From: an uncultured Bacteroidales bacterium
Lineage (GTDB): Bacteria > Bacteroidota > Bacteroidia > Bacteroidales > Paludibacteraceae
DNA length: 64,000 nt
Direction: 5' to 3'
Assembly: GCA_902798385.1 (NCBI GenBank)
Contig: CADBWK010000006.1
Location: 62,001-126,000, forward strand
Shown: piece by piece, positions 1 to 64,000 of the stretch
Layout of the letters: each line of letters opens with the position of its first letter
How positions within the stretch are numbered: position 1 is the stretch's first letter
Translations under genes and position numbers: made by a program
Notes under the pieces: generated by a model
Databases searched by the model: none
Told to the model about the DNA's origin: nothing
The model's input: only the letters and a program-made list of their open reading frames with translations

Positions 1-1
1 T

Positions 2-3000
2 GAGTATGACGTGACGTATAATGCGAATGGTGGTTCGGGCGATGCTATGAGCGCTACTCATGGTCACTATGTCACGATCAGCGACAACTCCTATACTGCC
101 CCGGATGGAAAGATCTTCGTGGAATGGAATACCGCAAATGATGGTTCCGGTGCTTCGTACAATCCTGGTGATGAGATAGAGTTAACAGCAGATCTTCCGC
201 TTTATGCGATTTGGGCAACGAATTATACGATTAGTTGGGGTATCGTTCAGTTAGGCGGAGCAGGAGATGAAGTAAAGCCGAATCTCGGTGGCGGCAACTA
301 TACCATCACAGCGAGTGTATCGGCTTGGACAGGAACGTTGACGGCAGATATGATAAGTACCTTGACGGATGGTTTGACCATCACCAATGTTTCGGTGGAA
401 AACTCCTCTTCGCCGAAGACTATCACCGCTACGTTTGCCGTCGGCGCAGATGTGGATGGTGATAAAATCACGCTTCAACTCGATATTCCTGCGGCTGGTG
501 TTTATGGTGCAAAGACCAGTGAGAAGGAGATTGATATAGATCGCTGTACAGGTAGTTCAAGCGGTAGTGACGGTGTGCTCTTTAGCGCAGAGTTCAAAGA
601 TAGTGGTTTAGGTAATGACAATATTTGCGATGCTGCCAATGATCCATATACCTTCACGACTACGGAGTTGAAATCTGCGCCTACGGGCGGTTCGATTAAG
701 GCATATACTACGGACAACTTAAGTCACATGAAGTTTGCAACGAATGCAATCTCTATTGCCGGTAGCGATGGTGTGATTCGGATAGATTTGACGAATCCGG
801 TAGCAGAGAATGACCTGTTTACTTACCATAATGTCAATAGCAGTACTTCCTCCGCTTATCTGCGTACATCTCCTACTACCACCAGCGGGCAGATTGAATT
901 GACGGTATATAACAAGGAAGCGAAAGTGCGTTTGACCTCCGCATTTGATGGAGCAACGACCTTGTATTTAGTTCGCAATAGCAAGGATTTCAAATTGCAT
1001 AAGGCGGCAGTAGTTCGTCCGGCATTCCTGATGTTGCTGCGTGACGATACTCCGACTGAAGATACAAATTTATCAGGTACGGATGTCAGCTTAACAACTG
1101 AAAACTACTTGGCTGTTATTTCGGGTGGTAGTGCAACCTTCACTAGTCCATCATCCGGAAACTTGAAGATTAAGAGAAGTAGTAGTAAAAACTATATCCA
1201 GTTTAATAATGCAGCTGGATATGTTAAGGTCGTATTGAGTTCTGCTCTGGCAGAGGGCGATGTGATCGGATTTGATTCGTATAATACGAACAACCTCGCA
1301 CTCACTACTACTGCAACGCGTTCCACAAGTATCGTTACGACCAATCAGTTGTACACTGTAGATGGTTCATCAGCACTCAAGGGTGCAACGACCTTCTATA
1401 TCTGGCAGTATAGCGGAAGTTCTGACTACTTGAGAGGTTTGCAGATTGCCCGTTCAGGTATTGCCGGAGGTGGCGGAGGAACGGACAAAATTACTCCGAC
1501 CTTGACGTGGGATACGGATTTGTCAAGCGGTGTGGCTAAGGAAACAGGTGCGGAAGACTTTACACATACAGTAACGCAGGATAAGAATAGCCTTGGTGCA
1601 ATCACGTATGCAAGTAGCAACACGAGTGTGGCGACTGTTAATGCAACAACCGGTAAAGTGCATATTGCGGGTGTCGGTAGCGCAACAATCACGGCGACGT
1701 TGGCTGCAAGCGGTTGTTATAATCAAGCGACAAATACTTATACTATTACCGTTACATCTGATTGCGATGATGTAGCCGGAACAGTTAGTTCGCGCGACTT
1801 GGGCTGTGATGGTGTGGAGTTGACGGTAACAGGCCATACGACATCCGGCGAGACAGTAAGTTATCAGTGGTATAAAGATGGTGCTTCTCTTGGTGGAAGT
1901 TACACGGCTGCGAAGTGCACGGTTAATGTTGCTGGTAACTACTATGTTGTGGTCACCAATACTGGAACCAGACACTGCGCGATGACATCTACTAATAGTA
2001 TTGATGTATCGGCTCGTTCAACCGTTTCAGCAACAAAACTTGTGGATAGTTGGTACGTCAAGAATGGTCGTCGTACGCCGGATATAGCTCTTGTGAAGAC
2101 AATTGACGCTACGGGCTTTACGGTTAAGAGCGGAAGTACGCCAATCTGGAATAGTGACGGAAGTGTAAGTACAGGTTTCGCGGGCTGTCCTTTCCATATG
2201 GATAGTATCATTTATCTCGATGGTCAAACGTCTACAGGTGCCGTACCGAGTGGATTAAGTGCCGGCGATGAGACACTGACGATTACAGTTACCGGTTGTA
2301 GCGGTGATCCGGTGGAGTACGATATCACTATCCATAAGCAAGCATCCACAATACGTCCGAGCGTTGCGTATGTATCTCTCGGAACAGATGGTGGCGCTGT
2401 AACCGATACAACCACTGGTTATTACAAGACGGCGGCATTGTACAAGTATTTGGACTACACGCTTGGCGGTGGTGATTTTGACCTTACTGCTCGAAATGCA
2501 TATTGGTCTGTTGATGAGCAAGAATTGAAAGAGCATTACTCGCAATTTGATGCTATCCTTATTACCGATGATCCCTCTACAGACAAGAAGAAAGAGGTAG
2601 GTGGTAAGAAATATAGTTATATCAATGCCATTGGTTGTCTGGTAGATATCCGTCCAATATTAACAATGGAGGCTTATGTGGCTAAGTGGTCGAATTGGAA
2701 AGCGAAAGGTATCACGGGTACTCCGGAAAGTCCGAATCCGCGTCAGTATGGTATGAAGCTGCAATGTAAGCAACATGCTATATTTGCCGGTATAAATGCG
2801 GCTAGTACGAACGTTGATGTAGAGACCATTGATGGCGTAGATTACTGGAATGTACTGATGGTAGATAGTACGAAGAGTCCTTATACAGGCGTGGCGTATA
2901 ATGCACAGACAGCCGGCGATAAGAAACCGGCTCTGCAAGGCTTTGCGGCATCGAGTGTATCGGAAGATCTGTTGCTGCTCGGTGAGATTAAGGATGGTAC

Positions 3001-4738
3001 TTTATATGCGGGCGTTGAACGTCAGACAGAACCTGCGGCTCGTCTGCTGGTATTGGGTATTAACGCGAAGGCGCTGCCTAATGCATTAACAGATGAGGGT
3101 AAAATGATTCTTGAGAACTCGCTCCATTATTTGCTTCAGACAGAGTTGGAGAGAGTGGATGACTGCTCGAACTACTTCACAGGCGCTGTAAGTACAGATT
3201 GGAATAATGTAGCCAACTGGTCGAAGGGTCAGATACCTAACAGTCCTACTATTCGCGTACGTATTTTGAAGCCGTGTGAGATTAAGAATGGTGATGCCTT
3301 TAAGGCTGCGTCAGTAGATATTGCTTCCAGTGGTAAGAGTTTGCACCTTGGAGGCGGTGCTTGTAGCGGTAAGTTGACGATTAATGCAGGCGGTGCGTTG
3401 ATAGTTGGAGGGAAAGTGAAAGCAGCTGAGGCTCCTCTCTTCAATACAGTCAACCTCAAGCAGACGGAGGCGAAGGATCTTGAGTTGAAAACCTCATCTA
3501 CATCTCAAGCCGCCCTTATCTTCAATAATGACGAAGGCAAGACCCAAGCAACGGTGAATCTGTACAGCCTTGGAAGAAAGGTCAGTGAGACGAACCAGTT
3601 CCAGTATTTTGCTATCCCGATGAGTTATCTATCGGTTAATCCGACGTTCGCGAATGAGACACACGGTATAACGATATATACTTATGTCTGGTTAGAGGCT
3701 ACTGGCTGGGAACGTCGCGGATACTATACCGACCTCTATGCATTTGAAGGTATCGGCATCACTACCGATAAGACTACCGCGCACGAATATACGATGAAGG
3801 GAACGCTGGCTTCTACCAAGGATCAGGAGATACCAATCACCGCTGATGGTAAAAAACTGAACCTCATCGGTAACTCCTGGACGGCGCCGATACAGATCTC
3901 CGAACTGGAGGCGAGTGACTTCGGTGATGCTTCCTCTACCGTTGAACAGACAGTATATATCTATTGCGCCGGTCATGGTAATGAGACAGCCGACGGAAAG
4001 ACCGAGGCTGCCGGACAATGGTTGGCGATCCCGTTCGAGGCAACGAGGTTCGACGCTTGGGATGGTCTGAAGGTTATTCCGTCCATGCAGGCATTCCAGA
4101 TTAAGACGGCAGGCGAAGGTACCCTGACGCTGGATTATGACAAGCACGTGCGCGGCGGATCGACAGATTTGACGGCTAAGTTACGTGCTCCGCAACGCAG
4201 AGCGGCTCATGACGGCGTAGAGCTTATGCGTATCCGCGTGGCGGATAGTAAGACTCACACAGACCTCTATCTCTTCGAGGGAGATCAGTTCAGCGATGCG
4301 TTCGATAACGGTTGGGAAGCAAACTACCGCGTAGGTACCAACGAATCGGCGAAACTGTATGCAAGGGTTGCTACCGGCGTGATGTCTGTTGCTGCGATGT
4401 CTGACTTGGAAGGTACACCGATATATTTCATCCCGGGTCAAGAGACGGAATATACGTTTACCTTCGGCGGAAACGGTATGGGTTACTACCTCAATGACCT
4501 TAAGTTGCAGCAATCGACCTTGATTAGCGAAGGGGCAGAATATAGCTTCACCTATGAGAAGGGAGATGCTGCGGCGCGCTTCATGATCAGTGCTACGCCT
4601 TATGAATCGCCACAGGTAACAACCGGCGTAGAGAATGTACAAACAGAAGACAAGCCTCGTAAGATTCTGTATAATAACAAGTTGTACATTATCTACAACG
4701 GGCATGTATATAGCGCGGAAGGAGCAATTGTAAAATAA
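2..4738 (+). CDS. Giant multidomain surface/secreted protein, 5'-truncated by the window edge
   Basis: The reading frame is open to the left edge, so the first in-frame GTG at 11 is not a real start and the N-terminus is missing. Visible modules, in order: a Listeria-Bacteroides (InlB B-type) repeat (about 1-75); a beta-rich region (76-180); two similar beta-sandwich-like modules (about 190-490); a BIG2-type Ig-like domain (about 495-585); an Ig-like domain with YQWYKDG (590-670); an alpha/beta domain of about 270 residues (775-1045) resembling ThuA/class-I amidotransferase-like folds; a WNNxxNW strand-rich segment (1045-1130); and a long C-terminal region. The extreme C-terminus, around PRKILYNNKLYIIYNGH, looks like a type IX secretion-style tail. 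The protein is clearly paralogous to the one at 7445-12268 from the BIG2 domain onward. It probably acts at the cell surface or outside; no catalytic site is evident and the substrate is unknown. Followed after 19 bp by a small tail-motif protein. Confidence 0.85.
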   Translation, partial: EYDVTYNANGGSGDAMSATHGHYVTISDNSYTAPDGKIFVEWNTANDGSGASYNPGDEIELTADLPLYAIWATNYTISWGIVQLGGAGDEVKPNLGGGNYTITASVSAWTGTLTADMISTLTDGLTITNVSVENSSSPKTITATFAVGADVDGDKITLQLDIPAAGVYGAKTSEKEIDIDRCTGSSSGSDGVLFSAEFKDSGLGNDNICDAANDPYTFTTTELKSAPTGGSIKAYTTDNLSHMKFATNAISIAGSDGVIRIDLTNPVAENDLFTYHNVNSSTSSAYLRTSPTTTSGQIELTVYNKEAKVRLTSAFDGATTLYLVRNSKDFKLHKAAVVRPAFLMLLRDDTPTEDTNLSGTDVSLTTENYLAVISGGSATFTSPSSGNLKIKRSSSKNYIQFNNAAGYVKVVLSSALAEGDVIGFDSYNTNNLALTTTATRSTSIVTTNQLYTVDGSSALKGATTFYIWQYSGSSDYLRGLQIARSGIAGGGGGTDKITPTLTWDTDLSSGVAKETGAEDFTHTVTQDKNSLGAITYASSNTSVATVNATTGKVHIAGVGSATITATLAASGCYNQATNTYTITVTSDCDDVAGTVSSRDLGCDGVELTVTGHTTSGETVSYQWYKDGASLGGSYTAAKCTVNVAGNYYVVVTNTGTRHCAMTSTNSIDVSARSTVSATKLVDSWYVKNGRRTPDIALVKTIDATGFTVKSGSTPIWNSDGSVSTGFAGCPFHMDSIIYLDGQTSTGAVPSGLSAGDETLTITVTGCSGDPVEYDITIHKQASTIRPSVAYVSLGTDGGAVTDTTTGYYKTAALYKYLDYTLGGGDFDLTARNAYWSVDEQELKEHYSQFDAILITDDPSTDKKKEVGGKKYSYINAIGCLVDIRPILTMEAYVAKWSNWKAKGITGTPESPNPRQYGMKLQCKQHAIFAGINAASTNVDVETIDGVDYWNVLMVDSTKSPYTGVAYNAQTAGDKKPALQGFAASSVSEDLLLLGEIKDGTLYAGVERQTEPAARLLVLGINAKALPNALTDEGKMILENSLHYLLQTELERVDDCSNYFTGAVSTDWNNVANWSKGQIPNSPTIRVRILKPCEIKNGDAFKAASVDIASSGKSLHLGGGACSGKLTINAGGALIVGGKVKAAEAPLFNTVNLKQTEAKDLELKTSSTSQAALIFNNDEGKTQATVNLYSLGRKVSETNQFQYFAIPMSYLSVNPTFANETHGITIYTYVWLEATGWERRGYYTDLYAFEGIGITTDKTTAHEYTMKGTLASTKDQEIPITADGKKLNLIGNSWTAPIQISELEASDFGDASSTVEQTVYIYCAGHGNETADGKTEAAGQWLAIPFEATRFDAWDGLKVIPSMQAFQIKTAGEGTLTLDYDKHVRGGSTDLTAKLRAPQRRAAHDGVELMRIRVADSKTHTDLYLFEGDQFSDAFDNGWEANYRVGTNESAKLYARVATGVMSVAAMSDLEGTPIYFIPGQETEYTFTFGGNGMGYYLNDLKLQQSTLISEGAEYSFTYEKGDAAARFMISATPYESPQVTTGVENVQTEDKPRKILYNNKLYIIYNGHVYSAEGAIVK

Positions 4739-4757
4739 TGAGAAAGGAGATGAAACA

Positions 4758-5234
4758 ATGAGAGAAATGAAACGAAATATACTTGCAATTGTGGTGATGG
4801 CCCTGCTGCTGGCGCTTGGTGGAACAGCGCAGGCGGTTAGTTATAAGGGTACGTACAAAGGCGGATACTCGCAGCCGGCATATATGGCGCCGGCTACAGT
4901 CCCGGTAGTAACCTTCCAATCGACGAGTTCCATGCCCGTAATGATGAGCACCGAGACTTTGCTCAATGCGGATGGTACGGTGAACGCCGGGGCTTATGGA
5001 GTAGGGCAGAGCTATTCTTCCGGACGCCCCGGGCATATCCGAAAGGCGGATAGTGATGGAGATGGTTTTGATGACGAAACGGGTCTGGCGGTAGACAATA
5101 TTGACAACCCGACTATCGATCCCAACGATCCCGGTAACGTGCCCCTCGGCGACGGCCTGTGGGTATTGCTGCTGCTCGCGGGGGCGTATGTTGTGGTGAG
5201 GAGAATAAAGGAAACTAGGATCCTAGGAGCATAG
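4758..5234 (+). CDS. Small secreted protein with C-terminal PLGDGLW-TM-Arg tail
   Basis: 158 residues. Signal peptide at about 1-27, then a low-complexity Tyr/Gly/Pro region. An Asp-rich calcium-type loop DSDGDGFDDETG lies at 98-109. The tail has a P129-L-G-D-G-L-W motif that runs straight into a hydrophobic segment (133-147) and an Arg-Arg pair, a three-part layout like known C-terminal sorting signals (motif, membrane helix, basic cluster). It follows the giant protein by 19 bp and is probably cotranscribed. The last codons (after Lys151-Glu) are supplied by the first CTAG octamer array, which also provides the TAG stop, so the end of the frame appears to have been remodelled by the repeat. 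A diverged counterpart with the same layout lies at 12265-12903. The start could also be Met4 (4767). Function unknown; a membrane-anchored or sorted partner of the giant protein is an inference. Confidence 0.8.
   Translation: MREMKRNILAIVVMALLLALGGTAQAVSYKGTYKGGYSQPAYMAPATVPVVTFQSTSSMPVMMSTETLLNADGTVNAGAYGVGQSYSSGRPGHIRKADSDGDGFDDETGLAVDNIDNPTIDPNDPGNVPLGDGLWVLLLLAGAYVVVRRIKETRILGA
5208..5234 (+). repeat. CTAG octamer array, copy 1
   Basis: After the lead-in AAAGGAAA, CTAG-type tetramers fall exactly 8 bp apart at 5215, 5223 and (as ATAG) 5231. The intervening tetramers are GATC and GAGC. The array overlaps the last codons and stop of the preceding gene. Confidence 0.8.
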
Positions 5235-5256
5235 GAGGCAAAGCGATAGAAATAAT

Positions 5257-5310
5257 TAAAGGAAACTAAGATCCTAGGAACCTAGACTCTTAGAACCCTA
5301 GATTAACTAG
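5257..5310 (+). repeat. CTAG octamer array, copy 2
   Basis: Lead-in TTAAAGGAAA, then tetramers at 5266 (CTAA), 5274, 5282, 5290 (TTAG) and 5298 at exact 8-bp spacing, with a further CTAG at 5307. Spacers run GATC, GAAC, ACTC, AACC. It lies just upstream of the four-helix-bundle gene. Spacer order matches copies 1, 3 and 4. Confidence 0.9.
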
Positions 5311-5323
5311 AAAGGAACAAACA

Positions 5324-5884
5324 ATGGCGAAACTCAATGATGGTGGATTCCTTGAGGTGAGTGGCGATTATCGGGATTTGATCTTCTATAAGAAAACGAA
5401 GATCCTGTTCGATATGACCTATTGGTACAAGGATCGTTACCTTCAGCGGGGAGATCGTACGCAAGACCAGATGCAGCAAGCCGCCCGAAGCGGCAAGCAG
5501 AATATTGCTGAGGGTAAGGAGGATGGCGTAACGAGCGTAGAGATGGAGTTGAAACTTGTCAATACGGCGAGAGGTAGTCTGGTTGAGTTGCGCGAGGATT
5601 ATGAGGATCAGTTGATGATCAACCGCCTTCCACAATGGGACAAGAATCATCCTCGATATAGCGCGCTGGTGAATTACTGCTATAGGCATCATGAGTTGGC
5701 TGACTACCAAAAATTCTATGAGAAATGGAGTAAAGAGGAGTTTTGCAACGTGGCGCTGACTCTGATTCATCAGGCAGATAGAGGTATGTGGAATTGGATG
5801 AAAGCGCGCGAGGTGGAATTTTTAGAGAATGGCGGTATTCGCGAGAAGATGTCAGCCGCGAGGAAAAACGCGAGAGGGTATTAA
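5324..5884 (+). CDS. Four-helix bundle protein with suffix domain (23S rRNA IVP / Avd-like family)
   Basis: 186 residues, predicted almost entirely helical. The core (about 30-125) contains QAARSGKQNIAEGKEDG, typical of the four-helix-bundle family that includes the 23S rRNA intervening-sequence protein (TIGR02436/PF05635). The C-terminal part (about 140-180, around LIHQADRGMWNWM) matches the four-helix-bundle suffix type (TIGR04258) seen in Bacteroidota. The family is structurally related to Avd, the accessory protein of diversity-generating retroelements; no reverse transcriptase or template repeat is visible here. The gene is bracketed by CTAG octamer arrays in the same orientation (5257-5310 and 5884-5930) and interrupts a run of surface-protein genes, so it looks like a small inserted cassette. 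Biochemical role unknown; nucleic-acid binding is plausible from the family. Confidence 0.85.
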   Translation: MAKLNDGGFLEVSGDYRDLIFYKKTKILFDMTYWYKDRYLQRGDRTQDQMQQAARSGKQNIAEGKEDGVTSVEMELKLVNTARGSLVELREDYEDQLMINRLPQWDKNHPRYSALVNYCYRHHELADYQKFYEKWSKEEFCNVALTLIHQADRGMWNWMKAREVEFLENGGIREKMSAARKNARGY

Positions 5885-5930
5885 AGGAAACTAGGCCCCT
5901 AGGATCCTAGGAACCTAGAACCCTAGATCA
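5884..5930 (+). repeat. CTAG octamer array, copy 3
   Basis: Lead-in AAAGGAAA begins right at the stop of the four-helix-bundle gene. Five perfect CTAG tetramers follow at 5891, 5899, 5907, 5915 and 5923, exactly 8 bp apart, with spacers GCCC, GATC, GAAC, AACC, ATCA. Ends 10 bp before the GH105 start codon. Confidence 0.95.
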
Positions 5931-5940
5931 ATATAGCATT

Positions 5941-7425
5941 ATGAAACATCCTATCCTATACATCGTTTTTGCCGTAGCGCTATTGACGGGCTGCGGACAA
6001 AAGGCCGGAAAGGCATCGGACAGAGACGTCCGTAATGCGAACGAGATGTGTTCGAGGTACTCAGCCGAGATCATCAATGCGCGTATGTCCGCTTGGTACA
6101 ACAAGGACAATCAGGTCGGATTCCCCAACGCCAACAGCACCAACGGCATCATTCAACCCGAGGCTGAGGCTTCGTGGGATTACGTCCCGGGCGTCGTAGC
6201 CAAGGGTATCCTCGATGTATGGGAATACTACCAAGACTCCGCCTGGGCAGACGCCTGGTATGAAGGTCTGTGTGCCTGGGCGCTCAAGCAGACGGCTACC
6301 GACAAAGGGGGTATATTGGACGATCTCAATTGTACGAAAGTGTTCCTCGGCCTATACGAGGGAGCCAAGCCCGGCGGACGTTTTGAGAACGCTGAGAATG
6401 CGGCGTACTTTATGGAGCAACTGCGCCGCGGAGCACGAGGGCTGGAGGATCATAAAAACCGCTATACGATCTCTTCCGGCGGCGCAGAAGGCGGTTGGAT
6501 GCATAAGGCAACGGATGACCCCGCCAAGAGTTATTACGGCCAGATGTGGTGTGATGGCGCGTATATGGGTCAGGCGCTGCTTGCCCAACTCTTAGTGATC
6601 GGTGCGACCGAAGGAACGAACCTCGGTTGGAACGATGTCTATGACCAGTTCAATGCCTCGTGGTACTACCTCTGGGACGAAGAGAAGGCTTTGCCCTACC
6701 ATGTGATCTTCACGGACGTAGCGACCAACAATAACGCGCGCGCGATATATGAAAGCGGACACGCGTATGCCTGCGCGAACGACAGCGCGATCTATCACTC
6801 GGAAGAGTACTGGGGACGCGCAGCGGGATGGTATATGATGGCGCTGGTGGACGTTCTCGAGGCATATCTCGAGAACTTAATGGCGAATGGCGAATGGACG
6901 AAAGGTGAACCCCTTCCCTCTGCGCAGCATTTCGATGAGATGCGGGATATGTTGACTAAGTTGGCGGATGGCGTCGTAGCGCGGCAAGATCCCAACACCG
7001 GTTGTTGGTACCAACTCTTGGCGTATGACAGCACGAAATGTGCCACGCAGGGCATCAACGATACCGGTTCACCCAAATACACGAATGTTGCCGAAGGCGG
7101 TACGCAATGTAACTACCTCGAGTCTTCCGCTTCCTGTCTCATCACAGCAGCGTTGCTGAAAGGCTCACGCCTCGGACTCATCAACCATGCCGAAGCCGGC
7201 AAACGCGGTTACGAGGGAATTATCAAAACCTTCCTGCGCGAAGAGGATGGCAACTATACCATTACCTCCAGTTGTCAGTCCGCCGGCTTGAGCAAAGACC
7301 GAAACGGTTCGGCTGCCTACTATCTCATCGGTAAGGATGTCCCGATTCAGGACAACGGCGAAGGCAAAGTGCTTGGCGCCTTCCTCATGGCCGCCGTCGA
7401 GTACGAACGAATGATAGAAAGATAG
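5941..7425 (+). CDS. GH105-family unsaturated rhamnogalacturonyl hydrolase lipoprotein
   Basis: 494 residues with a lipoprotein signal (LLTGC at about 14-18), so probably anchored in the envelope. The body matches glycoside hydrolase family 88/105 (YteR/YesR type), an (alpha/alpha)6 barrel that removes unsaturated galacturonyl residues from rhamnogalacturonan fragments released by pectin lyases. Supporting segments are MWCDGAYMGQALLAQ with its conserved Asp, WGRAAGWYMMALVDVLE, and NYLESSAS near the C-terminus. Length is slightly above the usual 370-450 because of the signal and a few insertions. A three-unit heptamer array (6879-6899) encodes a short solvent-exposed-looking stretch, and the stop lies in another heptamer array (7413-7447). 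Family assignment is firm; exact substrate is inferred. Confidence 0.85.
   Translation: MKHPILYIVFAVALLTGCGQKAGKASDRDVRNANEMCSRYSAEIINARMSAWYNKDNQVGFPNANSTNGIIQPEAEASWDYVPGVVAKGILDVWEYYQDSAWADAWYEGLCAWALKQTATDKGGILDDLNCTKVFLGLYEGAKPGGRFENAENAAYFMEQLRRGARGLEDHKNRYTISSGGAEGGWMHKATDDPAKSYYGQMWCDGAYMGQALLAQLLVIGATEGTNLGWNDVYDQFNASWYYLWDEEKALPYHVIFTDVATNNNARAIYESGHAYACANDSAIYHSEEYWGRAAGWYMMALVDVLEAYLENLMANGEWTKGEPLPSAQHFDEMRDMLTKLADGVVARQDPNTGCWYQLLAYDSTKCATQGINDTGSPKYTNVAEGGTQCNYLESSASCLITAALLKGSRLGLINHAEAGKRGYEGIIKTFLREEDGNYTITSSCQSAGLSKDRNGSAAYYLIGKDVPIQDNGEGKVLGAFLMAAVEYERMIER
6879..6899 (+). repeat. Heptamer array (AATGGCG), in coding sequence
   Basis: Three contiguous 7-bp units, two identical AATGGCG and one AATGGAC, inside the GH105 gene. 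Short, so chance cannot be excluded by itself; it matches the pattern of the other arrays. Confidence 0.55.
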
Positions 7426-7447
7426 ATTATAGAAGATAGATATCATG
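7413..7447 (+). repeat. Heptamer array (AGATAGA) spanning a gene junction
   Basis: Five 7-bp units with consensus AGATAGA. The array covers the stop codon of the GH105 gene, the whole 19-bp intergenic gap and the start codon of the next giant protein. Confidence 0.75.
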
Positions 7448-10400
7448 AAAAAGAGTTTTGCTGCGATAGTCATCGGACTTTGTTGTTTCCTTGGAATGAG
7501 AGCCGAGGGAGTGGTGATATTGGCTCATGATGACTTCAAAGACGGTAGTGCCGGGTATGCCAATAGCGGATTCAGTTCCGTTGGCGTTACAAGTGCAGAC
7601 GGTACGGTCAGAACCGGCACATACGCATTGGATGTAAAAACCAAAAAGTCCACCAGTGAAGGCTATGCGAAACGTGGCACCAAATTGGGGTATATCAAAA
7701 ACACGTATGTCCACATCATCTCCTGGGTGAAGGCCGACGCCGCATACCAGATGTACTGGAAAGGAAATAGCAGCGGAACGAAAGTGACATTAGGCGGTGA
7801 TGATGCATGGCATCGCTTAGCATGGGGCACTGATGGTTATCATTCATCCAGTGATGGAGCCAAGGATCATTATTTCTATGCCAAACAGAACAACGAAGCC
7901 GATAAACATATCTATGTAGATGATATCATTATCTACTATTCAACCGAAGCGCATACGGATATAGACAAACCGTCAGCGGCAAAGAATGTCGTACCATGCC
8001 CCACGGCAATCAAATGGACACCGGGTAAGGATACGATTGTGGCAGACGGTCAAACAGGTGTAGCCAAGACCTATATCCTTCGAAGCATAGATGGCACCAG
8101 TACAGGCTTGGTGCTCAATGATCAAGGTAGTTATTCCGAGGGCGACGAAGATGAGTCCGGTAAATTCGTTATCGTTGCCGAACTGGCACCGGACGTAAAG
8201 CGCTACGACGGCACTTTCACCACGGGTGATGTATATGCCATTGTGCATCGGGATACGGTGTTTAACTACTCGGCTCCGACGTATTGCACCATACCCGCCA
8301 TGTGTCTTCCTGAACCGACATTTACATGGACAAGCGAAAACCCGCTGAACGTGGGTGCTATCTATCCCATCTCCGTTACCAGCGACGCCGGAATACCGAC
8401 TTTGACATTGGTAGGTGCTCCGATAGCGGGTATCGAGTTTACTGCCAGCGGCAATAGCGGAACGGTTAAGATCTATCCGTCTTTCACAGGTTCAAGTCTG
8501 AAATTCAAGGCCGTAACAGCTGCCAGCGCTTCGTATCAGGCCGGCGAAGAGATATATGAGGTGCCTGTGCATGCTTGCTTGGTAGAAGGAGCGAATATCG
8601 TAGCCGCCAAATCAGCATATATCAATGCGGGTAGTTCCAAACCAAAGTACTATCAGAATGAAGACGGTGTAGGCCGTTTCTCGAAAGAAAACGGAACTTC
8701 CACCTGCAACGGTTCCGACGGAACATATAACGAATTCGGACAGAATTTCTCGTATTACGTTTCGGCGCAAGAGTTCCTTTGTACGCCATACGTAGACAAC
8801 GTAGTAAAAATACGTATTTATGCTATTGGAAATAAAGATACAGGAACGAAGGTAAATGGTGTATATTGGTCGGATAAGTACATTTCGTCCAAATCAAAGG
8901 CCACTGATATCACAAGCTCTTGTGCAACGGAGTATGGCAATCCGATAGGTCTCCCGAAGAACGAAGAGGGGTATGTAGATATCATCTTCCCGACGGCACT
9001 GAACTCGATGGACTATGTTTATATCACCTTTGACCAGTCCAGTACGAAAGTGTACGCGATAGACTATATCACGACCGGTGGTAGCTTAACGGCATCTATA
9101 GCATGGACAACCGATCCGGGTTCCACCAAAGTAGTGACGGAAGGTGACGAAGGATTTACCTATACGGCAGCGCAGACGGGCGCTATCCAATCGTTAGGCA
9201 CGATAAGTTATATATCTTCGGATCCGGAGGTAGCAAGCGTGAATGCAACCACAGGCGAAGTGACCATCAAGGATAACGGTTCGACCATCATTTCGGCTGT
9301 CCTCTCCGCTTCCGGTTGCTATAAAGAGATGTCGATTTCTTATCACCTGAAAGTACAGGAATGTAAGGATGATCCATGTATCATCAGTTCGCCGAAGGCT
9401 ATGAAGTGTCCGAGCGCGTCAGTTACAATGACCGTAGCGGACTGCGAGGAGAGCGCAACGATCCAATGGTACAAAGATGGAGTCGTTTTGCCGGGCGAGA
9501 CAGGAATGACCTTGACTACCAGTGAGGCCGGTGAGTACAAGGCCGTGGCTACGAAGAATTGTCATCAACATTCGAATGTCATTACGCTTTCGGACTTGAC
9601 GGCTGCGGCTACCATTACAGCGAATTTTGATTACTACTATATCAAGAACAACCTGTCTTCTTTTCACTCGATCAATATACCACTCTTTGATGTGGCGGAT
9701 GCAGACGGTATCTCGGCGAACTTCGACGTGACGAGTATCAATTGTTCACTTGTATTGGAGGATGGAAAGGTGTACTTACGTGGTCAGCCGACGATAACAT
9801 CGAATAGTACCGTCAATCCGTTTACCGTTACGGCAACCAATTCGTGTAACAGCACGAATGCAAACGCATCTATGGAATTGCGTCTGTTGGCTGCAACGGC
9901 AAAGCCGACAGCGGCGTGGGTGGTAACCGGAACGGATGAAGGAGGGTTTGATGCCGTTACCGGTGGTGAAGGAGCAGGTAATGCCCTGTTTGACTATTTG
10001 AATACGCATGGCTACTCGCTTACGGCAGTCAATGATTACGCTACAACGAATGAGAAGTTGATCGAGCAATACTATTCGCAATTCGACATTGTGGTTATGA
10101 CAGACTTCCCAAACTCCAAACATACCCATGACAGCAAGAGTTATACGAATGCGGTGGGTTCGCTGATTGATAAGAAACCGATGCTATCAATGGAGGCTTT
10201 CGTCTCGGCGCAACCGAACTGGCGTATATCGTCTGACCCGTATAATCCCTCGCCCAAGCAGGAGAGGATGAAATTGCTGTGTGCTGCTCACCAGATATTT
10301 GATCCGGCAGTAGAAATCGGAGTCTATACTGAAAGCGGCAATGAGTATGTGAATGTATTGGCATCGCTTAGCGGCAGCCGTACACTGCAAGGCTTTTCAC

Positions 10401-12268
10401 CGGTCAGCATCCCGGATTTCATCTTCATTGCTACCATTCATGACGATACGCATGGCGAGTTGATTACTTGTTGTGAACGTCAGACGGAGATCATGGCGCG
10501 CTTTATGATTCTGGGTATCGAATCGTCCGGTATGAGTTATATGAACGATGGTGCCAAGCAGATGGTAAAGCAGATATTGGACTACCTTTTGATTGCCGAT
10601 CCAACCATGATTGCTGATTGCTCATTAGTCTTCGATAACGGAAATGATGGTGCAGTAATAGGTGGCGGAGATAATAAGTGGAGCAACAAGTATAACTGGG
10701 GACCGAACCACGGCTCGCTGATACCGTCATCATACCATGCGGTGCGTATCGAGCGTCCGTGTCAGGTAGATATACCGGATGCGCACGCTTCGTCTGCCCG
10801 TATTGCCAAAGGTTCCTATTTGGAGAAGACCTATAACGGTTCTATTGAGGTGTTACCGCAAGGAGCGTTGTCGCTCACCGGTTTTATGAAACGTACCTAC
10901 AATAACGACTTCCTTACCCGTCATCCGCTTCAAGAAGGCGATATCACGATCCATGCCGATGCGTCACACAGCGGAGCGTTAATCTGGGGCGATGCGAGCG
11001 GCAATGTGCCGGCTACGGTAGATATGTATTCCAAAGCAACAGGCGCAAGCACCTCTAATCCGGTATGGCAATATATCGGTTCTCCGTTTGCGAGTCGTAT
11101 GACGGCTATCGAGCAGTATTACGAAGCGTGGATGTGCCGTTGGTCATACATCAGCAATCATGAACTGGGCGGTACATGGACTTGGGTGGAGAATGAAGAC
11201 CGTATCGATCCGTTCGTAGGTTATACCATCACGCAGACTGCGGCGAAGACATACACGTGGACAGGCACGTTGAATGCTCCGGAAGAGAAGGTGCTGACGC
11301 TTCGTTATACCGCAGATGCAGAAGGATTTGCGATGTTAGCCAACTCATGGGTGGCACCCATCAATATCGGCGCGATGGAGGCAGGAGATTTCGATGGAGC
11401 AGATCCTACTATCTATATCTTCAATTCCGGAACGTACGGCCAGTATGAGACCGGAGGCACCCCGGCCGGTGATGCCAAAGTCATAGATAAGACTGGAGCA
11501 GGACAATACACTGCTGTACCGGTTAATGCGGCTTCGTATGTAGGTATGTCCACTATTCCGCCGATGCAGGGCTTCTTCGTACAGACAACACGTAATGGAA
11601 ACCTGACGTTGGACTATAAGAAAATAGTGATGGATACCATCAACTTTGAATCCACGACCACGCCGATGCGTAGTCCTCAACGCGTGGCAGAAGAGGAACC
11701 GACAGGCAAGATTATTCCTGAGGTAATGCAACTGAATATTGTTTCCGAAAATTGGGGAGATAAGGCGTTCCTCTTAGCGCATCCCGAGTTCTCGGATGCA
11801 TACGAATTAGGATGGGAAGGACGCAAACAAGAAGGTGACATACGTGCTCCGTACCTCGCAGTCGATGTACCGGCCGGAGCGATGTCTGTGGCGGCGGTGA
11901 GTGATTTCGAAGAGCGCGAACTGATTTTCCGCGCAGGAGAGGACAGCGTATATGCTTTCCATTTCGATTATAGCGGAGAGACCATCTATCTGTACGACCG
12001 GCTCACGGAGCAGGCGACGGAGATAGCGACCGGCAATACCTATGCGTTTGTGGCGAAGAACAAGACGCCGCTGCCGCGATTCCTCATTACGTCGAATCCG
12101 CCGAGTATGCCGATGGGCGTTGAGCAATTGGATAATGGACAATGGACAATAGACAATGCGCGCAAGATGATCATCGACGGGCAGTTGTATATTCTTCGCG
12201 ATAACCGTTTCTATGACGCACGCGGTGTTCGCGTGACGGATCAACGGAGAAAGGAGACGGCACAATGA
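7445..12268 (+). CDS. Giant multidomain secreted protein, paralogue of the truncated first gene
   Basis: 1607 residues, complete. Signal peptide at about 1-21. The first domain (22-170) resembles a carbohydrate-binding jelly roll (ALDVKT, VHIISWVKAD, IYVDDIIIYY). Then come beta-rich modules (170-545), a BIG2-type Ig-like domain (about 549-640), an Ig-like domain with IQWYKDG (645-720), the ThuA/amidotransferase-like alpha/beta domain (about 820-1060), a WSNKYNW strand-rich segment (about 1075-1140) and the long C-terminal region shared with the first giant protein. The tail ARKMIIDGQLYILRDNRFYD aligns with the tail of the paralogue, as expected for a type IX-style sorting end. A heptamer array (12125-12159) encodes the linker just before this tail. 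The stop overlaps the next start by 4 bp, so the two are translationally coupled. Role at the cell surface is inferred; carbohydrate binding is suggested by the N-terminal domain and the GH105 neighbour. Confidence 0.85.
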   Translation: MKKSFAAIVIGLCCFLGMRAEGVVILAHDDFKDGSAGYANSGFSSVGVTSADGTVRTGTYALDVKTKKSTSEGYAKRGTKLGYIKNTYVHIISWVKADAAYQMYWKGNSSGTKVTLGGDDAWHRLAWGTDGYHSSSDGAKDHYFYAKQNNEADKHIYVDDIIIYYSTEAHTDIDKPSAAKNVVPCPTAIKWTPGKDTIVADGQTGVAKTYILRSIDGTSTGLVLNDQGSYSEGDEDESGKFVIVAELAPDVKRYDGTFTTGDVYAIVHRDTVFNYSAPTYCTIPAMCLPEPTFTWTSENPLNVGAIYPISVTSDAGIPTLTLVGAPIAGIEFTASGNSGTVKIYPSFTGSSLKFKAVTAASASYQAGEEIYEVPVHACLVEGANIVAAKSAYINAGSSKPKYYQNEDGVGRFSKENGTSTCNGSDGTYNEFGQNFSYYVSAQEFLCTPYVDNVVKIRIYAIGNKDTGTKVNGVYWSDKYISSKSKATDITSSCATEYGNPIGLPKNEEGYVDIIFPTALNSMDYVYITFDQSSTKVYAIDYITTGGSLTASIAWTTDPGSTKVVTEGDEGFTYTAAQTGAIQSLGTISYISSDPEVASVNATTGEVTIKDNGSTIISAVLSASGCYKEMSISYHLKVQECKDDPCIISSPKAMKCPSASVTMTVADCEESATIQWYKDGVVLPGETGMTLTTSEAGEYKAVATKNCHQHSNVITLSDLTAAATITANFDYYYIKNNLSSFHSINIPLFDVADADGISANFDVTSINCSLVLEDGKVYLRGQPTITSNSTVNPFTVTATNSCNSTNANASMELRLLAATAKPTAAWVVTGTDEGGFDAVTGGEGAGNALFDYLNTHGYSLTAVNDYATTNEKLIEQYYSQFDIVVMTDFPNSKHTHDSKSYTNAVGSLIDKKPMLSMEAFVSAQPNWRISSDPYNPSPKQERMKLLCAAHQIFDPAVEIGVYTESGNEYVNVLASLSGSRTLQGFSPVSIPDFIFIATIHDDTHGELITCCERQTEIMARFMILGIESSGMSYMNDGAKQMVKQILDYLLIADPTMIADCSLVFDNGNDGAVIGGGDNKWSNKYNWGPNHGSLIPSSYHAVRIERPCQVDIPDAHASSARIAKGSYLEKTYNGSIEVLPQGALSLTGFMKRTYNNDFLTRHPLQEGDITIHADASHSGALIWGDASGNVPATVDMYSKATGASTSNPVWQYIGSPFASRMTAIEQYYEAWMCRWSYISNHELGGTWTWVENEDRIDPFVGYTITQTAAKTYTWTGTLNAPEEKVLTLRYTADAEGFAMLANSWVAPINIGAMEAGDFDGADPTIYIFNSGTYGQYETGGTPAGDAKVIDKTGAGQYTAVPVNAASYVGMSTIPPMQGFFVQTTRNGNLTLDYKKIVMDTINFESTTTPMRSPQRVAEEEPTGKIIPEVMQLNIVSENWGDKAFLLAHPEFSDAYELGWEGRKQEGDIRAPYLAVDVPAGAMSVAAVSDFEERELIFRAGEDSVYAFHFDYSGETIYLYDRLTEQATEIATGNTYAFVAKNKTPLPRFLITSNPPSMPMGVEQLDNGQWTIDNARKMIIDGQLYILRDNRFYDARGVRVTDQRRKETAQ
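12125..12159 (+). repeat. Heptamer array (ACAATGG), in coding sequence
   Basis: Five 7-bp units (CAATTGG, ATAATGG, ACAATGG and two variants) encode residues around EQLDNGQWTIDNARK, the linker before the C-terminal tail of the giant protein. The paralogue has unrelated sequence at this position. Confidence 0.9.
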
Positions 12269-12903
12269 GACGATTCCGCGTACAACTGGTGATAGCGTTC
12301 ATCGTCTTCGTGTGCGGTGTTTCGCTGATGGGATTGACATATATCATCTTTAGTAAACCCGACGTGCACATCAATCCGGGTGTCACCGTATCCAATCCCT
12401 CTCCGGTGGCAGCACCTATGCAGCCGATGCGCTCGACGAGTCATTTTGCTCACCCGTCGATGCATCACTCGCCTTATATCCATCCGGCCGTTACGCATCC
12501 TACAACTCCCGCTGCGGCTATGTCGTCTTCGCACGGACTCTATCGGACCAGCAGCGCTACGCCCCATATGGTAGGCGGCGGAGGGAACGGACACGGGATT
12601 GTCACCACTTCGGGTGGTTCATCTTCGCGTGGTATATCCTATAGCAGCGCGGTAACGATGCCGGTGACCAGTTTTGTGGCGGTGGCTTCGAGTCGTCAAG
12701 TGGCAGAGCCGGAGGCACAGGACGCACCGGAGTTGGCATCTGTCTCTTCTCGTAGAGCACCGGGGCCACCGAATGTCACGCCTCCGGATGAGCACCAATT
12801 GGTGGAGCATCCGATAGGCAATCCGGTTTGGCCGTTATTGCTAATGGTAATAGGATACGCCGCCTATGGGAGGCAGAATAAAAAAAGAAGACTCGCTGCG
12901 TAA
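12265..12903 (+). CDS. His-rich low-complexity protein with PIGNPVW-TM-basic tail
   Basis: 212 residues, start overlapping the stop of the giant protein (ATGA). An N-terminal membrane helix or uncleaved signal lies at 8-29. A Pro/Ser/Thr/His-rich region follows, with nine His between residues 60 and 90. The tail has P183-I-G-N-P-V-W, a hydrophobic run (189-201) and a KKRR cluster. The architecture mirrors the 158-residue protein at 4758: both have a [VM]PV-[VT]-[ST]F patch, a disordered middle and the same three-part tail, and each sits directly behind a giant paralogue. This repeated pairing suggests the small protein anchors, sorts or escorts the large one. Function unknown; the His-rich patch could bind metal, but nothing else supports that. 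The stop codon lies in the loop of the terminator hairpin. Confidence 0.8.
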   Translation: MRRFRVQLVIAFIVFVCGVSLMGLTYIIFSKPDVHINPGVTVSNPSPVAAPMQPMRSTSHFAHPSMHHSPYIHPAVTHPTTPAAAMSSSHGLYRTSSATPHMVGGGGNGHGIVTTSGGSSSRGISYSSAVTMPVTSFVAVASSRQVAEPEAQDAPELASVSSRRAPGPPNVTPPDEHQLVEHPIGNPVWPLLLMVIGYAAYGRQNKKRRLAA

Positions 12904-12919
12904 GCGAGTCTTGCTTTTT
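12888..12919. terminator. Bidirectional intrinsic terminator between convergent genes
   Basis: A perfect 10-bp stem (AAGACTCGCT paired with AGCGAGTCTT, 12888-12912) with a 5-nt loop is followed by GC and a T run on the + strand. On the - strand it is followed by a T run from 12886 down to 12880. It separates the convergent surface-protein and polyamine-transporter transcripts. Confidence 0.9.
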
Positions 12920-14761
12920 TTAGAATCGGAAGGTTGCGCCTAACAGGAAGTTGATTCCCTGACTACGATAACCGTAGTAGTACTCGTTCTTGTGATGCAA
13001 CCAGTTATTGAGCTGGAAGAAGAGCGTCAGGTTCGGCTTCGGCTCCGGACGGAGTACTTGGCTTGTTCTCGAATCGCTATGAGCCGCTTTGCCTACCCAC
13101 ATATCATACTGCAGACCGAGGTTGAGATCCAAGACCGGACGAAGGTTATGCTCGGAATAGGTGTTGGTCGTGCCGTTATACAGCAATGCTGTACGTCCTC
13201 CGGAGAAATGGTTATCCGAATAGAGCGACCAGTGTTTGTCAATCCGGCCGTCGATACGAACATCTACTTTCCAGTCCGGACGATCATAAACCGTCATATC
13301 CCCTTTCCAGAAGAAGTAATCTCCGCTGACGTTGATGCGCAGCTTGTCCTGAAGGTGATAGTTGATCTGACCACCGATCTTACCGCGCTGGTAGTTCGTG
13401 TGGAAATAACTGAAATCACCTGCCATCATCTTGACGTTCAACGGCGCAAAAGTGGCACTGTCCGCCGTAGCTACCCATACATCCTGATTCATCATATACG
13501 CATACCCACCGTGGATCTCGATAAGCAGATCCCGGTACGGACGAATATGAAAACCGAGTTCGGCATCTACCGGTGTATATTCCGCCACATGCGGCTCGAT
13601 GATACCTGCATGGATGATTCGATAGCGGTTCTCCTCCATATAACTCTGCAGCGTTCCGAGGCCGTGATAACCTTGGATATCGGCATAGATCGTGAGCCAT
13701 TGTTTGGCAATCTGTGCCTCCAAGTTGATATGCGGCGAAGGAGCAAAACTGAGGTTCTCTACGCCGGAGAGACCGTTCTGACCATGACCGAGGTTGAGGT
13801 CGATGTTCACACCGATATGTACGCGCACGCGCTTGCCTTCGTATGCATAGTACGGCTCCAGACGGAAGTTATGACGTCCGCGATAGAGACTATCCGGAAT
13901 TACATCCGCCAGCGAACCGAGTTGCAGGAAGTTATTCTGCATATAGAAATTCGCGCCTACATGGTGCTCGTTTGCATGCCAATCGAAGCCCGCTTTGGTA
14001 CGAATCTGATGTTCACTCACCGCACCGGGTTTGGAGAACAAGGCATAACCCGTCTGAACCAGGTACTGCACGTCATTCTTGGCATTCGCCTTCACGCCGA
14101 TAAACGCTTCAGCCGTCCAGAGGGACGTCTTGTCACGATCTGTCACATCCGCACGATTAGCGTACGCTACTTTATTCTTCTCCCATCCGCCGAAATCATG
14201 ATTGGTGGTGGCGAAATAGTTATAGTCGTACCAATGACCGTACTTGTGATAGTAGATATTCCCGCCGTTGAAACCGAAATAGAGGTCGCACGAACTGAAG
14301 GTATGCGTGAAATCCAGACCCAATTTGGTCTTGCTCAGTGTCGCAAGTCCCCATTCTGCCTTGTGATGCGCATATACATCGAGGATAGATTTCTTACCGT
14401 CGTCCAGATGATACCCGAAATCGAACAAGGTATTCGGATGACCGATCGCGCCGCGGACATAACCGTTAAAGCGACGTCCCGGTTCAAATCGGGTAGGCTG
14501 CGAGAGCAACGGATGGAAAGTCGTACCCGGTGTCACATCCGCTGTGTACTCGGAGTACTCCACCGGCGTAGGTTCGATCGTTGTCTCCACCACCGCCGGC
14601 TTGGTCGATACCTTACCCGCTGCTTGTATCACCGGTTGGAAATCACGCTCTACCGTCACCGAACGATTCAGCGCGCTGTCGCTCTGAGCCGAAAGGGAGG
14701 CGCAGACAAGTAGCGCTATCCCGCTAATCGCTAATCGAAAATCGTTAATCGTTATCCTCAT
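12920..14761 (-). CDS. Outer-membrane beta-barrel protein
   Basis: 613 residues with an N-terminal signal peptide (about 1-25, ending LSAQ). The body is rich in alternating aromatic/polar strands typical of outer-membrane barrels and ends in a terminal Phe (LLGATFRF), the usual BAM recognition signature. No TonB plug domain is visible, so it is not a complete TonB-dependent receptor; it could be a distant TonB-like barrel or a porin-type protein. It is the last gene of the transcript that begins with potA, and its start lies inside the 3' end of the TPR gene (17-bp overlap). The first codons, including part of the signal peptide, are encoded by a heptamer array (14723-14757). Cargo or partner unknown; acting with the TPR protein is inferred from coupling. 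Confidence 0.75.
   Translation of the reverse strand: MRITINDFRLAISGIALLVCASLSAQSDSALNRSVTVERDFQPVIQAAGKVSTKPAVVETTIEPTPVEYSEYTADVTPGTTFHPLLSQPTRFEPGRRFNGYVRGAIGHPNTLFDFGYHLDDGKKSILDVYAHHKAEWGLATLSKTKLGLDFTHTFSSCDLYFGFNGGNIYYHKYGHWYDYNYFATTNHDFGGWEKNKVAYANRADVTDRDKTSLWTAEAFIGVKANAKNDVQYLVQTGYALFSKPGAVSEHQIRTKAGFDWHANEHHVGANFYMQNNFLQLGSLADVIPDSLYRGRHNFRLEPYYAYEGKRVRVHIGVNIDLNLGHGQNGLSGVENLSFAPSPHINLEAQIAKQWLTIYADIQGYHGLGTLQSYMEENRYRIIHAGIIEPHVAEYTPVDAELGFHIRPYRDLLIEIHGGYAYMMNQDVWVATADSATFAPLNVKMMAGDFSYFHTNYQRGKIGGQINYHLQDKLRINVSGDYFFWKGDMTVYDRPDWKVDVRIDGRIDKHWSLYSDNHFSGGRTALLYNGTTNTYSEHNLRPVLDLNLGLQYDMWVGKAAHSDSRTSQVLRPEPKPNLTLFFQLNNWLHHKNEYYYGYRSQGINFLLGATFRF
14723..14757 (-). repeat. Heptamer array (GATTAGC) at a gene start
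   Basis: Five 7-bp units; on the - strand GATTAGC twice, GATTTTC, GATTAAC and a terminal variant. It encodes the start of the barrel protein's signal peptide (residues about 2-13) and the last codons of the upstream TPR gene. Confidence 0.9.
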
Positions 14762-17675
14762 CTTTTTCCTCCTTTTCTACGGGTTTCTCCAATTCGTCGA
14801 GTTGGGCGATTCGCGCGCTGATGAGCGCTGCGATGTCGTCGCTATGACCGGTGTAGTTCTGCTGCAGCACAAGCAGGTACTGACGTGCCTGGAACAGTTC
14901 GCCGCGCTCGCGGTTGATATCGCTCAACAGGATCAGCGCCCGTGCTAACCAGTACTGCTGCTGCGTGTTCATCTGCGTGAACTCCATTACCTGTGCCTCG
15001 GCAGCATCGTAATCCTTCATCTCGAAATAACTCTGCGCTAACAGATATTTCGCCTCTGCACCCTGTGCCGTACGAACCTCAGCGGACAATGCCGTCAGAT
15101 CCGGCTGCGCTTTGCTCCACTGCTTGAGGGCAATGTACGCTTTAGCACGACCATACTGCGCCTCGGCTTTCGTCTCTTCCTTTACCGGCGTGTCATTCAA
15201 GATCTGATCGGCAATGTCGATCGCTACCTGATGACGACCCAGCGCTTGCGAGCAACGCAAAATACCCAGACGGGCAATCGTCGTGTTCTCGCGCGTCGAA
15301 GCGAGCGCCTGCATGCGATAGAAAGCATCCAGCGCGCAAGCGTAATCCGCTTTGTCGTAACATAACTCCGCTACGCGGATAGCCGCCTCTTCCTGATAAG
15401 GGTTGGCGTTCATCTCCGCGAGGATGATATACTGCGCCAAGGCCTCATTATTCTGTCCGAGACGGTAGTACGAATCGGCGAGGTAGTAACGCGCGGTGGT
15501 GCAATAACGTCCGCCGGCGCAGAACTTCGTGATGTAGTTGGACAGCGAAACGGTGGCTTTCTGATAAGCCGCTTGCATATACTGCATCTCCGCCGCCGCA
15601 TAAATCAGCGAGTCCTCCTGCGTTGAGACATTCATATTGATCTTAGCCAAGTTCTTGGTGTACGCCAGATACTCATTGACGTTACCCGACTCCACATACA
15701 GCGTCTGCAACGCATCCAAGGCCGTATAAGCCTCTTCGGTTGCCGGATATTTCTCTATCGTACGGCGATAAGCCGTGATTGCATTGTCGTTCTGACCTAA
15801 GTTACGATATAGCATCGCGCATTCGAGCGAAGCCTTACGCGCCAGCGTCGAATGCGGATAGATAGCGAGCAAACTCTCGTACGTCACGATCGCTCCGCGC
15901 TCATCGTCCTGTTGCAACTGTGCACGGGCGATCTCATACACACCATCATCCGCATAGTCGGACTTCGGATAGCGCGTAGTGAGTTCGCGGAGCACACTGA
16001 TCTTCTCCGCGTACTTATGCTGTAAGCCCAAGGCATAACCTTTCTGGAACATCGCGTAGTCCGCTCCTGCCGCCTGTAACTTGGCTACCTGCGAGTAATA
16101 CGTGATGGCTTGCGGGAACTGACGGGCATTGAAATAGCAGTCGCCGATTCGGTTCAGCGCATCCGCATAGGTCGGCTCGGTTGCCAAAGCCGCATCAATA
16201 TAAGTCGAGAAAGCATCCCGTGCCTTGTCGTATTTGGCTTGCGAGAAACAGGTGTAACCCTGTAAGTACCGCGCCATCGAGTAGTTCTCCGACTGACGGG
16301 CATTCGCGCGAGCGAAGAAGGCATTCAAGTCCTGCTCGCAGGCCGCGTAGTTACGCAAGCGATAATTGGCTTCGGCGCGTACGTAGTATGCCTCTGTCGT
16401 ATATTGATCCGATTCGGCTTTGTGCGCAATGACCTGTGTCATCCAATCTGCCGATTGTTGCATCTTACCTTGCAGGAAATGATCGGCGCCTAATTGATAG
16501 CGCAGGTACTGCTTGGTCTGCAGCATCTTCGGCGAAGGATTCGGAATAGAGTCCAGCGTTGCAATCGCTGCGGCGTAGTTCTTACTCTGCATCAGCACAT
16601 CCGACAGCAACTGATAGATACGGTTCTCGTACTTGGAGTCCGGGAACTGACGAAGGAAATCATTGAACGCACGAACGGACTCGCCCAACGCGCTCGAACT
16701 CTGATACGTACAGAGCGTGTAGTTATATGCCGCTTCCTCTTTGATAGAAGGCGTGAGGCCGAAATTAGCTGCGGCTTGATAAGAGAGCTTAGCTTGCTCC
16801 GGTTGGTGGAGTTGCACATAGGCATTACCCATCGTCAGACAAGCAGCCTCCGAGATCGTGTCGTTCTCCTGCTTCACCTGCTTGAGTGCCTTCACCGCCT
16901 CATTGTATTGACCCAAACGGTAGTTCGCCACACCGAGCATATACATGTCGTTGCGCAGCATCTCCTCTTGTTGCTCCGCAGCCGTTTTGGCATATTGATT
17001 CAGGTGCTCTACTGCCTGTGCGTAGTCTTGCTTCTGGTAGTAAATCTCACCGAGAATACGATGGAGCTCGCCGTTATTGAGACTCTCCGGCTGTTCGCGA
17101 AGCAGCGTGTTGGCACGCGTCTCTACCTCCTCATAGTTATTGTTCGCATACTCGATCTGCACGATATAATACGGAACAGTCTTGGCGTAAGAGGGTTCGT
17201 TCTCCAGCTTCTTCAAAGCCGGTAAAGCCTTATCGTATTTCTGTTGCTTATACATGCAGTAGGCGTAGTAATACGTGCCGCGTACAGTGTAGCGGTTCGT
17301 CTCCTTGGCCAGATAGCCGAAGTAGATGGACGCACGCTGGTACTCCTGCTGCATCAGATAGGCATAACCGCGATAGAAAGAGTAGTCCAACTGATGCGGA
17401 CGCGTCAGCGCTTGGATATCAATCGGCTCCAAGATCTTCAACGCCTGCTTGTAATGCCCTTTCTCCACCAGCAAAACGCCTTGCATAAAATGCACTTCAT
17501 CCGCGAAAGTGGTGTAGGGATAGGCCTGCAGGTACGCTTTCAGGTCGCGCTGCAGCAACTTATCCCGCCCGTCGAATCGCTCGGAGAGGGCATTATAGCG
17601 TTGCTCCATCTCCGTCGTTTGAGCAAATAGGCACAATGGCAGGAGAAGGGCGATAACCAATGTTTTTATTCTCAT
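14745..17675 (-). CDS. Large periplasmic TPR protein
   Basis: 976 residues. Signal peptide at 1-19 (ends LFAQ) and then essentially continuous tetratricopeptide repeats, recognisable by recurring A-x-x-x-Y/F patterns such as GHYKQALKILEPI, QEYQRASIYFGYLA and KYDKALPALKKLE. The C-terminal tail is Lys/Glu/Asp-rich. TPR arrays of this size act as scaffolds for protein-protein contact; in the Bacteroidota periplasm such proteins often serve outer-membrane or cell-wall machinery, but no specific partner can be read from the sequence. The start overlaps the potD stop by 4 bp and the stop overlaps the start of the barrel gene by 17 bp, so all three are coupled. Confidence 0.85.
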   Translation of the reverse strand: MRIKTLVIALLLPLCLFAQTTEMEQRYNALSERFDGRDKLLQRDLKAYLQAYPYTTFADEVHFMQGVLLVEKGHYKQALKILEPIDIQALTRPHQLDYSFYRGYAYLMQQEYQRASIYFGYLAKETNRYTVRGTYYYAYCMYKQQKYDKALPALKKLENEPSYAKTVPYYIVQIEYANNNYEEVETRANTLLREQPESLNNGELHRILGEIYYQKQDYAQAVEHLNQYAKTAAEQQEEMLRNDMYMLGVANYRLGQYNEAVKALKQVKQENDTISEAACLTMGNAYVQLHQPEQAKLSYQAAANFGLTPSIKEEAAYNYTLCTYQSSSALGESVRAFNDFLRQFPDSKYENRIYQLLSDVLMQSKNYAAAIATLDSIPNPSPKMLQTKQYLRYQLGADHFLQGKMQQSADWMTQVIAHKAESDQYTTEAYYVRAEANYRLRNYAACEQDLNAFFARANARQSENYSMARYLQGYTCFSQAKYDKARDAFSTYIDAALATEPTYADALNRIGDCYFNARQFPQAITYYSQVAKLQAAGADYAMFQKGYALGLQHKYAEKISVLRELTTRYPKSDYADDGVYEIARAQLQQDDERGAIVTYESLLAIYPHSTLARKASLECAMLYRNLGQNDNAITAYRRTIEKYPATEEAYTALDALQTLYVESGNVNEYLAYTKNLAKINMNVSTQEDSLIYAAAEMQYMQAAYQKATVSLSNYITKFCAGGRYCTTARYYLADSYYRLGQNNEALAQYIILAEMNANPYQEEAAIRVAELCYDKADYACALDAFYRMQALASTRENTTIARLGILRCSQALGRHQVAIDIADQILNDTPVKEETKAEAQYGRAKAYIALKQWSKAQPDLTALSAEVRTAQGAEAKYLLAQSYFEMKDYDAAEAQVMEFTQMNTQQQYWLARALILLSDINRERGELFQARQYLLVLQQNYTGHSDDIAALISARIAQLDELEKPVEKEEKDEDND

Positions 17676-18913
17676 CTAGCTAATTTGATTTCGTTCCACA
17701 TCTCGAGCAACATCTCCTGGCTCTCGCCGGCGTCATGCATCAGAGCACAACGATCGATGATACTCTTGTCGGCATAGTAAACCGGGTTGAGGTGCAAGGC
17801 ATGCGGATCGAGTACTTCGTCCTCTACGCGAATCGGCTCCTCGCCGAAGAAATAGCTGGCATCTACGGTCTCCGGCCATTCCTCGTCATCGTTCTGCTCC
17901 TCCAAGATGGCAGCAGCAGCCTTCGGACCACCGGCACAGGATACATAGCCGATCTCGTCCATATTAGCCAACGCGTTCTCAGCCTTGCACATATAGTCGA
18001 TGAAATAGGTAGCAGCTTTCACGTTCTTCGCGTACTTCGGGATAACCCATCCGTCAAACCATACGTTCGAGCCCTCTTCCGGAACGATATAATCCAGCAT
18101 CACACCCATCTCAGCTGCCTCTTCGATTGCGAACTGTGCGTCACCCGACCAGCTGAGGTTGAGCCATGCTTTGCCCTTGGTCATCTCCTCTTTACCGAAA
18201 TCAACTTCCCATCCGCAGATCTGTTTCTTGGCCTCCAGCAGAATCTCTTTGACAGCAGCTACACGCTCTTTGGTGATGTTATAAACCAACTCGTCGCGGC
18301 TTAACGTACCATTAGCCAATTCATCGCGATAAGCGTAAAGCACGAGTACCGAATAAACGTCGCGGAATGCGTCTTTCATCAGAATACGGTTCTCGAACTT
18401 CGGGTCAAGAATAGCGCCCCACGAACGGAGATCCTCACGGTTGACGAACTGCGGGTTATAGATAAATCCGGTCGTACCCCACATATAACCGCAAGTGTAA
18501 TCGCTTACCTGTACATCATTAGCCGGCGCCATCTGTTGGAACTTATTGAGTACAAACGGCGAGAGGTTGTCGAAATAATAGATGCTGTCCGGAATCAAGT
18601 CCTTCTGAATCGGAATCAACAGATCTTTTTTCAACATGCGCTCGATGATGTACTCCGACGGACAGAATACGTCGTAGTCCTCGTGACCCACTTCGATCTT
18701 GGTCAACGCGGTCTCATTGATGTCGAAGGTCTCATACACCAGTTGTACTTTCTCGCCTGTCTGCTCGAAATACCACTGCTCGAAGTTCTCCTTGACGTCC
18801 TCATCGATATAGTCCGCCCAGTTCAATACTTTGAGTTGATGCGCACGGTCAACACGACCGCAAGAAGTAAACACGATGGCTACGAGAGCCACGATAAAAG
18901 AGATTTTTTTCAT
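17672..18913 (-). CDS. potD: Spermidine/putrescine ABC transporter substrate-binding lipoprotein
   Basis: 413 residues. Lipoprotein signal with FTSC at about 15-18, so it is probably tethered on the periplasmic side. The mature N-terminus LKVLNWADYIDEDV is the hallmark of PotD/PotF polyamine-binding proteins. Further family features are the YDVFCPSEYIIERM segment, the aromatic-rich pocket and DGWVIPKYAKN near the C-terminus. It is slightly longer than E. coli PotD (348), mostly from an acidic insertion near 330-370. It is the fourth gene of potA-B-C-D and overlaps both neighbours by 4 bp. Binding of spermidine versus putrescine cannot be distinguished. Confidence 0.93.
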   Translation of the reverse strand: MKKISFIVALVAIVFTSCGRVDRAHQLKVLNWADYIDEDVKENFEQWYFEQTGEKVQLVYETFDINETALTKIEVGHEDYDVFCPSEYIIERMLKKDLLIPIQKDLIPDSIYYFDNLSPFVLNKFQQMAPANDVQVSDYTCGYMWGTTGFIYNPQFVNREDLRSWGAILDPKFENRILMKDAFRDVYSVLVLYAYRDELANGTLSRDELVYNITKERVAAVKEILLEAKKQICGWEVDFGKEEMTKGKAWLNLSWSGDAQFAIEEAAEMGVMLDYIVPEEGSNVWFDGWVIPKYAKNVKAATYFIDYMCKAENALANMDEIGYVSCAGGPKAAAAILEEQNDDEEWPETVDASYFFGEEPIRVEDEVLDPHALHLNPVYYADKSIIDRCALMHDAGESQEMLLEMWNEIKLAR

Positions 18914-20247
18914 TTTTCTTCTTGTTTTGATTTTCGTATGTTGATATAAATTAATACACTTAACATCACCAGCAGAATGATGGTAAACAACGGACGTAAC
19001 TCCGGCGTCAAACCGCCTTTACGCGCGTCTGAATAAATAAAGGTACTCAGCGTCTCGAGGCCACCGCTACCTTTGGTAAAGAATGTCACGCCGAAATCAT
19101 CTACAGAAAGGGTCAGTGCCAAGATAAATCCGCTCAGCATGCCCGGCCATAACTCCGGCAGCATCACCATGCGCAGTGCCTGCGCCGGTGTGGCACCCAG
19201 ATCGAGCGCCGCCTCGTAGGTATTGGGATTCATTCGACTCAATCGTGGCAGCACACTCAAAACCACGTATGGCGTACAGAACACCACATGGGCAATACAA
19301 ACCGTTGCCAAACCCTGACTCACGCCCAAAGCCACAAACAGTAGGAAGAGCGAGATACCCGTGATGATATCGGGGTTAATCATCGGCACGGAGTTGAGCA
19401 AGCTCACCATCTTACGTTGGCGCGCACGCATGTTGTAGATACCGATTGCTGCCAGCGTACCGAGGATCGTGGAAACCACCGCGGCAATCAAGGCAATCAC
19501 CACCGTGTACCAGATTGCGCTGTTCAGTCCCGCATCCGCCTTGCCGGTGAAGAGATTGACATATAGATCGAACGAGAAACCGGTCCAGTTACCGAGGATC
19601 TTACTCTTCGTGAACGAGAACACGGCAATCAACGCGATCGGTGCGTAGAGCACGAGTAGTAACAACCATAAGTAGAGTTGTGAACCGTAATGACGGCGCA
19701 AGCCCATACGTTTACGGCGCAGCGTCTCTTGCTCTACCGGCGTGAGGAGTTTCTCTTGCCGACGCTGATAGATGATGACGCATCCATAGACGATACCGGC
19801 GATCAGAAGCAGACCGGCAAACACGAACCAGATCCAACCCGTACTGCGTTTGGCTACCGTCGTGTTCGTGCGTACGTATTCCTCAAACGTCTTATAGGCG
19901 TTCTGAGCGCGCACGCGTTGACCGCGGTTCTTGATCTCTTTATTACTACGCCATACAGTCCAAAAAGTCCCGATTTCATCGGTATAACTGTAGATGGAAT
20001 CGAAGGATTGGATATTGGATATTGGATATTGGTTATTGGCGAAAATGAAATCAAGTTCGCTAAACGCTAAACTCTCCACGCTCACCTTTATATTGATCTT
20101 CTCCCCGGCATAACTCTCCGGGAAATTCGCCAATACCGTATTCTCACCGGTCGTACCTACGTGAAGCTCGTACGTCAGATTGGATTGCGCAAAAGCGCTG
20201 AGGCAAATCACCAATGTCAAATGACAAATTACCAATACCCGTTTCAT
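18910..20247 (-). CDS. potC: PotC-type permease with a novel secreted N-terminal extension
   Basis: 445 residues, against about 260-270 for the PotC family. The C-terminal part (from about 188, LYLWLLLLVLYAPI) is a complete PotC permease with the EAA loop EAALDLGATPAQAL. In front of it are a signal peptide (1-20), a periplasmic domain of about 115 residues (21-134) with no family I recognise, an extra membrane helix (136-160) and a charged cytoplasmic linker (161-187). Two heptamer arrays lie in the extension: 20205-20239 makes the signal peptide core and 20005-20039 encodes the NNQYPISNIQ stretch. The frame is continuous, with no sign of sequencing error, and both ends overlap neighbours by 4 bp. 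The extension could help dock PotD or sense periplasmic polyamine; this is inference. Confidence 0.9.
   Translation of the reverse strand: MKRVLVICHLTLVICLSAFAQSNLTYELHVGTTGENTVLANFPESYAGEKINIKVSVESLAFSELDFIFANNQYPISNIQSFDSIYSYTDEIGTFWTVWRSNKEIKNRGQRVRAQNAYKTFEEYVRTNTTVAKRSTGWIWFVFAGLLLIAGIVYGCVIIYQRRQEKLLTPVEQETLRRKRMGLRRHYGSQLYLWLLLLVLYAPIALIAVFSFTKSKILGNWTGFSFDLYVNLFTGKADAGLNSAIWYTVVIALIAAVVSTILGTLAAIGIYNMRARQRKMVSLLNSVPMINPDIITGISLFLLFVALGVSQGLATVCIAHVVFCTPYVVLSVLPRLSRMNPNTYEAALDLGATPAQALRMVMLPELWPGMLSGFILALTLSVDDFGVTFFTKGSGGLETLSTFIYSDARKGGLTPELRPLFTIILLVMLSVLIYINIRKSKQEEK
20005..20039 (+). repeat. Heptamer array (ATATTGG), in coding sequence
   Basis: Five 7-bp units on the + strand: GGATTGG, three identical ATATTGG, and TTATTGG. 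Read on the - strand they encode about residues 71-82 of the extended PotC, in its periplasmic domain. Confidence 0.95.
20205..20239 (-). repeat. Heptamer array (GTAATTT/GTCATTT) forming a signal peptide
   Basis: Five 7-bp units on the - strand (GGTATTG, GTAATTT, GTCATTT, GACATTG, GTGATTT). They encode residues about 4-14 of the extended PotC, VLVICHLTLVICL, that is, the hydrophobic core of the signal peptide. Confidence 0.9.
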
Positions 20248-21035
20248 ACCAGCCCTCCTTCCTCTTTATCGTCATGGTCGCCAAAGAAGGACGTCATGGC
20301 GATGATGATCAACAATACCAACGACAGTACCGCACCGTAGTTGAGCAGATCCGTGGTGGTGATATAGTCCTGAATGAGGCTACCGAACAACTTGATGTTG
20401 TTATGCGTCAACAATTCCGCGATCGCGAACGTACTCACCGTCGGCATAAATACCATCACAATGCCGCTATACACGCCCGGCATGGACAGCGGAACAATTA
20501 CCTTCCAGAAACATGTCCAGCGGTTGGCTCCCAAGTCCTGAGCGGCCTCTACCAGCGAGTTGTCCATCTTCTGGAGCGTGTTATAGATCGGGTAGATCAT
20601 AAACGGCAAATAGTCGTAGCACAGACCGAAAAGCAGTGCGCCTTCGCCTAAAGGCAGTCCGCACATGTTGAACAACTCCACAGTCGCTACTGTACGCAGC
20701 AGGAAATTGATCCACATCGGCAGAATGAACAACATCGCCATCACTTTAGGGGTCTTGAAGTCCTCCTGCGCCATGATATATGCCGCCGGATAACCGATCA
20801 GCAGACAGATGGCGGTATTGAACACCGCTATCATGAGCGAATAGAGGAAGGTCTGAATAGCTTCGCTATGTGTGAAAAACTTCGCGAAATTACGCAACGT
20901 AAAGTCTCCGTTGATATCCGTGAAAGCATAGACGCCGACCAAGATCAGCGGCAACACCACGAACATAGCCATGAACGCGATGTACGGCCATGCCCATGTG
21001 CGACGCGAAGAGAATATCTGAACCAGTTTACTCAT
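20244..21035 (-). CDS. potB: Spermidine/putrescine ABC transporter permease PotB
   Basis: 263 residues, normal family length, six predicted membrane helices. The cytoplasmic EAA loop [20 protein letters not shown], which contacts the PotA ATPase, is intact. It pairs with PotC to form the inner-membrane channel. Start overlaps the potA stop by 8 bp and its stop overlaps potC by 4 bp, so it is coupled within the operon. Confidence 0.93.
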
Positions 21036-22497
21036 TTTCCCACTTATCGATCTTGATCTTGTTCTTCGGAATAACGATACCTACGCGGTCGCCGTCATCC
21101 CATACATCATTCGTGTTCACAAACAGGTCATTGCCTTCATCCGTACGGATGGTCAGATGGTAGTGGTTACCCTTGTACAAGATAAAATGCACTTCTCCTG
21201 ATAGCGTACCTTCTTCTTCATAGTCCTGCAGGTCGATGTCGCGGAACTTAACACGCACCTGTACCTTCTCGCCGGGCTCGAACCCTTCGAGTTGTTTCTC
21301 CTCCACTTCCCATTCGGCATCCAGGAACCAGACCTTACCGTTCTTGAGCACTTCTCCCTCGAAATAATTCCAGATATAGTGCTCTTTTTTCATGATCTGG
21401 ATATCTTCGGGCTTCACGAGCATACCGATCTCTGTGCCCGGCAAATACTCATGGTAATCCTGAATGAGGAACTCATAGTTATCCGGCGTGAGTACACGCA
21501 TCTCGTAGTGTACGCCCTTGAAGATACAACTCTGTACTTCGCCGTACCACTTGGTGAACTTACCCTTTGGTACACGGTCTTCAGCATCGTCCTCTTCGTT
21601 GGCAACTACCTTGCCGCGTTTCTCATCCTCCTTGCGCCAAACATAGATATCCTCTGGGCGAATGACTACATCCACGGGGTTGTTCTCGCCGAATCCGGTG
21701 TCGATACAATCGAATTCCTGACCGCAGAACTCCACACGCTTATCGCGAATCATCGTACCGGAAAGGATGTTACTTTCTCCGATGAAATCGGCCACAAAGC
21801 AGTTTTGCGGTTCGTTATAGATATCCGTCGGCGTACCGATCTGTTGGATCTTTCCTTCGCTCATTACCACCACGCGATCGCTCAGCGTCAGCGCCTCTTC
21901 CTGATCGTGCGTGACGTAGATAAACGTAATGCCTAATTTCTCATGCAACTCCTTCAACTCGATCTGCATGTCGTGGCGCATCTTCAGATCCAAAGCACTC
22001 AGCGGCTCATCAAGCAACAGCACTTCCGGCTTGTTGACGATAGCGCGCGCGATAGCTACACGCTGCTGCTGGCCACCACTCAGGGTGTCCACTTTGCGCT
22101 CCTCATAACCCGTGAGGTTAGCCATCTTCAATGCCTGACGCACCTTTTTCTTGATGGTCTCCGGGTCTTCTTTCTTCAGCTTCAGACCGAAAGCAACGTT
22201 GTTGAAGACGTTTAAATGGGGGAATAAAGCGTATTTTTGAAATACGGTGTTCACGGGACGCTTATAAGGCGGTGTCTTGGTGACATCTTCGCCCTTAAGC
22301 AGGATATCTCCCGATGAAGCAACTTGAAAACCGGCGATACAACGCAGTAATGTTGTTTTGCCGCAGCCCGAAGGGCCTAAGATTGTGACGAACTCGCCTT
22401 TCTTCACTTGAAGACTTACGTCATTCAATGCAAACTTACCATCCTCGAACTGCTTCGAAACATGGTTGACCTCAATAATAAAATCCGATTTTGCCAT
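21028..22497 (-). CDS. potA: Spermidine/putrescine ABC transporter ATP-binding protein, long C-terminus
   Basis: 489 residues from the preferred start at 22497 ([10 protein letters not shown]); an in-frame ATG at 22521 would add eight residues but leaves only about a dozen bases after the predicted transcription start. Complete ABC ATPase: Walker [11 protein letters not shown]-loop, signature [14 protein letters not shown], Walker B LLLDEP with SALD, and the switch His in THDQEEALT. The regulatory half is unusually long (E. coli PotA has 378 residues): a TOBE-like segment is followed by a second one ending near residue 480 (around [19 protein letters not shown]). First gene of the potABCD transcript, with its own promoter at 22541-22572. 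Confidence 0.93.
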
Positions 22498-22540
22498 TTC
22501 TTTCCATACAAACACGCGCATACTCGCGCAAAATACGGCG

Positions 22541-22572
22541 CAAAAGTACTACAAATAATTGAATTACGCAAA
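22541..22572 (-). promoter_or_regulatory. Bacteroidota-type promoter for potA operon
   Basis: On the - strand, -33 TTTG (22569-22572) and -7 TACTTTTG (22541-22548) are separated by 20 bp. This matches the Bacteroidota housekeeping sigma consensus and sits just upstream of potA. Confidence 0.75.
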
Positions 22573-22586
22573 TTTTTTTGCTTTTT

Positions 22587-23930
22587 TTACGATATTTGTA
22601 AACTTTTGCGGGCAGAAAGGAGGACAATAACGGCTGTAATTGCGGAAAGTGTGTCGCTGATGGGGATGGACCACCATACGCCGTCCAAGGGTTCGATGAA
22701 CGCCATCGGCAGCAGTAAAGTCAGCGGAATAAGATAAATAACTTGCCGGGTCAGACTCAGGAAAATAGCTCTACCGGCTTTGCCGATAGAGGTGAAGAGG
22801 TTACCTGTTACCATCTGGAACCCGATGATCAACATACTCGAGCAGATGATACGCATCGGTTTGATGGTCTGCGCAATAAGTGCCGGATCGTGGGTGAACA
22901 TCTTGGTGACCACCACCGGACAAAACTCGCCCAGGAAGAACACAATACCCATCACGCCTGTGGCGTACGCACAAGTGAGATAAAAGGATTTAAGCACACG
23001 GTCATATTGCTTCGCACCGTAGTTATACCCGGCAATCGGTTGCATTCCTTGATTCAAACCCATCACCATCATCGCGAACACGAAGGTCAGACGGTTGATA
23101 ACGCCGTAGGATGCGATCGCCAAATCTCCGCCGAACGTCTTTAACTGATTATTGATGATGATAACCACAAAACAATGCGCGATATTGTATAAGAACGGCG
23201 ACATGCCGATGGCCAATGCCCGCGATGTGATATGTCGGTTGAGACGCCAAATTCCCCGATGAAATCGAACTAATTCGTTCTTGTTAGTGAATTTGGTTAA
23301 CTGCCAAACCACCGCCACCGCCTGACTGATAACCGTTGCCAAGGCTGCGCCTCGAACACCCATTTCCATGCCGAAGATAAACAGCGGATCCAGGATAATA
23401 TTGACCATCACCGCTACAATTGTCGCCGCCATCGAGAAACGCGGGTGACCGGCCGAACGAAGCATGGCATTGAGACCGAAATAGATATGCGTCAGTATAT
23501 TCCCGTACAGGATGATCTCCATGTAATCGTGCGCATAGCCTAACGTCGCTTCGCTCGCTCCGAAAGCCATTAAGATAGGATCCAACCAAATCAACCCTAC
23601 CGCCATTACGAGGGCGGAGAGAATGACATTCATCACGATCACGTTACCCAATACGCGGTTGGCACGATCGTAGTCTTTTTCCCCCAAATAGATAGCTAAT
23701 AAGGAGGATGCACCTACGCCCACAAGACTACCGAAAGCGGCACAGATATCCATGAACGGCTTAGCCACAGTCAAAGCGCCCAACGCCAACGCTCCACAAC
23801 CGTGACCGATATAGATACTGTCCACGATATTATAGAGCGATGTGGCAGTCATCGCTATGATCGCCGGCATCGCATATTTGAAAAGCAGTTTATTTACCGG
23901 CGCTATGCCTAATTCTGTCGTTCGACTCAT
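22587..23930 (-). CDS. MATE-family multidrug/Na+ antiporter
   Basis: 447 residues with twelve predicted membrane helices in two halves. Typical MATE features: the N-terminal PAIIAMTATSLYNIVDSIYIGHG and the mid-protein GMSPFLYNIAHCFV and NQGMQPIAGYNYGA segments, placing it among bacterial NorM/DinF-like exporters. The start overlaps the mrp stop by 4 bp, so it is cotranscribed behind mrp. Substrate cannot be told from sequence. Confidence 0.9.
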   Translation of the reverse strand: MSRTTELGIAPVNKLLFKYAMPAIIAMTATSLYNIVDSIYIGHGCGALALGALTVAKPFMDICAAFGSLVGVGASSLLAIYLGEKDYDRANRVLGNVIVMNVILSALVMAVGLIWLDPILMAFGASEATLGYAHDYMEIILYGNILTHIYFGLNAMLRSAGHPRFSMAATIVAVMVNIILDPLFIFGMEMGVRGAALATVISQAVAVVWQLTKFTNKNELVRFHRGIWRLNRHITSRALAIGMSPFLYNIAHCFVVIIINNQLKTFGGDLAIASYGVINRLTFVFAMMVMGLNQGMQPIAGYNYGAKQYDRVLKSFYLTCAYATGVMGIVFFLGEFCPVVVTKMFTHDPALIAQTIKPMRIICSSMLIIGFQMVTGNLFTSIGKAGRAIFLSLTRQVIYLIPLTLLLPMAFIEPLDGVWWSIPISDTLSAITAVIVLLSARKSLQIS

Positions 23931-24961
23931 AGTTTTTGTGCGATTTCATCGAAGAAAATCGCGGCTGGATGACCTGCTTGTAAGACAATTGGTGTACCCT
24001 CGTCACCGCCCTCACGAATCGATTGAACGAGCGGGATTTGACCGAGCAAAGGAATCTGAAGTTCTTCGGCTAACTGTTTACCGCCGTCCTTGCCGAAGAT
24101 ATAGTATTTGTTTTCGGGTAATTCGGCCGGTGTAAACCATGCCATATTCTCGATGAGACCGAGGATTTCTACATTCACTTTTTCATTTCGGAACATCTCC
24201 ACGCCCTTGCGTGCATCGACCAAAGCGACGGGTTGAGGAGTGGTCACGACAATAACGCCCGTCAGATGCAATTCATTGATCAAGGTCAAATGAATATCGC
24301 TCGTTCCCGGCGGCAGATCGATCAGGAAATAATCCAACTCACCCCAGTTGGCGTCTTCGATCAGTTGTTTGATCGCATTGCTGGCCATACCCCCGCGCCA
24401 AATAACCGCTTGTTCCGGATTGACGAAGAAACCGATCGACAGCATCTTTACCCCATATTGTTCGATAGGCTCGATGAGCGTTCTTCCTTCGATTTCAACG
24501 GAGAAAGGTCGGCATTCTTCGGTAGCAAACATCTTCGGCATTGACGGTCCGTGGATGTCGGCATCCAATAATCCGACTTTATATCCCCGTTGCGCCAAAG
24601 CGACTGCCAAGTTCGCCGTCACGGTCGATTTGCCTACACCGCCTTTGCCGCTATGAATAGCGATAATATGTTTGGCGTTAATCTTCGGACTTTCGACTTT
24701 CTCCTTCGGACTTTCAACTTTGAACTTGGTATGGATATTCGCCGCTACATTCGGATCAACATAGGTCTGTAAAGCTACCTCTGCAGCCTTAACCACCGAC
24801 TTCATAAACGGATCGTTGTCTTTCGGGAAGATGAGCGAGAAAGACACCTCAAAACCCGAGATACGGATATCGTCTTCCAACATCCCGCTCTCTACCAGAT
24901 CCTTGCCCGTTCCCGGGTAGCGAACATGCCGTAAAGCATCTATTATTTGTTGTGGATACAT
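23927..24961 (-). CDS. mrp: Mrp/ApbC-family iron-sulfur carrier P-loop ATPase
   Basis: 344 residues. N-terminal MIP18/DUF59 domain (1-75), a linker, then the Mrp/NBP35 ATPase with deviant Walker A GKGGVGKST (105-113), LLDADIHGPSMPKMF and DYFLIDLPPGTSDIHLT. These proteins bind and hand over Fe-S clusters in the cytoplasm. The CxxC pair found near the C-terminus of E. coli Mrp is not present (the segment reads ENMAWFTPAELPENKYYIFG), so cluster binding must differ or rely on other residues. The linker at about 80-92 (KVESPKEKVESPK) is encoded by a six-unit heptamer array. First gene of a two-gene transcript with the MATE exporter; promoter at 24984-25015. Confidence 0.92.
   Translation of the reverse strand: MYPQQIIDALRHVRYPGTGKDLVESGMLEDDIRISGFEVSFSLIFPKDNDPFMKSVVKAAEVALQTYVDPNVAANIHTKFKVESPKEKVESPKINAKHIIAIHSGKGGVGKSTVTANLAVALAQRGYKVGLLDADIHGPSMPKMFATEECRPFSVEIEGRTLIEPIEQYGVKMLSIGFFVNPEQAVIWRGGMASNAIKQLIEDANWGELDYFLIDLPPGTSDIHLTLINELHLTGVIVVTTPQPVALVDARKGVEMFRNEKVNVEILGLIENMAWFTPAELPENKYYIFGKDGGKQLAEELQIPLLGQIPLVQSIREGGDEGTPIVLQAGHPAAIFFDEIAQKL
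24686..24727 (-). repeat. Heptamer array (AAGTCCG/AAGTTGA), in coding sequence
   Basis: Six 7-bp units, all beginning AAG on the - strand. They encode the Lys/Glu/Ser/Pro linker between the DUF59 domain and the P-loop of Mrp. Confidence 0.95.
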
Positions 24962-24983
24962 AGCATTTTTTTCAAAAAACGTG

Positions 24984-25015
24984 CAAAATTACTAAAAAAT
25001 TTTGATATGTGCAAA
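24984..25015 (-). promoter_or_regulatory. Bacteroidota-type promoter for mrp
   Basis: On the - strand, -33 TTTG (25012-25015) and -7 TAATTTTG (24984-24991) with a 20-bp spacer. It overlaps the divergent ileS promoter, so the two may compete or share regulation. Confidence 0.75.
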
Positions 25016-25031
25016 AAAAATCGTACCTTTG
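25001..25031 (+). promoter_or_regulatory. Bacteroidota-type promoter for ileS
   Basis: -33 TTTG (25001-25004) and -7 TACCTTTG (25024-25031) with a 19-bp spacer. Transcription would start around 25038, giving a leader of about 80 nt. Confidence 0.8.
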
Positions 25032-25039
25032 CAGCCGTT

Positions 25040-25118
25040 TTTTAATCGAGTGCGTGTACGCACGGGAAATAAAACGACTTTGTCGTTCTACGGCTAGCAA
25101 ACTATTTAATGCGATATA
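25040..25118 (+). promoter_or_regulatory. Structured ileS leader with two hairpins
   Basis: Two short hairpins precede the start codon: GTGCG-TGTA-CGCAC (25050-25063) and AACGAC-TTT-GTCGTT (25073-25087). There is no T run after them and no T-box motif. A role in controlling ileS is possible but unproven. Confidence 0.4.
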
Positions 25119-28100
25119 ATGAAGAAATTTAACGAGTACAAACGATTGGATTTACCTGCGTTAAGCCGCGAGGTGTTGGCGCAGTGGGAAGCAGAAAATT
25201 TATTTGAGAAGAGTGTATCCACGCGGGAAGGACACCCGCAGTTTTTGTTCTTTGAAGGCCCTCCTTCGGCGAACGGAATGCCGGGTATTCACCACGTCAT
25301 GGCGCGTACCATCAAGGATACATTCTGCCGTTTCAAGACGATGCAGGGTTATCAGGTGCGTCGTAAAGCCGGTTGGGATACCCACGGCCTGCCGGTAGAG
25401 TTGGGCGTGGAGAAGATGCTCGGTATCACCAAAGAGGATATCGGCAAGAAGATCTCCGTCGATGAGTACAACGCCGCTTGCCGCCGCGAGGTAATGAAGT
25501 ACACGAAGGAATGGACCAACCTCACCAAACAAATGGGTTATTGGGTGGACCTCGATGATCCCTACATCACCTACGATAACAAATACATCGAAACCCTGTG
25601 GTATCTGCTCAAGGAGCTCTACAAAAAGGGTTACCTCTACAAGGGGTATACCATTCAACCGTATTCACCGGCTGCCGGAACAGGACTGAGCAGCCACGAG
25701 TTGAACCAGCCGGGTTGCTATCGTGACGTCAAAGATCTGACCTGTACGGCGAAATTCCACCTCAAGGATGGTCGTTACATCATCGCTTGGACTACCACTC
25801 CGTGGACACTTCCTTCGAATACCGCGCTCTGCGTAGGACCGAAGATAGACTACGTGGAGATTGCGCTCGAGAGCGGTGAACATATCATCCTCGCGGAAGC
25901 ACGTCTCTCTGCCTATTTCGAGAATGCCGAGATTGTAGCGCGCTATAAAGGTACTGACCTCGTAGGCCTCGAATACGATCCTCTTTTCCCGTGGGTCAAT
26001 CCTGGTCCGGGTGCGTTCCGCGTTATCCCGGGTGACTATGTGACCACCGAAGACGGTACAGGTATCGTACATATCGCACCTACTTTCGGTGCGGATGATA
26101 AGAAAGTGGGTGACGCAGCCGGTGTACCGGGGCTGTACATGCAGACCAAGAACTACGGTCCGCGTCCAATGGTCGATTTCACCGGTAAATATTGGAAGAT
26201 CGAGGATCTCGATGAAGCGTGGGTAAAAGAGAATGTCAATACCGAACTCTACGGTAAATACGCCGGCCGATGGGTCAAGAACGCCTATGACCCGCAGTTT
26301 ACCGTGGACGGAAAGTACGATGAAAGCGCGGCTTCTAAGGCCGAATCGCTTGACTTGCACCTCTGTCTGGAGATGAAAGCGGATGGCCGTTTGTTGCGCA
26401 CCGAGAAACATGTGCACTCGTACCCGCATTGCTGGCGTACGGATAAACCGGTGCTCTATTATCCGCTGGACTCCTGGTTCATCCAATCAACTAAAGCACG
26501 CGATGAGATGATTGCGCTCAATAAGACCATCAACTGGCAACCGGAATCCACCGGAACCGGTCGTTTCGGTCAATGGCTCAACAACCTCAATGATTGGAAT
26601 CTCTCGCGCTCGCGTTATTGGGGAACACCGCTGCCTATCTGGCGCACCGAGGATGGCAAGGAGGAGATTTGTATCGGTTCGATCGCAGAATTATTCGATG
26701 AAATCGAGAAATCTGTGAAGGCGGGCTTCATGAAAGCCAACCCTTGGCCGAAGCACAAAGTGGGCGATTATTCCAAAGCCAACTACGATCCGTCTGTCAT
26801 CGACCTCCATCGTCCGTACGTGGATGATATCATCCTCGTTTCACCTTCGGGCAAACCCATGAAGCGCGAACTCGACCTCATCGATGTATGGTTCGATTCG
26901 GGCGCTATGCCGTACGCACAGAATCACTATCCGTTTGAGAACGCAGACGCACCGCGTACCGCCGACTTTATCTCCGAAGGTGTGGATCAAACACGTGGAT
27001 GGTTCTTTACCCTCCATGCCATCCACACGATGATCGAAGGCACCGTGGCATACAAGAATGTTATCTCTAACGGACTCGTGCTTGATAAGAACGGCAACAA
27101 GATGTCCAAACGTCTTGGTAATGCCGTCGATCCTTTCGGAGCTCTCGATACGTATGGCGCGGATCCTGTTCGTTGGTATATGCTGACCAATTCCAGCCCG
27201 TGGGAGAACCTCAAGTTCGATCCCGAAGGTGTGGACGAGGTTCGCCGTAAGTTCTTCGGTACGCTCTATAACACCTACGGATTCTTTGCGCTCTACGCAA
27301 ACGTCGATGGTTGGGTTCCTATGTCAAATCAGACTAACGAGACACAATCGAGAGAGAATCGAAGCGGAGTTAATGCGGAGGCATTTGCGGAGATCGACCG
27401 TTGGATCCTGAGTAAACTCAATTCCCTCGTCAAAGAAGTGACCGAAGCCTATGAGGCTTATGAACCCACCAAAGCCGGGCGTGCCATCAGCGATTTTGTA
27501 CAAGACGACCTGTCTAACTGGTACGTACGCCTCAACCGTAAACGTTTCTGGGGTGGCGAGATGGATGCCGACAAACAAGCGGCGTACGAGACACTCTATA
27601 CTTGCCTCAAGACTGTAGCCCAACTCATGGCACCGAATGCACCCTTCTATGCCGACCGTCTCTATCGCGATTTGACCGATGAAACCGTGCATTTAAGCGA
27701 GTGGCCGAAAGCGAATGAAGCATTGATTGATCTCAATTTGGAACGTCAGATGTACCTTGCCCAACAAGCAACTTCTACGATCCTCTCGCTCCGTAAACGC
27801 GCAGAGAAGAACGTCCGTCAACCGCTACAGAAAGCCGTTATCCCGACGCCGGATAAAGAGACCACGGATGCCTTGCTACATGTAGCTGATCTCATCAAAT
27901 CGGAGGTGAACGTCAAAGAACTTGTCATCGTACCTGCCGAGCAATCGGAGATCAAACTTGTCAAGAAAATCAAGCCGCAATTCAAAGTGTTGGGCAAGAA
28001 AGTAGGCGGTAAGATGAAAGAACTCGCTGCAGCAATCACAGCTATGTCTCAAGACGACATCGCCAAGATGGAAGCGGATGGTCAGTTCACCTTATTGGAC

Positions 28101-28466
28101 TACACGCTCGTGCCCGAAGATGTAGAAATCATCACCGAAGACATGCCGGGTTGGCTCGTAGCGAACAACGGTATCCTCACGATCGCATTGGATATTGAAC
28201 TGACGGATGAACTGATCGAAGAAGGTATCGCGCGCGAACTCATCAACCGAATCCAGAACCTTCGTAAGTCTTCCGGTTTCGAGATCACCGACCGCATCCA
28301 AGTGGCTATCGAAGATAAACCCGAGATCCACAACGCCGTGCTCCATTGTAACGAGTATATCGCCGGTCAGGTACTGGCTACCTCGCTGCAACTCGCCGCG
28401 GATGTACAAGGCGAAAGCGTGGAGATGGACGGATATAATGTGAACATCAAAATCGAAAAAGCATAA
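25119..28466 (+). CDS. ileS: Isoleucyl-tRNA synthetase
   Basis: 1115 residues. Class I aminoacyl-tRNA synthetase charging tRNA-Ile in the cytoplasm. The HIGH-type motif is PGIHH in PSANGMPGIHHVMART (about 50-64) and the KMSKR loop is intact at 661. CP1 editing domain, anticodon-binding domain and a C-terminal extension with KKIKPQFKVLGKKVGGKM are present. The length and extension fit the long, eukaryote-like IleRS type (often mupirocin-tolerant) common in Bacteroidota rather than the roughly 940-residue zinc type. It heads the ileS-lipoprotein-AsmA-M3 peptidase transcript; its TAA overlaps the next ATG by one base. Confidence 0.97.
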   Translation: MKKFNEYKRLDLPALSREVLAQWEAENLFEKSVSTREGHPQFLFFEGPPSANGMPGIHHVMARTIKDTFCRFKTMQGYQVRRKAGWDTHGLPVELGVEKMLGITKEDIGKKISVDEYNAACRREVMKYTKEWTNLTKQMGYWVDLDDPYITYDNKYIETLWYLLKELYKKGYLYKGYTIQPYSPAAGTGLSSHELNQPGCYRDVKDLTCTAKFHLKDGRYIIAWTTTPWTLPSNTALCVGPKIDYVEIALESGEHIILAEARLSAYFENAEIVARYKGTDLVGLEYDPLFPWVNPGPGAFRVIPGDYVTTEDGTGIVHIAPTFGADDKKVGDAAGVPGLYMQTKNYGPRPMVDFTGKYWKIEDLDEAWVKENVNTELYGKYAGRWVKNAYDPQFTVDGKYDESAASKAESLDLHLCLEMKADGRLLRTEKHVHSYPHCWRTDKPVLYYPLDSWFIQSTKARDEMIALNKTINWQPESTGTGRFGQWLNNLNDWNLSRSRYWGTPLPIWRTEDGKEEICIGSIAELFDEIEKSVKAGFMKANPWPKHKVGDYSKANYDPSVIDLHRPYVDDIILVSPSGKPMKRELDLIDVWFDSGAMPYAQNHYPFENADAPRTADFISEGVDQTRGWFFTLHAIHTMIEGTVAYKNVISNGLVLDKNGNKMSKRLGNAVDPFGALDTYGADPVRWYMLTNSSPWENLKFDPEGVDEVRRKFFGTLYNTYGFFALYANVDGWVPMSNQTNETQSRENRSGVNAEAFAEIDRWILSKLNSLVKEVTEAYEAYEPTKAGRAISDFVQDDLSNWYVRLNRKRFWGGEMDADKQAAYETLYTCLKTVAQLMAPNAPFYADRLYRDLTDETVHLSEWPKANEALIDLNLERQMYLAQQATSTILSLRKRAEKNVRQPLQKAVIPTPDKETTDALLHVADLIKSEVNVKELVIVPAEQSEIKLVKKIKPQFKVLGKKVGGKMKELAAAITAMSQDDIAKMEADGQFTLLDYTLVPEDVEIITEDMPGWLVANNGILTIALDIELTDELIEEGIARELINRIQNLRKSSGFEITDRIQVAIEDKPEIHNAVLHCNEYIAGQVLATSLQLAADVQGESVEMDGYNVNIKIEKA

Positions 28467-28873
28467 TGAGAAAATTCTATTATTTGGCGCTTATCGCGCT
28501 GGTAGGTTTGGTATTCAGCAGTTGTCAAAAAGAGACACCGGAGTTTCGTACATCTGACATCCAAGGCTTATGGCTGGAGGATGGCACGCAGCACTATGTG
28601 CGTTTTACGGACGAGCAGAGTGATGAGACCGGTTATTTCTACGGTCGAGAGTGGGATCTGGCAGAAGATGTACACGAAGAGGACTTGGTGCCTTATGGCA
28701 ACGGTTGGTTTAAGTATAGCATTGATAAAAATGAGTTGCTGGAGATCCACAAGATGGACTACGGTTGGGCGGATATACCAAAGGTATATATCATCTCGGC
28801 TTTAACCAGCGCCAAACTCTCGTACTACGAGAAAGATCATACCAGTATTAAGTTTAGCTTTACCAAGCAATGA
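28466..28873 (+). CDS. Small hypothetical lipoprotein
   Basis: 135 residues. Lipoprotein signal with FSSC (about 17-20), mature N-terminus QKETPEF. The rest is a beta-rich domain of about 105 residues (GLWLEDGTQHYVRF, TGYFYGREWDLAED) that resembles small lipocalin-like Bacteroidota lipoproteins, but the match is too weak to name. Overlaps ileS by 1 bp and the AsmA-like gene by 4 bp, so it is coupled to both. Confidence 0.8.
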   Translation: MRKFYYLALIALVGLVFSSCQKETPEFRTSDIQGLWLEDGTQHYVRFTDEQSDETGYFYGREWDLAEDVHEEDLVPYGNGWFKYSIDKNELLEIHKMDYGWADIPKVYIISALTSAKLSYYEKDHTSIKFSFTKQ

Positions 28874-31821
28874 AAAAAGCGCTTAAAATCATCGGTTGGA
28901 CGTTATTCGGTCTCGTGATGACAGTCATCATCGTGGCTTGTATCGCGATGTATGTCATCTTCACGCCGGAGCGTTTGACGCCTATTGCCCGCCAGGCAGC
29001 GGATAAGTTCGTAGCGTGTGAGTACGAGATCGGAGAAGTGGATCTGACATTCTTCTCTACCTTCCCTCGTTTCGGTCTTCGTGCAGACGGATTGGTGTTG
29101 GTTAATCCCAAAGCCGGAGCACAGAATGACACCGTCGTTGAAGCAAAACACCTGATTGCAACGGTGGACGTAATGGAGTTTCTCAATAATAACAATCTCC
29201 ATGTGCACGAAGCGATCTTGGATGATGCCAGCGTACATTTCTTCATCGCGGAGGATGGTACGACCAACCTGACCGGAGCGTTTATCACGTCGCCGGATAC
29301 GATTGAAGAAGACACCACGGCATTCTCCTTGCCATTCAATCAGCTGACCGTAGACGGATTGCGTATCAAGGCAAAAACCATCGATTTCATCGACAAAAAA
29401 GATACTATCGAAGCTTCGCTCGGAGCCACCGAACTCAGTGCTTCTGCCGATACGTGGGACGATATGTTCCTCTCTTTGGACGCGCAGGATGTCTGTGCCT
29501 CGCTCAAGGGTGAGACCTATGCTGACAGTCTGCACATCCGTCTGGAAGCACCGATGGCAGCCGATCTCAACACCATGCACTTTGCTTTCCGCAGAGCCGA
29601 GTTGGCCGTCAATGAGTTCGCATTGGTTCTCGGCGGAACGGTAGAAATGGCCGATTCCATCGACTTAGATCTTGGTATAGCAACTAAAGGAGCATGGCAT
29701 ATCCAACCGCTCTTGGCTTTGGTTCCCGCGCAGTTCACGCAAAGCCTCAAGGATATCGATGTGGACGGAGCGGTTCAACTGGAAGCGACAGCCAAAGGAA
29801 CGTACAGCGAAACATCTATGCCGCTTATTGATGCCCACCTGATATTGGAAGACGGTAAAGGTGCTTATAAACCGCTGCCTTATACCCTGCGTGACTTGGC
29901 GCTGGATGCCAATGCAGCGTTGAACCTCAATAAAGGCGGTAAATCCAATGTGACGATTAACAAACTGGCTGCCAAGACGAAAGACAGTAAGGTGAGTGCA
30001 ACGGGTAAGGTCAATGACTTGTTGGGAGATATGCTCTTGGACATCCAACTCAAACTGGATGCTAACCTGCCGGACTTTGCGTATTTTATGCCGGACTCAA
30101 TGACCGTAACAGGAACGACAAAGGGTACGGCGAGCGCGAAGATACGCCTGTCTGATTTAACGAACATGCGCCTGCAAAAGGGTCGTATAACAGCCAATCT
30201 GGATTTGAAGGATCTGCGTTACGAGCAAGACTCGTTGTTAGCAGTACTGCCCCGTACGAACCTCAAAGTGCAGATTCCGAACGACAAACCTTCCCGTAAG
30301 TCGGTTAATTGGGCTCGCGTGGATTTGGAAACAGATAAGATTGATTTCGTCATGGGGGAGAGCACCCACGCGATGATCGACGCGCCGACTATTCGTGCCG
30401 AAGTAGCGAACGTTTTGGATAAAAAACAAGAGTATTTCGCGGCGCTTTCTTTTGATGCGTTGGATGCGAAATACGATACGATTCTTGCTGATCTGAAAGC
30501 GTCCGAAATAGAGGTCTTCGTGGATGGCGGACAGAAAGTCAGCGCTAAACTTAAGACCGCGGCATTGAATGCCAAAATGGGTGAGGAGTTGATGACCAAG
30601 ACAGGTTCGTTGGCTCTCGAAGCAGCGGCACGGTACAATAAAGACGGCGAGAATGCCTTGTTACAATGGAATCCGCGATTGAAGATCAACCTCAAGAACG
30701 GCTTCATGAATATGCCGGCACGGCTTCCGGAACCGGTAGTGATCCCGTCCATTGAGTTCAAATACTCCAATCGCGAGATGACGATTGATAACAGCCGAAT
30801 CGAGTTGGGCAAGTCCGATTTGGAACTGAAGGGTAATGTGCGTCATATCGGTAAGTGGTTCCGCCACGAAGATGTACTGCAAGGCGAATTGGAGGTGGTG
30901 TCCAACCATTGTGATGCCAACCAACTGCTCGCATGGTTCAGTGCCGATGAGGGAAGCGAAGAGGAACCAAGCCAAGAGCAGACACAAAGCCAAGAGCCGC
31001 AAAGTGAGAGCGATCCGTTTTTGGTTCCGAAGGATGTTGATCTGCAACTGCATACCCACATGCGCGAGGTGGACATCTTCAATCAGAACGCCAAAGACCT
31101 GAAGGGCGGTATCTACGTCAAGGACGGAACGGTGATCTTGGATGAGGTGGGTTTTGTGTGTCGCGCAGCTAAACTGCAACTCACGGCTATCTACAAGACC
31201 CCGCGTCGCAACCACCTCTATCTGGGCTTTGACTACCATATGATCGATATCGACATCGATGAGTTGTTGTCGATGATTCCGAATTTGGAGCAGATGGTAC
31301 CGATGCTCAGTTCGTTCAAGGGTGCGGCGCAGTTCCACCTGGCTGCTGAGACCTATCTGAACAGTCAGTACCAACCGAAGATGAGTACCTTGCGTGGTGC
31401 GGCTTCGCTCACGGCTAAAGATCTGGTGGTACTGGACGGCAAGACCTTCGACCAGATCGCCAAACTGCTGATGTTCAAGAAGAAGACGGAGAACAAGATC
31501 GATTCTATCAATGCGGAGATCACCGTCTATAAGAACGAGATCGATGTCTATCCGCTTTGTGTGCAGATGGATAATTACATGGTGGCACTCGGCGGACGGC
31601 ATAACACGAACATGACCTTCGATTACGATATCAACGTCCTCAGTCCTATCTATTTGGGCGTCAAGGTGAGCGGTGATCTCGATAACCTGAGTATCAAGTT
31701 GGCGAAATGTAAGTTCGCGCAGGACTTCAAACCGCATTGGTATCAGAAAGCGGACAACCAATCGCGTGAACTGCGTGAACGCATCAAGCAATCGATGGAA
31801 AAAAATGTAAGAATTCAATAG
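28870..31821 (+). CDS. AsmA-family envelope protein
   Basis: 983 residues: an N-terminal membrane helix (about 8-30) followed by a very long beta-rich region, as in AsmA/TamB/YhdP-type proteins that bridge the envelope and are linked to phospholipid transport and outer-membrane maintenance. Family-like features are the N-terminal RLTPIARQAADKFVACEYEIGEVDLTFFSTFP segment and the C-terminal FKGAAQFHLAAETYLNSQYQ region. A Gln/Ser/Glu-rich linker (around 695-715, SQEQTQSQEPQSE) interrupts the fold and contains a short duplication. Coupled to the upstream lipoprotein and 2 bp from the M3 peptidase. Confidence 0.85.
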   Translation: MKKALKIIGWTLFGLVMTVIIVACIAMYVIFTPERLTPIARQAADKFVACEYEIGEVDLTFFSTFPRFGLRADGLVLVNPKAGAQNDTVVEAKHLIATVDVMEFLNNNNLHVHEAILDDASVHFFIAEDGTTNLTGAFITSPDTIEEDTTAFSLPFNQLTVDGLRIKAKTIDFIDKKDTIEASLGATELSASADTWDDMFLSLDAQDVCASLKGETYADSLHIRLEAPMAADLNTMHFAFRRAELAVNEFALVLGGTVEMADSIDLDLGIATKGAWHIQPLLALVPAQFTQSLKDIDVDGAVQLEATAKGTYSETSMPLIDAHLILEDGKGAYKPLPYTLRDLALDANAALNLNKGGKSNVTINKLAAKTKDSKVSATGKVNDLLGDMLLDIQLKLDANLPDFAYFMPDSMTVTGTTKGTASAKIRLSDLTNMRLQKGRITANLDLKDLRYEQDSLLAVLPRTNLKVQIPNDKPSRKSVNWARVDLETDKIDFVMGESTHAMIDAPTIRAEVANVLDKKQEYFAALSFDALDAKYDTILADLKASEIEVFVDGGQKVSAKLKTAALNAKMGEELMTKTGSLALEAAARYNKDGENALLQWNPRLKINLKNGFMNMPARLPEPVVIPSIEFKYSNREMTIDNSRIELGKSDLELKGNVRHIGKWFRHEDVLQGELEVVSNHCDANQLLAWFSADEGSEEEPSQEQTQSQEPQSESDPFLVPKDVDLQLHTHMREVDIFNQNAKDLKGGIYVKDGTVILDEVGFVCRAAKLQLTAIYKTPRRNHLYLGFDYHMIDIDIDELLSMIPNLEQMVPMLSSFKGAAQFHLAAETYLNSQYQPKMSTLRGAASLTAKDLVVLDGKTFDQIAKLLMFKKKTENKIDSINAEITVYKNEIDVYPLCVQMDNYMVALGGRHNTNMTFDYDINVLSPIYLGVKVSGDLDNLSIKLAKCKFAQDFKPHWYQKADNQSRELRERIKQSMEKNVRIQ

Positions 31822-31823
31822 AT

Positions 31824-33929
31824 ATGAAAAAAGTTTTTCTTTTAGGAGTTATTGCTATGAGTTTATTAGCATGTAACAAGACGGGTAATGAGACCAACCC
31901 GCTCATCAGTCAACCGAACACCCCCTATGGCGTTCCGGCTTTTGATAAGATTCAGTTAGCGCACTATATGCCGGCTTTTGAGGCGGCTATTGCCGAGCAG
32001 AAAGCGGAGGTGGAAGCCATCGTGAATAACGAAGCCGAGCCGACGTTCGAGAACACGATCGTGGCTTTGGACAGAACGGGTCTGCTGTTGGATCGCGTGG
32101 TTGGAGTCTTCTTCAATGTATTGGAAGCAGACGGTAATGACGATATGAACGCGATCGCCGAGCAGGTGAGTCCGATGTTGAGCGAACTGAGTGACGGTAT
32201 TATCCTCAACGACAAGCTTTTCCAACGGGTGAAATTCGTTTATGACCAACGTGACCAACTCGGTCTTAACCCCGAGCAGATGCGCCTTGTGACCGAAACC
32301 TACAAGCATTTCGCGGACAATGGAGCTAACCTGCCGGAGGACAAGAAAGAGCGTCTGAAAGAGATCAATCAGGAGTTAGGTCTGCTCTCCCTTAAGTTCG
32401 GTAATAACGTGGTCGCAGAGACGAATGCCTGCCAGCGTTTTGTGACGAACGAGGAGGAGTTGAAAGGTCTTCCTGAGTCCGCCAAGGCTGCGGCTGCGGA
32501 AGAGGCTGAGGCTGCCGGTCATCCGGGTGAGTGGCTCTTCACGCCGAAGCGTACATCCTTCACGCCGGTACTCCAGTACTGCGAGAACCGCGAGTTGCGC
32601 AAGCAGTTACTCATGGACTACACGACCCGTGCTAACCACGAGAACGAGAACGACAACAAAGCCGTTATCCTTCGCGAGATGGAACTGCGTATCGAGAAAG
32701 CCAAACTATTCGGCTATGACAACCCGGCCGACTATATTCTTGCTGACTGCATGGCGAAGAACCATCAGACGGTGGACGCTTTCCTTCAGTCCGTTTGGGC
32801 TCCGTCCTTGGAGGCAGCCAAACGTGAAGCTGCAGCTTTGCAGGAACTGCTCGAACAGGACTATCCGGGTGAGAAACTGCAACCTTGGGATTGGTGGTTC
32901 TATGCCGAGAAACTGCGCAAGGCTAAATATGCGCTGGATGAGGAAGAGATTAAGCCCTACTTTGAACTGGACAATGTGCGCAAAGGTGCGTTTGGTGTAG
33001 CGACCAAGTTGTACGGCGTGCAGTTTGAGAAACTGGAGAACATGCCGGTATATAATCCGGAGGTAGAGGTCTTCAAAGTGACCGAAGCGGACGGAAGTCT
33101 CGTGGGCATCCTCTATACCGATTATTTCCCGCGTGCCGGCAAACGTCCGGGCGCGTGGATGAATCAGATCCTGCCGCAGTACATCGATGCCGAAGGTGTT
33201 GATCATCGTCCGGTGATCATCAACGTAGGTAACTTCAACAAACCGACCGCAGGTAACCCGTCGTTGCTCTCGATGGACGATGTAGAAACCCTCTTCCATG
33301 AGTTCGGTCACGCATTGCATGGTCTGCTCTCGAAAGCCCACTATAAATCGCTGAGCGGTACAAACACCCCGCGTGATTTTGTGGAGTTGCCGAGCCAATT
33401 CATGGAGAACTATGCGTATGAACCGGAAGTGCTCAAGACTTATGCTTTCCATTATCAAACGGGCGAGGTCATTCCGGATAGCCTGATCGCTAAAATCAAT
33501 GCCGCAGGCAAATTCAATCAGGGCTTTGTGACAACGGAGTTGCTGAGTGCATCTATCCTCGATATGGATTTCCATGAGTTGACCACCGCAGAGGGGTTGG
33601 ATGTCAATGCGTTTGAGCGCAAAAGTCTCGATGAAATGGGAATGATTGACGAGATCATCGTACGTTATCGTCCGACGTTCTACAATCACATCTTCACAAC
33701 AGGCTACGAAGCTGGTTACTACAGTTATACCTGGGCTGCTGTGCTCGATGCAGACGCTTTCGCAGCCTTCAAAGAGACAGGCGATCTGTTCGAGCCTGAG
33801 ACCGCTAAACGTTTCCGTCACTTGCTCGAGCAAGGCGGTACGCGTGATGCACAAGAACTCTACATCGAGTTCCGTGGCAAAGAAGCAGATCCGAAAAACC
33901 TGCTCCGCAGAAAGGGTTTCATTGAATGA
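31824..33929 (+). CDS. M3-family zinc oligopeptidase lipoprotein
   Basis: 701 residues, the usual size for the Dcp/oligopeptidase A group. Lipoprotein signal (LLAC at about 14-17), which places it in the envelope. The zinc site HEFGH is at 492-496, with the third ligand Glu expected about 25 residues on (around PSQFMENYAYEPEVL). C-terminal GYYSYTWAAVLDADAFAAF is characteristic of M3 peptidyl-dipeptidases. It would cleave short periplasmic peptides. Close behind the AsmA-like gene and overlapping the next gene by 4 bp. Confidence 0.92.
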   Translation: MKKVFLLGVIAMSLLACNKTGNETNPLISQPNTPYGVPAFDKIQLAHYMPAFEAAIAEQKAEVEAIVNNEAEPTFENTIVALDRTGLLLDRVVGVFFNVLEADGNDDMNAIAEQVSPMLSELSDGIILNDKLFQRVKFVYDQRDQLGLNPEQMRLVTETYKHFADNGANLPEDKKERLKEINQELGLLSLKFGNNVVAETNACQRFVTNEEELKGLPESAKAAAAEEAEAAGHPGEWLFTPKRTSFTPVLQYCENRELRKQLLMDYTTRANHENENDNKAVILREMELRIEKAKLFGYDNPADYILADCMAKNHQTVDAFLQSVWAPSLEAAKREAAALQELLEQDYPGEKLQPWDWWFYAEKLRKAKYALDEEEIKPYFELDNVRKGAFGVATKLYGVQFEKLENMPVYNPEVEVFKVTEADGSLVGILYTDYFPRAGKRPGAWMNQILPQYIDAEGVDHRPVIINVGNFNKPTAGNPSLLSMDDVETLFHEFGHALHGLLSKAHYKSLSGTNTPRDFVELPSQFMENYAYEPEVLKTYAFHYQTGEVIPDSLIAKINAAGKFNQGFVTTELLSASILDMDFHELTTAEGLDVNAFERKSLDEMGMIDEIIVRYRPTFYNHIFTTGYEAGYYSYTWAAVLDADAFAAFKETGDLFEPETAKRFRHLLEQGGTRDAQELYIEFRGKEADPKNLLRRKGFIE

Positions 33930-34435
33930 AACGTCAGACGCAAGTGATATTATACCATCTATTGCCGGCAATCTTCTGGTTGCTGGCAGTAGGTGGCGCT
34001 GTCTTACCTATGGCGTTTGTATCTCTGCCGGATAATTATTGGTGGGGCTTTGCGGTCACGGCTATCGTGCTGACCTGCATCGTCATCTTAGGTCGCATCA
34101 TGCGTCAGACCAGTACGGTAGAGCAGTGTTTTCAGGTGGCAGTATTGTTGGGTATCGCCTCCTATTGGCTCCCGACGGTGGTCTTTCTGATCATACCGAT
34201 GACCGGATATCTGTATTACCGGCATCTCTTTGACCAACATTCGTTTTTTGCCGTTCTCATAGGCTTTGGCTTGGTGGCGATCTGGGCAGCGGTGTTCATT
34301 TTCTTTGGATGGATTACTAATCCGTGGGTGGCTTTCTGGGCAACAGAAAACGCCTGGGGATGGATTCCCACAGGCGCTGTCTTACTCGCTTGGCTCGCTT
34401 CTACCATTGCACGACAAAACCTGCGTGTACGTTGA
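33926..34435 (+). CDS. Hypothetical integral membrane protein
   Basis: 169 residues, four to five predicted membrane helices, no family I recognise. The start overlaps the M3 peptidase stop (ATGA), so it is the last gene of the ileS transcript. Its final 35 bp overlap the 3' end of the convergent TonB-receptor gene. No catalytic motif visible. Confidence 0.75.
   Translation: MKRQTQVILYHLLPAIFWLLAVGGAVLPMAFVSLPDNYWWGFAVTAIVLTCIVILGRIMRQTSTVEQCFQVAVLLGIASYWLPTVVFLIIPMTGYLYYRHLFDQHSFFAVLIGFGLVAIWAAVFIFFGWITNPWVAFWATENAWGWIPTGAVLLAWLASTIARQNLRVR
34342..34376 (-). terminator. Possible intrinsic terminator of the TonB-receptor gene, inside a coding region
   Basis: A hairpin (CGCCTG 34351-34356 with CAGGCG 34371-34376, extended by GGGA/TCCC) is followed on the - strand by TTTTCTGTT. 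It lies 25-60 bp past the receptor stop but within the convergent membrane-protein gene. Confidence 0.4.
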
Positions 34436-36605
34436 TACCCGCTTGCGGGAAATACCATACGTACGTACCGTCTGTACCTCCGTTGTTCACGTATTTCGTG
34501 TTGAATAGATTATTGCACTGACATTTAAGAGTAATGTCAGGTATATTGTTGTTCTTTATCGGAAGTGCATATGTAAGCAGCAGGTTGGTCACCGTGTAGG
34601 CTTTCAACTGTGCGTTGATATCTTCGTAATTGCCAAGGTATTGGCTGCTGACCACCAATGTCTGGATGTCGGCATTGAAGCCTGCGTAGTGAAAACTAAA
34701 GGTGTTGCCTGCAGTCCAGTCCGGCGAGAAAGAGATAGTACGCCATGTATTGCCGTCTCTCCAACGGTTACGACTCCAGGTGAGGTTGCCTCTCCATGCA
34801 AACCAAGGTGTCCAATCGACACCAAACTGGAACTCTGCGCCGCAGCGATATGAATCCTTCACGTTCGTAGTGTTCAGATAACCGACGCTGCTCACATCGC
34901 CTGTGGCGATCAACTGGTTGTCGTAGTCCATACAATAGAGGTTCAGTCCGATGGTCCAAGGCATCGCATAGCCGCTCTTGAGTACGCCCGGCGAAGAAAA
35001 ACTATATCCCAACTCGTAGTCAAACAGCACCTCCGGCTTCGGATCTTCCGGCGCTGTGTTGGTCACGAAGTTATTACGCGTCGGTTCACGGTGCGCCATG
35101 GCAAACGTGGCAGACAGACGGTGACCCTTGTTGTCGTATGTCAAACCGGCTTTCGGGTTAAAGAAATGCCAGGTGTGATGCTTGTTAATGGCATCTCTGG
35201 CATCCAGATAACTGGTCTCTTCGTTGTCGCCCCAGATACGATAGTCCACAAGACGGTATTGTACATCGCCATAGAGGCTCAGTTTCTCACGGCCGCGATG
35301 CAGTACGCGCCAATTGGCTTTGGCATAGATATTCGCGTCTGTCTTCAGACCGTGGCCCTCGTAGTAAGGAATAAAACAACGTTGAACCGAGAGAGTGGTG
35401 TCAATGTTGCCGTATTGAAGACCGCGGTATTGGTTGAAAGCGACACCCATCTGGACATCCACTTTCTCATGCACATATTTCGTGCTTAAGATTCCTCCGT
35501 AGAAATGATTGCGAAGGCCTTTCTGGGTGATGTTATCTGCCTCGTAGGTGGTCCAGTCCGTAATCAGCATCTCGTAAAAACCGGTTCCGTAGGTGTAGTG
35601 CGCCGTGGCAGAAAGCGTCCAGTGCATATTGAAGCGGTGTCCTACATGCAGGTGGACATGGTGTTGCTGGTAGTTATCGGTCTGGTTGTCGTAATAGGCT
35701 ATGTTGCCGTTTTTATCGATGTACTCGCCGGCGGGATTATAGCGTCGCTCGGATTCGTTCTGACTGTAGGCATGGGCGTCGTCCACGCCGTACCAAGCCA
35801 TATAGGTCTTCTCTTTTCCACCAAAAGCGGTGAGAGTAACGGCTGTCTTGCTGTTCTGCCAGCCCAACTCACCCTGATAGCTAAGCAGATCCGACCAGGC
35901 GCGGTCTATATAGCCGTCGGAGTTTACTTTGGAGAACCGCCCGCCGAGATGCCATGCGCCTTTCTTGGAAGTCCGGTCCCCCCAGTAACCGTCTATCTTC
36001 ACCATTTCGCGGAAAGTATTGTACATACCGCCGTTGAAGTCTATTTCGCCGCGTATGGGACCGGGGTGTGCGCTCTCGGGAACAGAAGCGTCCAAGGTCC
36101 TTAGGTTGACGCTGGCGCCGAAACTACTGCCGCCATTGGCACTTGTTCCGATGCCGCGCTGCACCAGCAAACTGCTCACACCGCTCGCCATATCCGTCAG
36201 ATTGACCCAGAATACACCCTGGCTCTCCGCATCGTTCAACGGCACCTCGTTGATGGTCATGTTGATACGCGTCTGGTCCGTACCGCGGATGTGGAAATAG
36301 GTGTACCCGATGCCCAGACCGTCGTCGCTCGTGGTCACCAACGAGGGCGTAACGCTCAGAAGATACGGCAGATTCTGACCCGCGTTGTCGCGGTTCAGCT
36401 CGGCATGCTTCATCTCCTGCTTACTCACAGTAGTCTGCATCACCGGGGCGCTCACCACCACCTCTTGTAACTGAAAATCACTTGTGGACAGAGTATCCAC
36501 GTTCTCTTGCGCACTGACTTGCGCAGCAAATGTACCAATGGCTAAACAAATAACCAAATGGCAAAGGTCCAAATGATGAAATTTTTTCATTTTCTTTAAC
36601 AGCAT
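34401..36605 (-). CDS. TonB-dependent outer-membrane receptor
   Basis: 734 residues. Signal peptide, then LQEVVVSAPV (TonB-box-like), a plug domain (about 50-170: SVTPSLVTTSDDG, FHIRGTDQTRINMTINEVPLND, SSLLVQRGIGTSANGGSSFG) and a 22-strand-type barrel ending in aromatic VVQW. No N-terminal carboxypeptidase-like domain and no SusD partner nearby, which favours uptake of a siderophore, haem or vitamin over polysaccharide; ligand unknown. The signal peptide region is encoded by a seven-unit heptamer array (36527-36575). The first Met gives MLLKKMKKFHH; Met6 is an equally good start. Promoter at 36666-36697, divergent from rsfS. Confidence 0.92.
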   Translation of the reverse strand: MLLKKMKKFHHLDLCHLVICLAIGTFAAQVSAQENVDTLSTSDFQLQEVVVSAPVMQTTVSKQEMKHAELNRDNAGQNLPYLLSVTPSLVTTSDDGLGIGYTYFHIRGTDQTRINMTINEVPLNDAESQGVFWVNLTDMASGVSSLLVQRGIGTSANGGSSFGASVNLRTLDASVPESAHPGPIRGEIDFNGGMYNTFREMVKIDGYWGDRTSKKGAWHLGGRFSKVNSDGYIDRAWSDLLSYQGELGWQNSKTAVTLTAFGGKEKTYMAWYGVDDAHAYSQNESERRYNPAGEYIDKNGNIAYYDNQTDNYQQHHVHLHVGHRFNMHWTLSATAHYTYGTGFYEMLITDWTTYEADNITQKGLRNHFYGGILSTKYVHEKVDVQMGVAFNQYRGLQYGNIDTTLSVQRCFIPYYEGHGLKTDANIYAKANWRVLHRGREKLSLYGDVQYRLVDYRIWGDNEETSYLDARDAINKHHTWHFFNPKAGLTYDNKGHRLSATFAMAHREPTRNNFVTNTAPEDPKPEVLFDYELGYSFSSPGVLKSGYAMPWTIGLNLYCMDYDNQLIATGDVSSVGYLNTTNVKDSYRCGAEFQFGVDWTPWFAWRGNLTWSRNRWRDGNTWRTISFSPDWTAGNTFSFHYAGFNADIQTLVVSSQYLGNYEDINAQLKAYTVTNLLLTYALPIKNNNIPDITLKCQCNNLFNTKYVNNGGTDGTYVWYFPQAGINVHAGFVVQW
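36527..36575 (-). repeat. Heptamer array (CATTTGG/CCATTTG) forming a signal peptide
   Basis: Seven degenerate 7-bp units (+ strand CAAATGT, ACCAATG, GCTAAAC, AAATAAC, CAAATGG, CAAAGGT, CCAAATG). On the - strand they encode the signal-peptide core of the TonB receptor, including CHLVICL, the same heptapeptide motif produced by the array in potC. Confidence 0.85.
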
Positions 36606-36665
36606 TACCTGTTCAAGTTCGGAGGGTATATTCTCAGCCGAAGCACCCCTAACTCAAATCGACTG

Positions 36666-36697
36666 CAAAATTACTGCTTTTTTTTGAATTGTGCAAA
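36666..36697 (-). promoter_or_regulatory. Bacteroidota-type promoter for the TonB receptor
   Basis: On the - strand, -33 TTTG (36694-36697) and -7 TAATTTTG (36666-36673), spacer 20 bp. Divergent from the rsfS promoter. Confidence 0.75.
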
Positions 36698-36702
36698 AAA
36701 AA

Positions 36703-36734
36703 CTTGCATATGTGATTTTTTTTTAGTAATTTTG
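36703..36734 (+). promoter_or_regulatory. Bacteroidota-type promoter for rsfS-ftsH operon
   Basis: -33 CTTG (36703-36706) and -7 TAATTTTG (36727-36734), spacer 20 bp. The -33 box is extended to TTGCATATGTG, also seen at the rfbA promoter. Confidence 0.78.
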
Positions 36735-36754
36735 CGCCGCAAAATTGTTTTATA

Positions 36755-37120
36755 ATGAAGGAAATAACCACAAAGAAACTGATGGATACCATTATTGAGG
36801 GTATCCGCAATCGTAAAGGACAACGAATTGTAATCATCGATTTAAAGAAAATCAAAGAGGCGCCGGTGGAGATGATGATCATCTGCGAGGGGCAGAGTAA
36901 CACGCAGGTATCGGCTATCGCAGACGAGATCAATGATTTCGTTCGTACGACGACGCATGTACACCCGCTGAGTGTAGCGGGCGAAGAGAATGCAGAATGG
37001 ATTGCGATGGACTATGGTACGATTTTCGTACACGTGATGCAACGCGAGCCGCGGGCATTCTACGATATAGAGCATCTGTGGGCGGATGGTAAAATCACAG
37101 AACTTCCTGAAATTTTGTAA
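36755..37120 (+). CDS. rsfS: Ribosome silencing factor RsfS (Iojap family)
   Basis: 121 residues, full family length. RsfS binds uL14 on the large ribosomal subunit and blocks subunit joining when nutrients are scarce. Matching features: IVIIDLKKIKEAPVEMMIICEGQSNTQVSAIADEI in the first half and the conserved W-x-x-x-D-Y-G-x-I-x-V-H core (WIAMDYGTIFVHVM) followed by FYDIEHLWAD. First gene of the rsfS-ftsH-M16-surE transcript; ftsH starts 2 bp after its stop. Confidence 0.95.
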   Translation: MKEITTKKLMDTIIEGIRNRKGQRIVIIDLKKIKEAPVEMMIICEGQSNTQVSAIADEINDFVRTTTHVHPLSVAGEENAEWIAMDYGTIFVHVMQREPRAFYDIEHLWADGKITELPEIL

Positions 37121-37122
37121 GT

Positions 37123-39186
37123 ATGGCAGATAACAAGAACAAGCGGCGGATGCCGCAGCAACCGCAAGGACAACAGCCGAGTGGACCACGGAGATGGATC
37201 AGTCTGCTGTTCTATACCCTTGCGTTTGCCCTGATAGGCTTCTATTTCTTCGGTAATAAGGAAGGAAGCGGTGTGAGCAAAGAGCTCAGTTATACGAAGT
37301 TAACGGCGTATATCGAGGCCGGTGCGATAGAGAAGATCGAGGTAACGGACGACTTGCAGGCGAAGGCTACGGTCAAGCCGCAGAGTTATACGCTTGTGTT
37401 CGGTACGCAGGGTGATGGCGAGCGTGCTAAGGGTACACTGCATACCCAAGTGCCGTCCGTCGAAGAGTTTGATAAGTACATCGCCGGCGTGAATGTTGCG
37501 CGTAAGGCAGACGGTCAGGCGGCTATCGATGTGAAGTACGCGAAGTCGCATGATTATTGGTATCTGATTTTGGTCAATGTACTGCCGTTTGCGTTGTTGA
37601 TCCTCTTCTTCGTGTACATGAGCCGCGGCGTCGGCGGAGCCGGTGGAATAGGCGGCGTTTTCGGCGTCGGCAAAGCTAAGGCACAACTGTTCGATAACGA
37701 GAAAAAGGACAAAGTGACGTTCGAGGATGTGGCGGGTCTGTACGGTGCCAAGCAGGAGGTGCAGGAGATCGTGGAGTTCCTCAAGAACCCCAAGAAATAT
37801 ACCGAGATAGGTGCTAAGATTCCTAAAGGCGCATTGCTCGTTGGTCCTCCGGGTACGGGTAAGACCTTGTTGGCGAAAGCCGTTGCCGGTGAGGCAGGCG
37901 TACCGTTCTTCTCCATGAGCGGTTCAGACTTCGTGGAGATGTTCGTGGGCGTGGGAGCAAGTCGTGTGCGTGATTTGTTCCGTCAAGCCAAAGAGAAAGC
38001 GCCGGCTATCATCTTCATCGATGAGATAGATGCGATCGGTCGTGCCCGTGGTAAGGGTGTGATGACCGGCGGTAATGATGAACGCGAGAGTACGCTCAAC
38101 CAGTTATTGACCGAGATGGACGGTTTCGGAACGAACTCCGGTGTGATCATCTTGGCGGCCACCAACCGTGCCGATGTCCTTGATGCTGCGCTGCTCCGTG
38201 CCGGTCGTTTTGACCGACAGATACATGTCGAGTTGCCCGACCTGCAGGAGCGCAAGGAGATCTTCCAGGTGCACCTGAGACCGCTCAAACTGGACGAGAC
38301 GGTGGATATCGATTTCTTAAGCAAACAGACCCCGGGTTTCTCGGGTGCTGATATAGCCAATGTATGTAATGAGGCAGCGTTGATAGCTGCACGCGGTGGA
38401 CGCAAGAAGATCGGCAAACAGGATTTTATGGATGCTGTCGATCGCATCGTGGGTGGTCTGGAGCGCAAGAACAAGATCATGACCGAAGAGGAGAAACGCT
38501 CGATTGCTTTCCACGAGGCGGGTCATGCGACGATCTCGTGGATGCTCCGTTGGGCGAACCCGCTGGTGAAGGTGACCATCGTGCCGCGCGGTGTGGCGTT
38601 GGGTGCTGCTTGGTACCTGCCCGAAGAACGGCAGCTGACCAACGAGGAGCATATCCTCGATGAGTTATGTTCGTTACTCGGCGGCCGTGCAGCAGAGCAG
38701 CTCTTCCTCGAGCAGACCTCTACCGGTGCACTCAACGACCTCGAGCGTGCCACCAAGCAGGCCTATGCGATGGTGGCGTACTACGGTATGAGCGATAAAC
38801 TAAAGGATATCAGTTTCTATGACTCGACCGGTCGCTATGACTATGGATTTACCAAACCTTACTCCGATAAGACGGCAGCTACGATTGACGCAGAGACACA
38901 GCGTATCATAGCCGATCAGATGGCGCGCGCCAAACAGATCCTGACCGAGCATGCGGAGGGTCATCATCAGATTGCTCAGTTGCTTATCGAACGTGAGGTC
39001 ATCACGTCGGAGGACGTAGAGCGTATCCTCGGTCCGCGTCCGTGGAAGAGTCGTGGAGACGAGTTGTTGGAGGTCAATGCCGCTCTTGCAGAAGCAGAGA
39101 AAGCGGCGAAACCGAAGAAGCGTGCACCGCGTAAGAAGAAAGAAGAAACTCAAATTACAGAAGATAATGAGAAAACTAATGCTTAA
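37123..39186 (+). CDS. ftsH: ATP-dependent zinc metalloprotease FtsH
   Basis: 687 residues. Inner-membrane AAA+ protease that degrades membrane and regulatory proteins. Two membrane helices (about 24-42 and 146-168) flank a periplasmic domain. The AAA module has Walker A GPPGTGKT (241-248), Walker [12 protein letters not shown] and the second region of homology [23 protein letters not shown]. The peptidase site HEAGH is at 464-468. The C-terminus is a Lys/Arg-rich tail. Its last 20 bp overlap the start of the M16 peptidase gene in another frame. Confidence 0.98.
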
Positions 39187-41974
39187 CATCGCGCTGCTGT
39201 GCGCAGCGATGATGGTTTCGGCGCAAGAAGCGCCGGAGAAACTGCCGATGGATCCGGAGGTTCGTTACGGTAAGTTAGATAACGGATTGACCTATTACAT
39301 CCGTCATAACGAGCAACCGAAACAGCGTTGTGAGTTCCACATCGCGCAGGCGGTAGGTGCTATCCTCGAGGAAGATCACCAGAACGGTCTGGCGCATTTT
39401 CTGGAGCACATGGCCTTCAACGGAACGCAACATTTCCCGGGCAAGGGGATCATCAATTACTTCGAGTCCGTGGGGGTGAACTTCGGCGGAAACATCAACG
39501 CTTACACCTCCATCGATGAGACGGTCTATCGTCTGAGTGACGTACCGACCTACCGCGAGGGAATTGTGGACAGTGCGCTGCTCGTGATGCATGACTGGAG
39601 TTGTGGTCTGTTGCTATTGGACGAAGAGATCGATGCGGAGCGTGGCGTCATCCTGGAGGAATGGCGTACGGGACGGACAGCGCGTCGTCGTATATGGAAA
39701 GAGATGAACGCGAAGATGTACCCGGGTACGCAGTATGCGAAGCGTGATGTGATCGGCGACACAGCTGTTATCAATAACTTCGCTTATCAGGCGCTGCGCG
39801 ACTACTACCATAAATGGTATGGGCCGGACAATCAGGCCATTATCGTGGTGGGAGATATCAATGTGGATACCATCGAGGCGAAGATCAAAGCCTTGTGGGC
39901 AGATGTGCCGCGTCGTGCTAACTACGGCGAGCGTCCTATCTACACGGTCAACCATAACGACAAACCGCTCGTGGCGATCGTGACCGATAAGGAAGCCGAA
40001 GGCAGCCGTATCACGATGGAGTATAAATTCGACCAGCTGCCCGAGATGATGCAAGGTACGGCGCAGGAGTATATGCTTACCTTGGTTCGTGGTTTGGCAT
40101 GCGACATGCTCGATAACCGTTTTACGGAGTTGGCTTTGGATCCGAAAGCATCGTTCACCGGTGCAGGCTGCTATTACGGTGAGGCAGCCAAGAAGATGGA
40201 TGCTTTCTACGCTATCTCCATCCCTAAAGAGGGACGCGAGACAGAGGCCTTCAACGACCTGCTCTTCCAACTGGAGAAGATGCACCGCTACGGTTTCACG
40301 AACGCGGAGTTAGACCGCGTGAAGAGCGAGAAACTGAATGCGATGGAGAAGTACTACAACGAGCGTAACACCCGCAAGAATATCAATCTCGCCCGCGAAT
40401 GTATCCGTCATTTCGAGGACGGCGAGTCGATGCCGGGCGCACAGTGGGAGTACGATTTCGTGCAAGCCGTGCTGCCGATGGTCAGTCTGGAGACGGTGAA
40501 CAATGTCGCAAAAGCGCTGATCCATGCGAATCCGACCGTAGCTATCTCCGCGCCGGAGAAAGAGGGTGTGCATATCCCGTCCGAAGAGGCAATCTTGGCA
40601 TCGCTTGCCGGACAGAGCGAGTTGGCTATCGAGGCACCGAAAGAGGAGCAGATCGACACGGAGTTAGTCAAGAAAGCGCCGCGCAAAGGCAAAATCAAAT
40701 CGATGCGTTATAACGAAGAGATCGAGTCCACCGAGTGGATCCTGTCCAACGGCATCAAGGTGGTCTTCCATCCGACGGAGTTCAAGGCAGACGAGATCCT
40801 GATGCAGGCATTCTCAAAGGGCGGTTACAGTCAAGTCAAGACCGCTGATCTGCCTTCGGCTGAAGTGGCTACCTATGTGGTAAACTTCTCGGGTATCGGT
40901 CGATTCAACCATACGCAGTTAGAGAAGGCGCTGACGGGTAAGACCGTTTCGGTTAACCCGGAGATCTCGGAGAATATAGAGCGTATGAACGGTTCGTCCT
41001 CCGTCAAGGATCTGGAGACGATGCTGCAGTTGACCTATCTCTATTTCACCGCGCCGCGCCGCGATGAGCAGGCGTATGAGACATTGATCGGACTGCTGAA
41101 GAACCAGTTGATTAATCGCGACAAGAACCCCAAGACAGCTTTCAATGACTCGGTTCAGGTGATGAGTAACAATCACTCCGACCGGGCACCGTTGTATAAT
41201 ATGGAGCTGTTGGAGAAAGTGAACTTGGACAAGGCGCTCGAGATCTACAAGGCGCGCTTCGCGAATCCGGCGGACTTCACCTTTGTCTTCGTGGGTAATA
41301 TCGACCCGAAGAATGTCAAAGTGCAGGATATGATCTGCCAATGGCTCGGCGGTCTGAAGACCAAGAAGAACTGCCGCGAAGGTGTTATCGACCATCATGT
41401 GACGGTAGCGCTGGGTCAGCAGAAGAATTATTTCAGCCGTCCGATGGAGACGACCACGGCTTCCAACCGTATCCAATACACGTCTTATGACATGCCGTAC
41501 ACGATGGCTAATGATCTGAATATGGAGATTATCGGTCGCATCCTCAGTACGCGTTATCTGGAGTCCATCCGTGAGCGTGAAGGCGGTTCGTACGGCGTAG
41601 GCACCTACGGCTATATGACCATTCTTCCGACCCCGCGTGCCGGACTGATCATGCAGTTCGATACCGATCCTAATAAACAGGAGCGTCTGATGGAGATCAT
41701 CCATGAAGAGGTGAACACGATCATTGCCAATGGCCCGCTGGCATCGGACTTGCAGAAAGAGAAAGAGTCGATGCTCAAGGATTTCCAGGAGGATCTGGAG
41801 AAGAACACCTACTGGCGCAGAGCGCTCTATAGCTACTATATGTACGGTGAGAACAACATCCGTGACTACAAGGCAGCTGTAGAGGCCATCACGGCGGAGA
41901 CGGTGCAACAGACCTTGCAGAAACTCGTTTCGGCAGGTAATGTGTTCGAGGTAGTGATGTTCCCTGAAAACTGA
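39167..41974 (+). CDS. M16-family zinc peptidase, exported
   Basis: 935 residues from the ATG at 39167. An upstream in-frame ATG at 39053 would put 38 Arg/Lys-rich residues, which are only ftsH sequence read in another frame, ahead of the signal peptide ([20 protein letters not shown]). The inverted zinc motif HFLEH lies at 77-81, followed by the INYFESVGVNFGGNINAYT segment; a second, inactive-type M16 half occupies about 500-935. Pitrilysin/insulinase (PqqL-like) architecture, periplasmic, probably degrading small proteins or peptides. Overlaps ftsH by 20 bp and lies 14 bp before surE. Confidence 0.92.
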   Translation: MRKLMLNIALLCAAMMVSAQEAPEKLPMDPEVRYGKLDNGLTYYIRHNEQPKQRCEFHIAQAVGAILEEDHQNGLAHFLEHMAFNGTQHFPGKGIINYFESVGVNFGGNINAYTSIDETVYRLSDVPTYREGIVDSALLVMHDWSCGLLLLDEEIDAERGVILEEWRTGRTARRRIWKEMNAKMYPGTQYAKRDVIGDTAVINNFAYQALRDYYHKWYGPDNQAIIVVGDINVDTIEAKIKALWADVPRRANYGERPIYTVNHNDKPLVAIVTDKEAEGSRITMEYKFDQLPEMMQGTAQEYMLTLVRGLACDMLDNRFTELALDPKASFTGAGCYYGEAAKKMDAFYAISIPKEGRETEAFNDLLFQLEKMHRYGFTNAELDRVKSEKLNAMEKYYNERNTRKNINLARECIRHFEDGESMPGAQWEYDFVQAVLPMVSLETVNNVAKALIHANPTVAISAPEKEGVHIPSEEAILASLAGQSELAIEAPKEEQIDTELVKKAPRKGKIKSMRYNEEIESTEWILSNGIKVVFHPTEFKADEILMQAFSKGGYSQVKTADLPSAEVATYVVNFSGIGRFNHTQLEKALTGKTVSVNPEISENIERMNGSSSVKDLETMLQLTYLYFTAPRRDEQAYETLIGLLKNQLINRDKNPKTAFNDSVQVMSNNHSDRAPLYNMELLEKVNLDKALEIYKARFANPADFTFVFVGNIDPKNVKVQDMICQWLGGLKTKKNCREGVIDHHVTVALGQQKNYFSRPMETTTASNRIQYTSYDMPYTMANDLNMEIIGRILSTRYLESIREREGGSYGVGTYGYMTILPTPRAGLIMQFDTDPNKQERLMEIIHEEVNTIIANGPLASDLQKEKESMLKDFQEDLEKNTYWRRALYSYYMYGENNIRDYKAAVEAITAETVQQTLQKLVSAGNVFEVVMFPEN

Positions 41975-41998
41975 TAACAGAACTCGGAATGCTGAATA
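41964..41998 (+). repeat. Possible degenerate heptamer array between the M16 peptidase and surE
   Basis: Five 7-bp units sharing C[TAG]GA at the same phase (CTGAAAA, CTGATAA, CAGAACT, CGGAATG, CTGAATA) span the gene junction and the surE start. Weak; may be chance. Confidence 0.35.
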
Positions 41999-42732
41999 TA
42001 GTTGTAATCAACGACGACGGTTGGGGCACGGCGGGTATCCGTCTGCTGGCCAAGGAGATGACCAAGATGGGTCATGTGACGGTGGTGTGCCCGGACGGAG
42101 CGCGTAGCGGTTACGGTGCCGCCATCAGCACCGCTACCCCGATGTACTTGCGTCGTATAGAGGAACATGACCTGAACGGCGCAGAGGTCTATGTGACCAA
42201 CGGAACGCCGGCGGACTGCGTGAAGATTGCCCGTGAGTACCTGTTCCGCGACAAGCAGATCGACTTGATCGTCTCCGGCATCAACCACGGCTCCAACGCT
42301 TCGGTCAACACGATGTATTCGGGTACGATGGGTGCCTGTCTCGTGGCGGCGGAGAAAGGCATACCGGCTGTCGGATGGTCAATCAACAGCCACGAACCGG
42401 ATGTCGATCTGCATTGGTTGCAGCCGTTCTTGGTGGAGGTGACCCGACATCTGTACGAAGAGGGTATCGCCCCGCGGACGTGTTTTAACATCAACGCGCC
42501 GGTAGGAGAGATAGAAGGTATCCGTTGGACGCGCGAATGCGTAGGACATTGGACGAATGAGTTAACAGAGATAGAGGAGCGCCCGGAAGGCGTACTCAAG
42601 GCATGGAAGTTAGGCGGACAATTCGTGAATGATGAGCCCTCGGCTACCGACACGGATATATGGGCGATGGAGCATCAGTTGCTATCCATCACGCCGCTCA
42701 CCATCGATTGGACGGACTATGGATCGCTTTGA
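41989..42732 (+). CDS. surE: 5'/3'-nucleotidase SurE
   Basis: 247 residues, standard length. SurE is a metal-dependent nucleoside monophosphate phosphatase. The metal-binding Asp pair is D9-D10 in INDDGWGTAGIRLLA; the other family segments are PDGARSGYGAAIS, NGTPADCVKIA and VSGINHGSNASVNTMYSGTMGAC. Part of the rsfS-ftsH-M16 transcript; its last 14 bp overlap the following small gene. Confidence 0.95.
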   Translation: MLNIVVINDDGWGTAGIRLLAKEMTKMGHVTVVCPDGARSGYGAAISTATPMYLRRIEEHDLNGAEVYVTNGTPADCVKIAREYLFRDKQIDLIVSGINHGSNASVNTMYSGTMGACLVAAEKGIPAVGWSINSHEPDVDLHWLQPFLVEVTRHLYEEGIAPRTCFNINAPVGEIEGIRWTRECVGHWTNELTEIEERPEGVLKAWKLGGQFVNDEPSATDTDIWAMEHQLLSITPLTIDWTDYGSL

Positions 42733-42997
42733 CCGTTACTGGATAGGCATTCTCGTGGGGCTGCTTCTCCCCGCAGCTTTCGGGCTGACGTATATCGAGG
42801 TGATGAACCTCTGGTATCCGTTGCAGACCCTGCAGTTCCATGCCGGAGGGGTGTTGAGTAAACTGCTGTTGGTGAGTGTGTTCCCGGACTTGGCGCTGAT
42901 CTTTGTCTTTTACACGACGGACACATGGCGCCTGTCGAAAGGCGTCTTAGCCGGAGCGATGCCGTATATCTTGGCAGCCCTTATGGTCTCGTTGTGA
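42719..42997 (+). CDS. Small hypothetical membrane protein
   Basis: 92 residues from the ATG at 42719 (MDRFDRYWIGILVGLL); a start at 42629 would add 30 residues of surE sequence read out of frame. Three predicted membrane helices. Family not recognised. Coupled to surE by a 14-bp overlap and overlapping the convergent lpxB 3' end by 17 bp. Confidence 0.75.
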   Translation: MDRFDRYWIGILVGLLLPAAFGLTYIEVMNLWYPLQTLQFHAGGVLSKLLLVSVFPDLALIFVFYTTDTWRLSKGVLAGAMPYILAALMVSL

Positions 42998-44078
42998 TGA
43001 TGCGGGCTGCGGTCTCAGAAGCCGCGGATGCGCCTAATAGAGATTGGAGATGTTCGTACGATGCGAGCATCTCTTTTTTGTGTGCTTCGTCGGTCAAGAG
43101 GCGCTGCAGTTCGGCGGTTATCTTATCCACCGTGAAGTCATTGGCTACGCACTCTTTGATCACCTCTTTGCCTTCGATGATGTTGACGAGCGTGAAGTGT
43201 TGAATGGAGAAGACGAGCGATTGTGCCCAGCGCAACTTGCCTAAGAGCCATGCGCAAGCCAGGTGATAAACCGCTACTTGCGGGCAACCTAATAATGCGG
43301 TCTCCAAGGTAGCAGTACCGGAGTTGACGATGGCAGCGGAAGCGGACTGAACGGTCGCGTACGTGTCGCGCGTGAGCGTGTCGCGCGCGTTTAAATAAGG
43401 AGTGTAGAAATCATCCGCTATCCCCGGTGCTGCACAGACCGTGATGGCATAATCGGGGAAACGCCGCGCGGCTTCTAACATTTTCGGCAAGCAATGACTG
43501 ATCTCGCTGGGGCGGCTTCCGGGGAGGAGGGCTAGGGTCATAGGACGCCTGGGAACCCGAGGCACCTTAGATAATTCCTCTGCCGTGGGGTTACCCACAT
43601 AGCGGCAGGTATAGCCGTATTGGGCATAGAAAGCGGGTTCAAAGGGGAAGATACCGAGTACCTCATCGCATAGGCGGGCGATCTTATGGATCCGCCGGCG
43701 CTTCCATGCCCACACTTTGGGCGGGATGTAATAGTAGATCTTCGTGTTCGGCAGATGGCGTTTGCAGAAGGATGCTATCTGCAGGTTGAAGGAAGGATAG
43801 TCGATAAGGATGAGGGCGTCCGGTTGCTCGTTCAGCAGCGCCTGACGGGTGATTTTGAAATTCTCCTGTACATCCCGCCAATGACGTAGGACAGCCACGA
43901 AGCCCATGAACGCCATATGCCGTATATGCCGGTACAGACGGCAACCTGCGGCGGTCATCTTGTCGCCGCCGAGGCCGCTGATCTGCGCTTCGGGATCTTG
44001 CCGCTTGATCTGCTCGATCAGGTGGGCGGCATGCAGATCTCCCGATGCTTCGCCTGCTATGATAAAATATTTCGGCAT
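42981..44078 (-). CDS. lpxB: Lipid-A-disaccharide synthase
   Basis: 365 residues, normal for the family. LpxB joins UDP-2,3-diacylglucosamine and lipid X to make the lipid A disaccharide on the inner face of the inner membrane. The N-terminal signature FIIAGEASGDLHAAHLI and GLGGDKMTAAG are present, as are YYIPPKVWAWKRRR, LLPGSRPSEI and the C-terminal NSGTATLETALLGCPQVAVY nucleotide-binding region. Last gene of the rfbA-led transcript, 20 bp after glmM. Confidence 0.96.
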   Translation of the reverse strand: MPKYFIIAGEASGDLHAAHLIEQIKRQDPEAQISGLGGDKMTAAGCRLYRHIRHMAFMGFVAVLRHWRDVQENFKITRQALLNEQPDALILIDYPSFNLQIASFCKRHLPNTKIYYYIPPKVWAWKRRRIHKIARLCDEVLGIFPFEPAFYAQYGYTCRYVGNPTAEELSKVPRVPRRPMTLALLPGSRPSEISHCLPKMLEAARRFPDYAITVCAAPGIADDFYTPYLNARDTLTRDTYATVQSASAAIVNSGTATLETALLGCPQVAVYHLACAWLLGKLRWAQSLVFSIQHFTLVNIIEGKEVIKECVANDFTVDKITAELQRLLTDEAHKKEMLASYEHLQSLLGASAASETAARIITTRP

Positions 44079-44079
44079 T

Positions 44080-44114
44080 CGCTCTTAGCCCTTACCTCTT
44101 AACTCTTCACTACC
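44080..44114 (-). repeat. Heptamer array (AAGAGTT/AAGAGGT) between lpxB and glmM
   Basis: Four clear 7-bp units plus one diverged unit. On the - strand they read AAGAGTT, AAGAGGT, AAGGGCT, AAGAGCG. The array fills the 20-bp gap and the last codons of glmM. Confidence 0.85.
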
Positions 44115-45472
44115 TCCATTACTTTCTGTGCGAGGGCATTGGCCTCGTCCATCGTGGCGGCTTCCGAGTATACGCGAATGATGGGTTCCGTATTGGATTT
44201 CCGCAGATGTACCCATCCGTCGGCGAAGTCGATCTTCACGCCGTCTTTATCGTTCACGCGTTCGTTCTTATAGAGCTCTTTGACGCGCGCGAGGATGGCA
44301 TCCACATCGGTATCCGGGGTGAGGTCGATGCGGTTCTTGGAGATGCAGTAGTCGGGCAGGGTACGTCTCAGTTCGCTCACTTTCATATCCAGATGCGCCA
44401 GATGACTGAGGAAGAGCGCGATGCCTACGAGGGCGTCACGGCCGTAGTGACAGGCCGGATAGATGACACCGCCGTTACCTTCGCCGCCGATGACGGCATG
44501 CGTGCGTTTCATCTCTGCTACGACGTTCACTTCGCCTACCGCGCTGGCGCTGTATGAACCGCCATGCATGGCGGTTACATCGCTCAGCGCACGTGTGGAG
44601 GACATGTTGCTCACCGTATTACCCGGCGTATGACGCAGGATATAGTCGGCTACGCTGACAAGGGTGTATTCCTCGCCGAACATATCGCCGTTCTCGCAGA
44701 TGATAGCGAGTCGATCGACGTCGGGATCTACGACAAATCCCACATCGGCTTTGCCGGACTTCAGCAGGTCGCTTATCTCGGTCAGGTGTTGCGGCAGCGG
44801 TTCGGGGTTATGGGGGAAATGACCGTCGGGAGTGCAGTTCAGTTCGATGATGTTGTTCACGCCTACTGCCTTGAGGATTGCCGGGATAGCGAGTCCGCCT
44901 ACGGAGTTGACGCAGTCGATAGCGACGGTGAAGTTCCGTTTCTTGATTGCCTCTACATCCACCAATTTCAGATTCAGCACTTGTTGTACGTGGTAGGGCA
45001 GGTAATCCTTGTGGGTCATATGTCCGAGTGCGTCCACTTCGGCAAAACAGAAGTCTTCTGCTTCGGCGATCGCCAACACACCCTTGCCTTCGGCGTCGTT
45101 GAGGAACTCGCCGTGCTCGTTGAGCAGTTTGAGGGCGTTCCATTGTTTGGGGTTATGGCTGGCGGTGAGGATGATACCTCCGGCAGCCTGTTCGCCGGTG
45201 ACGGCTAGTTCGGTAGTCGGGGTGGTAGCGAGACCGATGTTCACCACATCGTAGCCCATACCCATGAGCGTACCGCACACGATGCTCTCCACCATATGTC
45301 CGCTCAGACGTGCGTCACGACCCACGACGATCGTGTTGTTGTTCGGCATCGCCGCGCGACGTTGGGTAGCGTAAGCCGCTGTGAATCGAACGATATCCAC
45401 GGGGTTCAGACCCTCTCCTACGTGACCGCCTATCGTGCCGCGGATACCGGAAATAGATTTGACTAAACTCAT
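44099..45472 (-). CDS. glmM: Phosphoglucosamine mutase
   Basis: 457 residues. Alpha-D-phosphohexomutase family: the N-terminal SISGIRGTIGG, the phospho-Ser loop TASHNP, the metal site DPDVDRLAI and the C-terminal sugar-phosphate loop around RKSNTEPIIRVY are all present. In Bacteroidota this subgroup converts glucosamine-6-phosphate to glucosamine-1-phosphate for UDP-GlcNAc, feeding peptidoglycan and lipid A, which suits its place directly before lpxB. A phosphomannomutase activity cannot be excluded. Confidence 0.88.
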   Translation of the reverse strand: MSLVKSISGIRGTIGGHVGEGLNPVDIVRFTAAYATQRRAAMPNNNTIVVGRDARLSGHMVESIVCGTLMGMGYDVVNIGLATTPTTELAVTGEQAAGGIILTASHNPKQWNALKLLNEHGEFLNDAEGKGVLAIAEAEDFCFAEVDALGHMTHKDYLPYHVQQVLNLKLVDVEAIKKRNFTVAIDCVNSVGGLAIPAILKAVGVNNIIELNCTPDGHFPHNPEPLPQHLTEISDLLKSGKADVGFVVDPDVDRLAIICENGDMFGEEYTLVSVADYILRHTPGNTVSNMSSTRALSDVTAMHGGSYSASAVGEVNVVAEMKRTHAVIGGEGNGGVIYPACHYGRDALVGIALFLSHLAHLDMKVSELRRTLPDYCISKNRIDLTPDTDVDAILARVKELYKNERVNDKDGVKIDFADGWVHLRKSNTEPIIRVYSEAATMDEANALAQKVMEVVKS

Positions 45473-45473
45473 A

Positions 45474-46052
45474 TTATTGTTTTACTTTGATTTTCAGGAT
45501 ATACACGTACGGGGTGACCGTCGTCTGGTCATCGGAGAAGCCCAACTTACTGGGTACAATGACTTGACATTGCGATTCCGGGTACTTCATCAACTTGACC
45601 GCCACGTGCCATGCTACGCAGTCGCAGTCGCTCGTGTTTCCGTAATGGAACTCGGTCGGGAAAGCCTGATCGAGGGTTGTCCAGTAACTGAGCGTATCGG
45701 CGTTCTCGGTGAGCGAGAATTTCTTATAGCGCATGACGATGAGGTCATTGAGGATGATCTCTAAATCGACGGTGTCGTTCTCGGTCGGACTGATGGAGTC
45801 GACACGTATCGAGTCCCCGCGCTCAATGAGGTGGAAATAGAGGTTGTCGTACCCTTCTACTTGGTAGTACTCTTTCTCTGCCCACACATGATCGATACTC
45901 GGTTCTTCTTTGAGAATCACCAAGTTGTTCCGACTGATATAGTTCTCTATCAGTTTGTCTTCCTGATCTCTCAGTTTGGAGTAGGTGTTAGATGTGCATC
46001 CGGCGGCTATCAAGGCTGCGCCGAAAAGCCAAAACAAGCAAATCTTCTTCAT
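45474..46052 (-). CDS. DUF4827-type lipoprotein
   Basis: 192 residues. Lipoprotein signal with AAGC (about 16-19). Sequence features (TYSKLRDQEDKLIENYISRNNLVIL at the start, a basic/beta-rich middle, VIVPSKLGFSDDQTTVTPYVYILKIKV at the end) match Bacteroidota DUF4827 lipoproteins, which have an FKBP-like end. It lies directly against the FKBP-like lipoprotein upstream and 1 bp from glmM, so the two may be paired envelope folding factors of the gliding/Gld-like PPIase type; this role is inferred. Confidence 0.75.
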   Translation of the reverse strand: MKKICLFWLFGAALIAAGCTSNTYSKLRDQEDKLIENYISRNNLVILKEEPSIDHVWAEKEYYQVEGYDNLYFHLIERGDSIRVDSISPTENDTVDLEIILNDLIVMRYKKFSLTENADTLSYWTTLDQAFPTEFHYGNTSDCDCVAWHVAVKLMKYPESQCQVIVPSKLGFSDDQTTVTPYVYILKIKVKQ

Positions 46053-46574
46053 TTATCTTAAGTCTAATTCAATCATTACGTTTTCGTAAGGCGGGATATG
46101 CTCCGTGCCTTGTTGTCCGAAGGCGATGTACCAAGGGAGGTACATCCTTACTTTGGTGCCCGGGTACAGTTCCGGCAGGTTGTCATCGATGCCCTTGGGC
46201 AGTTCACCTTTGCCGAGGCGGTAGGATCCTTCGCTGTCCACGAGCAGTTTGCCGTCCAGGTTAAAGACCTTCATATGTACCGTACAGCTCTCGCCGTTCT
46301 TGGGTTGGGGGCGTTGGGTGTCGCCTTGCTCGAGGATGGTCATCCACGTCTGTGCTTCGTAGAGGGCGTAGGGTTCTTGCTGTGCCTGTACGGCTTGCAG
46401 CACTTGCTGGTCAGCTGCCTCCGCGAGCCGCATGTTCATCTCCATGAGCGCTAACTGCGCACTGTCCACCGCGGGCGCTTGCCCTTTGCGCTGGCTCGGA
46501 CGCTGAGGTGCCTGCTGTGTGCAGGCACAAAGCAGCAGAGCCACTAATCCTATAACCCATAACCTGTAACCCAT
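46053..46574 (-). CDS. FKBP-type peptidyl-prolyl isomerase-like lipoprotein
   Basis: 173 residues. Lipoprotein signal with LLCAC (about 14-18), a Gln/Ala-rich helical region, then an FKBP-like domain (about 95-173): GESCTVHMKVFNLDGKLLVDS, a conserved LPELYPGTKVRMYLPWYIAFG and the terminal IPPYENVMIELDL strand. Such lipoproteins assist folding of secreted or outer-membrane proteins. Some FKBP active-site aromatics are replaced, so activity is uncertain. The start and signal peptide are encoded by a heptamer array (46544-46585). It follows the hybrid regulator by 5 bp. Confidence 0.82.
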   Translation of the reverse strand: MGYRLWVIGLVALLLCACTQQAPQRPSQRKGQAPAVDSAQLALMEMNMRLAEAADQQVLQAVQAQQEPYALYEAQTWMTILEQGDTQRPQPKNGESCTVHMKVFNLDGKLLVDSEGSYRLGKGELPKGIDDNLPELYPGTKVRMYLPWYIAFGQQGTEHIPPYENVMIELDLR

Positions 46575-46585
46575 AACCTCTACCG
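46544..46585 (-). repeat. Heptamer array (GGTTATG) at a gene start
   Basis: Six 7-bp units, on the - strand GGTTATG twice, GGTTACA, GGTTATA, GGATTAG and a leading variant. It spans the end of the hybrid regulator gene, the 5-bp gap, the ATG and the first residues (MGYRLWVIGL) of the FKBP-like lipoprotein. Confidence 0.95.
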
Positions 46586-49500
46586 CTCACTCTTTTCCAA
46601 GGCAGCCTTGCGGTACTCACTCGGGGTGATGCCGTAGGTGTTCTTGAAGCATTTAGCGAAGTAACGGCTGTCGTTCATGCCGACCATGTAGGTCACTTCG
46701 GTGATGTTATACTGTCGCTCTTCGAGCAGTTGTGCCGCACGTTTGATACGCATCTCGCGGATGAACTCCACGGGGCTGAGGCCGGTCATGCTCTTCAGTT
46801 TATTGAAGAAGACCGTACGACCCATACCCATCTCATCCACCAGGTCGTCCACCGTGAGCGTGTTGTTATCCAACTGTTTGTCCATCACGTCGAGCAGTTT
46901 GGCGAGGAAAGCATCGCCCGGGATAGGTTCGTCGCTCTTCTGCGGTTCGAGGCGCATGAGGCGTTGGCGGTAACTCTGCTCGAGTTGTTCGCGCTGGGTG
47001 AGGATGTTATGCACACGGGCACGCAGGTACTCGGGCTCGAAAGGCTTGGTGACGTAGTCATCTGCGCCGTATTCCAGTGCTTCGAGTTTACTCTCGATGG
47101 CCGTCTTGGCGGTCAGCAGGATGACGGGGATATAATCCAAGTCTTTGTTCTTCTTGATGAACTGCGTGAGCTCGAGGCCGTCCACCTTCGGCATCATCAG
47201 GTCGGTGATGACGAGGTCGATCGGTTTGGTGCGGATGATACGCTCCGCCTCTTCGCCGTCTGCCGCCGTCTCTACGTGGTACTCGCGGCTGAAGATATTC
47301 GCCAGGAACGTACGCATGTCTTTGCTGTCATCCACTACCAGGACGGTATGCTGGGACTCTTGCTGTTCTATCTGTAATTGCTCGATCTTATCCTCAAACG
47401 TCGGTGTTACGACCGGCATCGCAGACGGCGTGCCATCGATGAAGTCCACATCGGCATCGAAATGCTCCTTGCCGGTATGGAGCAGCACGGTGATGGTTGT
47501 TCCGACGCCGACGGCACTCTCCACCTCGATATGTCCGTGATGCAGATCGACTAACTCTTTGGTGAGGTTCATACCGATACCGGTACCGCCGGTGTTGTTA
47601 TTGTTCAGCTCGTTATTGCTGGAGAAGCGCTCGAAGAGCACGTTCTGTTTCTCGGGCGGGATACCGATACCTTCGTCTTGCACGGTGAGCGTCACGAAAC
47701 CGGGTTTGGTGTCCACGATGACGCGGATCGCTTTGCCGGCCGGCGTGAACTTAAACGCATTACTCAGCAGGTTCCATAGGATGGTGTCCATGCGGGCACG
47801 ATCGATCCATACCGTCGAGTCTTCGGCGCGGTTCTCTATCTCAAAGCGGATATGTTTGTCGTCCGCCTCTTTGCGGAAATTAGCGCAGGTCTCTTCTACT
47901 AACTCACTCAGCAGGGTCTGCTGTACTTTGAGTTTCATCTTCTGGTTCTGCACCTTGCGGAACTCAAGCAGCTGGTTGACCATGCGGAGCATACGCTGGC
48001 TGTTACTCTGTACGATCTCGAGTTGGCTGCGGACGTTCTGACTGATACGCTCGTGCTGGAGGATGTTATCCACCGGCGCCGCGATGAGCGTGAGCGGCGT
48101 GCGGAGCTCGTGGCTGATATTGGTGAAGAACCGTAACTTGATATCCGTCACTTGTTGCTCCACTTTGACTTTCTGGCGCAGCGAGTTATACATGCCTAAG
48201 AAATAGACGATGATCGCGATGAGCAGTACCACGCCGAGGATATAGAGCAATATCGCCCACCAGGTCAGCCAGAGCGGGGACTTGACGTATATATAGAGCA
48301 TCTTCTCGTTGTCCACATCGCCGCCTTCGCGGTTGGTGGAACGTACATGGAAGACATAACTGCCATGCCGGAGGTTGGTATAGGTCACGCGGCGCAGGTC
48401 GGTGGGCGGGTTCCAGTTCTTATCGACGCCGTCCATCTTGTAGGAGTAGTAGATTTTGTTGGTGCCTACGTACTCCATGGCGGCGTACTCGATGGTGACG
48501 TTACTGCCGTCGGCGATCGTGATGCTGTCGCCGGTCAGTTCGGTATCCTGCGACACCACGCGGGTGATGCGCAGCGGAGGAACGGAGTTAGAGCGGCTGA
48601 TACGGGCTGGATCGAAGGAACAGTAACCGTTCGTGTAGCCGAAGAGGATCTTGCCGTCCGGTGTACGCAACGCCTCGGCTTCGGTGAAATAGGTGTTCTC
48701 CTCGCCGTCCAAGGCGTCGTAGTAATAGAGGTTGCCGGTCTCCATATCCAGTTGGGCGATGTCACTCTCCGAGCAGAACCACAGGTTACGTCCGTCGCCG
48801 GTCATGCTCAGGATGATATCATGGAAGGTCTCTACGCTGATGATCTCCATCTTGGGGTCTGTCAACAGCAGCGTCATCAGTCCGCCGCCGAACGAACCGA
48901 ACCACAGGCGGTCTTTGTCGTAGTAGATAGCGCGGATGTCATAGCTGGGGATGACGGAGCTCTCTTTCGTGTCGAGGTGGATGCGCAGGATACCGGTGGT
49001 CGTACCGCACCATAGGTCATCGCCCACGATCTCGATGTCACGCACTTTCATGCCCTGACCGATCACTTCGGGTTTGCTCCAACCGCTTCCGTTCCAGCGG
49101 AGGATGTTCACGCCGTCGCCGTAGGTGGCTACATACAGCGTACCGTCCTCACCTTCTTCGATATCGTAGATATCCGGATGGCTGGTAGGAACAACTCTCC
49201 ACTTTCCACTCTCCTCTTTCCACTTTAATCCCTGTCCCTTCGTGCCGTACAGCAGACCGTGTCGGGACTCCAGCGCGCAGTACACATTGGTCGCTGACTT
49301 CACGAGCGTCAGCACTTCGCCTTTCTTCGTCAGCGCGAAAGCGCGTACCTCCCCGTTGTCTTTGTCGGAGCGGCGCATGTCATGCAACTGATAAGGCGTC
49401 GGATCCATGTTCACGCAATCCACACCTCCGTCATACGTGGCTATCCACATCAGCCCGTCGCGATCGACATACGCCGTGTGGATCATGTTGGTCAGACCCT

Positions 49501-50143
49501 CTATCGGATAGACCAACTCATCTTTGTCGTAGTCGTAGTAACTCCAGCCGCCGCCGGTCGGGTTCACCCACGTGCGGCCTAAGTTATCCTCCAGCAGGAA
49601 GAAGTGTTCGCGCAGACGACCTGCATAACGGCTGTCCAGAGGAGGAGTGAACCGTTTCCATTGACCGTAACGGTAGCGCTGGATACCGGTGGCGTTATCG
49701 GCCTGCCAGATGATACCGCGGGAATCGACCTTGGTATTCTTCTCGCCTTCGTTCATCTTGGCGATCATGCCCTCCGGAATGCTGTCGTACGGGTGCTCGG
49801 TCGTCACCTTGCGCGTGGCGTCCAGACAGTAGTAATGACCGTCATACGTGCTCCACCAGATCTGCTCCTGCTCGTCTTCGTATATCCAATCGACGCGGTT
49901 GTTCACATGCGCCGCCTCGCCGTGGCTCATCGCCTTGAAGACCTCGAACGTATAACCGTCAAAGCGGTTCAAGCCGTCCCAGGTACCGAACCACATAAAG
50001 CCCTGCTTGTCCTGCAGGATAGCCATGACGGTGTTCTGGCTCATACCATCCAAGATGGAGTAGTGCTGAACCACATAATGCTCGTTGGCCGATATACATA
50101 GCGCCAACAAACAAGAAAAGATAAATACGAAGGTGCGTTTCAT
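46580..50143 (-). CDS. Hybrid two-component system sensor/regulator
   Basis: 1187 residues combining sensor, kinase and transcription factor in one chain. Order: signal peptide (1-19); two-component propeller repeats in the periplasm (about 25-540); a Y_Y_Y domain (about 545-625); a membrane helix (about 630-655); histidine kinase with phospho-acceptor His678 in SHELRTPLTL; ATPase domain with DEGIGIPPEKQ and GGTGIGMNLTKEL; receiver with acceptor Asp981 in VITDLMMP; and an AraC-type helix-turn-helix (about 1085-1187). This type usually senses glycans and activates nearby utilisation genes, but here it sits between rfbA and lipid A/amino-sugar genes, with no polysaccharide locus in view. A heptamer array (49194-49228) encodes KWKEESGKWRVV in a propeller loop. 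Confidence 0.93.
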   Translation of the reverse strand: MKRTFVFIFSCLLALCISANEHYVVQHYSILDGMSQNTVMAILQDKQGFMWFGTWDGLNRFDGYTFEVFKAMSHGEAAHVNNRVDWIYEDEQEQIWWSTYDGHYYCLDATRKVTTEHPYDSIPEGMIAKMNEGEKNTKVDSRGIIWQADNATGIQRYRYGQWKRFTPPLDSRYAGRLREHFFLLEDNLGRTWVNPTGGGWSYYDYDKDELVYPIEGLTNMIHTAYVDRDGLMWIATYDGGVDCVNMDPTPYQLHDMRRSDKDNGEVRAFALTKKGEVLTLVKSATNVYCALESRHGLLYGTKGQGLKWKEESGKWRVVPTSHPDIYDIEEGEDGTLYVATYGDGVNILRWNGSGWSKPEVIGQGMKVRDIEIVGDDLWCGTTTGILRIHLDTKESSVIPSYDIRAIYYDKDRLWFGSFGGGLMTLLLTDPKMEIISVETFHDIILSMTGDGRNLWFCSESDIAQLDMETGNLYYYDALDGEENTYFTEAEALRTPDGKILFGYTNGYCSFDPARISRSNSVPPLRITRVVSQDTELTGDSITIADGSNVTIEYAAMEYVGTNKIYYSYKMDGVDKNWNPPTDLRRVTYTNLRHGSYVFHVRSTNREGGDVDNEKMLYIYVKSPLWLTWWAILLYILGVVLLIAIIVYFLGMYNSLRQKVKVEQQVTDIKLRFFTNISHELRTPLTLIAAPVDNILQHERISQNVRSQLEIVQSNSQRMLRMVNQLLEFRKVQNQKMKLKVQQTLLSELVEETCANFRKEADDKHIRFEIENRAEDSTVWIDRARMDTILWNLLSNAFKFTPAGKAIRVIVDTKPGFVTLTVQDEGIGIPPEKQNVLFERFSSNNELNNNNTGGTGIGMNLTKELVDLHHGHIEVESAVGVGTTITVLLHTGKEHFDADVDFIDGTPSAMPVVTPTFEDKIEQLQIEQQESQHTVLVVDDSKDMRTFLANIFSREYHVETAADGEEAERIIRTKPIDLVITDLMMPKVDGLELTQFIKKNKDLDYIPVILLTAKTAIESKLEALEYGADDYVTKPFEPEYLRARVHNILTQREQLEQSYRQRLMRLEPQKSDEPIPGDAFLAKLLDVMDKQLDNNTLTVDDLVDEMGMGRTVFFNKLKSMTGLSPVEFIREMRIKRAAQLLEERQYNITEVTYMVGMNDSRYFAKCFKNTYGITPSEYRKAALEKSER
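49194..49228 (-). repeat. Heptamer array (GGAAAGT/GGAGAGT), in coding sequence
   Basis: Five 7-bp units on the - strand, alternating GGAAAGT- and GGAGAGT-type. They encode a Lys/Trp/Glu-rich loop in the sensor propeller of the hybrid regulator. Confidence 0.92.
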
Positions 50144-50155
50144 GATCGTGTGGGG

Positions 50156-51031
50156 TTAAAATCCTTTTTCAGCTACGCGCTCCAAATAGCGGCCGTAAGC
50201 GGTCTTCATCTCTTTGCCCAGAGCGGCTAACTGCTCGGTGCTGATCCATCCGTTACGCCATGCTATCTCTTCGATACAGCTCACGTAGAAACCCTGACGG
50301 TTCTGGATGGTAGCGATGAAGTTACCGGCCTCGAGCAGACTGTCGCAGTTGCCCGTGTCAAGCCATGCGAAACCGCGGCTGAAGAGCTTGACCTTGAGCG
50401 TACCCTCCTGAAGGTAGAGCTTGTTGAGGTCGGTGATCTCATACTCGCCGCGAGCACTCGGTTGCAGGTTGGCTGCGCGGTCGCATACCGTCTCGTCGTA
50501 GAAATACAATCCCGGAACGGCATAGTTGCTCTTCGGGTTCGCCGGCTTCTCTTCGAGCGACAGCACCTTGCCGTCCTTGTCGAACTCTACCACGCCATAG
50601 GCGCGCGGATCGGCTACCTCGTATCCGAAAATGACGGCACCGCCTTGCTGAGCCGTAGCTACCGCATCCTTGAGCATGTGACCGAAATGCTGACCGTAGA
50701 ACATGTTATCGCCCAGAATCAGACAGCCCGGTTCGCCGTTCAGGAACTCGCGACCTAACACAAATGCCTGCGCCAGACCGTTCGGAACCAACTGCACTTT
50801 ATAACTCAACTTCATTCCGATACGACTTCCGTCGCCGAGCAGCTCCTCGAACATCGGCAGGTCACGCGGCGTACTGATCACCAGCACTTCACGGATACCC
50901 GCTAACATCAGCGTACTCAGCGGATAATAGATCATCGGCTTGTCATATACCGGCATGATCTGCTTACTGATCGCTTTACTTAAAGGGTACAACCTCGTTG
51001 CACTTCCTCCCGCAAGAATAATTCCTTTCAT
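50156..51031 (-). CDS. rfbA: Glucose-1-phosphate thymidylyltransferase
   Basis: 291 residues, standard length. Makes dTDP-glucose from glucose-1-phosphate and dTTP, the first step to dTDP-rhamnose and related sugars for surface glycans. Nucleotidyltransferase signature GIILAGGSATRLYPLSKAISKQ, then PVYDKPMIYYPLSTLMLAGI, GDNMFYG and GFAWLDTGNCDSLLEA are all present. No rfbB, rfbC or rfbD in the window. First gene of the transcript leading to lpxB; promoter at 51073-51104. Confidence 0.96.
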   Translation of the reverse strand: MKGIILAGGSATRLYPLSKAISKQIMPVYDKPMIYYPLSTLMLAGIREVLVISTPRDLPMFEELLGDGSRIGMKLSYKVQLVPNGLAQAFVLGREFLNGEPGCLILGDNMFYGQHFGHMLKDAVATAQQGGAVIFGYEVADPRAYGVVEFDKDGKVLSLEEKPANPKSNYAVPGLYFYDETVCDRAANLQPSARGEYEITDLNKLYLQEGTLKVKLFSRGFAWLDTGNCDSLLEAGNFIATIQNRQGFYVSCIEEIAWRNGWISTEQLAALGKEMKTAYGRYLERVAEKGF

Positions 51032-51060
51032 ATCGCTTGTGTATTATTTTCTACCTTTAC

Positions 51061-51079
51061 AACTTTGCGCTGCAAAGTT
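51061..51079. repeat. Perfect inverted repeat at the rfbA transcription start
   Basis: AACTTTG (51061-51067) and CAAAGTT (51073-51079) form a perfect 7-bp inverted repeat around CGCTG. One arm is the -7 box of the rfbA promoter, so the site could be an operator or a start-of-transcript hairpin. Confidence 0.6.
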
Positions 51080-51104
51080 ACAACAATTTTTCCACATATG
51101 CAAG
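51073..51104 (-). promoter_or_regulatory. Bacteroidota-type promoter for rfbA operon
   Basis: On the - strand, -33 CTTG (51101-51104), extended to TTGCATATGTG, and -7 TAACTTTG (51073-51080), spacer 20 bp. Confidence 0.78.
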
Positions 51105-51169
51105 AAAATGTGTATTTTTTTGCGGGGTGGCACGGTAAGAGCGTAGATATGTGTTATGCAATACCGGTA

Positions 51170-51224
51170 ATCACCTACTAATCACCTACTAATCACCTAC
51201 TAATCACCTACTAATCACCTACTA
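51170..51224. repeat. Five perfect 11-bp tandem repeats
   Basis: Five identical consecutive copies of ATCACCTACTA, in the gap between rfbA and menA. No variation between units, unlike the heptamer arrays. About 65 bp upstream of the rfbA -33 box. Could be a variable-number repeat or protein-binding cluster; there are no spacers, so it is not a CRISPR. Confidence 0.97.
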
Positions 51225-51277
51225 AAGATACGTAAAAGACAGAAGGAGAGGTCCGAAAAGAGAAACTTGAGGTCGCA

Positions 51278-51320
51278 GAATGGAAAAAGAAAGAAAAGAA
51301 ATGAAAGAAAAGAAATATGA
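51278..51320. other. Purine-rich low-complexity tract after menA
   Basis: The + strand consists almost only of A and G, with a roughly 14-bp period (GAAAAGAAATGAAA-type). On the transcribed - strand it is a pyrimidine tract directly after the menA stop. It has no hairpin; it may act in transcript release but that is not shown. Confidence 0.6.
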
Positions 51321-51323
51321 AAA

Positions 51324-52172
51324 TTACAGGATAGCTAAGATGGCTACGATCAGGGTGGAGAACATGAGGACGGGCATGTGGCGGTCGAGGTGGTCGGTGT
51401 GTGTCCAGACGAACCATAGGTGCCATGCCCAGACGGGGATGATGGCGAGTGTCCACCAGTGACCGTAGAGGACAAAGAGCGTCAGGCAGATCACGAGCAG
51501 CAGGGTGTGATAGATCCGTGCACCGGTAGCGCCGAGGAGGCTGGCGAAGGTGCGTTTGCCATGTATGCGATCGTTCGCCATATCGCGTATGTTATTGAGG
51601 TTGAGCACGCCGACGCAAGGCAGTCCGATGGCGGCGCCGCAGGCGACGACCTCCCAGGTGACCGTCTGCGTCTGGAGGTAGAAAGCACCGATGGTGCTGA
51701 GCAGACCGAAGAAGAGGAACACACCCAGATCGCCGAGACCCATATAGCCGTAACTATGCTTGCCGAGGGTGTACTTGATCGCGCCGACGATGGCCAGCGC
51801 ACCGAGGCCTAAGAAGACCCAACTCTGTTCGCTGTTGAGCGTTCCAAAAGCCGTCCATACCAGGGCAGTACCGAAGAGGATGCAGAGTCCGATGAAGAGC
51901 AGGATCATATGCTTCATCTGCTGCACGGTGATGGTTCCGGCCTGCAGTCCGTAGGCTTCGCGTCCGTGCTGATCGGCGTCCGTACCCTTGAGCGCGTCGC
52001 CGAGTTCGTTGCAGAGATTACTGAGGATCTGCAGACTCAGCGTGGTAAGGATGGCCAGGATAAAAGTGGAAAGTTGAAAGTGGAAAGAGTATGCCAAGCC
52101 GGTGCCAAGAATGATTCCTGACACCGACAAGGGCAATGTGCGTAAACGCAATGATGTGATATAGGGATTCAT
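51324..52172 (-). CDS. menA: 1,4-dihydroxy-2-naphthoate prenyltransferase
   Basis: 282 residues from the second of two adjacent ATGs (MNPYITSLRLRTLPLSV). UbiA-family membrane enzyme that attaches the isoprenoid tail to dihydroxynaphthoate in menaquinone synthesis. Eight to nine predicted membrane helices; the prenyl-diphosphate site is NLCNELGDALKGTDADQHGRE and the second Asp-rich site is NNIRDMANDRIHGKRT. A heptamer array (52063-52090) encodes SFHFQLSTF within the first loop/helix region. Last gene of the long operon starting at 60890; overlaps the leucine-rich-repeat gene. Other men genes are not in the window. Confidence 0.92.
   Translation of the reverse strand: MNPYITSLRLRTLPLSVSGIILGTGLAYSFHFQLSTFILAILTTLSLQILSNLCNELGDALKGTDADQHGREAYGLQAGTITVQQMKHMILLFIGLCILFGTALVWTAFGTLNSEQSWVFLGLGALAIVGAIKYTLGKHSYGYMGLGDLGVFLFFGLLSTIGAFYLQTQTVTWEVVACGAAIGLPCVGVLNLNNIRDMANDRIHGKRTFASLLGATGARIYHTLLLVICLTLFVLYGHWWTLAIIPVWAWHLWFVWTHTDHLDRHMPVLMFSTLIVAILAIL
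52063..52090 (+). repeat. Heptamer array (AAAGTGG/AAAGTTG), in coding sequence
   Basis: Four 7-bp units on the + strand; the complementary strand encodes residues around SFHFQLSTF near the N-terminus of MenA. Confidence 0.88.
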
Positions 52173-53470
52173 CACTCAATCGGGAAGAAGACCTGTCCCT
52201 CTTTGGGTTGGAATTGCTTCCATCCCGGTGCCGCTTTATAGGCTTCTACGGCTACGGCCGGCACTTCGATGCGGAGTCCGTCCTTGGCGATACCGGAGAA
52301 AGCAGCGCCGCTGGTGGTAGGCACTTGAGTTGCCAGACAGCGGATATGATTGAGAGCCGAACAACCGGAGAATGCGCCGTTACCGATCTGCTCAACGGTC
52401 GAGGGCAGGGTGATCTCTTTGATTCCCTTGCAGCCGTGGAAAGCATTGTAATCGATGGTGCGGATACCTTCGGGCAGGGGGATAGCGGTCAGCGCCACGC
52501 AGCCGTTGAAGACGTTCTTGGGGATGCCGTTCGGAACGACCTTGAAGACCACTTGGCTCAGATTCTCGCAGCCTTGGAACTCGCCGTCGCTGAGGGTGGC
52601 GTTATCCAATTCGACCGATTGGAGCTTCTTGCAGTTGAGGAAGATACCGTCGCCGAAAGTCTTGATGGACGCCGGGATGGACAGCTGCTCCACCGCCGTA
52701 CCGGAGAAGGCTTTCTTGCCGATATGCGTCAGGCTCGCACCCAGGTCAATCGTTTTGATATTGCTGCAGTTGAGGAACGCCTCGTCGCGGATGACTTGGA
52801 GGTTCGCCGAGGTATGGAACTCCGTCAGGCCGGTACAACCGCTGAAGGCTCTCTCCTCGATCATCGTCACGCTCTGCGGGATGTCGATAGCGCCCAGTTT
52901 GGTACACTTGAAGAAAGCTTTCTTCTTGATGGTCAGCACGTTGTCGGAGATCGTGACGGACTCCAAGGCGGGGCAGTTAGCGAACTGCTCCTCGGTGATC
53001 TGCTTGTTCTCGATCACCACGCGCTTGAGCATTTTGCAGTTCTTGCACAGGTCGTCGCCTATGTTCGCCACGGTCGCGGGGATCGTGAGTTCCTCCAGAC
53101 CGGAGTTCTCGAACGCGGACTTGGCGATGAAGGTGATCTGCGGACTGATGGTGAAATGCTTGAGGCTCTCGCAACCGGTGAAAGCGTTCTCACCGATGGT
53201 GGTGACGGTAGCGGGGTAGGTGACGGAAGTCATGGTTTTGCTACCGTAGAAGGCCTTGGCATCGATGCCTGTCACGGCGAACTCACCTGCCATCGTTCCG
53301 ATCTGTTCAGGGATCGTGACATCGCCCACATAAGGAGCGTCACCTTTGGTGACCAGGGCGGCGTTTTGGTCAATGCGGTAGTAGATACCGCCTAAGCAGA
53401 AGTCAAAAGCCGGCTTGGCTTGCAGGCATACCGCTGCTACCAAACAAAGGGATAAAAAGATCTTTCTCAT
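52172..53470 (-). CDS. BspA-type leucine-rich-repeat secreted protein
   Basis: 432 residues. Signal peptide at about 1-18 followed by a short N-terminal domain and about a dozen 23-residue LRR_5 (BspA/Treponema pallidum type) repeats of the form IGENAFTGCESLKHF, IDYNAFHGCKGIKEI and IGNGAFSGCSALNHI. Ends in a short cap with VEAYKAAPGWKQF, typical of these proteins. The repeats form a curved surface for protein binding; the target is unknown. It sits between sir2 and menA in the long operon, overlapping menA and 6 bp from the Sir2 stop. Confidence 0.9.
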   Translation of the reverse strand: MRKIFLSLCLVAAVCLQAKPAFDFCLGGIYYRIDQNAALVTKGDAPYVGDVTIPEQIGTMAGEFAVTGIDAKAFYGSKTMTSVTYPATVTTIGENAFTGCESLKHFTISPQITFIAKSAFENSGLEELTIPATVANIGDDLCKNCKMLKRVVIENKQITEEQFANCPALESVTISDNVLTIKKKAFFKCTKLGAIDIPQSVTMIEERAFSGCTGLTEFHTSANLQVIRDEAFLNCSNIKTIDLGASLTHIGKKAFSGTAVEQLSIPASIKTFGDGIFLNCKKLQSVELDNATLSDGEFQGCENLSQVVFKVVPNGIPKNVFNGCVALTAIPLPEGIRTIDYNAFHGCKGIKEITLPSTVEQIGNGAFSGCSALNHIRCLATQVPTTSGAAFSGIAKDGLRIEVPAVAVEAYKAAPGWKQFQPKEGQVFFPIE

Positions 53471-53476
53471 AGGTGT

Positions 53477-54175
53477 TTATTTTTGATATTTAGCAATCAG
53501 TTGTTCAACCAAAGGCGGGACTCCTTCGGTAGCTTTCTTTTGGATATGCGTGATCCGATCCGCCCACATGCCGAACTCGGGTTGTCCCGGATCGACGAAA
53601 TAGATGGGGCATTTCGCCGGCGCATAATGGATGAGGGACGCGGCGGGATAGACGTTCAGACTCGTGCCGACTACCACCATGATATCCGCTTGGCTCGCGA
53701 TACGACATGCCTCGTCGAAATACGGCACGCCTTCTCCGAAGAAGACGATGTACGGGCGCAGTAACGAGCCGTCCGGATGACGGTCACCGTAATGCTGTTC
53801 CCAGCCCTCGAGTGGCACGGTAGCGGTCTCGTTGTTCTCCGAACGCAGTTTGGTGATCTCCCCATGCAGATGCACCACCTCTTTGGCGCCCGCACGCTCG
53901 TGCAGGTCATCTATATTCTGCGTGATGACGCGCGTACCCGGGATGGCCTGCTGTAACTTAGCGATCGCCATGTGGGCAGCGTTGGGTTGTGCCGCCAAGG
54001 TGTCCTTGCGGCGCGCGTTGTAGAAGTCCACACATAACTGCGGATTGCGTAACCACGCTTCGTGGGTACACACATCCTCGATGCGGTAGTGCTCCCATAA
54101 CCCGTCTGAGTCACGGAAGGTACCCAGACCACTCTCTGCGCTCACTCCGGCGCCCGTGAAAACAACGATATTCAT
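53477..54175 (-). CDS. Sir2-family NAD-dependent deacylase lacking zinc cysteines
   Basis: 232 residues. Sirtuin core: GAGVSAESGLGTFRD, TQNIDDLHERAG, catalytic His in HLHGE and VVGTSLNVYPAASLI. It would remove acyl groups from lysines using NAD. The four-cysteine zinc site expected after HLHGE is absent (the segment reads ITKLRSENNETATVPLEG), so the small domain must be stabilised otherwise or the protein has diverged; CobB-like bacterial homologues without zinc exist. The start codon lies inside a heptamer array (54172-54199). Confidence 0.9.
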   Translation of the reverse strand: MNIVVFTGAGVSAESGLGTFRDSDGLWEHYRIEDVCTHEAWLRNPQLCVDFYNARRKDTLAAQPNAAHMAIAKLQQAIPGTRVITQNIDDLHERAGAKEVVHLHGEITKLRSENNETATVPLEGWEQHYGDRHPDGSLLRPYIVFFGEGVPYFDEACRIASQADIMVVVGTSLNVYPAASLIHYAPAKCPIYFVDPGQPEFGMWADRITHIQKKATEGVPPLVEQLIAKYQK

Positions 54176-54199
54176 TGGTAATTGGTAATTGGTTATTTA
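54172..54199 (+). repeat. Heptamer array (TAATTGG) at a gene junction
   Basis: Four 7-bp units (TCATTGG, TAATTGG twice, TTATTTA). It fills the 17-bp gap between the DUF486 gene and sir2, including the sir2 start codon and the DUF486 stop. Confidence 0.88.
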
Positions 54200-54564
54200 A
54201 AGCCGAAAACAAAATAGACCGCAGCGATCAGCAGCAGGCATGCTACGAAATGATTCCATTTGAGTTCCATATGGAAAGCGATCATCGAGAAGACGACAAA
54301 CACCACGAGGGTGATGACCTCCTGGATGACTTTCAGTTGCATCAAGCTGAACGTACCTCCGTTCCCGATAAAACCCATCCGGTTCGCCGGTACCTGCAGG
54401 CAGTACTCGAAGAAAGCGATGCCCCAGGACAGGAGAATGACGAAGATGAGCGGCGTGGCGTTGGTGAGGAAACCCGTCTGCTGCAACTTGAGGTGGCCGT
54501 ACCACGCCAAGGTCATGAAGATATTCGACGCTAAAAGCAATAAGATAGTGTATAACGCGTTCAT
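54193..54564 (-). CDS. DUF486 (DMT-like) membrane protein
   Basis: 123 residues, four membrane helices. Contains the DUF486 hallmarks WYGHLK near the N-terminus, SWGIAFFEYCLQVPANRMG in the middle and LKVIQEVITLVVFVVFS. The family is a small relative of drug/metabolite transporters with no known substrate. Overlaps the TtcA-like gene by 4 bp. Confidence 0.92.
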   Translation of the reverse strand: MNALYTILLLLASNIFMTLAWYGHLKLQQTGFLTNATPLIFVILLSWGIAFFEYCLQVPANRMGFIGNGGTFSLMQLKVIQEVITLVVFVVFSMIAFHMELKWNHFVACLLLIAAVYFVFGFK

Positions 54565-55301
54565 TGTTGCGGTAAATAATCCTTTTTGATGTTCGTTAGT
54601 GCGCCGTACATGGAGTCAACGGCTTCGGGGTTGAGTGCTTTGATCTGCGCCAACAGTCCTTTGACTTTCTCCCGCGAACTCACATGCTCGAACGGACACA
54701 GTTTGTTTTGCTTCTGATAACCCTGCTGCTCCGCGTAGGCTTTGATATCCGCTTCGTCGATGAGGCATAATGGGCGAATGATCCGAATCGGCATCTTGTC
54801 CAACTGCAGGATGGGCGGCATGGTGGCGAACGTGCCCTGGTAGATGAGGTTCATCAGCAGGGTCTCTATCACGTCGTCCCGATGATGGCCGAAAGCGATC
54901 TTGTTACACCCGAGTTCCTGCGCGACGTTAAAGAGCGTCTTGCGGCGGTACCATGAGCAGAGAAAACATTCGTTTTCTATTTTTGATTTTTGATTTTTGA
55001 TTGGTGATTTGGGAGCTTCTCCAATCTCCGTGTCGCGAACCAACAAGGGCACACCTGCCTCTTGACAGAAGGACTCCAGATAACTGAGGTCGGTCTGATA
55101 GTCCCGTTCCTTGACGCGTACATGCAAGGCGGTCACCTGAAAGCGGGGTTTGTATATTTTCGCACGCCGACCAAGCAGTTCGGTCAGGAGCAGGCTGTCT
55201 TTGCCGCCGCTGAGGCCGATGAGGATATGATCTCCGTCCTCGATAAGGCTGTAGTCCGCACAAGCCTTATGGAACCGCCGGGTCAGTTGCTCAATTGCCA
55301 T
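54561..55301 (-). CDS. TtcA-like tRNA 2-thiolation enzyme (PP-loop ATPase)
   Basis: 246 residues. PP-loop SGGKDS at 31-36 and a CxxC pair in NECFLCSWYRRKTLF that in TtcA binds an Fe-S cluster; then KIAFGHHRDDVIETLLMNL. The family adenylates and thiolates cytidine 32 of tRNA. A six-unit heptamer array (54973-55014) encodes SPIKNQKSKIE just before the CxxC, a position where TtcA proteins have a short loop. The stop/start junctions overlap both neighbours. TtcA versus a close TilS/TtuA-like relative cannot be settled by eye. Confidence 0.88.
   Translation of the reverse strand: MAIEQLTRRFHKACADYSLIEDGDHILIGLSGGKDSLLLTELLGRRAKIYKPRFQVTALHVRVKERDYQTDLSYLESFCQEAGVPLLVRDTEIGEAPKSPIKNQKSKIENECFLCSWYRRKTLFNVAQELGCNKIAFGHHRDDVIETLLMNLIYQGTFATMPPILQLDKMPIRIIRPLCLIDEADIKAYAEQQGYQKQNKLCPFEHVSSREKVKGLLAQIKALNPEAVDSMYGALTNIKKDYLPQQ
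54973..55014 (-). repeat. Heptamer array (TCAAAAA), in coding sequence
   Basis: Six 7-bp units on the - strand, three of them identical TCAAAAA. They encode a Lys/Ser/Asn-rich insertion immediately before the CxxC of the TtcA-like protein. Confidence 0.97.
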
Positions 55302-56104
55302 TATACCAGGTATCGTTTTCTAAGGATTTGTACATCCTCGTGCGTGAGACAGAGTATCTCATGCAGGTAGTTGGTCATGCCGCCGAACTCGCGGTCGATG
55401 AGTTCGAGCGTGGAGATGAAGTTCGGGGTAGAGACGCCCATGAAGGCTTGAATGACGCGCATCTCCGCTTCGCCGCCTCCGCGGGCGATGACGTCCGCAT
55501 TCAGCTTCTCCACGATGGGGCGGTAATGCTCGTTACTCTGCTCAAAATCCGCAATGATATCCTCTTTGGAGATACCTAAGGCGAACATGAGGAACGCGGC
55601 TCCCCAGCCCGTACGGTCTTTGCCTTGCGCGCAATGCCAGAGGATACCGCCGTCTTCGGGCGCTTCGATGATCAGGCGCAGGAAAGCGGCGTACTGCAAC
55701 TGCGAGAACTCCGACCGGATAAGCGAGGGGTACATGTTCGCCGCCATCATCTGTACCTCCGGATAGAAGGCGTAATTGACGATATGCCGATCCAGTTCGA
55801 GGAAAGCCTCGTCGGGTATCGGCTTGCCGGTTTGCTGCTCCGCACGCATGTCGATGGTCGGAAGCAGATGATGCTGCACGCCTTCTATCTCCCGATCCGG
55901 TACGGCTTGGAACTCACCCAGCGAGCGGAAATCGAAGATGCGGCAGAGGTTATACTCCTCTTTGAGCCGCGCCACATCGTTGTCGGATGCATCGTGCAGA
56001 TGGGCGGTACGGATCAGGCGATGGGGACGGATCTGTCGTCCGCCGGCACCGATCATACCCCCTAAGTCACGGGCGTTGTCTATATGTTCAAAGACGATTT
56101 TCAT
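55301..56104 (-). CDS. Tyrosine/serine phosphatase, PTP family
   Basis: 267 residues. NARDLGGM near the N-terminus and the catalytic loop HCAQGKDRTG (nucleophile Cys158, Arg164) identify the bacterial PTP group related to Y_phosphatase3 and lipid/protein phosphatases. Intracellular: no signal peptide. Its place between the HD hydrolase (4-bp overlap) and the TtcA-like gene (1-bp overlap) makes it part of the regulatory operon; substrate unknown, either a phosphoprotein or a small phosphorylated signal. Confidence 0.9.
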   Translation of the reverse strand: MKIVFEHIDNARDLGGMIGAGGRQIRPHRLIRTAHLHDASDNDVARLKEEYNLCRIFDFRSLGEFQAVPDREIEGVQHHLLPTIDMRAEQQTGKPIPDEAFLELDRHIVNYAFYPEVQMMAANMYPSLIRSEFSQLQYAAFLRLIIEAPEDGGILWHCAQGKDRTGWGAAFLMFALGISKEDIIADFEQSNEHYRPIVEKLNADVIARGGGEAEMRVIQAFMGVSTPNFISTLELIDREFGGMTNYLHEILCLTHEDVQILRKRYLV

Positions 56105-56691
56105 TTTCTAAAAACATCATCAATCAGGCGCACAAACTCCTGATAGGCAAAGGTGTCTTTCAGTTCGGAGAGCGAGGCGGCGAGCCCGCGGTAATGCCAT
56201 TCATGGGAGGCTTTGTCCTTGACATGGAAGATATTCCATAGCGCATCGCCTTTGATCTGATAGTCCCGCCATATCGCCCGCATGTTACTCAGCTTATCGC
56301 CCATGGCTACGATCTTCGCATCGTGCGGCGCTGCGACCAGACGATCGATCGCTGCCTGTTTGCGTGCATGCCAGGTCTCCTCCTCGTTCTTACCGTCAAA
56401 CAGTTCCCCGTTGATCTGATCGCTCTCGGCGTGCACGAGTTCGGCGATGCGGTCACCGAATTCCGCACGGATCTGCTCGACGGTGACGTCCGTATCTTCG
56501 ATGGTGTCATGCAGCGCTGCGGCAGCCAACAGTTCCTGATCGGGCGTGATGGTGGATACGATCTCCACCGCCTCCATCGGGTGGACGATATACGGAAAAC
56601 CTTTCCCGCGCCGCTCGGTGTTATGATGCGCCTTGACTGCGAAGATAATCGCGCGATCCAACAAGTCAGTGTCTATATACTTATTTGCCAT
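56101..56691 (-). CDS. HD-domain phosphohydrolase, RelA/SpoT-hydrolase-like
   Basis: 196 residues, only the HD hydrolase part of the Rel/SpoT family. Motifs: GKGFPYIVHPMEAVEIV with His37, AALHDTIEDT (His61-Asp62, Glu65-Asp66) and MGDKLSNMRA. Same general size as small alarmone hydrolases that cleave the 3'-pyrophosphate of (p)ppGpp. It lies two genes downstream of a RelA/SpoT-type synthetase, so a synthesis/removal pair is likely; the exact nucleotide is unknown. Confidence 0.88.
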   Translation of the reverse strand: MANKYIDTDLLDRAIIFAVKAHHNTERRGKGFPYIVHPMEAVEIVSTITPDQELLAAAALHDTIEDTDVTVEQIRAEFGDRIAELVHAESDQINGELFDGKNEEETWHARKQAAIDRLVAAPHDAKIVAMGDKLSNMRAIWRDYQIKGDALWNIFHVKDKASHEWHYRGLAASLSELKDTFAYQEFVRLIDDVFRK

Positions 56692-56698
56692 AAATGCT

Positions 56699-57541
56699 TT
56701 AATAAACGGTTCCTTCCAGCATCGCTCTGAACTCCGGCATCGGGCAGTGTGTATCGCGCTCGATCATGATGGTCTTTAGACCGGCGTAGATCTTCACTTC
56801 TTTCATCACGGCTTCCATATCGGCATCGGGACCGAAATACTCCTTCGCAAAACCGTCCCAGAAACGCGCAGCGGTGGCGTTACTCATGTGGTTCACCTCC
56901 ATCGTCCATGCCTCGTTATTCAGACAGCAGCACAGATACACCATACCGATATCGAACATCGGATATCCGTAGCAGAAATCCCCCAAATCAATGAAATACA
57001 GCTTTCTTTCCCCGTCTTTCTCCGTGAAGATACCGTTTCCGAACTGCAAGTCACCGTGTATCGCTGTGTCGGCATCGGGTGCAGCGGCAATGAAATCACG
57101 GAGTTTCTGTTTCTGCTCGGGCGTAAAATCGGGATTGTCGGCTAACATCTTGTACAACCGGTCCTTCACGTTCTCGAACTGCGACGTATCGACATGCGTA
57201 GCGTGCAGTTTTTTGCATAACTGCGCAAACTCCTGTCCGTACTCCTCCGCTTTCTCGGGATTGTCCCCGCAGGCACGCGAGTATGATTTCTTTCCTTCGA
57301 TACGACGGAAACGGATACCCATCCGTTCGCCATCGGTCACCAGATCACCGGGCTCCGGTGTCGGGATGCCTAAGGCATACACTTTCTTTGCCAACTCCAA
57401 TTCCAACCGCGCTGCCTCGAAATTACGGAAGTACATCTTCATCATAATGTTCGGGTCGGTCTTATGGTTGTAACTTGCACCGTTAGCTCCTTCGCCGGTG
57501 CGTATATAATCGTTCAGATCAATCAAAATAGGTTCTGTCAT
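56699..57541 (-). CDS. Aminoglycoside-phosphotransferase-fold kinase, TIGR02172 type
   Basis: 280 residues. Catalytic loop HGDLQFGN (His162, Asp164) and metal-binding IDLGD shortly after define the APH/choline-kinase fold. N-terminal MMKMYFRNFEAARLELELA carries the usual nucleotide-site Lys and helix; TPEPGDLVTDGERMGIRFRRIEGK is typical of the TIGR02172 subgroup, a paralogous family in Fibrobacter and Bacteroidota of unknown substrate. Overlaps the synthetase stop by 4 bp and lies 7 bp before the HD hydrolase, so it may phosphorylate a component of this signalling operon rather than an antibiotic. Confidence 0.82.
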   Translation of the reverse strand: MTEPILIDLNDYIRTGEGANGASYNHKTDPNIMMKMYFRNFEAARLELELAKKVYALGIPTPEPGDLVTDGERMGIRFRRIEGKKSYSRACGDNPEKAEEYGQEFAQLCKKLHATHVDTSQFENVKDRLYKMLADNPDFTPEQKQKLRDFIAAAPDADTAIHGDLQFGNGIFTEKDGERKLYFIDLGDFCYGYPMFDIGMVYLCCCLNNEAWTMEVNHMSNATAARFWDGFAKEYFGPDADMEAVMKEVKIYAGLKTIMIERDTHCPMPEFRAMLEGTVY

Positions 57542-58575
57542 AATTGAATACTTTTTGCTAAATTAAACGTCATTTCTGCAATCGCTTCGTTCTGCGTGTT
57601 ATGGCCGTTGATGGCGTCGAAGAAACGCACCAGACCCATCTTACCGCCACCGGAAGCGATGATGCAGACGATACAGATATTCTGTACGCCGACGGCAGAG
57701 GAGATTATATCGAGATCGGTGTTGCCCAACTGATGCCGCGCCAGACGGTAGGCTGCTTCCTGGTAGTGTTTCTTAAGTCGCTCCACGTCGCCGAGTGTCT
57801 TGCAGCCGAATGCGTTGAATACCCGCAGGTAGTGGATCAGCGGTACTTCCTGTATCTCGGCCTGGTTGATAGCCGCAATACGTTTGTTAAGGGCATCGAA
57901 CGGACGTGCCTGCAGATAGCTGTTGAACGTGTCGCCGTCTAACAGTACATCGTCCAACTTGCCGTTCTGAACCAATTGCTGTACGCGCCGTCTGTAGTCG
58001 GTGATCTCCGAGCGGATCCGGCTGAACTCATCGTCTGCCATCTCCAGGATACCTGCCAAGCGGTTGATACGGCGCAGGTACTCCCGCGGGATCTCGACGC
58101 CGGTCTTGTAACCGATATCGTGGTTGATCGCCGCCCAGGCGTGTTGGAGCGTCGTGCGAAGCTGTAACTCAAACCGAAAGTCGTAGCCGGGCAACTTGCA
58201 TATATAGTGCAGCGAGTTATAGCCGAAACTGTCCAGTTGGTGTAACGTGCGCTTATCGACCGAGTTGTTCCAATCGATCTCAAAGAGCTGCTCCGCCATC
58301 GCTGCGATCCGGTCCACATCGTCGGTGTAGAACGTGATGATTCGTGCTCCGAGGATGTCGGTGATGTCGCTGAGGGTGGCGTACTTGGATCCTTTCAGCG
58401 CCAACTTGCCACGCAGACTCTCTTCGGTCTTGATGCGTGCCTCGATGGCGGTAACGATGAGTCCGCTGCGGTCCAGTGCTTCGCGAAGCAAACGCAGCAC
58501 TTCGGTCTTCATTTGCTCCAAGACCGGTATCGCTTCGCGGTACTCGTCGAGAATCATTTCGCAATGCAGATCCAT
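57538..58575 (-). CDS. RelA/SpoT-domain nucleotide pyrophosphokinase-like protein
   Basis: 345 residues, no hydrolase, TGS or ACT domain. The synthetase core (about 35-200) shows KLALKGSKYATLSDITDILGARIIT, the DSFGYNSLHYICKLPG strand and FELQLRTTLQHAWAAINHDIGYK, the signature of (p)ppGpp and related pyrophosphokinases. The C-terminal 130 residues are helical and of unknown type. Length is above the 200-250 usual for small alarmone synthetases. Starts 3 bp after the STAS gene stop. Product could be (p)ppGpp or another pyrophosphorylated nucleotide; some stand-alone relatives are toxins. Confidence 0.9.
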   Translation of the reverse strand: MDLHCEMILDEYREAIPVLEQMKTEVLRLLREALDRSGLIVTAIEARIKTEESLRGKLALKGSKYATLSDITDILGARIITFYTDDVDRIAAMAEQLFEIDWNNSVDKRTLHQLDSFGYNSLHYICKLPGYDFRFELQLRTTLQHAWAAINHDIGYKTGVEIPREYLRRINRLAGILEMADDEFSRIRSEITDYRRRVQQLVQNGKLDDVLLDGDTFNSYLQARPFDALNKRIAAINQAEIQEVPLIHYLRVFNAFGCKTLGDVERLKKHYQEAAYRLARHQLGNTDLDIISSAVGVQNICIVCIIASGGGKMGLVRFFDAINGHNTQNEAIAEMTFNLAKSIQL

Positions 58576-58578
58576 GAC

Positions 58579-58881
58579 TTATTGGATTTCAAACAGGGAC
58601 ACAAAGCCCGTCATCATGAATACCTGACGGATGTCGGCGTTGATGTTCCGTACGATGACCTTACTGCCATGCGCTACGGCCTCTTTGCGAACGCTGAGGA
58701 AGATACGCAGACCGCTCGAGGAGATATACTCCAGTTCCGTACAATCCAGAATAATCTCTTTGTTCGCTGCGTCCAGAAGAGGCTTTACGTCCTCCATCGT
58801 TTGCACCGCTGCCGGCGTGTCCAACCGACCGATGAACTTGGCAATAATCTGATTGCCGTTTTCTACAATTTCCGTTTTCAT
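58579..58881 (-). CDS. STAS-domain anti-sigma-factor antagonist
   Basis: 100 residues, a single STAS domain (SpoIIAA/RsbV type). The phospho-acceptor region is ILDCTELEYISSSGLRIFL with Ser54-Ser56. In partner switching such a protein is phosphorylated by an RsbW-like kinase and dephosphorylated by a SpoIIE/RsbU-like phosphatase; both activities are encoded by the gene directly upstream, which overlaps it by 4 bp. The downstream target is not obvious because no sigma-B-like factor is in view. Confidence 0.93.
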   Translation of the reverse strand: MKTEIVENGNQIIAKFIGRLDTPAAVQTMEDVKPLLDAANKEIILDCTELEYISSSGLRIFLSVRKEAVAHGSKVIVRNINADIRQVFMMTGFVSLFEIQ

Positions 58882-60890
58882 ATATGTTTGATTAATGTCA
58901 ATACGTTTTTATCTTCTACCCGTTCGTACTTCACCTCGTCCATGATCTGACGTACCAGGTGTATACCGAGTCCGCCTATCTGCCGTTCTTCGGCAGAGAG
59001 GGTGATATCGGCTTCTTTCTGTTTGGTCGGGTCAAAAGGAATGCCGTTGTCGGAGACGGTGAAGATGAGCGGTGCGGTGTACTCCACCATGACGCGTCCG
59101 CTGGAATGCGGATAAGCGTACAGCATGACGTTGCTCACGATCTCCTCGAGGGCGAGGTTGACAGGCATATTCAGTTCTTCGGGGATACCCAAGCCTTCGA
59201 GCCATTCGGCAAGGGTAGGAATCTGTTCGATATCGTTGCGCATCATCAGCGCCGGCGTCTGGTACCGCACGACGAGCATGGTGAGGTCATCGCTCTGCTC
59301 TGCACCTTCGCGGTAGGCTTCCACGCTAGCCTGCATGGCGTTGATCATATGCCGCGGAGAGAGACCCTTCATTCTTTCACTCTTTAACTCATTCAGCATT
59401 CTCTCCTCTCCGTACAACTCATGGCGCTTGTTCTCCGCCTCGGTCAGACCGTCGGTGTAGAGGAAGAGGATATCGCCGTGCTGCAACTGCGTCTGCTGCG
59501 CTTGGAAGGTGAATTCCGGTTCGATGCCCAAAGGCAGGTTCGGAACGACATCCAATTGTTTCCATTCTCCGTTGGCCATGATCGCCGGTGCGTTATGCCC
59601 TGCGTTGCAGTAACCCAACTCGCCGGTTTCGCAGTCCAGCACACCCAGGAAGAGGGTGAGGAACATGTTCTGCGCGTTCTGATCCACGATGGCGCGGTTC
59701 ATCTTACGTACTATCTCAGCGGGGTCTTCTTCATGGGAGGTGATGCTACGGAACAGCGAACGGGTCATGGCCATCACCAAGGCCGCCGGCACGCCCTTAC
59801 CGCTGACGTCGCCTACGCAGAAGAAGAGCTTGTTATGCCGTACATAGAAATCGTACAGGTCACCACCCACCTCTTTGGCCGGATCAACGATACCATACAG
59901 GTTGATATCCAGACGATCCATGAACGGCGGGAAGACCTTCGGCAACATCGCCATCTGAATGGTCTGCGCTACCTCCAGCTCACCTTCCATCCGCCGGTTC
60001 TCCTCCGCGAACTCGATCATCTTCTGCGTCATGCGGGAGTGATAAACCAGCATCAGGGCTAAGATCAACAAACCGAGTAGCATCAGGATACCGACGATTC
60101 TACCGATATGGTTGAGATCGGCAAACAGTTCGTATTCGGGAATTAAGATTTTGATATGCCATCCGGTGGCGTCAATCTCTTCGTCGAAGGGGATGTACTT
60201 CCGTCCGGGGAGCGTGTCGATAGCCGGTACGATGTCCAGCCCTTGACTGGAGCGAATCGAATAGCTGCTGTTATACACCTGCAGGTATTCGGATAGGTTT
60301 TGCAGGTATTCCAAGGCCACATCGATACAAACGACGGCTACGATGGTGCCTTTCGCATCGTAGATAGGCAGCGAGCAACTCACTACCATCTTCTTCGATC
60401 CCGAGTCATCCAGGTAGGGTTCCGACCACCAGCAGCTGTCGTGCTCGAAGCCGTTCAGGAACCACTCCATCTGTGTGTAGTCGTGTTCCGCCGAGCCGAT
60501 GTTTCGCGTGTAGACACTATCCTCCGAGATGCGACTGCTGCAGATCTCATAGAACCGACCTTTCTGCGGGTAATAGTCCGGCACAAAAGCGACTGCCAGG
60601 CTCGTGCGATCCTCCAGCGTACGAACGACCAGCCGCGTAGCGGAATAGACGGAATCCGGTTGATCCAGATGCTGCTTGACCAATAAGGCCAGGGTCTTGG
60701 CGGCGTTTTCCACTACCTCTGTGTGCTTCTCGATCTCCAACTCCGCTTTGCGCAGTTCGGTTTTCGCCCGTTGTTCCGCTTCGTGTTTGATAGCAGCCCG
60801 GCTCGTGAAATACATCACGCAGGAGATAGCCTCAATCATCACTGCGGCTACCACCATGATCCATATTCCGGAAAGATTCTTTTTTGCCAT
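58878..60890 (-). CDS. Membrane sensor SpoIIE phosphatase fused to an RsbW-like kinase domain
   Basis: 670 residues from the ATG at 60890. A TTG at 60914 would overlap the -7 box (60912-60919) and cannot be translated from that promoter. Order: membrane helix (8-29), a large periplasmic dCache-like sensor (about 35-260, with CIDVALEYLQNL), a second helix (about 268-292), a short coiled region, a SpoIIE/PP2C phosphatase (about 320-525: GGDLYDF, GDVSGKGVPAALVMA, NAGHNAPA, LFLYTDGLTEAEN, SDDLTMLVV) and a C-terminal HATPase (about 550-665: NLALEEIVSNVMLYAY, VSDNGIPFDP, GGLGIHLVRQIMD). Phosphatase and anti-sigma kinase in one chain would both act on the downstream STAS protein. Heads an eleven-gene operon. 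Confidence 0.93.
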   Translation of the reverse strand: MAKKNLSGIWIMVVAAVMIEAISCVMYFTSRAAIKHEAEQRAKTELRKAELEIEKHTEVVENAAKTLALLVKQHLDQPDSVYSATRLVVRTLEDRTSLAVAFVPDYYPQKGRFYEICSSRISEDSVYTRNIGSAEHDYTQMEWFLNGFEHDSCWWSEPYLDDSGSKKMVVSCSLPIYDAKGTIVAVVCIDVALEYLQNLSEYLQVYNSSYSIRSSQGLDIVPAIDTLPGRKYIPFDEEIDATGWHIKILIPEYELFADLNHIGRIVGILMLLGLLILALMLVYHSRMTQKMIEFAEENRRMEGELEVAQTIQMAMLPKVFPPFMDRLDINLYGIVDPAKEVGGDLYDFYVRHNKLFFCVGDVSGKGVPAALVMAMTRSLFRSITSHEEDPAEIVRKMNRAIVDQNAQNMFLTLFLGVLDCETGELGYCNAGHNAPAIMANGEWKQLDVVPNLPLGIEPEFTFQAQQTQLQHGDILFLYTDGLTEAENKRHELYGEERMLNELKSERMKGLSPRHMINAMQASVEAYREGAEQSDDLTMLVVRYQTPALMMRNDIEQIPTLAEWLEGLGIPEELNMPVNLALEEIVSNVMLYAYPHSSGRVMVEYTAPLIFTVSDNGIPFDPTKQKEADITLSAEERQIGGLGIHLVRQIMDEVKYERVEDKNVLTLIKHI

Positions 60891-60911
60891 AGTTATGTGT
60901 GATTTTGCGTG

Positions 60912-60943
60912 CAAAGGTACGAATAAATTTCCAAATATGCAAA
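60912..60943 (-). promoter_or_regulatory. Bacteroidota-type promoter for the SpoIIE-STAS operon
   Basis: On the - strand, -33 TTTG (60940-60943), extended to TTTGCATATTTGG, and -7 TACCTTTG (60912-60919), spacer 20 bp. It begins within a few bases of the stop of the upstream barrel gene. Confidence 0.78.
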
Positions 60944-60947
60944 TTTA

Positions 60948-62435
60948 TCAGAACAAATAACCCATTTTGACATAGAAATTCGCCCATTTGGCATTGTCCT
61001 GCTTATTGATCGGCATACCCCAGTCTGCGGAGAGTACGAAGTTCTCATTCATACCGATCTTCAGTCCGAGACCGGCCGTCATATGCGGCAAATAAGCATT
61101 TTTGTCCTTGGTGTCAAAATAGGTGTCGTAGTCATCGCCGGCAGCGGTCATGCTCTCCAGCAGGTCATTGTATTGGCCGTTCGTGTGTGTCTTAACCAAC
61201 TCATTCAGGTCATACGGTTGCGTGATGACACCTAAATCGAAGAAGGGGTTGAGGCCGATGAAGAAGTGCTGGCGACCGATATCAAAATTGACGAGACGGA
61301 AACGGAACTCCACGTTGGCAAACGCAAAACCGTTGGCTAAGATCCTATTGGCCATCATACCGCGGATCGAGTTACCGCCACCAAGTCCTTCGTAGTACAC
61401 ACGCTGGATAAACAACGTGTTCATATAGTTGTTCATGTAGAAGGGCGATTTACCGGCGATGAGGTTCTGCAGACCGACGCGGTATGCGAACGTGATACGA
61501 TGGACGCCGTTCTTATCGATGTAACACGGTACGTAATGGCGGAACGTAAAGTTGAATTGGAGGTGATTATAACCTGCCGATGCCTGATTGCCGTACTTGG
61601 CGTTGAATGCCGCCGAATAGGTAAAGAACAGGTCGGTGTATATACCCTTGTTGGCTCCCTGACGTTTGTCGCGCGTGTCGTAGGTGATGCCGGCGCGGAT
61701 GTAAGGATGCCAACCGCCTTTCTTCTCGTCCTCTCCGATGAGTCCCCATTGTTTGTATTTGTCGTACAACAACTCCTCGTTGGGGTTGAGTGCTTTCTGG
61801 TGCGGTAAAGTGGGATCATACTTGTTCTTTCCGTTGAGCATGTCGATATCGCAGTCGTCGACGAGATAACCCAACACACCCAGACCGGCGTTCCATTTGA
61901 GGTCTTTGTAGATTGTTCCCTCGATGTCGCCCGCTATACGAATGAGGTCTCGTTTGTACTTGTAGAACACACGCGAACGATAGGCCGCCGTGTCCATTTT
62001 CTCGGGTTTCTTACTCCAGTCATGCCACTCGTAATGATACTTCGATTCATAGCCGTTGAAGCCGTAGAAATCGCACATAGCGTCCGGCAGATAGGTGGCA
62101 TCCAAGGTCAGACGATAACCCGGAATCAGGTATTTGGAGTCGTAGTTAAAACGGAAGATACCGTGATGTTTCGTCGTATATGCCGCCTCAAAATAGAGCG
62201 AGTGGATATACTCCGGATACTGCTTTCCGTCGCCGTAGTAGTACACATTGGTCAACACACCGCCTTGGAAGCCGTAATCGGCATCGTAGGCAATAGACGG
62301 TAAGATACCGAAGTTCCAACCGGTCTTGATCTTACGACCCAGCGAGTCCACCTCCTGCGGCTTGGGTTCTTTCTTTTTGGCCATCATTGGCAGCGCCAGT
62401 ACAGCCGCTAACAATATAAGTAAAAATCTTTTCAT
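60948..62435 (-). CDS. Omp85/BamA-like outer-membrane barrel protein
   Basis: 495 residues. Signal peptide at 1-19 (ends MMA), then a Lys-rich segment and a surface-antigen-type 16-strand barrel with no POTRA domains. The Omp85 lid-loop motif appears as GGGNSIRGM (VRGF-like), and the protein ends in terminal Phe (YVKMGYLF). ITYDTRDKRQGANKGIY is a typical D15 strand pair. Without POTRAs it is more like the short Bacteroidota barrels that accompany phospholipases or patatins than BamA itself. Cargo unknown. Confidence 0.88.
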   Translation of the reverse strand: MKRFLLILLAAVLALPMMAKKKEPKPQEVDSLGRKIKTGWNFGILPSIAYDADYGFQGGVLTNVYYYGDGKQYPEYIHSLYFEAAYTTKHHGIFRFNYDSKYLIPGYRLTLDATYLPDAMCDFYGFNGYESKYHYEWHDWSKKPEKMDTAAYRSRVFYKYKRDLIRIAGDIEGTIYKDLKWNAGLGVLGYLVDDCDIDMLNGKNKYDPTLPHQKALNPNEELLYDKYKQWGLIGEDEKKGGWHPYIRAGITYDTRDKRQGANKGIYTDLFFTYSAAFNAKYGNQASAGYNHLQFNFTFRHYVPCYIDKNGVHRITFAYRVGLQNLIAGKSPFYMNNYMNTLFIQRVYYEGLGGGNSIRGMMANRILANGFAFANVEFRFRLVNFDIGRQHFFIGLNPFFDLGVITQPYDLNELVKTHTNGQYNDLLESMTAAGDDYDTYFDTKDKNAYLPHMTAGLGLKIGMNENFVLSADWGMPINKQDNAKWANFYVKMGYLF

Positions 62436-62448
62436 ATTCGTGATTTTT

Positions 62449-62488
62449 TTAGGAGCCTAGGATCCCAGGAACCCGGGATACTAGGGTA
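62449..62488 (+). repeat. CTAG octamer array, copy 4
   Basis: Tetramers at 62449 (TTAG), 62457 (CTAG), 62465 (CCAG), 62473 (CCGG) and 62481 (CTAG), exactly 8 bp apart, with spacers GAGC, GATC, GAAC, GATA. The same order of spacers as the copies near 5200-5900. On the - strand the last CTAG supplies the TAG stop of the DUF819 gene. Confidence 0.85.
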
Positions 62489-63653
62489 GGAGCATCGCGA
62501 TTGCTACGCCTAAATAGGTTCCAATCGCATAGCCGACAAGGCCGATCGCGATACCGGATATCAGCACTTTCTTATTCTTCATAGCTCCTACTACCGGCGG
62601 CACGAAAGGCGGGGAACAGAGCAATGCGATCTGGCTGACGCAGAACAGGTCGCCGCTCACGTGCATGATGCGGCAGAGCAGCAGATGCATACCTGCGGCT
62701 ATGATCATCACCCATCCTACGAACATACCGATCATCAGGCTACCGCCGTTCACACTGTGGATATCGAAGAGCGATGCCACGATGACGGAGAAGATAAGGA
62801 TGAAGAACATACCCAACTCAAAGGTCTTCGGTAGTTCCCGCACTTTCTTGAAGAACGACGCGATGATAGAAAGCGTGGTGATGGTGAGAATGACAACCAA
62901 CTCATTGAGTGTGCCTGTGAGCAACAACGCCAGACCGGCTCCGATCGCCAAGAAGAGAACACTCAGTCCCAGACCGATGAACATACCGCCGGCGTTATTC
63001 TTCGCTAACATACCTTCGTAGTTCTCGATATCCTTGGTCTCCACCTCTTCGTCTTTACGTCCCCGACGCGTGATATCGTCATAGGGCAGGATCTTACGGA
63101 AGACTTTGTATCCGCCGCCGATGATGAAGAGGATATACGGGGTGGTGAGCACCATCTCAAAGGCCAGCACGATGGCCATGACCGTCTTATCGACACCTAA
63201 GGAAGCACCCAGGGCGTTGAAGTTCATCGTGCCGCCGGTGTAGATACCCGTCATCATCGCCGCTACCTTGTTGAACTCCGGTACATCCGGCGTACGGAAG
63301 ATGAAGTAGCCGCTGATGACTGCAAACAAGACTGCACCTAAACCACCGACCAACGACCAGAGCGTCTTCGGCAGCGCTTTCGTCCATAACTTAAAATCGC
63401 AGTTGAACAGCATCAAAGGGATAGCCAAGGGAACGGTCACCGACATCAGGATCGATTGGATCTTACTGAACGACACCGCCTCGGCGGTACCTGCATCAAA
63501 ATGCACAAAACCCGTCAGCGCAAAGAGGATGCCTATCGCATAAGCAGCCACCACCGTACCCACTTTATGCATCCATCTCCAGCGCTTAAAACTCTCAATA
63601 ATCAGCACCGGCACCAGGACATACAGTGCGATCACCACATAAACACGTATCAT
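62481..63653 (-). CDS. DUF819-family membrane protein
   Basis: 390 residues from the ATG at 63653 (MIRVYVVIALYVLVPVLII), which overlaps the stop of the preceding gene by 4 bp; a start at 63740 would prepend 29 residues that are only the neighbour read in another frame. About twelve membrane helices and the DUF819 segments VPLAIPLMLFNCD, GIYTGGTMNFNALG and a C-terminal AQ/CSPPFVPPVVGAMKNK. The family resembles ion/solute carriers of the bile-acid/arsenite type but its substrate is unknown. The stop codon lies in the fourth CTAG octamer array. Confidence 0.9.
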   Translation of the reverse strand: MIRVYVVIALYVLVPVLIIESFKRWRWMHKVGTVVAAYAIGILFALTGFVHFDAGTAEAVSFSKIQSILMSVTVPLAIPLMLFNCDFKLWTKALPKTLWSLVGGLGAVLFAVISGYFIFRTPDVPEFNKVAAMMTGIYTGGTMNFNALGASLGVDKTVMAIVLAFEMVLTTPYILFIIGGGYKVFRKILPYDDITRRGRKDEEVETKDIENYEGMLAKNNAGGMFIGLGLSVLFLAIGAGLALLLTGTLNELVVILTITTLSIIASFFKKVRELPKTFELGMFFILIFSVIVASLFDIHSVNGGSLMIGMFVGWVMIIAAGMHLLLCRIMHVSGDLFCVSQIALLCSPPFVPPVVGAMKNKKVLISGIAIGLVGYAIGTYLGVAIAMLLP

Positions 63654-63967
63654 TTTCTCAATTGATAAATATATTCTTGAACAAAAATCCAGAAAGGTAG
63701 CGGTATCAAGAGCGTGATGGTCAAGAAAACCAGCTGCCAAACGAACTGCACCGAGTTATGGAAAGCGCGGTCTGCCACTTTGTGCTGTATAAAAAGCCAC
63801 ATCCCCCACAACGGTATCGTCATCAAAGCACTCACAACGAAGAGCGGGAAGAACAGGATAGCCAAAGGAATAGCCAACCACCGAGGTAACCGACTCTTCT
63901 TTGCCGGCTCTTCGTTAACCAGCGCTTTCATGCGTTCGGTTAAGACCTCTCTTAGTTCCATGATCAT
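63650..63967 (-). CDS. Small membrane protein at the right edge
   Basis: About 106 residues if it starts at the ATG at 63967 (MIMELREVLTERMK); ATG at 63961 is equally plausible, and the frame stays open to the window edge, so a longer protein is possible. Two membrane helices (around LAIPLAILFFPLFVVSALMTIPLWG and QLVFLTITLLIPLPFWIF). No family recognised. Coupled to the DUF819 gene by a 4-bp overlap. Confidence 0.65.
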   Translation of the reverse strand: MIMELREVLTERMKALVNEEPAKKSRLPRWLAIPLAILFFPLFVVSALMTIPLWGMWLFIQHKVADRAFHNSVQFVWQLVFLTITLLIPLPFWIFVQEYIYQLRK

Positions 63968-63975
63968 CTGCGCCC

Positions 63976-64000
63976 GACTTTCCACAATCGACAATCGACT
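63976..64000 (-). repeat. Heptamer array (GATTGTC) at the right edge
   Basis: Three units and a partial one, on the - strand GATTGTC, GATTGTG and GAAAGTC, cut by the window edge. It lies just upstream of the likely start of the last gene. Confidence 0.7.

Follow-up and report, generated by a model that had tools for sequence, protein, structure and literature searches.

Heptanucleotide arrays of the window

The stretch analysed here (the window) comprises 64,000 nt of contig CADBWK010000006.1 from a rumen Paludibacteraceae genome (uncultured Bacteroidales). Tandem periodicity was scored with +1 per match and -2 per mismatch, and the scores of single loci were read against 300 random 70-nt windows, in which the 95th percentile was 4 and the 99th was 8.04. 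Fifteen heptad loci had been listed in a first-pass annotation. Ten proved clear, eight of them strong with scores of 11-23 and two more (44080 and 63976) at 9, and four were weaker (7413 at 6; 20205, 24686 and 46544 at 8), while 36527 was not accepted, having a period-7 score of 4 and no Tandem Repeats Finder row. At a low threshold this program returned rows at the other 14 of the 15 places. The exact starts given below differ by a few bases from the earlier listing.

6879..6897 (+): array AATGGCG, score 12, inside ORF 5941-7425 (+)
7413..7441 (+): weak, degenerate GATAGA-type array with Tandem Repeats Finder rows, junction of ORFs 5941-7425 and 7445-12268
12129..12157 (+): array AATGGAC, score 16, near the 3' end of ORF 7445-12268 (+)
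14722..14754 (-): array CGTTAAT, score 14, first codons of ORF 12920-14761 (-)
20007..20039 (+): array ATTGGAT, 4.7 copies, score 23, inside ORF 18910-20247 (-)
20204..20229 (-): weak, degenerate array, score 8, 5' end of ORF 18910-20247 (-)
24686..24721 (-): degenerate GAAAGTC array, weak by score (8), in ORF 23927-24961 (-)
44082..44111 (-): degenerate array, score 9, between the lpxB ORF (42981-44078) and a phosphomannomutase-like ORF (44099-45472)
46549..46579 (-): array of period 7/14, 5' end of ORF 46053-46574 (-)
49194..49226 (-): array GGAAAGT/GGAGAGT, score 11, inside hybrid histidine kinase-like ORF 46580-50143 (-)
51168..51225 (no strand assigned): perfect 11-bp tandem array TAATCACCTAC, 5.3 copies, Tandem Repeats Finder
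52063..52087 (+): array AAAGTGG, score 12, N-terminal part of the menA ORF 51324-52175 (-)
54174..54197 (+): array ATTGGTA, score 14, start codon of Sir2-family ORF 53477-54175 (-) (Pfam SIR2)
54979..55009 (+): array ATTTTTG, score 18, inside PP-loop ATPase ORF 54561-55301 (-), TtcA/TilS-like
63984..63999 (+): short array ACAATCG, 2.3 copies, score 9, window edge

The highest score of the window belongs to the array at 20007. At two places a period of 14 scored above a period of 7 (9 against 6 at 7413; 14 against 8 at 46549), and the array at 14722 also overlaps the end of ORF 14745-17675 (-). In ORF 23927-24961 (-), an Mrp/ApbC-like P-loop NTPase, the array falls in the linker that separates the Pfam domains FeS_assembly_P (residues 4-66) and ParA (96-344); other species have different heptads in this linker. 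The menA model TIGR00751 scored above cut-off for ORF 51324-52175, NCBIfam models remained below their cut-offs for ORF 46580-50143, and ORF 54561-55301 matched Pfam ATP_bind_3, whereas the TtcA model did not reach its cut-off. Neither Rfam nor tRNA scanning of the window gave a match.

Several of these places were compared with two relatives, G003 and G006. The 34-nt interval at 6879 is equally long in G003, where it holds a GGGATTA-type array, and it aligns gap-free in G006, where there is no array. The arrays at 12129 (flanks 95%) and 20204 are identical in G003, and the latter place holds a CTTTCAC array in G006. At 14722 a CGATAAC array is found in G006 and a different sequence in G003, and at 20007 the G003 sequence is a degenerate array of the same length.

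Excess, units and siting of period-7 arrays

At a score of at least 10 the window contains eight period-7 arrays, compared with 0.0 in 10 dinucleotide shuffles, and one, one and two arrays of periods 6, 8 and 5, respectively. The scan was extended to 464 kb of the same genome (the window and twenty 20-kb stretches) with five shuffles as the control, in which the amino-acid sequence and codon usage of each gene were kept and intergenic DNA was shuffled. Under this codon-preserving control, which the first-pass annotation had proposed, 101 period-7 arrays stood against a mean of 3.4, the most for any period from 4 to 30. Period 11 was likewise in excess (12 arrays against 0.6), the values for periods 6, 8 and 9 being 8 against 7.0, 13 against 0.2 and 15 against 8.6. 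In a 1.68-Mb sample of the genus, scanned at a score of at least 12 for periods 5-13, period 7 gave 197 arrays, period 11 gave 53 and period 8 gave 35. The density in the most-sampled genome is about one array per 5 kb, and arrays are nearly lacking in certain other species of the genus. The arrays are a dispersed, degenerate period-7 phenomenon, as the first-pass annotation had described, and are genome-wide and far above chance.

The genus sample holds 233 arrays, most of them in or across genes (133 genic, 64 at gene edges and 36 intergenic), and the earlier description of arrays both at junctions and inside genes with frames intact was correct. Positions within own-genome genes are roughly flat across deciles with a mild excess at gene ends: eight arrays fall in the first 50 nt of a gene (about 3.2 expected) and eight in the last 50 nt. 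Housekeeping hosts include ValS (two arrays), MurC, MurG, Dxs (two), IspH (two) and Rho, which are essential in model bacteria. GC palindromes are also present in the same protein loops as arrays.

The units are diverse. The two main families of the first reading were too simple a description, as 57 distinct oriented units occur among the 101 arrays, and the G-rich strand is not mostly the coding one (direct reading gave four of the window's eight strong arrays, and the 1.68-Mb sample gave 55 of 133 genic ones). Among the 233 arrays, 8.1% of pairs within a genome and 7.9% of pairs between genomes lie within one mismatch. Units are therefore no more alike within genomes than between them, which gives no sign of copying between loci, and dispersal of arrays within a genome was rejected on the same ground. 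Arrays within 3 kb of each other share units in 13-14% of pairs, compared with 7-15% farther apart, and adjacent arrays have the same orientation in 120 of 174 pairs.

Array orientation tracks regional GC skew (147/233, p 8e-5) and showed no association with host gene strand (58 of 133 genic arrays) or with regional gene direction (113/233). Agreement with skew rather than with gene direction points to replication rather than expression, although it could instead reflect strand-biased mutation of existing arrays.

Unit order is non-random, since an EM model fitted to the units reached -91.9, compared with -101.5 (sd 0.35, 20 permutations) for position-permuted units. Such order would suit binding sites under selection at which a DNA- or RNA-binding protein recognises heptads, as RHH repressors do, and the arrays at 12129 and 20204 are unchanged at about 12% divergence. 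However, units diverge between orthologous loci, the arrays lie mostly in or across coding sequence without orientation to genes, and the motif is not distinctive: the grammar AKTNGWN taken from the EM failed as a diagnostic, the reversed pattern being equally or more frequent in many of the 101 genus genomes searched. We consider binding sites improbable, and no evidence of a regulatory function was seen. A protein-binding role has been proposed for the TAACTGA repeats (PMC4679880).

Array length depends on location. Lengths of 28-34 bp account for 79 of 133 genic arrays and 6 of 36 intergenic ones (Fisher p 4e-6). A fixed element of 30-33 bp, seen when the 101 arrays were pooled, was abandoned, as this size is absent from intergenic arrays once they are split by location and is thus not an intrinsic product length. 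Most genic arrays hold about four copies, and the genic mode fits a reading-frame filter acting on one copy plus three. In favour of the misalignment model set out below are arrays of 54 and 51 bp, with about seven copies, in the DNA polymerase I linkers of two species. Outside the one-plus-three rule fall the 17 of 133 genic arrays of 35-41 bp and a 61-bp array in a PolA linker.

Change of the arrays between species

All orthologue comparisons were made between species, with one genome per species. Differences in arrays are found between species with flanking DNA 88-98% identical, and the loops of orthologues hold unlike units while hardly varying in length. Among 57 distinct genic orthologue pairs (32 query arrays, an array on both sides, flanks 80-99.5%) every length difference was a multiple of 3, and it was zero in 28; before duplicate copies of one genome were removed, the figures were 72 pairs and 43 with zero difference. 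Many species share a length of 63 nt for the first IspH loop region, whether or not it contains an array. In the loops examined, residues were not conserved in repeat-free orthologues, so that neither of the two outcomes named in the first-pass annotation as refuting its claim was obtained.

Arrays can also change within their own register. One-unit (7-nt) differences were found at two loci, G064 against G065 and, at a gene junction, G061 against G526. At one coding locus AGTTGAA x4 has become AGTCGAA x4, the same base being altered in all four copies, and in 54 equal-length pairs 28 unit columns had changed in concert where 5.9 would be expected, a count that includes duplicates and comes in large part from pairs with wholesale unit differences. 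The one-unit differences, with the frame shift that 7-nt steps cause, are what phase-variable contingency loci driven by slipped-strand mispairing would show. That reading is extremely improbable, as the hosts include housekeeping enzymes, a frame-shifting difference was found in none of the 57 distinct genic pairs, and the arrays are short and degenerate.

Net gain was measured against the closest array-less orthologue (flanks at least 84%), in a comparison for which a two-flank orthologue existed for only 93 of the 233 arrays. For 15 genic arrays the values were -51, -45, -3 (two), 0 (four), 3 (two), 9, 12 (two), 18 and 21; three edge arrays gave -4, 3 and 31 and one intergenic array gave 21. 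Some of the zero-gain cases resemble eroded copies of the same array. Among four polarised presence/absence cases there were no births: the outgroup G526 turned all four, including the apparent insertion at G061/G062, into losses of an ancestral array.

These data bear on two further explanations. In the first, mobile or retro-copied elements paste preformed arrays of about 31 bp at new places, which a 33-bp in-frame insertion at L046 relative to seven relatives, the 31-bp difference at G061/G062 and three near-identical CTGACGG arrays inside 2.5 kb at L125 would suit. But unit similarity shows no excess within genomes, the G061/G062 case is a loss by outgroup, and in a non-systematic look at cases of that type no target-site duplication was noticed; this explanation appears very improbable. 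In the second, a break- or gap-repair polymerase recopies one seven-nucleotide template to make about 30 nt of filler in one step, overwriting native sequence. Arrays in ValS, MurC, MurG, Dxs, IspH and Rho, where steps of +7 would destroy the frame, are in its favour, as are loop lengths that barely change (the 63 nt of IspH; the 6879 interval, equal in G000 and G003 and gap-free in G006). It seems unlikely nonetheless, given that the 30-33 bp size is missing from intergenic arrays and that each of the four young cases that were polarised proved to be a loss rather than a birth.

Proposed misaligned synthesis and known heptad repeats

The reading that we prefer, with a probability of roughly 0.58, is that misaligned DNA synthesis, with seven nucleotides as its preferred register, produces the arrays and goes on reshaping them. 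During polymerase action or repair the growing strand would re-anneal seven nucleotides back via short microhomology. The smallest gain that keeps the frame inside a gene would be three copies (21 bp), so that one copy would become four and, with 2-5 nt of microhomology, give 30-33 bp. The product would persist where it is tolerated, at gene junctions, inter-domain linkers and loops, and the flanking loop may be trimmed later, total loop length drifting back. Homogenisation, decay and loss would follow at such tolerant sites; close species do differ by copy-number change, by concerted change of units, by substitutional decay and by loss of arrays. Since stepwise +7 growth in essential genes would pass through dead frames, gain there must be one-step, which was seen in no case. 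The one-plus-three idea leans mainly on the length mode, with a gain of exactly +21 in only one genic case. Doubling from one to two to four copies was discarded, since in 123 arrays similarity is lower between alternate units (6.02 of 7) than between adjacent ones (6.20 of 7); the test is biased against doubling, as arrays are selected by neighbour similarity. The misalignment model gives no reason for a step of seven, and prior work on bacterial heptanucleotide repeats offers only conjecture on it. Protein loops can draw much of their sequence from a process at the DNA level, and loop rewriting bears on how conservation is read, on domain annotation and on claims of loop function.

Among known systems, the STRR heptamers of heterocystous cyanobacteria are short, dispersed tandem heptads with few conserved units. 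They had been named as the nearest parallel; compared by description only, both are dispersed tandem heptads, but a single STRR-like family does not describe the present arrays, whose units are diverse, show no within-genome likeness and lie mostly in or across genes. An approximate STRR unit string searched against plasmid sequences with the low-complexity filter on gave no match. Rickettsia palindromic elements are mobile palindromes inserted in protein genes. Like them, the arrays are short repeats tolerated in frame within protein genes; unlike them, they are tandem heptads with no sign of inter-locus copying.

As heptanucleotide simple-sequence repeats, the arrays belong to a class already known in prokaryotes. 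According to Mrazek et al. (2007), as cited in PMC4679880 and PMC4692102, the majority of repeat-rich prokaryote genomes have seven as their most frequent long unit, the phylogenetic distribution is scattered, and slippage with a 7-nt polymerase contact was proposed. As in those accounts, a 7-nt excess with seven most abundant and variable unit number is found here; unlike the repeats described there, the present ones are degenerate and sit largely in coding loops, including those of housekeeping genes, of rumen Bacteroidales. What is unusual is the density, the siting in housekeeping-gene loops and the mode of change, and the replacement of units in place and the length mode of genic arrays go beyond the repeats as those citations present them. 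The view that Bacteroidota hold no counterpart was mistaken: TAACTGA repeats, some in long arrays, are described in Beggiatoaceae, Cyanobacteria and five Bacteroidetes (MacGregor 2015, PMC4679880). These are also seven-base direct repeats that differ between close species at the same intergenic region, but by that description they form a family of one fixed unit, against 57 here, and in Beggiatoaceae lie mostly just 5' of start codons. TAACTGA is absent from the 101 arrays listed for the 464 kb and is not a leading unit. The GGGAATC and GGGGA(C/T)T repeats of Xanthomonas and Nostoc (Rehm et al. 2015, PMC4692102) are likewise heptads, with four units commonest in Xanthomonas, and vary widely in length and sequence between the same genes of close species. 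They are described as G-quadruplex-type and intergenic, whereas the present arrays mostly lack G-tracts and mostly touch genes.

Repeat-rich and repeat-poor sister species provide a natural comparison for polymerase and repair genes. DNA polymerase I apparently lacks the 3'-5' exonuclease domain in 11 of 11 hand-picked repeat-rich species and retains it in four of eight repeat-poor ones, counts that ignore shared ancestry. A broader proposal, and a doubtful one, is that replication-linked writing with a step of seven operates at genus level, rewriting junctions and loops in one step and in place, essential genes included, and is tied to the exonuclease-less DNA polymerase I. If true, it would be a lineage mutation mode that feeds frame-neutral, seven-residue peptide segments into proteins at a high rate. 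Loss of MutS and loss of the Pol I flap nuclease were both rejected as causes, because all 19 genomes, repeat-rich and repeat-poor alike, have MutS above cut-off and a match to the 5' nuclease part of PolA.

Period-7 arrays and their setting

The window lies on contig 6 of a 1.92 Mb genome that is 74% complete; its closest named relatives are MAGs from rumen and gut that carry the labels Paludibacteraceae or uncultured Bacteroidales. Tandem runs of 7-bp units (termed arrays, or heptads) were scored by period-7 self-similarity (match +1, mismatch -2) and kept at a score of at least 10; the window contained eight, against 0.0 in 10 dinucleotide shuffles. The first-pass annotation had listed 15 array loci in the window. 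Judged against 300 random 70-nt windows (99th percentile 8.04), 10 of these scored at least 9, four were weaker at 6-8, and the locus at 36527 failed with a score of 4; Tandem Repeats Finder gave rows at the other 14 and none at 36527. The codon-preserving control proposed in that annotation was applied as five shuffles preserving amino acids and codon usage, and gave a mean of 3.4 arrays where 464 kb of the window genome held 101. Periods 8 and 11 were also in excess there (13 versus 0.2 and 12 versus 0.6 shuffled), far below period 7.

Array density was 11.8 per 100 kb in 60 named loci surrounding the Mrp gene of genus-like relatives (601 kb) and 3.5 per 100 kb in 19 loci of more distant Bacteroidales (170 kb, with one short locus omitted). 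Density within the genus was highly variable as gauged by one degenerate heptad pattern: at least 20 matches were present in 61 of 101 genus genomes and none in six, and outside the genus 20 matches were reached by about 32 of 391 genomes of the phylum (hand count from the table). The pattern lacks specificity, its reversed control being equally frequent in many genomes.

The genus set comprised 1.68 Mb in all from the window, stretches of its own genome and relatives, after removal of loci known to repeat a genome already included. It held 233 arrays, of which 133 lay within predicted genes, 64 straddled a gene edge and 36 fell in intergenic DNA, the edge assignments being approximate because genes were called as greedy longest ORFs; intergenic sequence makes up only 6.6% of this DNA. 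A length of 28-34 bp was found for 79 of the 133 genic arrays versus 6 of the 36 intergenic ones (Fisher p 4e-6), and for 42/59 and 2/10, respectively, in the window genome alone. Positions along the window genome's own genes were roughly flat, with a mild excess at the ends (eight arrays in the first 50 nt, where about 3.2 were expected, and eight in the last 50). Orientation was unrelated to host gene strand (58/133) and agreed with regional GC skew (147/233, p 8e-5). The earlier impression that arrays mostly have their G-rich strand on the coding side was not borne out (55 of 133 genic arrays). Two inverted arrays flank a short spacer in relative G064 (G064:C17:34806-34877, in locus L169), and 52 bp of this region is absent from relative G063.

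PMC4679880 and PMC4692102 relay from Mrazek et al. 2007 that in most repeat-rich prokaryotes seven nucleotides is the most frequent length of a long unit, together with a polymerase-contact conjecture for the number seven. A Bacteroidetes heptamer family is already published (PMC4679880), Xanthomonas heptads have mostly four units (PMC4692102) and Chloroflexus heptamer satellites are mentioned (PMC6749651). The matches listed from open-licence full texts included no paper dealing with heptads of Paludibacteraceae or of essential-gene loops, which is weak evidence of absence.

Host genes and orthologous loops

Host genes were identified by scanning 30 of the 37 array-bearing genes elsewhere in the window genome. 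Matches over cut-off were obtained for ValS (two arrays), Rho, MurC, MurG, Dxs (two), IspH (two), TrxB (two), UvrA (two), PepT, IlvE and MtaB; a MutY-like gene fell just below it. For eight of the 30 there was no match at 1e-40, and others could be named by below-cut-off models only. Several of these hosts are essential in model bacteria. Within the window, one array lies in the gene of an Mrp/ApbC-like protein:

24686-24721, array encoding the linker that separates the protein's two domains

The heptads held by the same orthologous loop were found to differ from species to species. In IspH, arrays were present in seven of 30 species at one loop and eight of 30 at a second; in ValS, two loops each had them in four of 30. 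The Mrp linker units include CCAATCT, GAAAGTC, AAAGGTG and AGCCAAC types, and the translated length remains 343-348 despite this, with three exceptions at 350-353. At window position 6879, a 34-nt interval is equally long in relative G003 but has a different unit, and the near-perfect array at 20007 is degenerate in G003 at equal length. One coding locus carries four copies of one unit in relatives G061 and G062 and locus L062, and likewise in G526 except for one change in the last copy; in G064 and G065 the identical base is altered in all four copies. This is a concerted change with length unaltered. Both members carried an array in 57 distinct pairs of genic orthologues whose flanks were 80-99.5% identical, and every length difference within a pair was a multiple of 3: 0 in 28, 3 in 10 and 6 in 14, the rest being 12, 12, 15, 24 and 42.

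In relative locus L122, an 872-aa ORF (11278-13896, + strand) joins alcohol-dehydrogenase-like and aldehyde-dehydrogenase-like parts. An array sits where the two meet, from residue 392, which looks like an in-frame fusion of adjacent genes by the array.

Gain, loss and origin of arrays

At seven distinct array loci compared between G061 and G062 (local flanks 92-100% identical; two rows of the comparison view loci already counted from the opposite side), two arrays were the same, one was altered and four occurred in a single species. When G526 was taken as the outgroup, each of the four presence/absence differences proved to be a loss in the array-less lineage, and array birth was demonstrated in none of them. 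At site 40636, differences clustered around the array site, which, judged by eye, suggests recombination with another allele. The annotation had asked whether unit number varies, and one-unit differences between relatives were found at two loci.

A two-flank orthologue existed for 93 of the 233 arrays. Fifteen genic arrays with an array-less orthologue (flank identity at least 84%) showed a net gain that was always a multiple of 3, from -3 to +21 in 13. The other two, at -45 and -51, face a longer sequence of a different kind in the counterpart species. Three edge arrays gave -4, 3 and 31, and one intergenic array 21.

The best reading of these data is that misaligned DNA synthesis would recur with a seven-nucleotide register, that the reading frame would filter its products within genes, and that the arrays would afterwards homogenise, decay and be lost. 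The frame filter would account for the genic length mode: one copy plus three makes four, and 2-5 nt of terminal microhomology would bring this to 30-33 bp. This reading is strained mainly on two counts: +7 and +14 states are closed to essential genes, so that gain would need a single step, and arrays usually take the place of the native loop instead of only lengthening it. For these reasons one-step filler synthesis during repair is the leading rival. The data disfavour copying of arrays from locus to locus, as unit pairs within one mismatch made up 8.1% within a genome versus 7.9% between genomes (3.7% for letter-permuted units).

DNA polymerase I and other short repeats

Nineteen genomes of mostly high completeness were chosen from the degenerate-pattern table, 11 repeat-rich (including the window genome) and eight repeat-poor. 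Loss of MutS as the cause of the arrays was ruled out, since MutS was over cut-off in all 19. The PolA match was interrupted over the 3'-5' exonuclease region in 11/11 repeat-rich genomes (proteins of 770-855 residues) and continuous in four of the eight repeat-poor ones (867-884 residues), a difference of 4/8 versus 0/11, for which a simple exact count uncorrected for ancestry yields 0.018. Against a connection, the match was also broken in the remaining four repeat-poor genomes, three with clearly shortened proteins. Pfam, run on PolA from 10 of the 19, found the exonuclease domain weakly in the four with a continuous match and not in the other six (three rich, three poor). The domain is apparently missing from 15 of the 19 genus species examined (L288, the window-genome PolA; L287, L289-L301). 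Also against a connection, no motif-I signature was seen by eye in the four domain-keeping proteins, whose exonuclease may therefore already be inactive. In four repeat-rich species the linker at the vacated site itself bears arrays, of 33, 51, 54 and 61 bp. A link between exonuclease loss and repeat richness is a lead, not a result.

Loops with heptads in some species hold GC-rich palindromes, 11-mers and others in other species. In-frame palindromes of the CCCTCCC...GGGAGGG type occur in such shared loops, in the Mrp linker of L046, L067, L075, L096 and L146, and in the L062 orthologue of the gene at window 25119-28466. The ValS loop at alignment columns 850-900, where other species carry heptads, has AACGACACGGC-type 11-bp tandem repeats in L215, L217, L223 and L227. 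The window has further short-period arrays, two of the three period-8 arrays having a palindromic core:

5215-5237, period-8 array, CTAGGAGC
5885-5926, period-8 array, AGGAACCT
62451-62479, period-8 array, AGGATCCC
51168-51225, perfect 11-bp array, TAATCACCTAC, 5.3 copies
51285-51316, A-rich period-14 array, beside the 11-bp array
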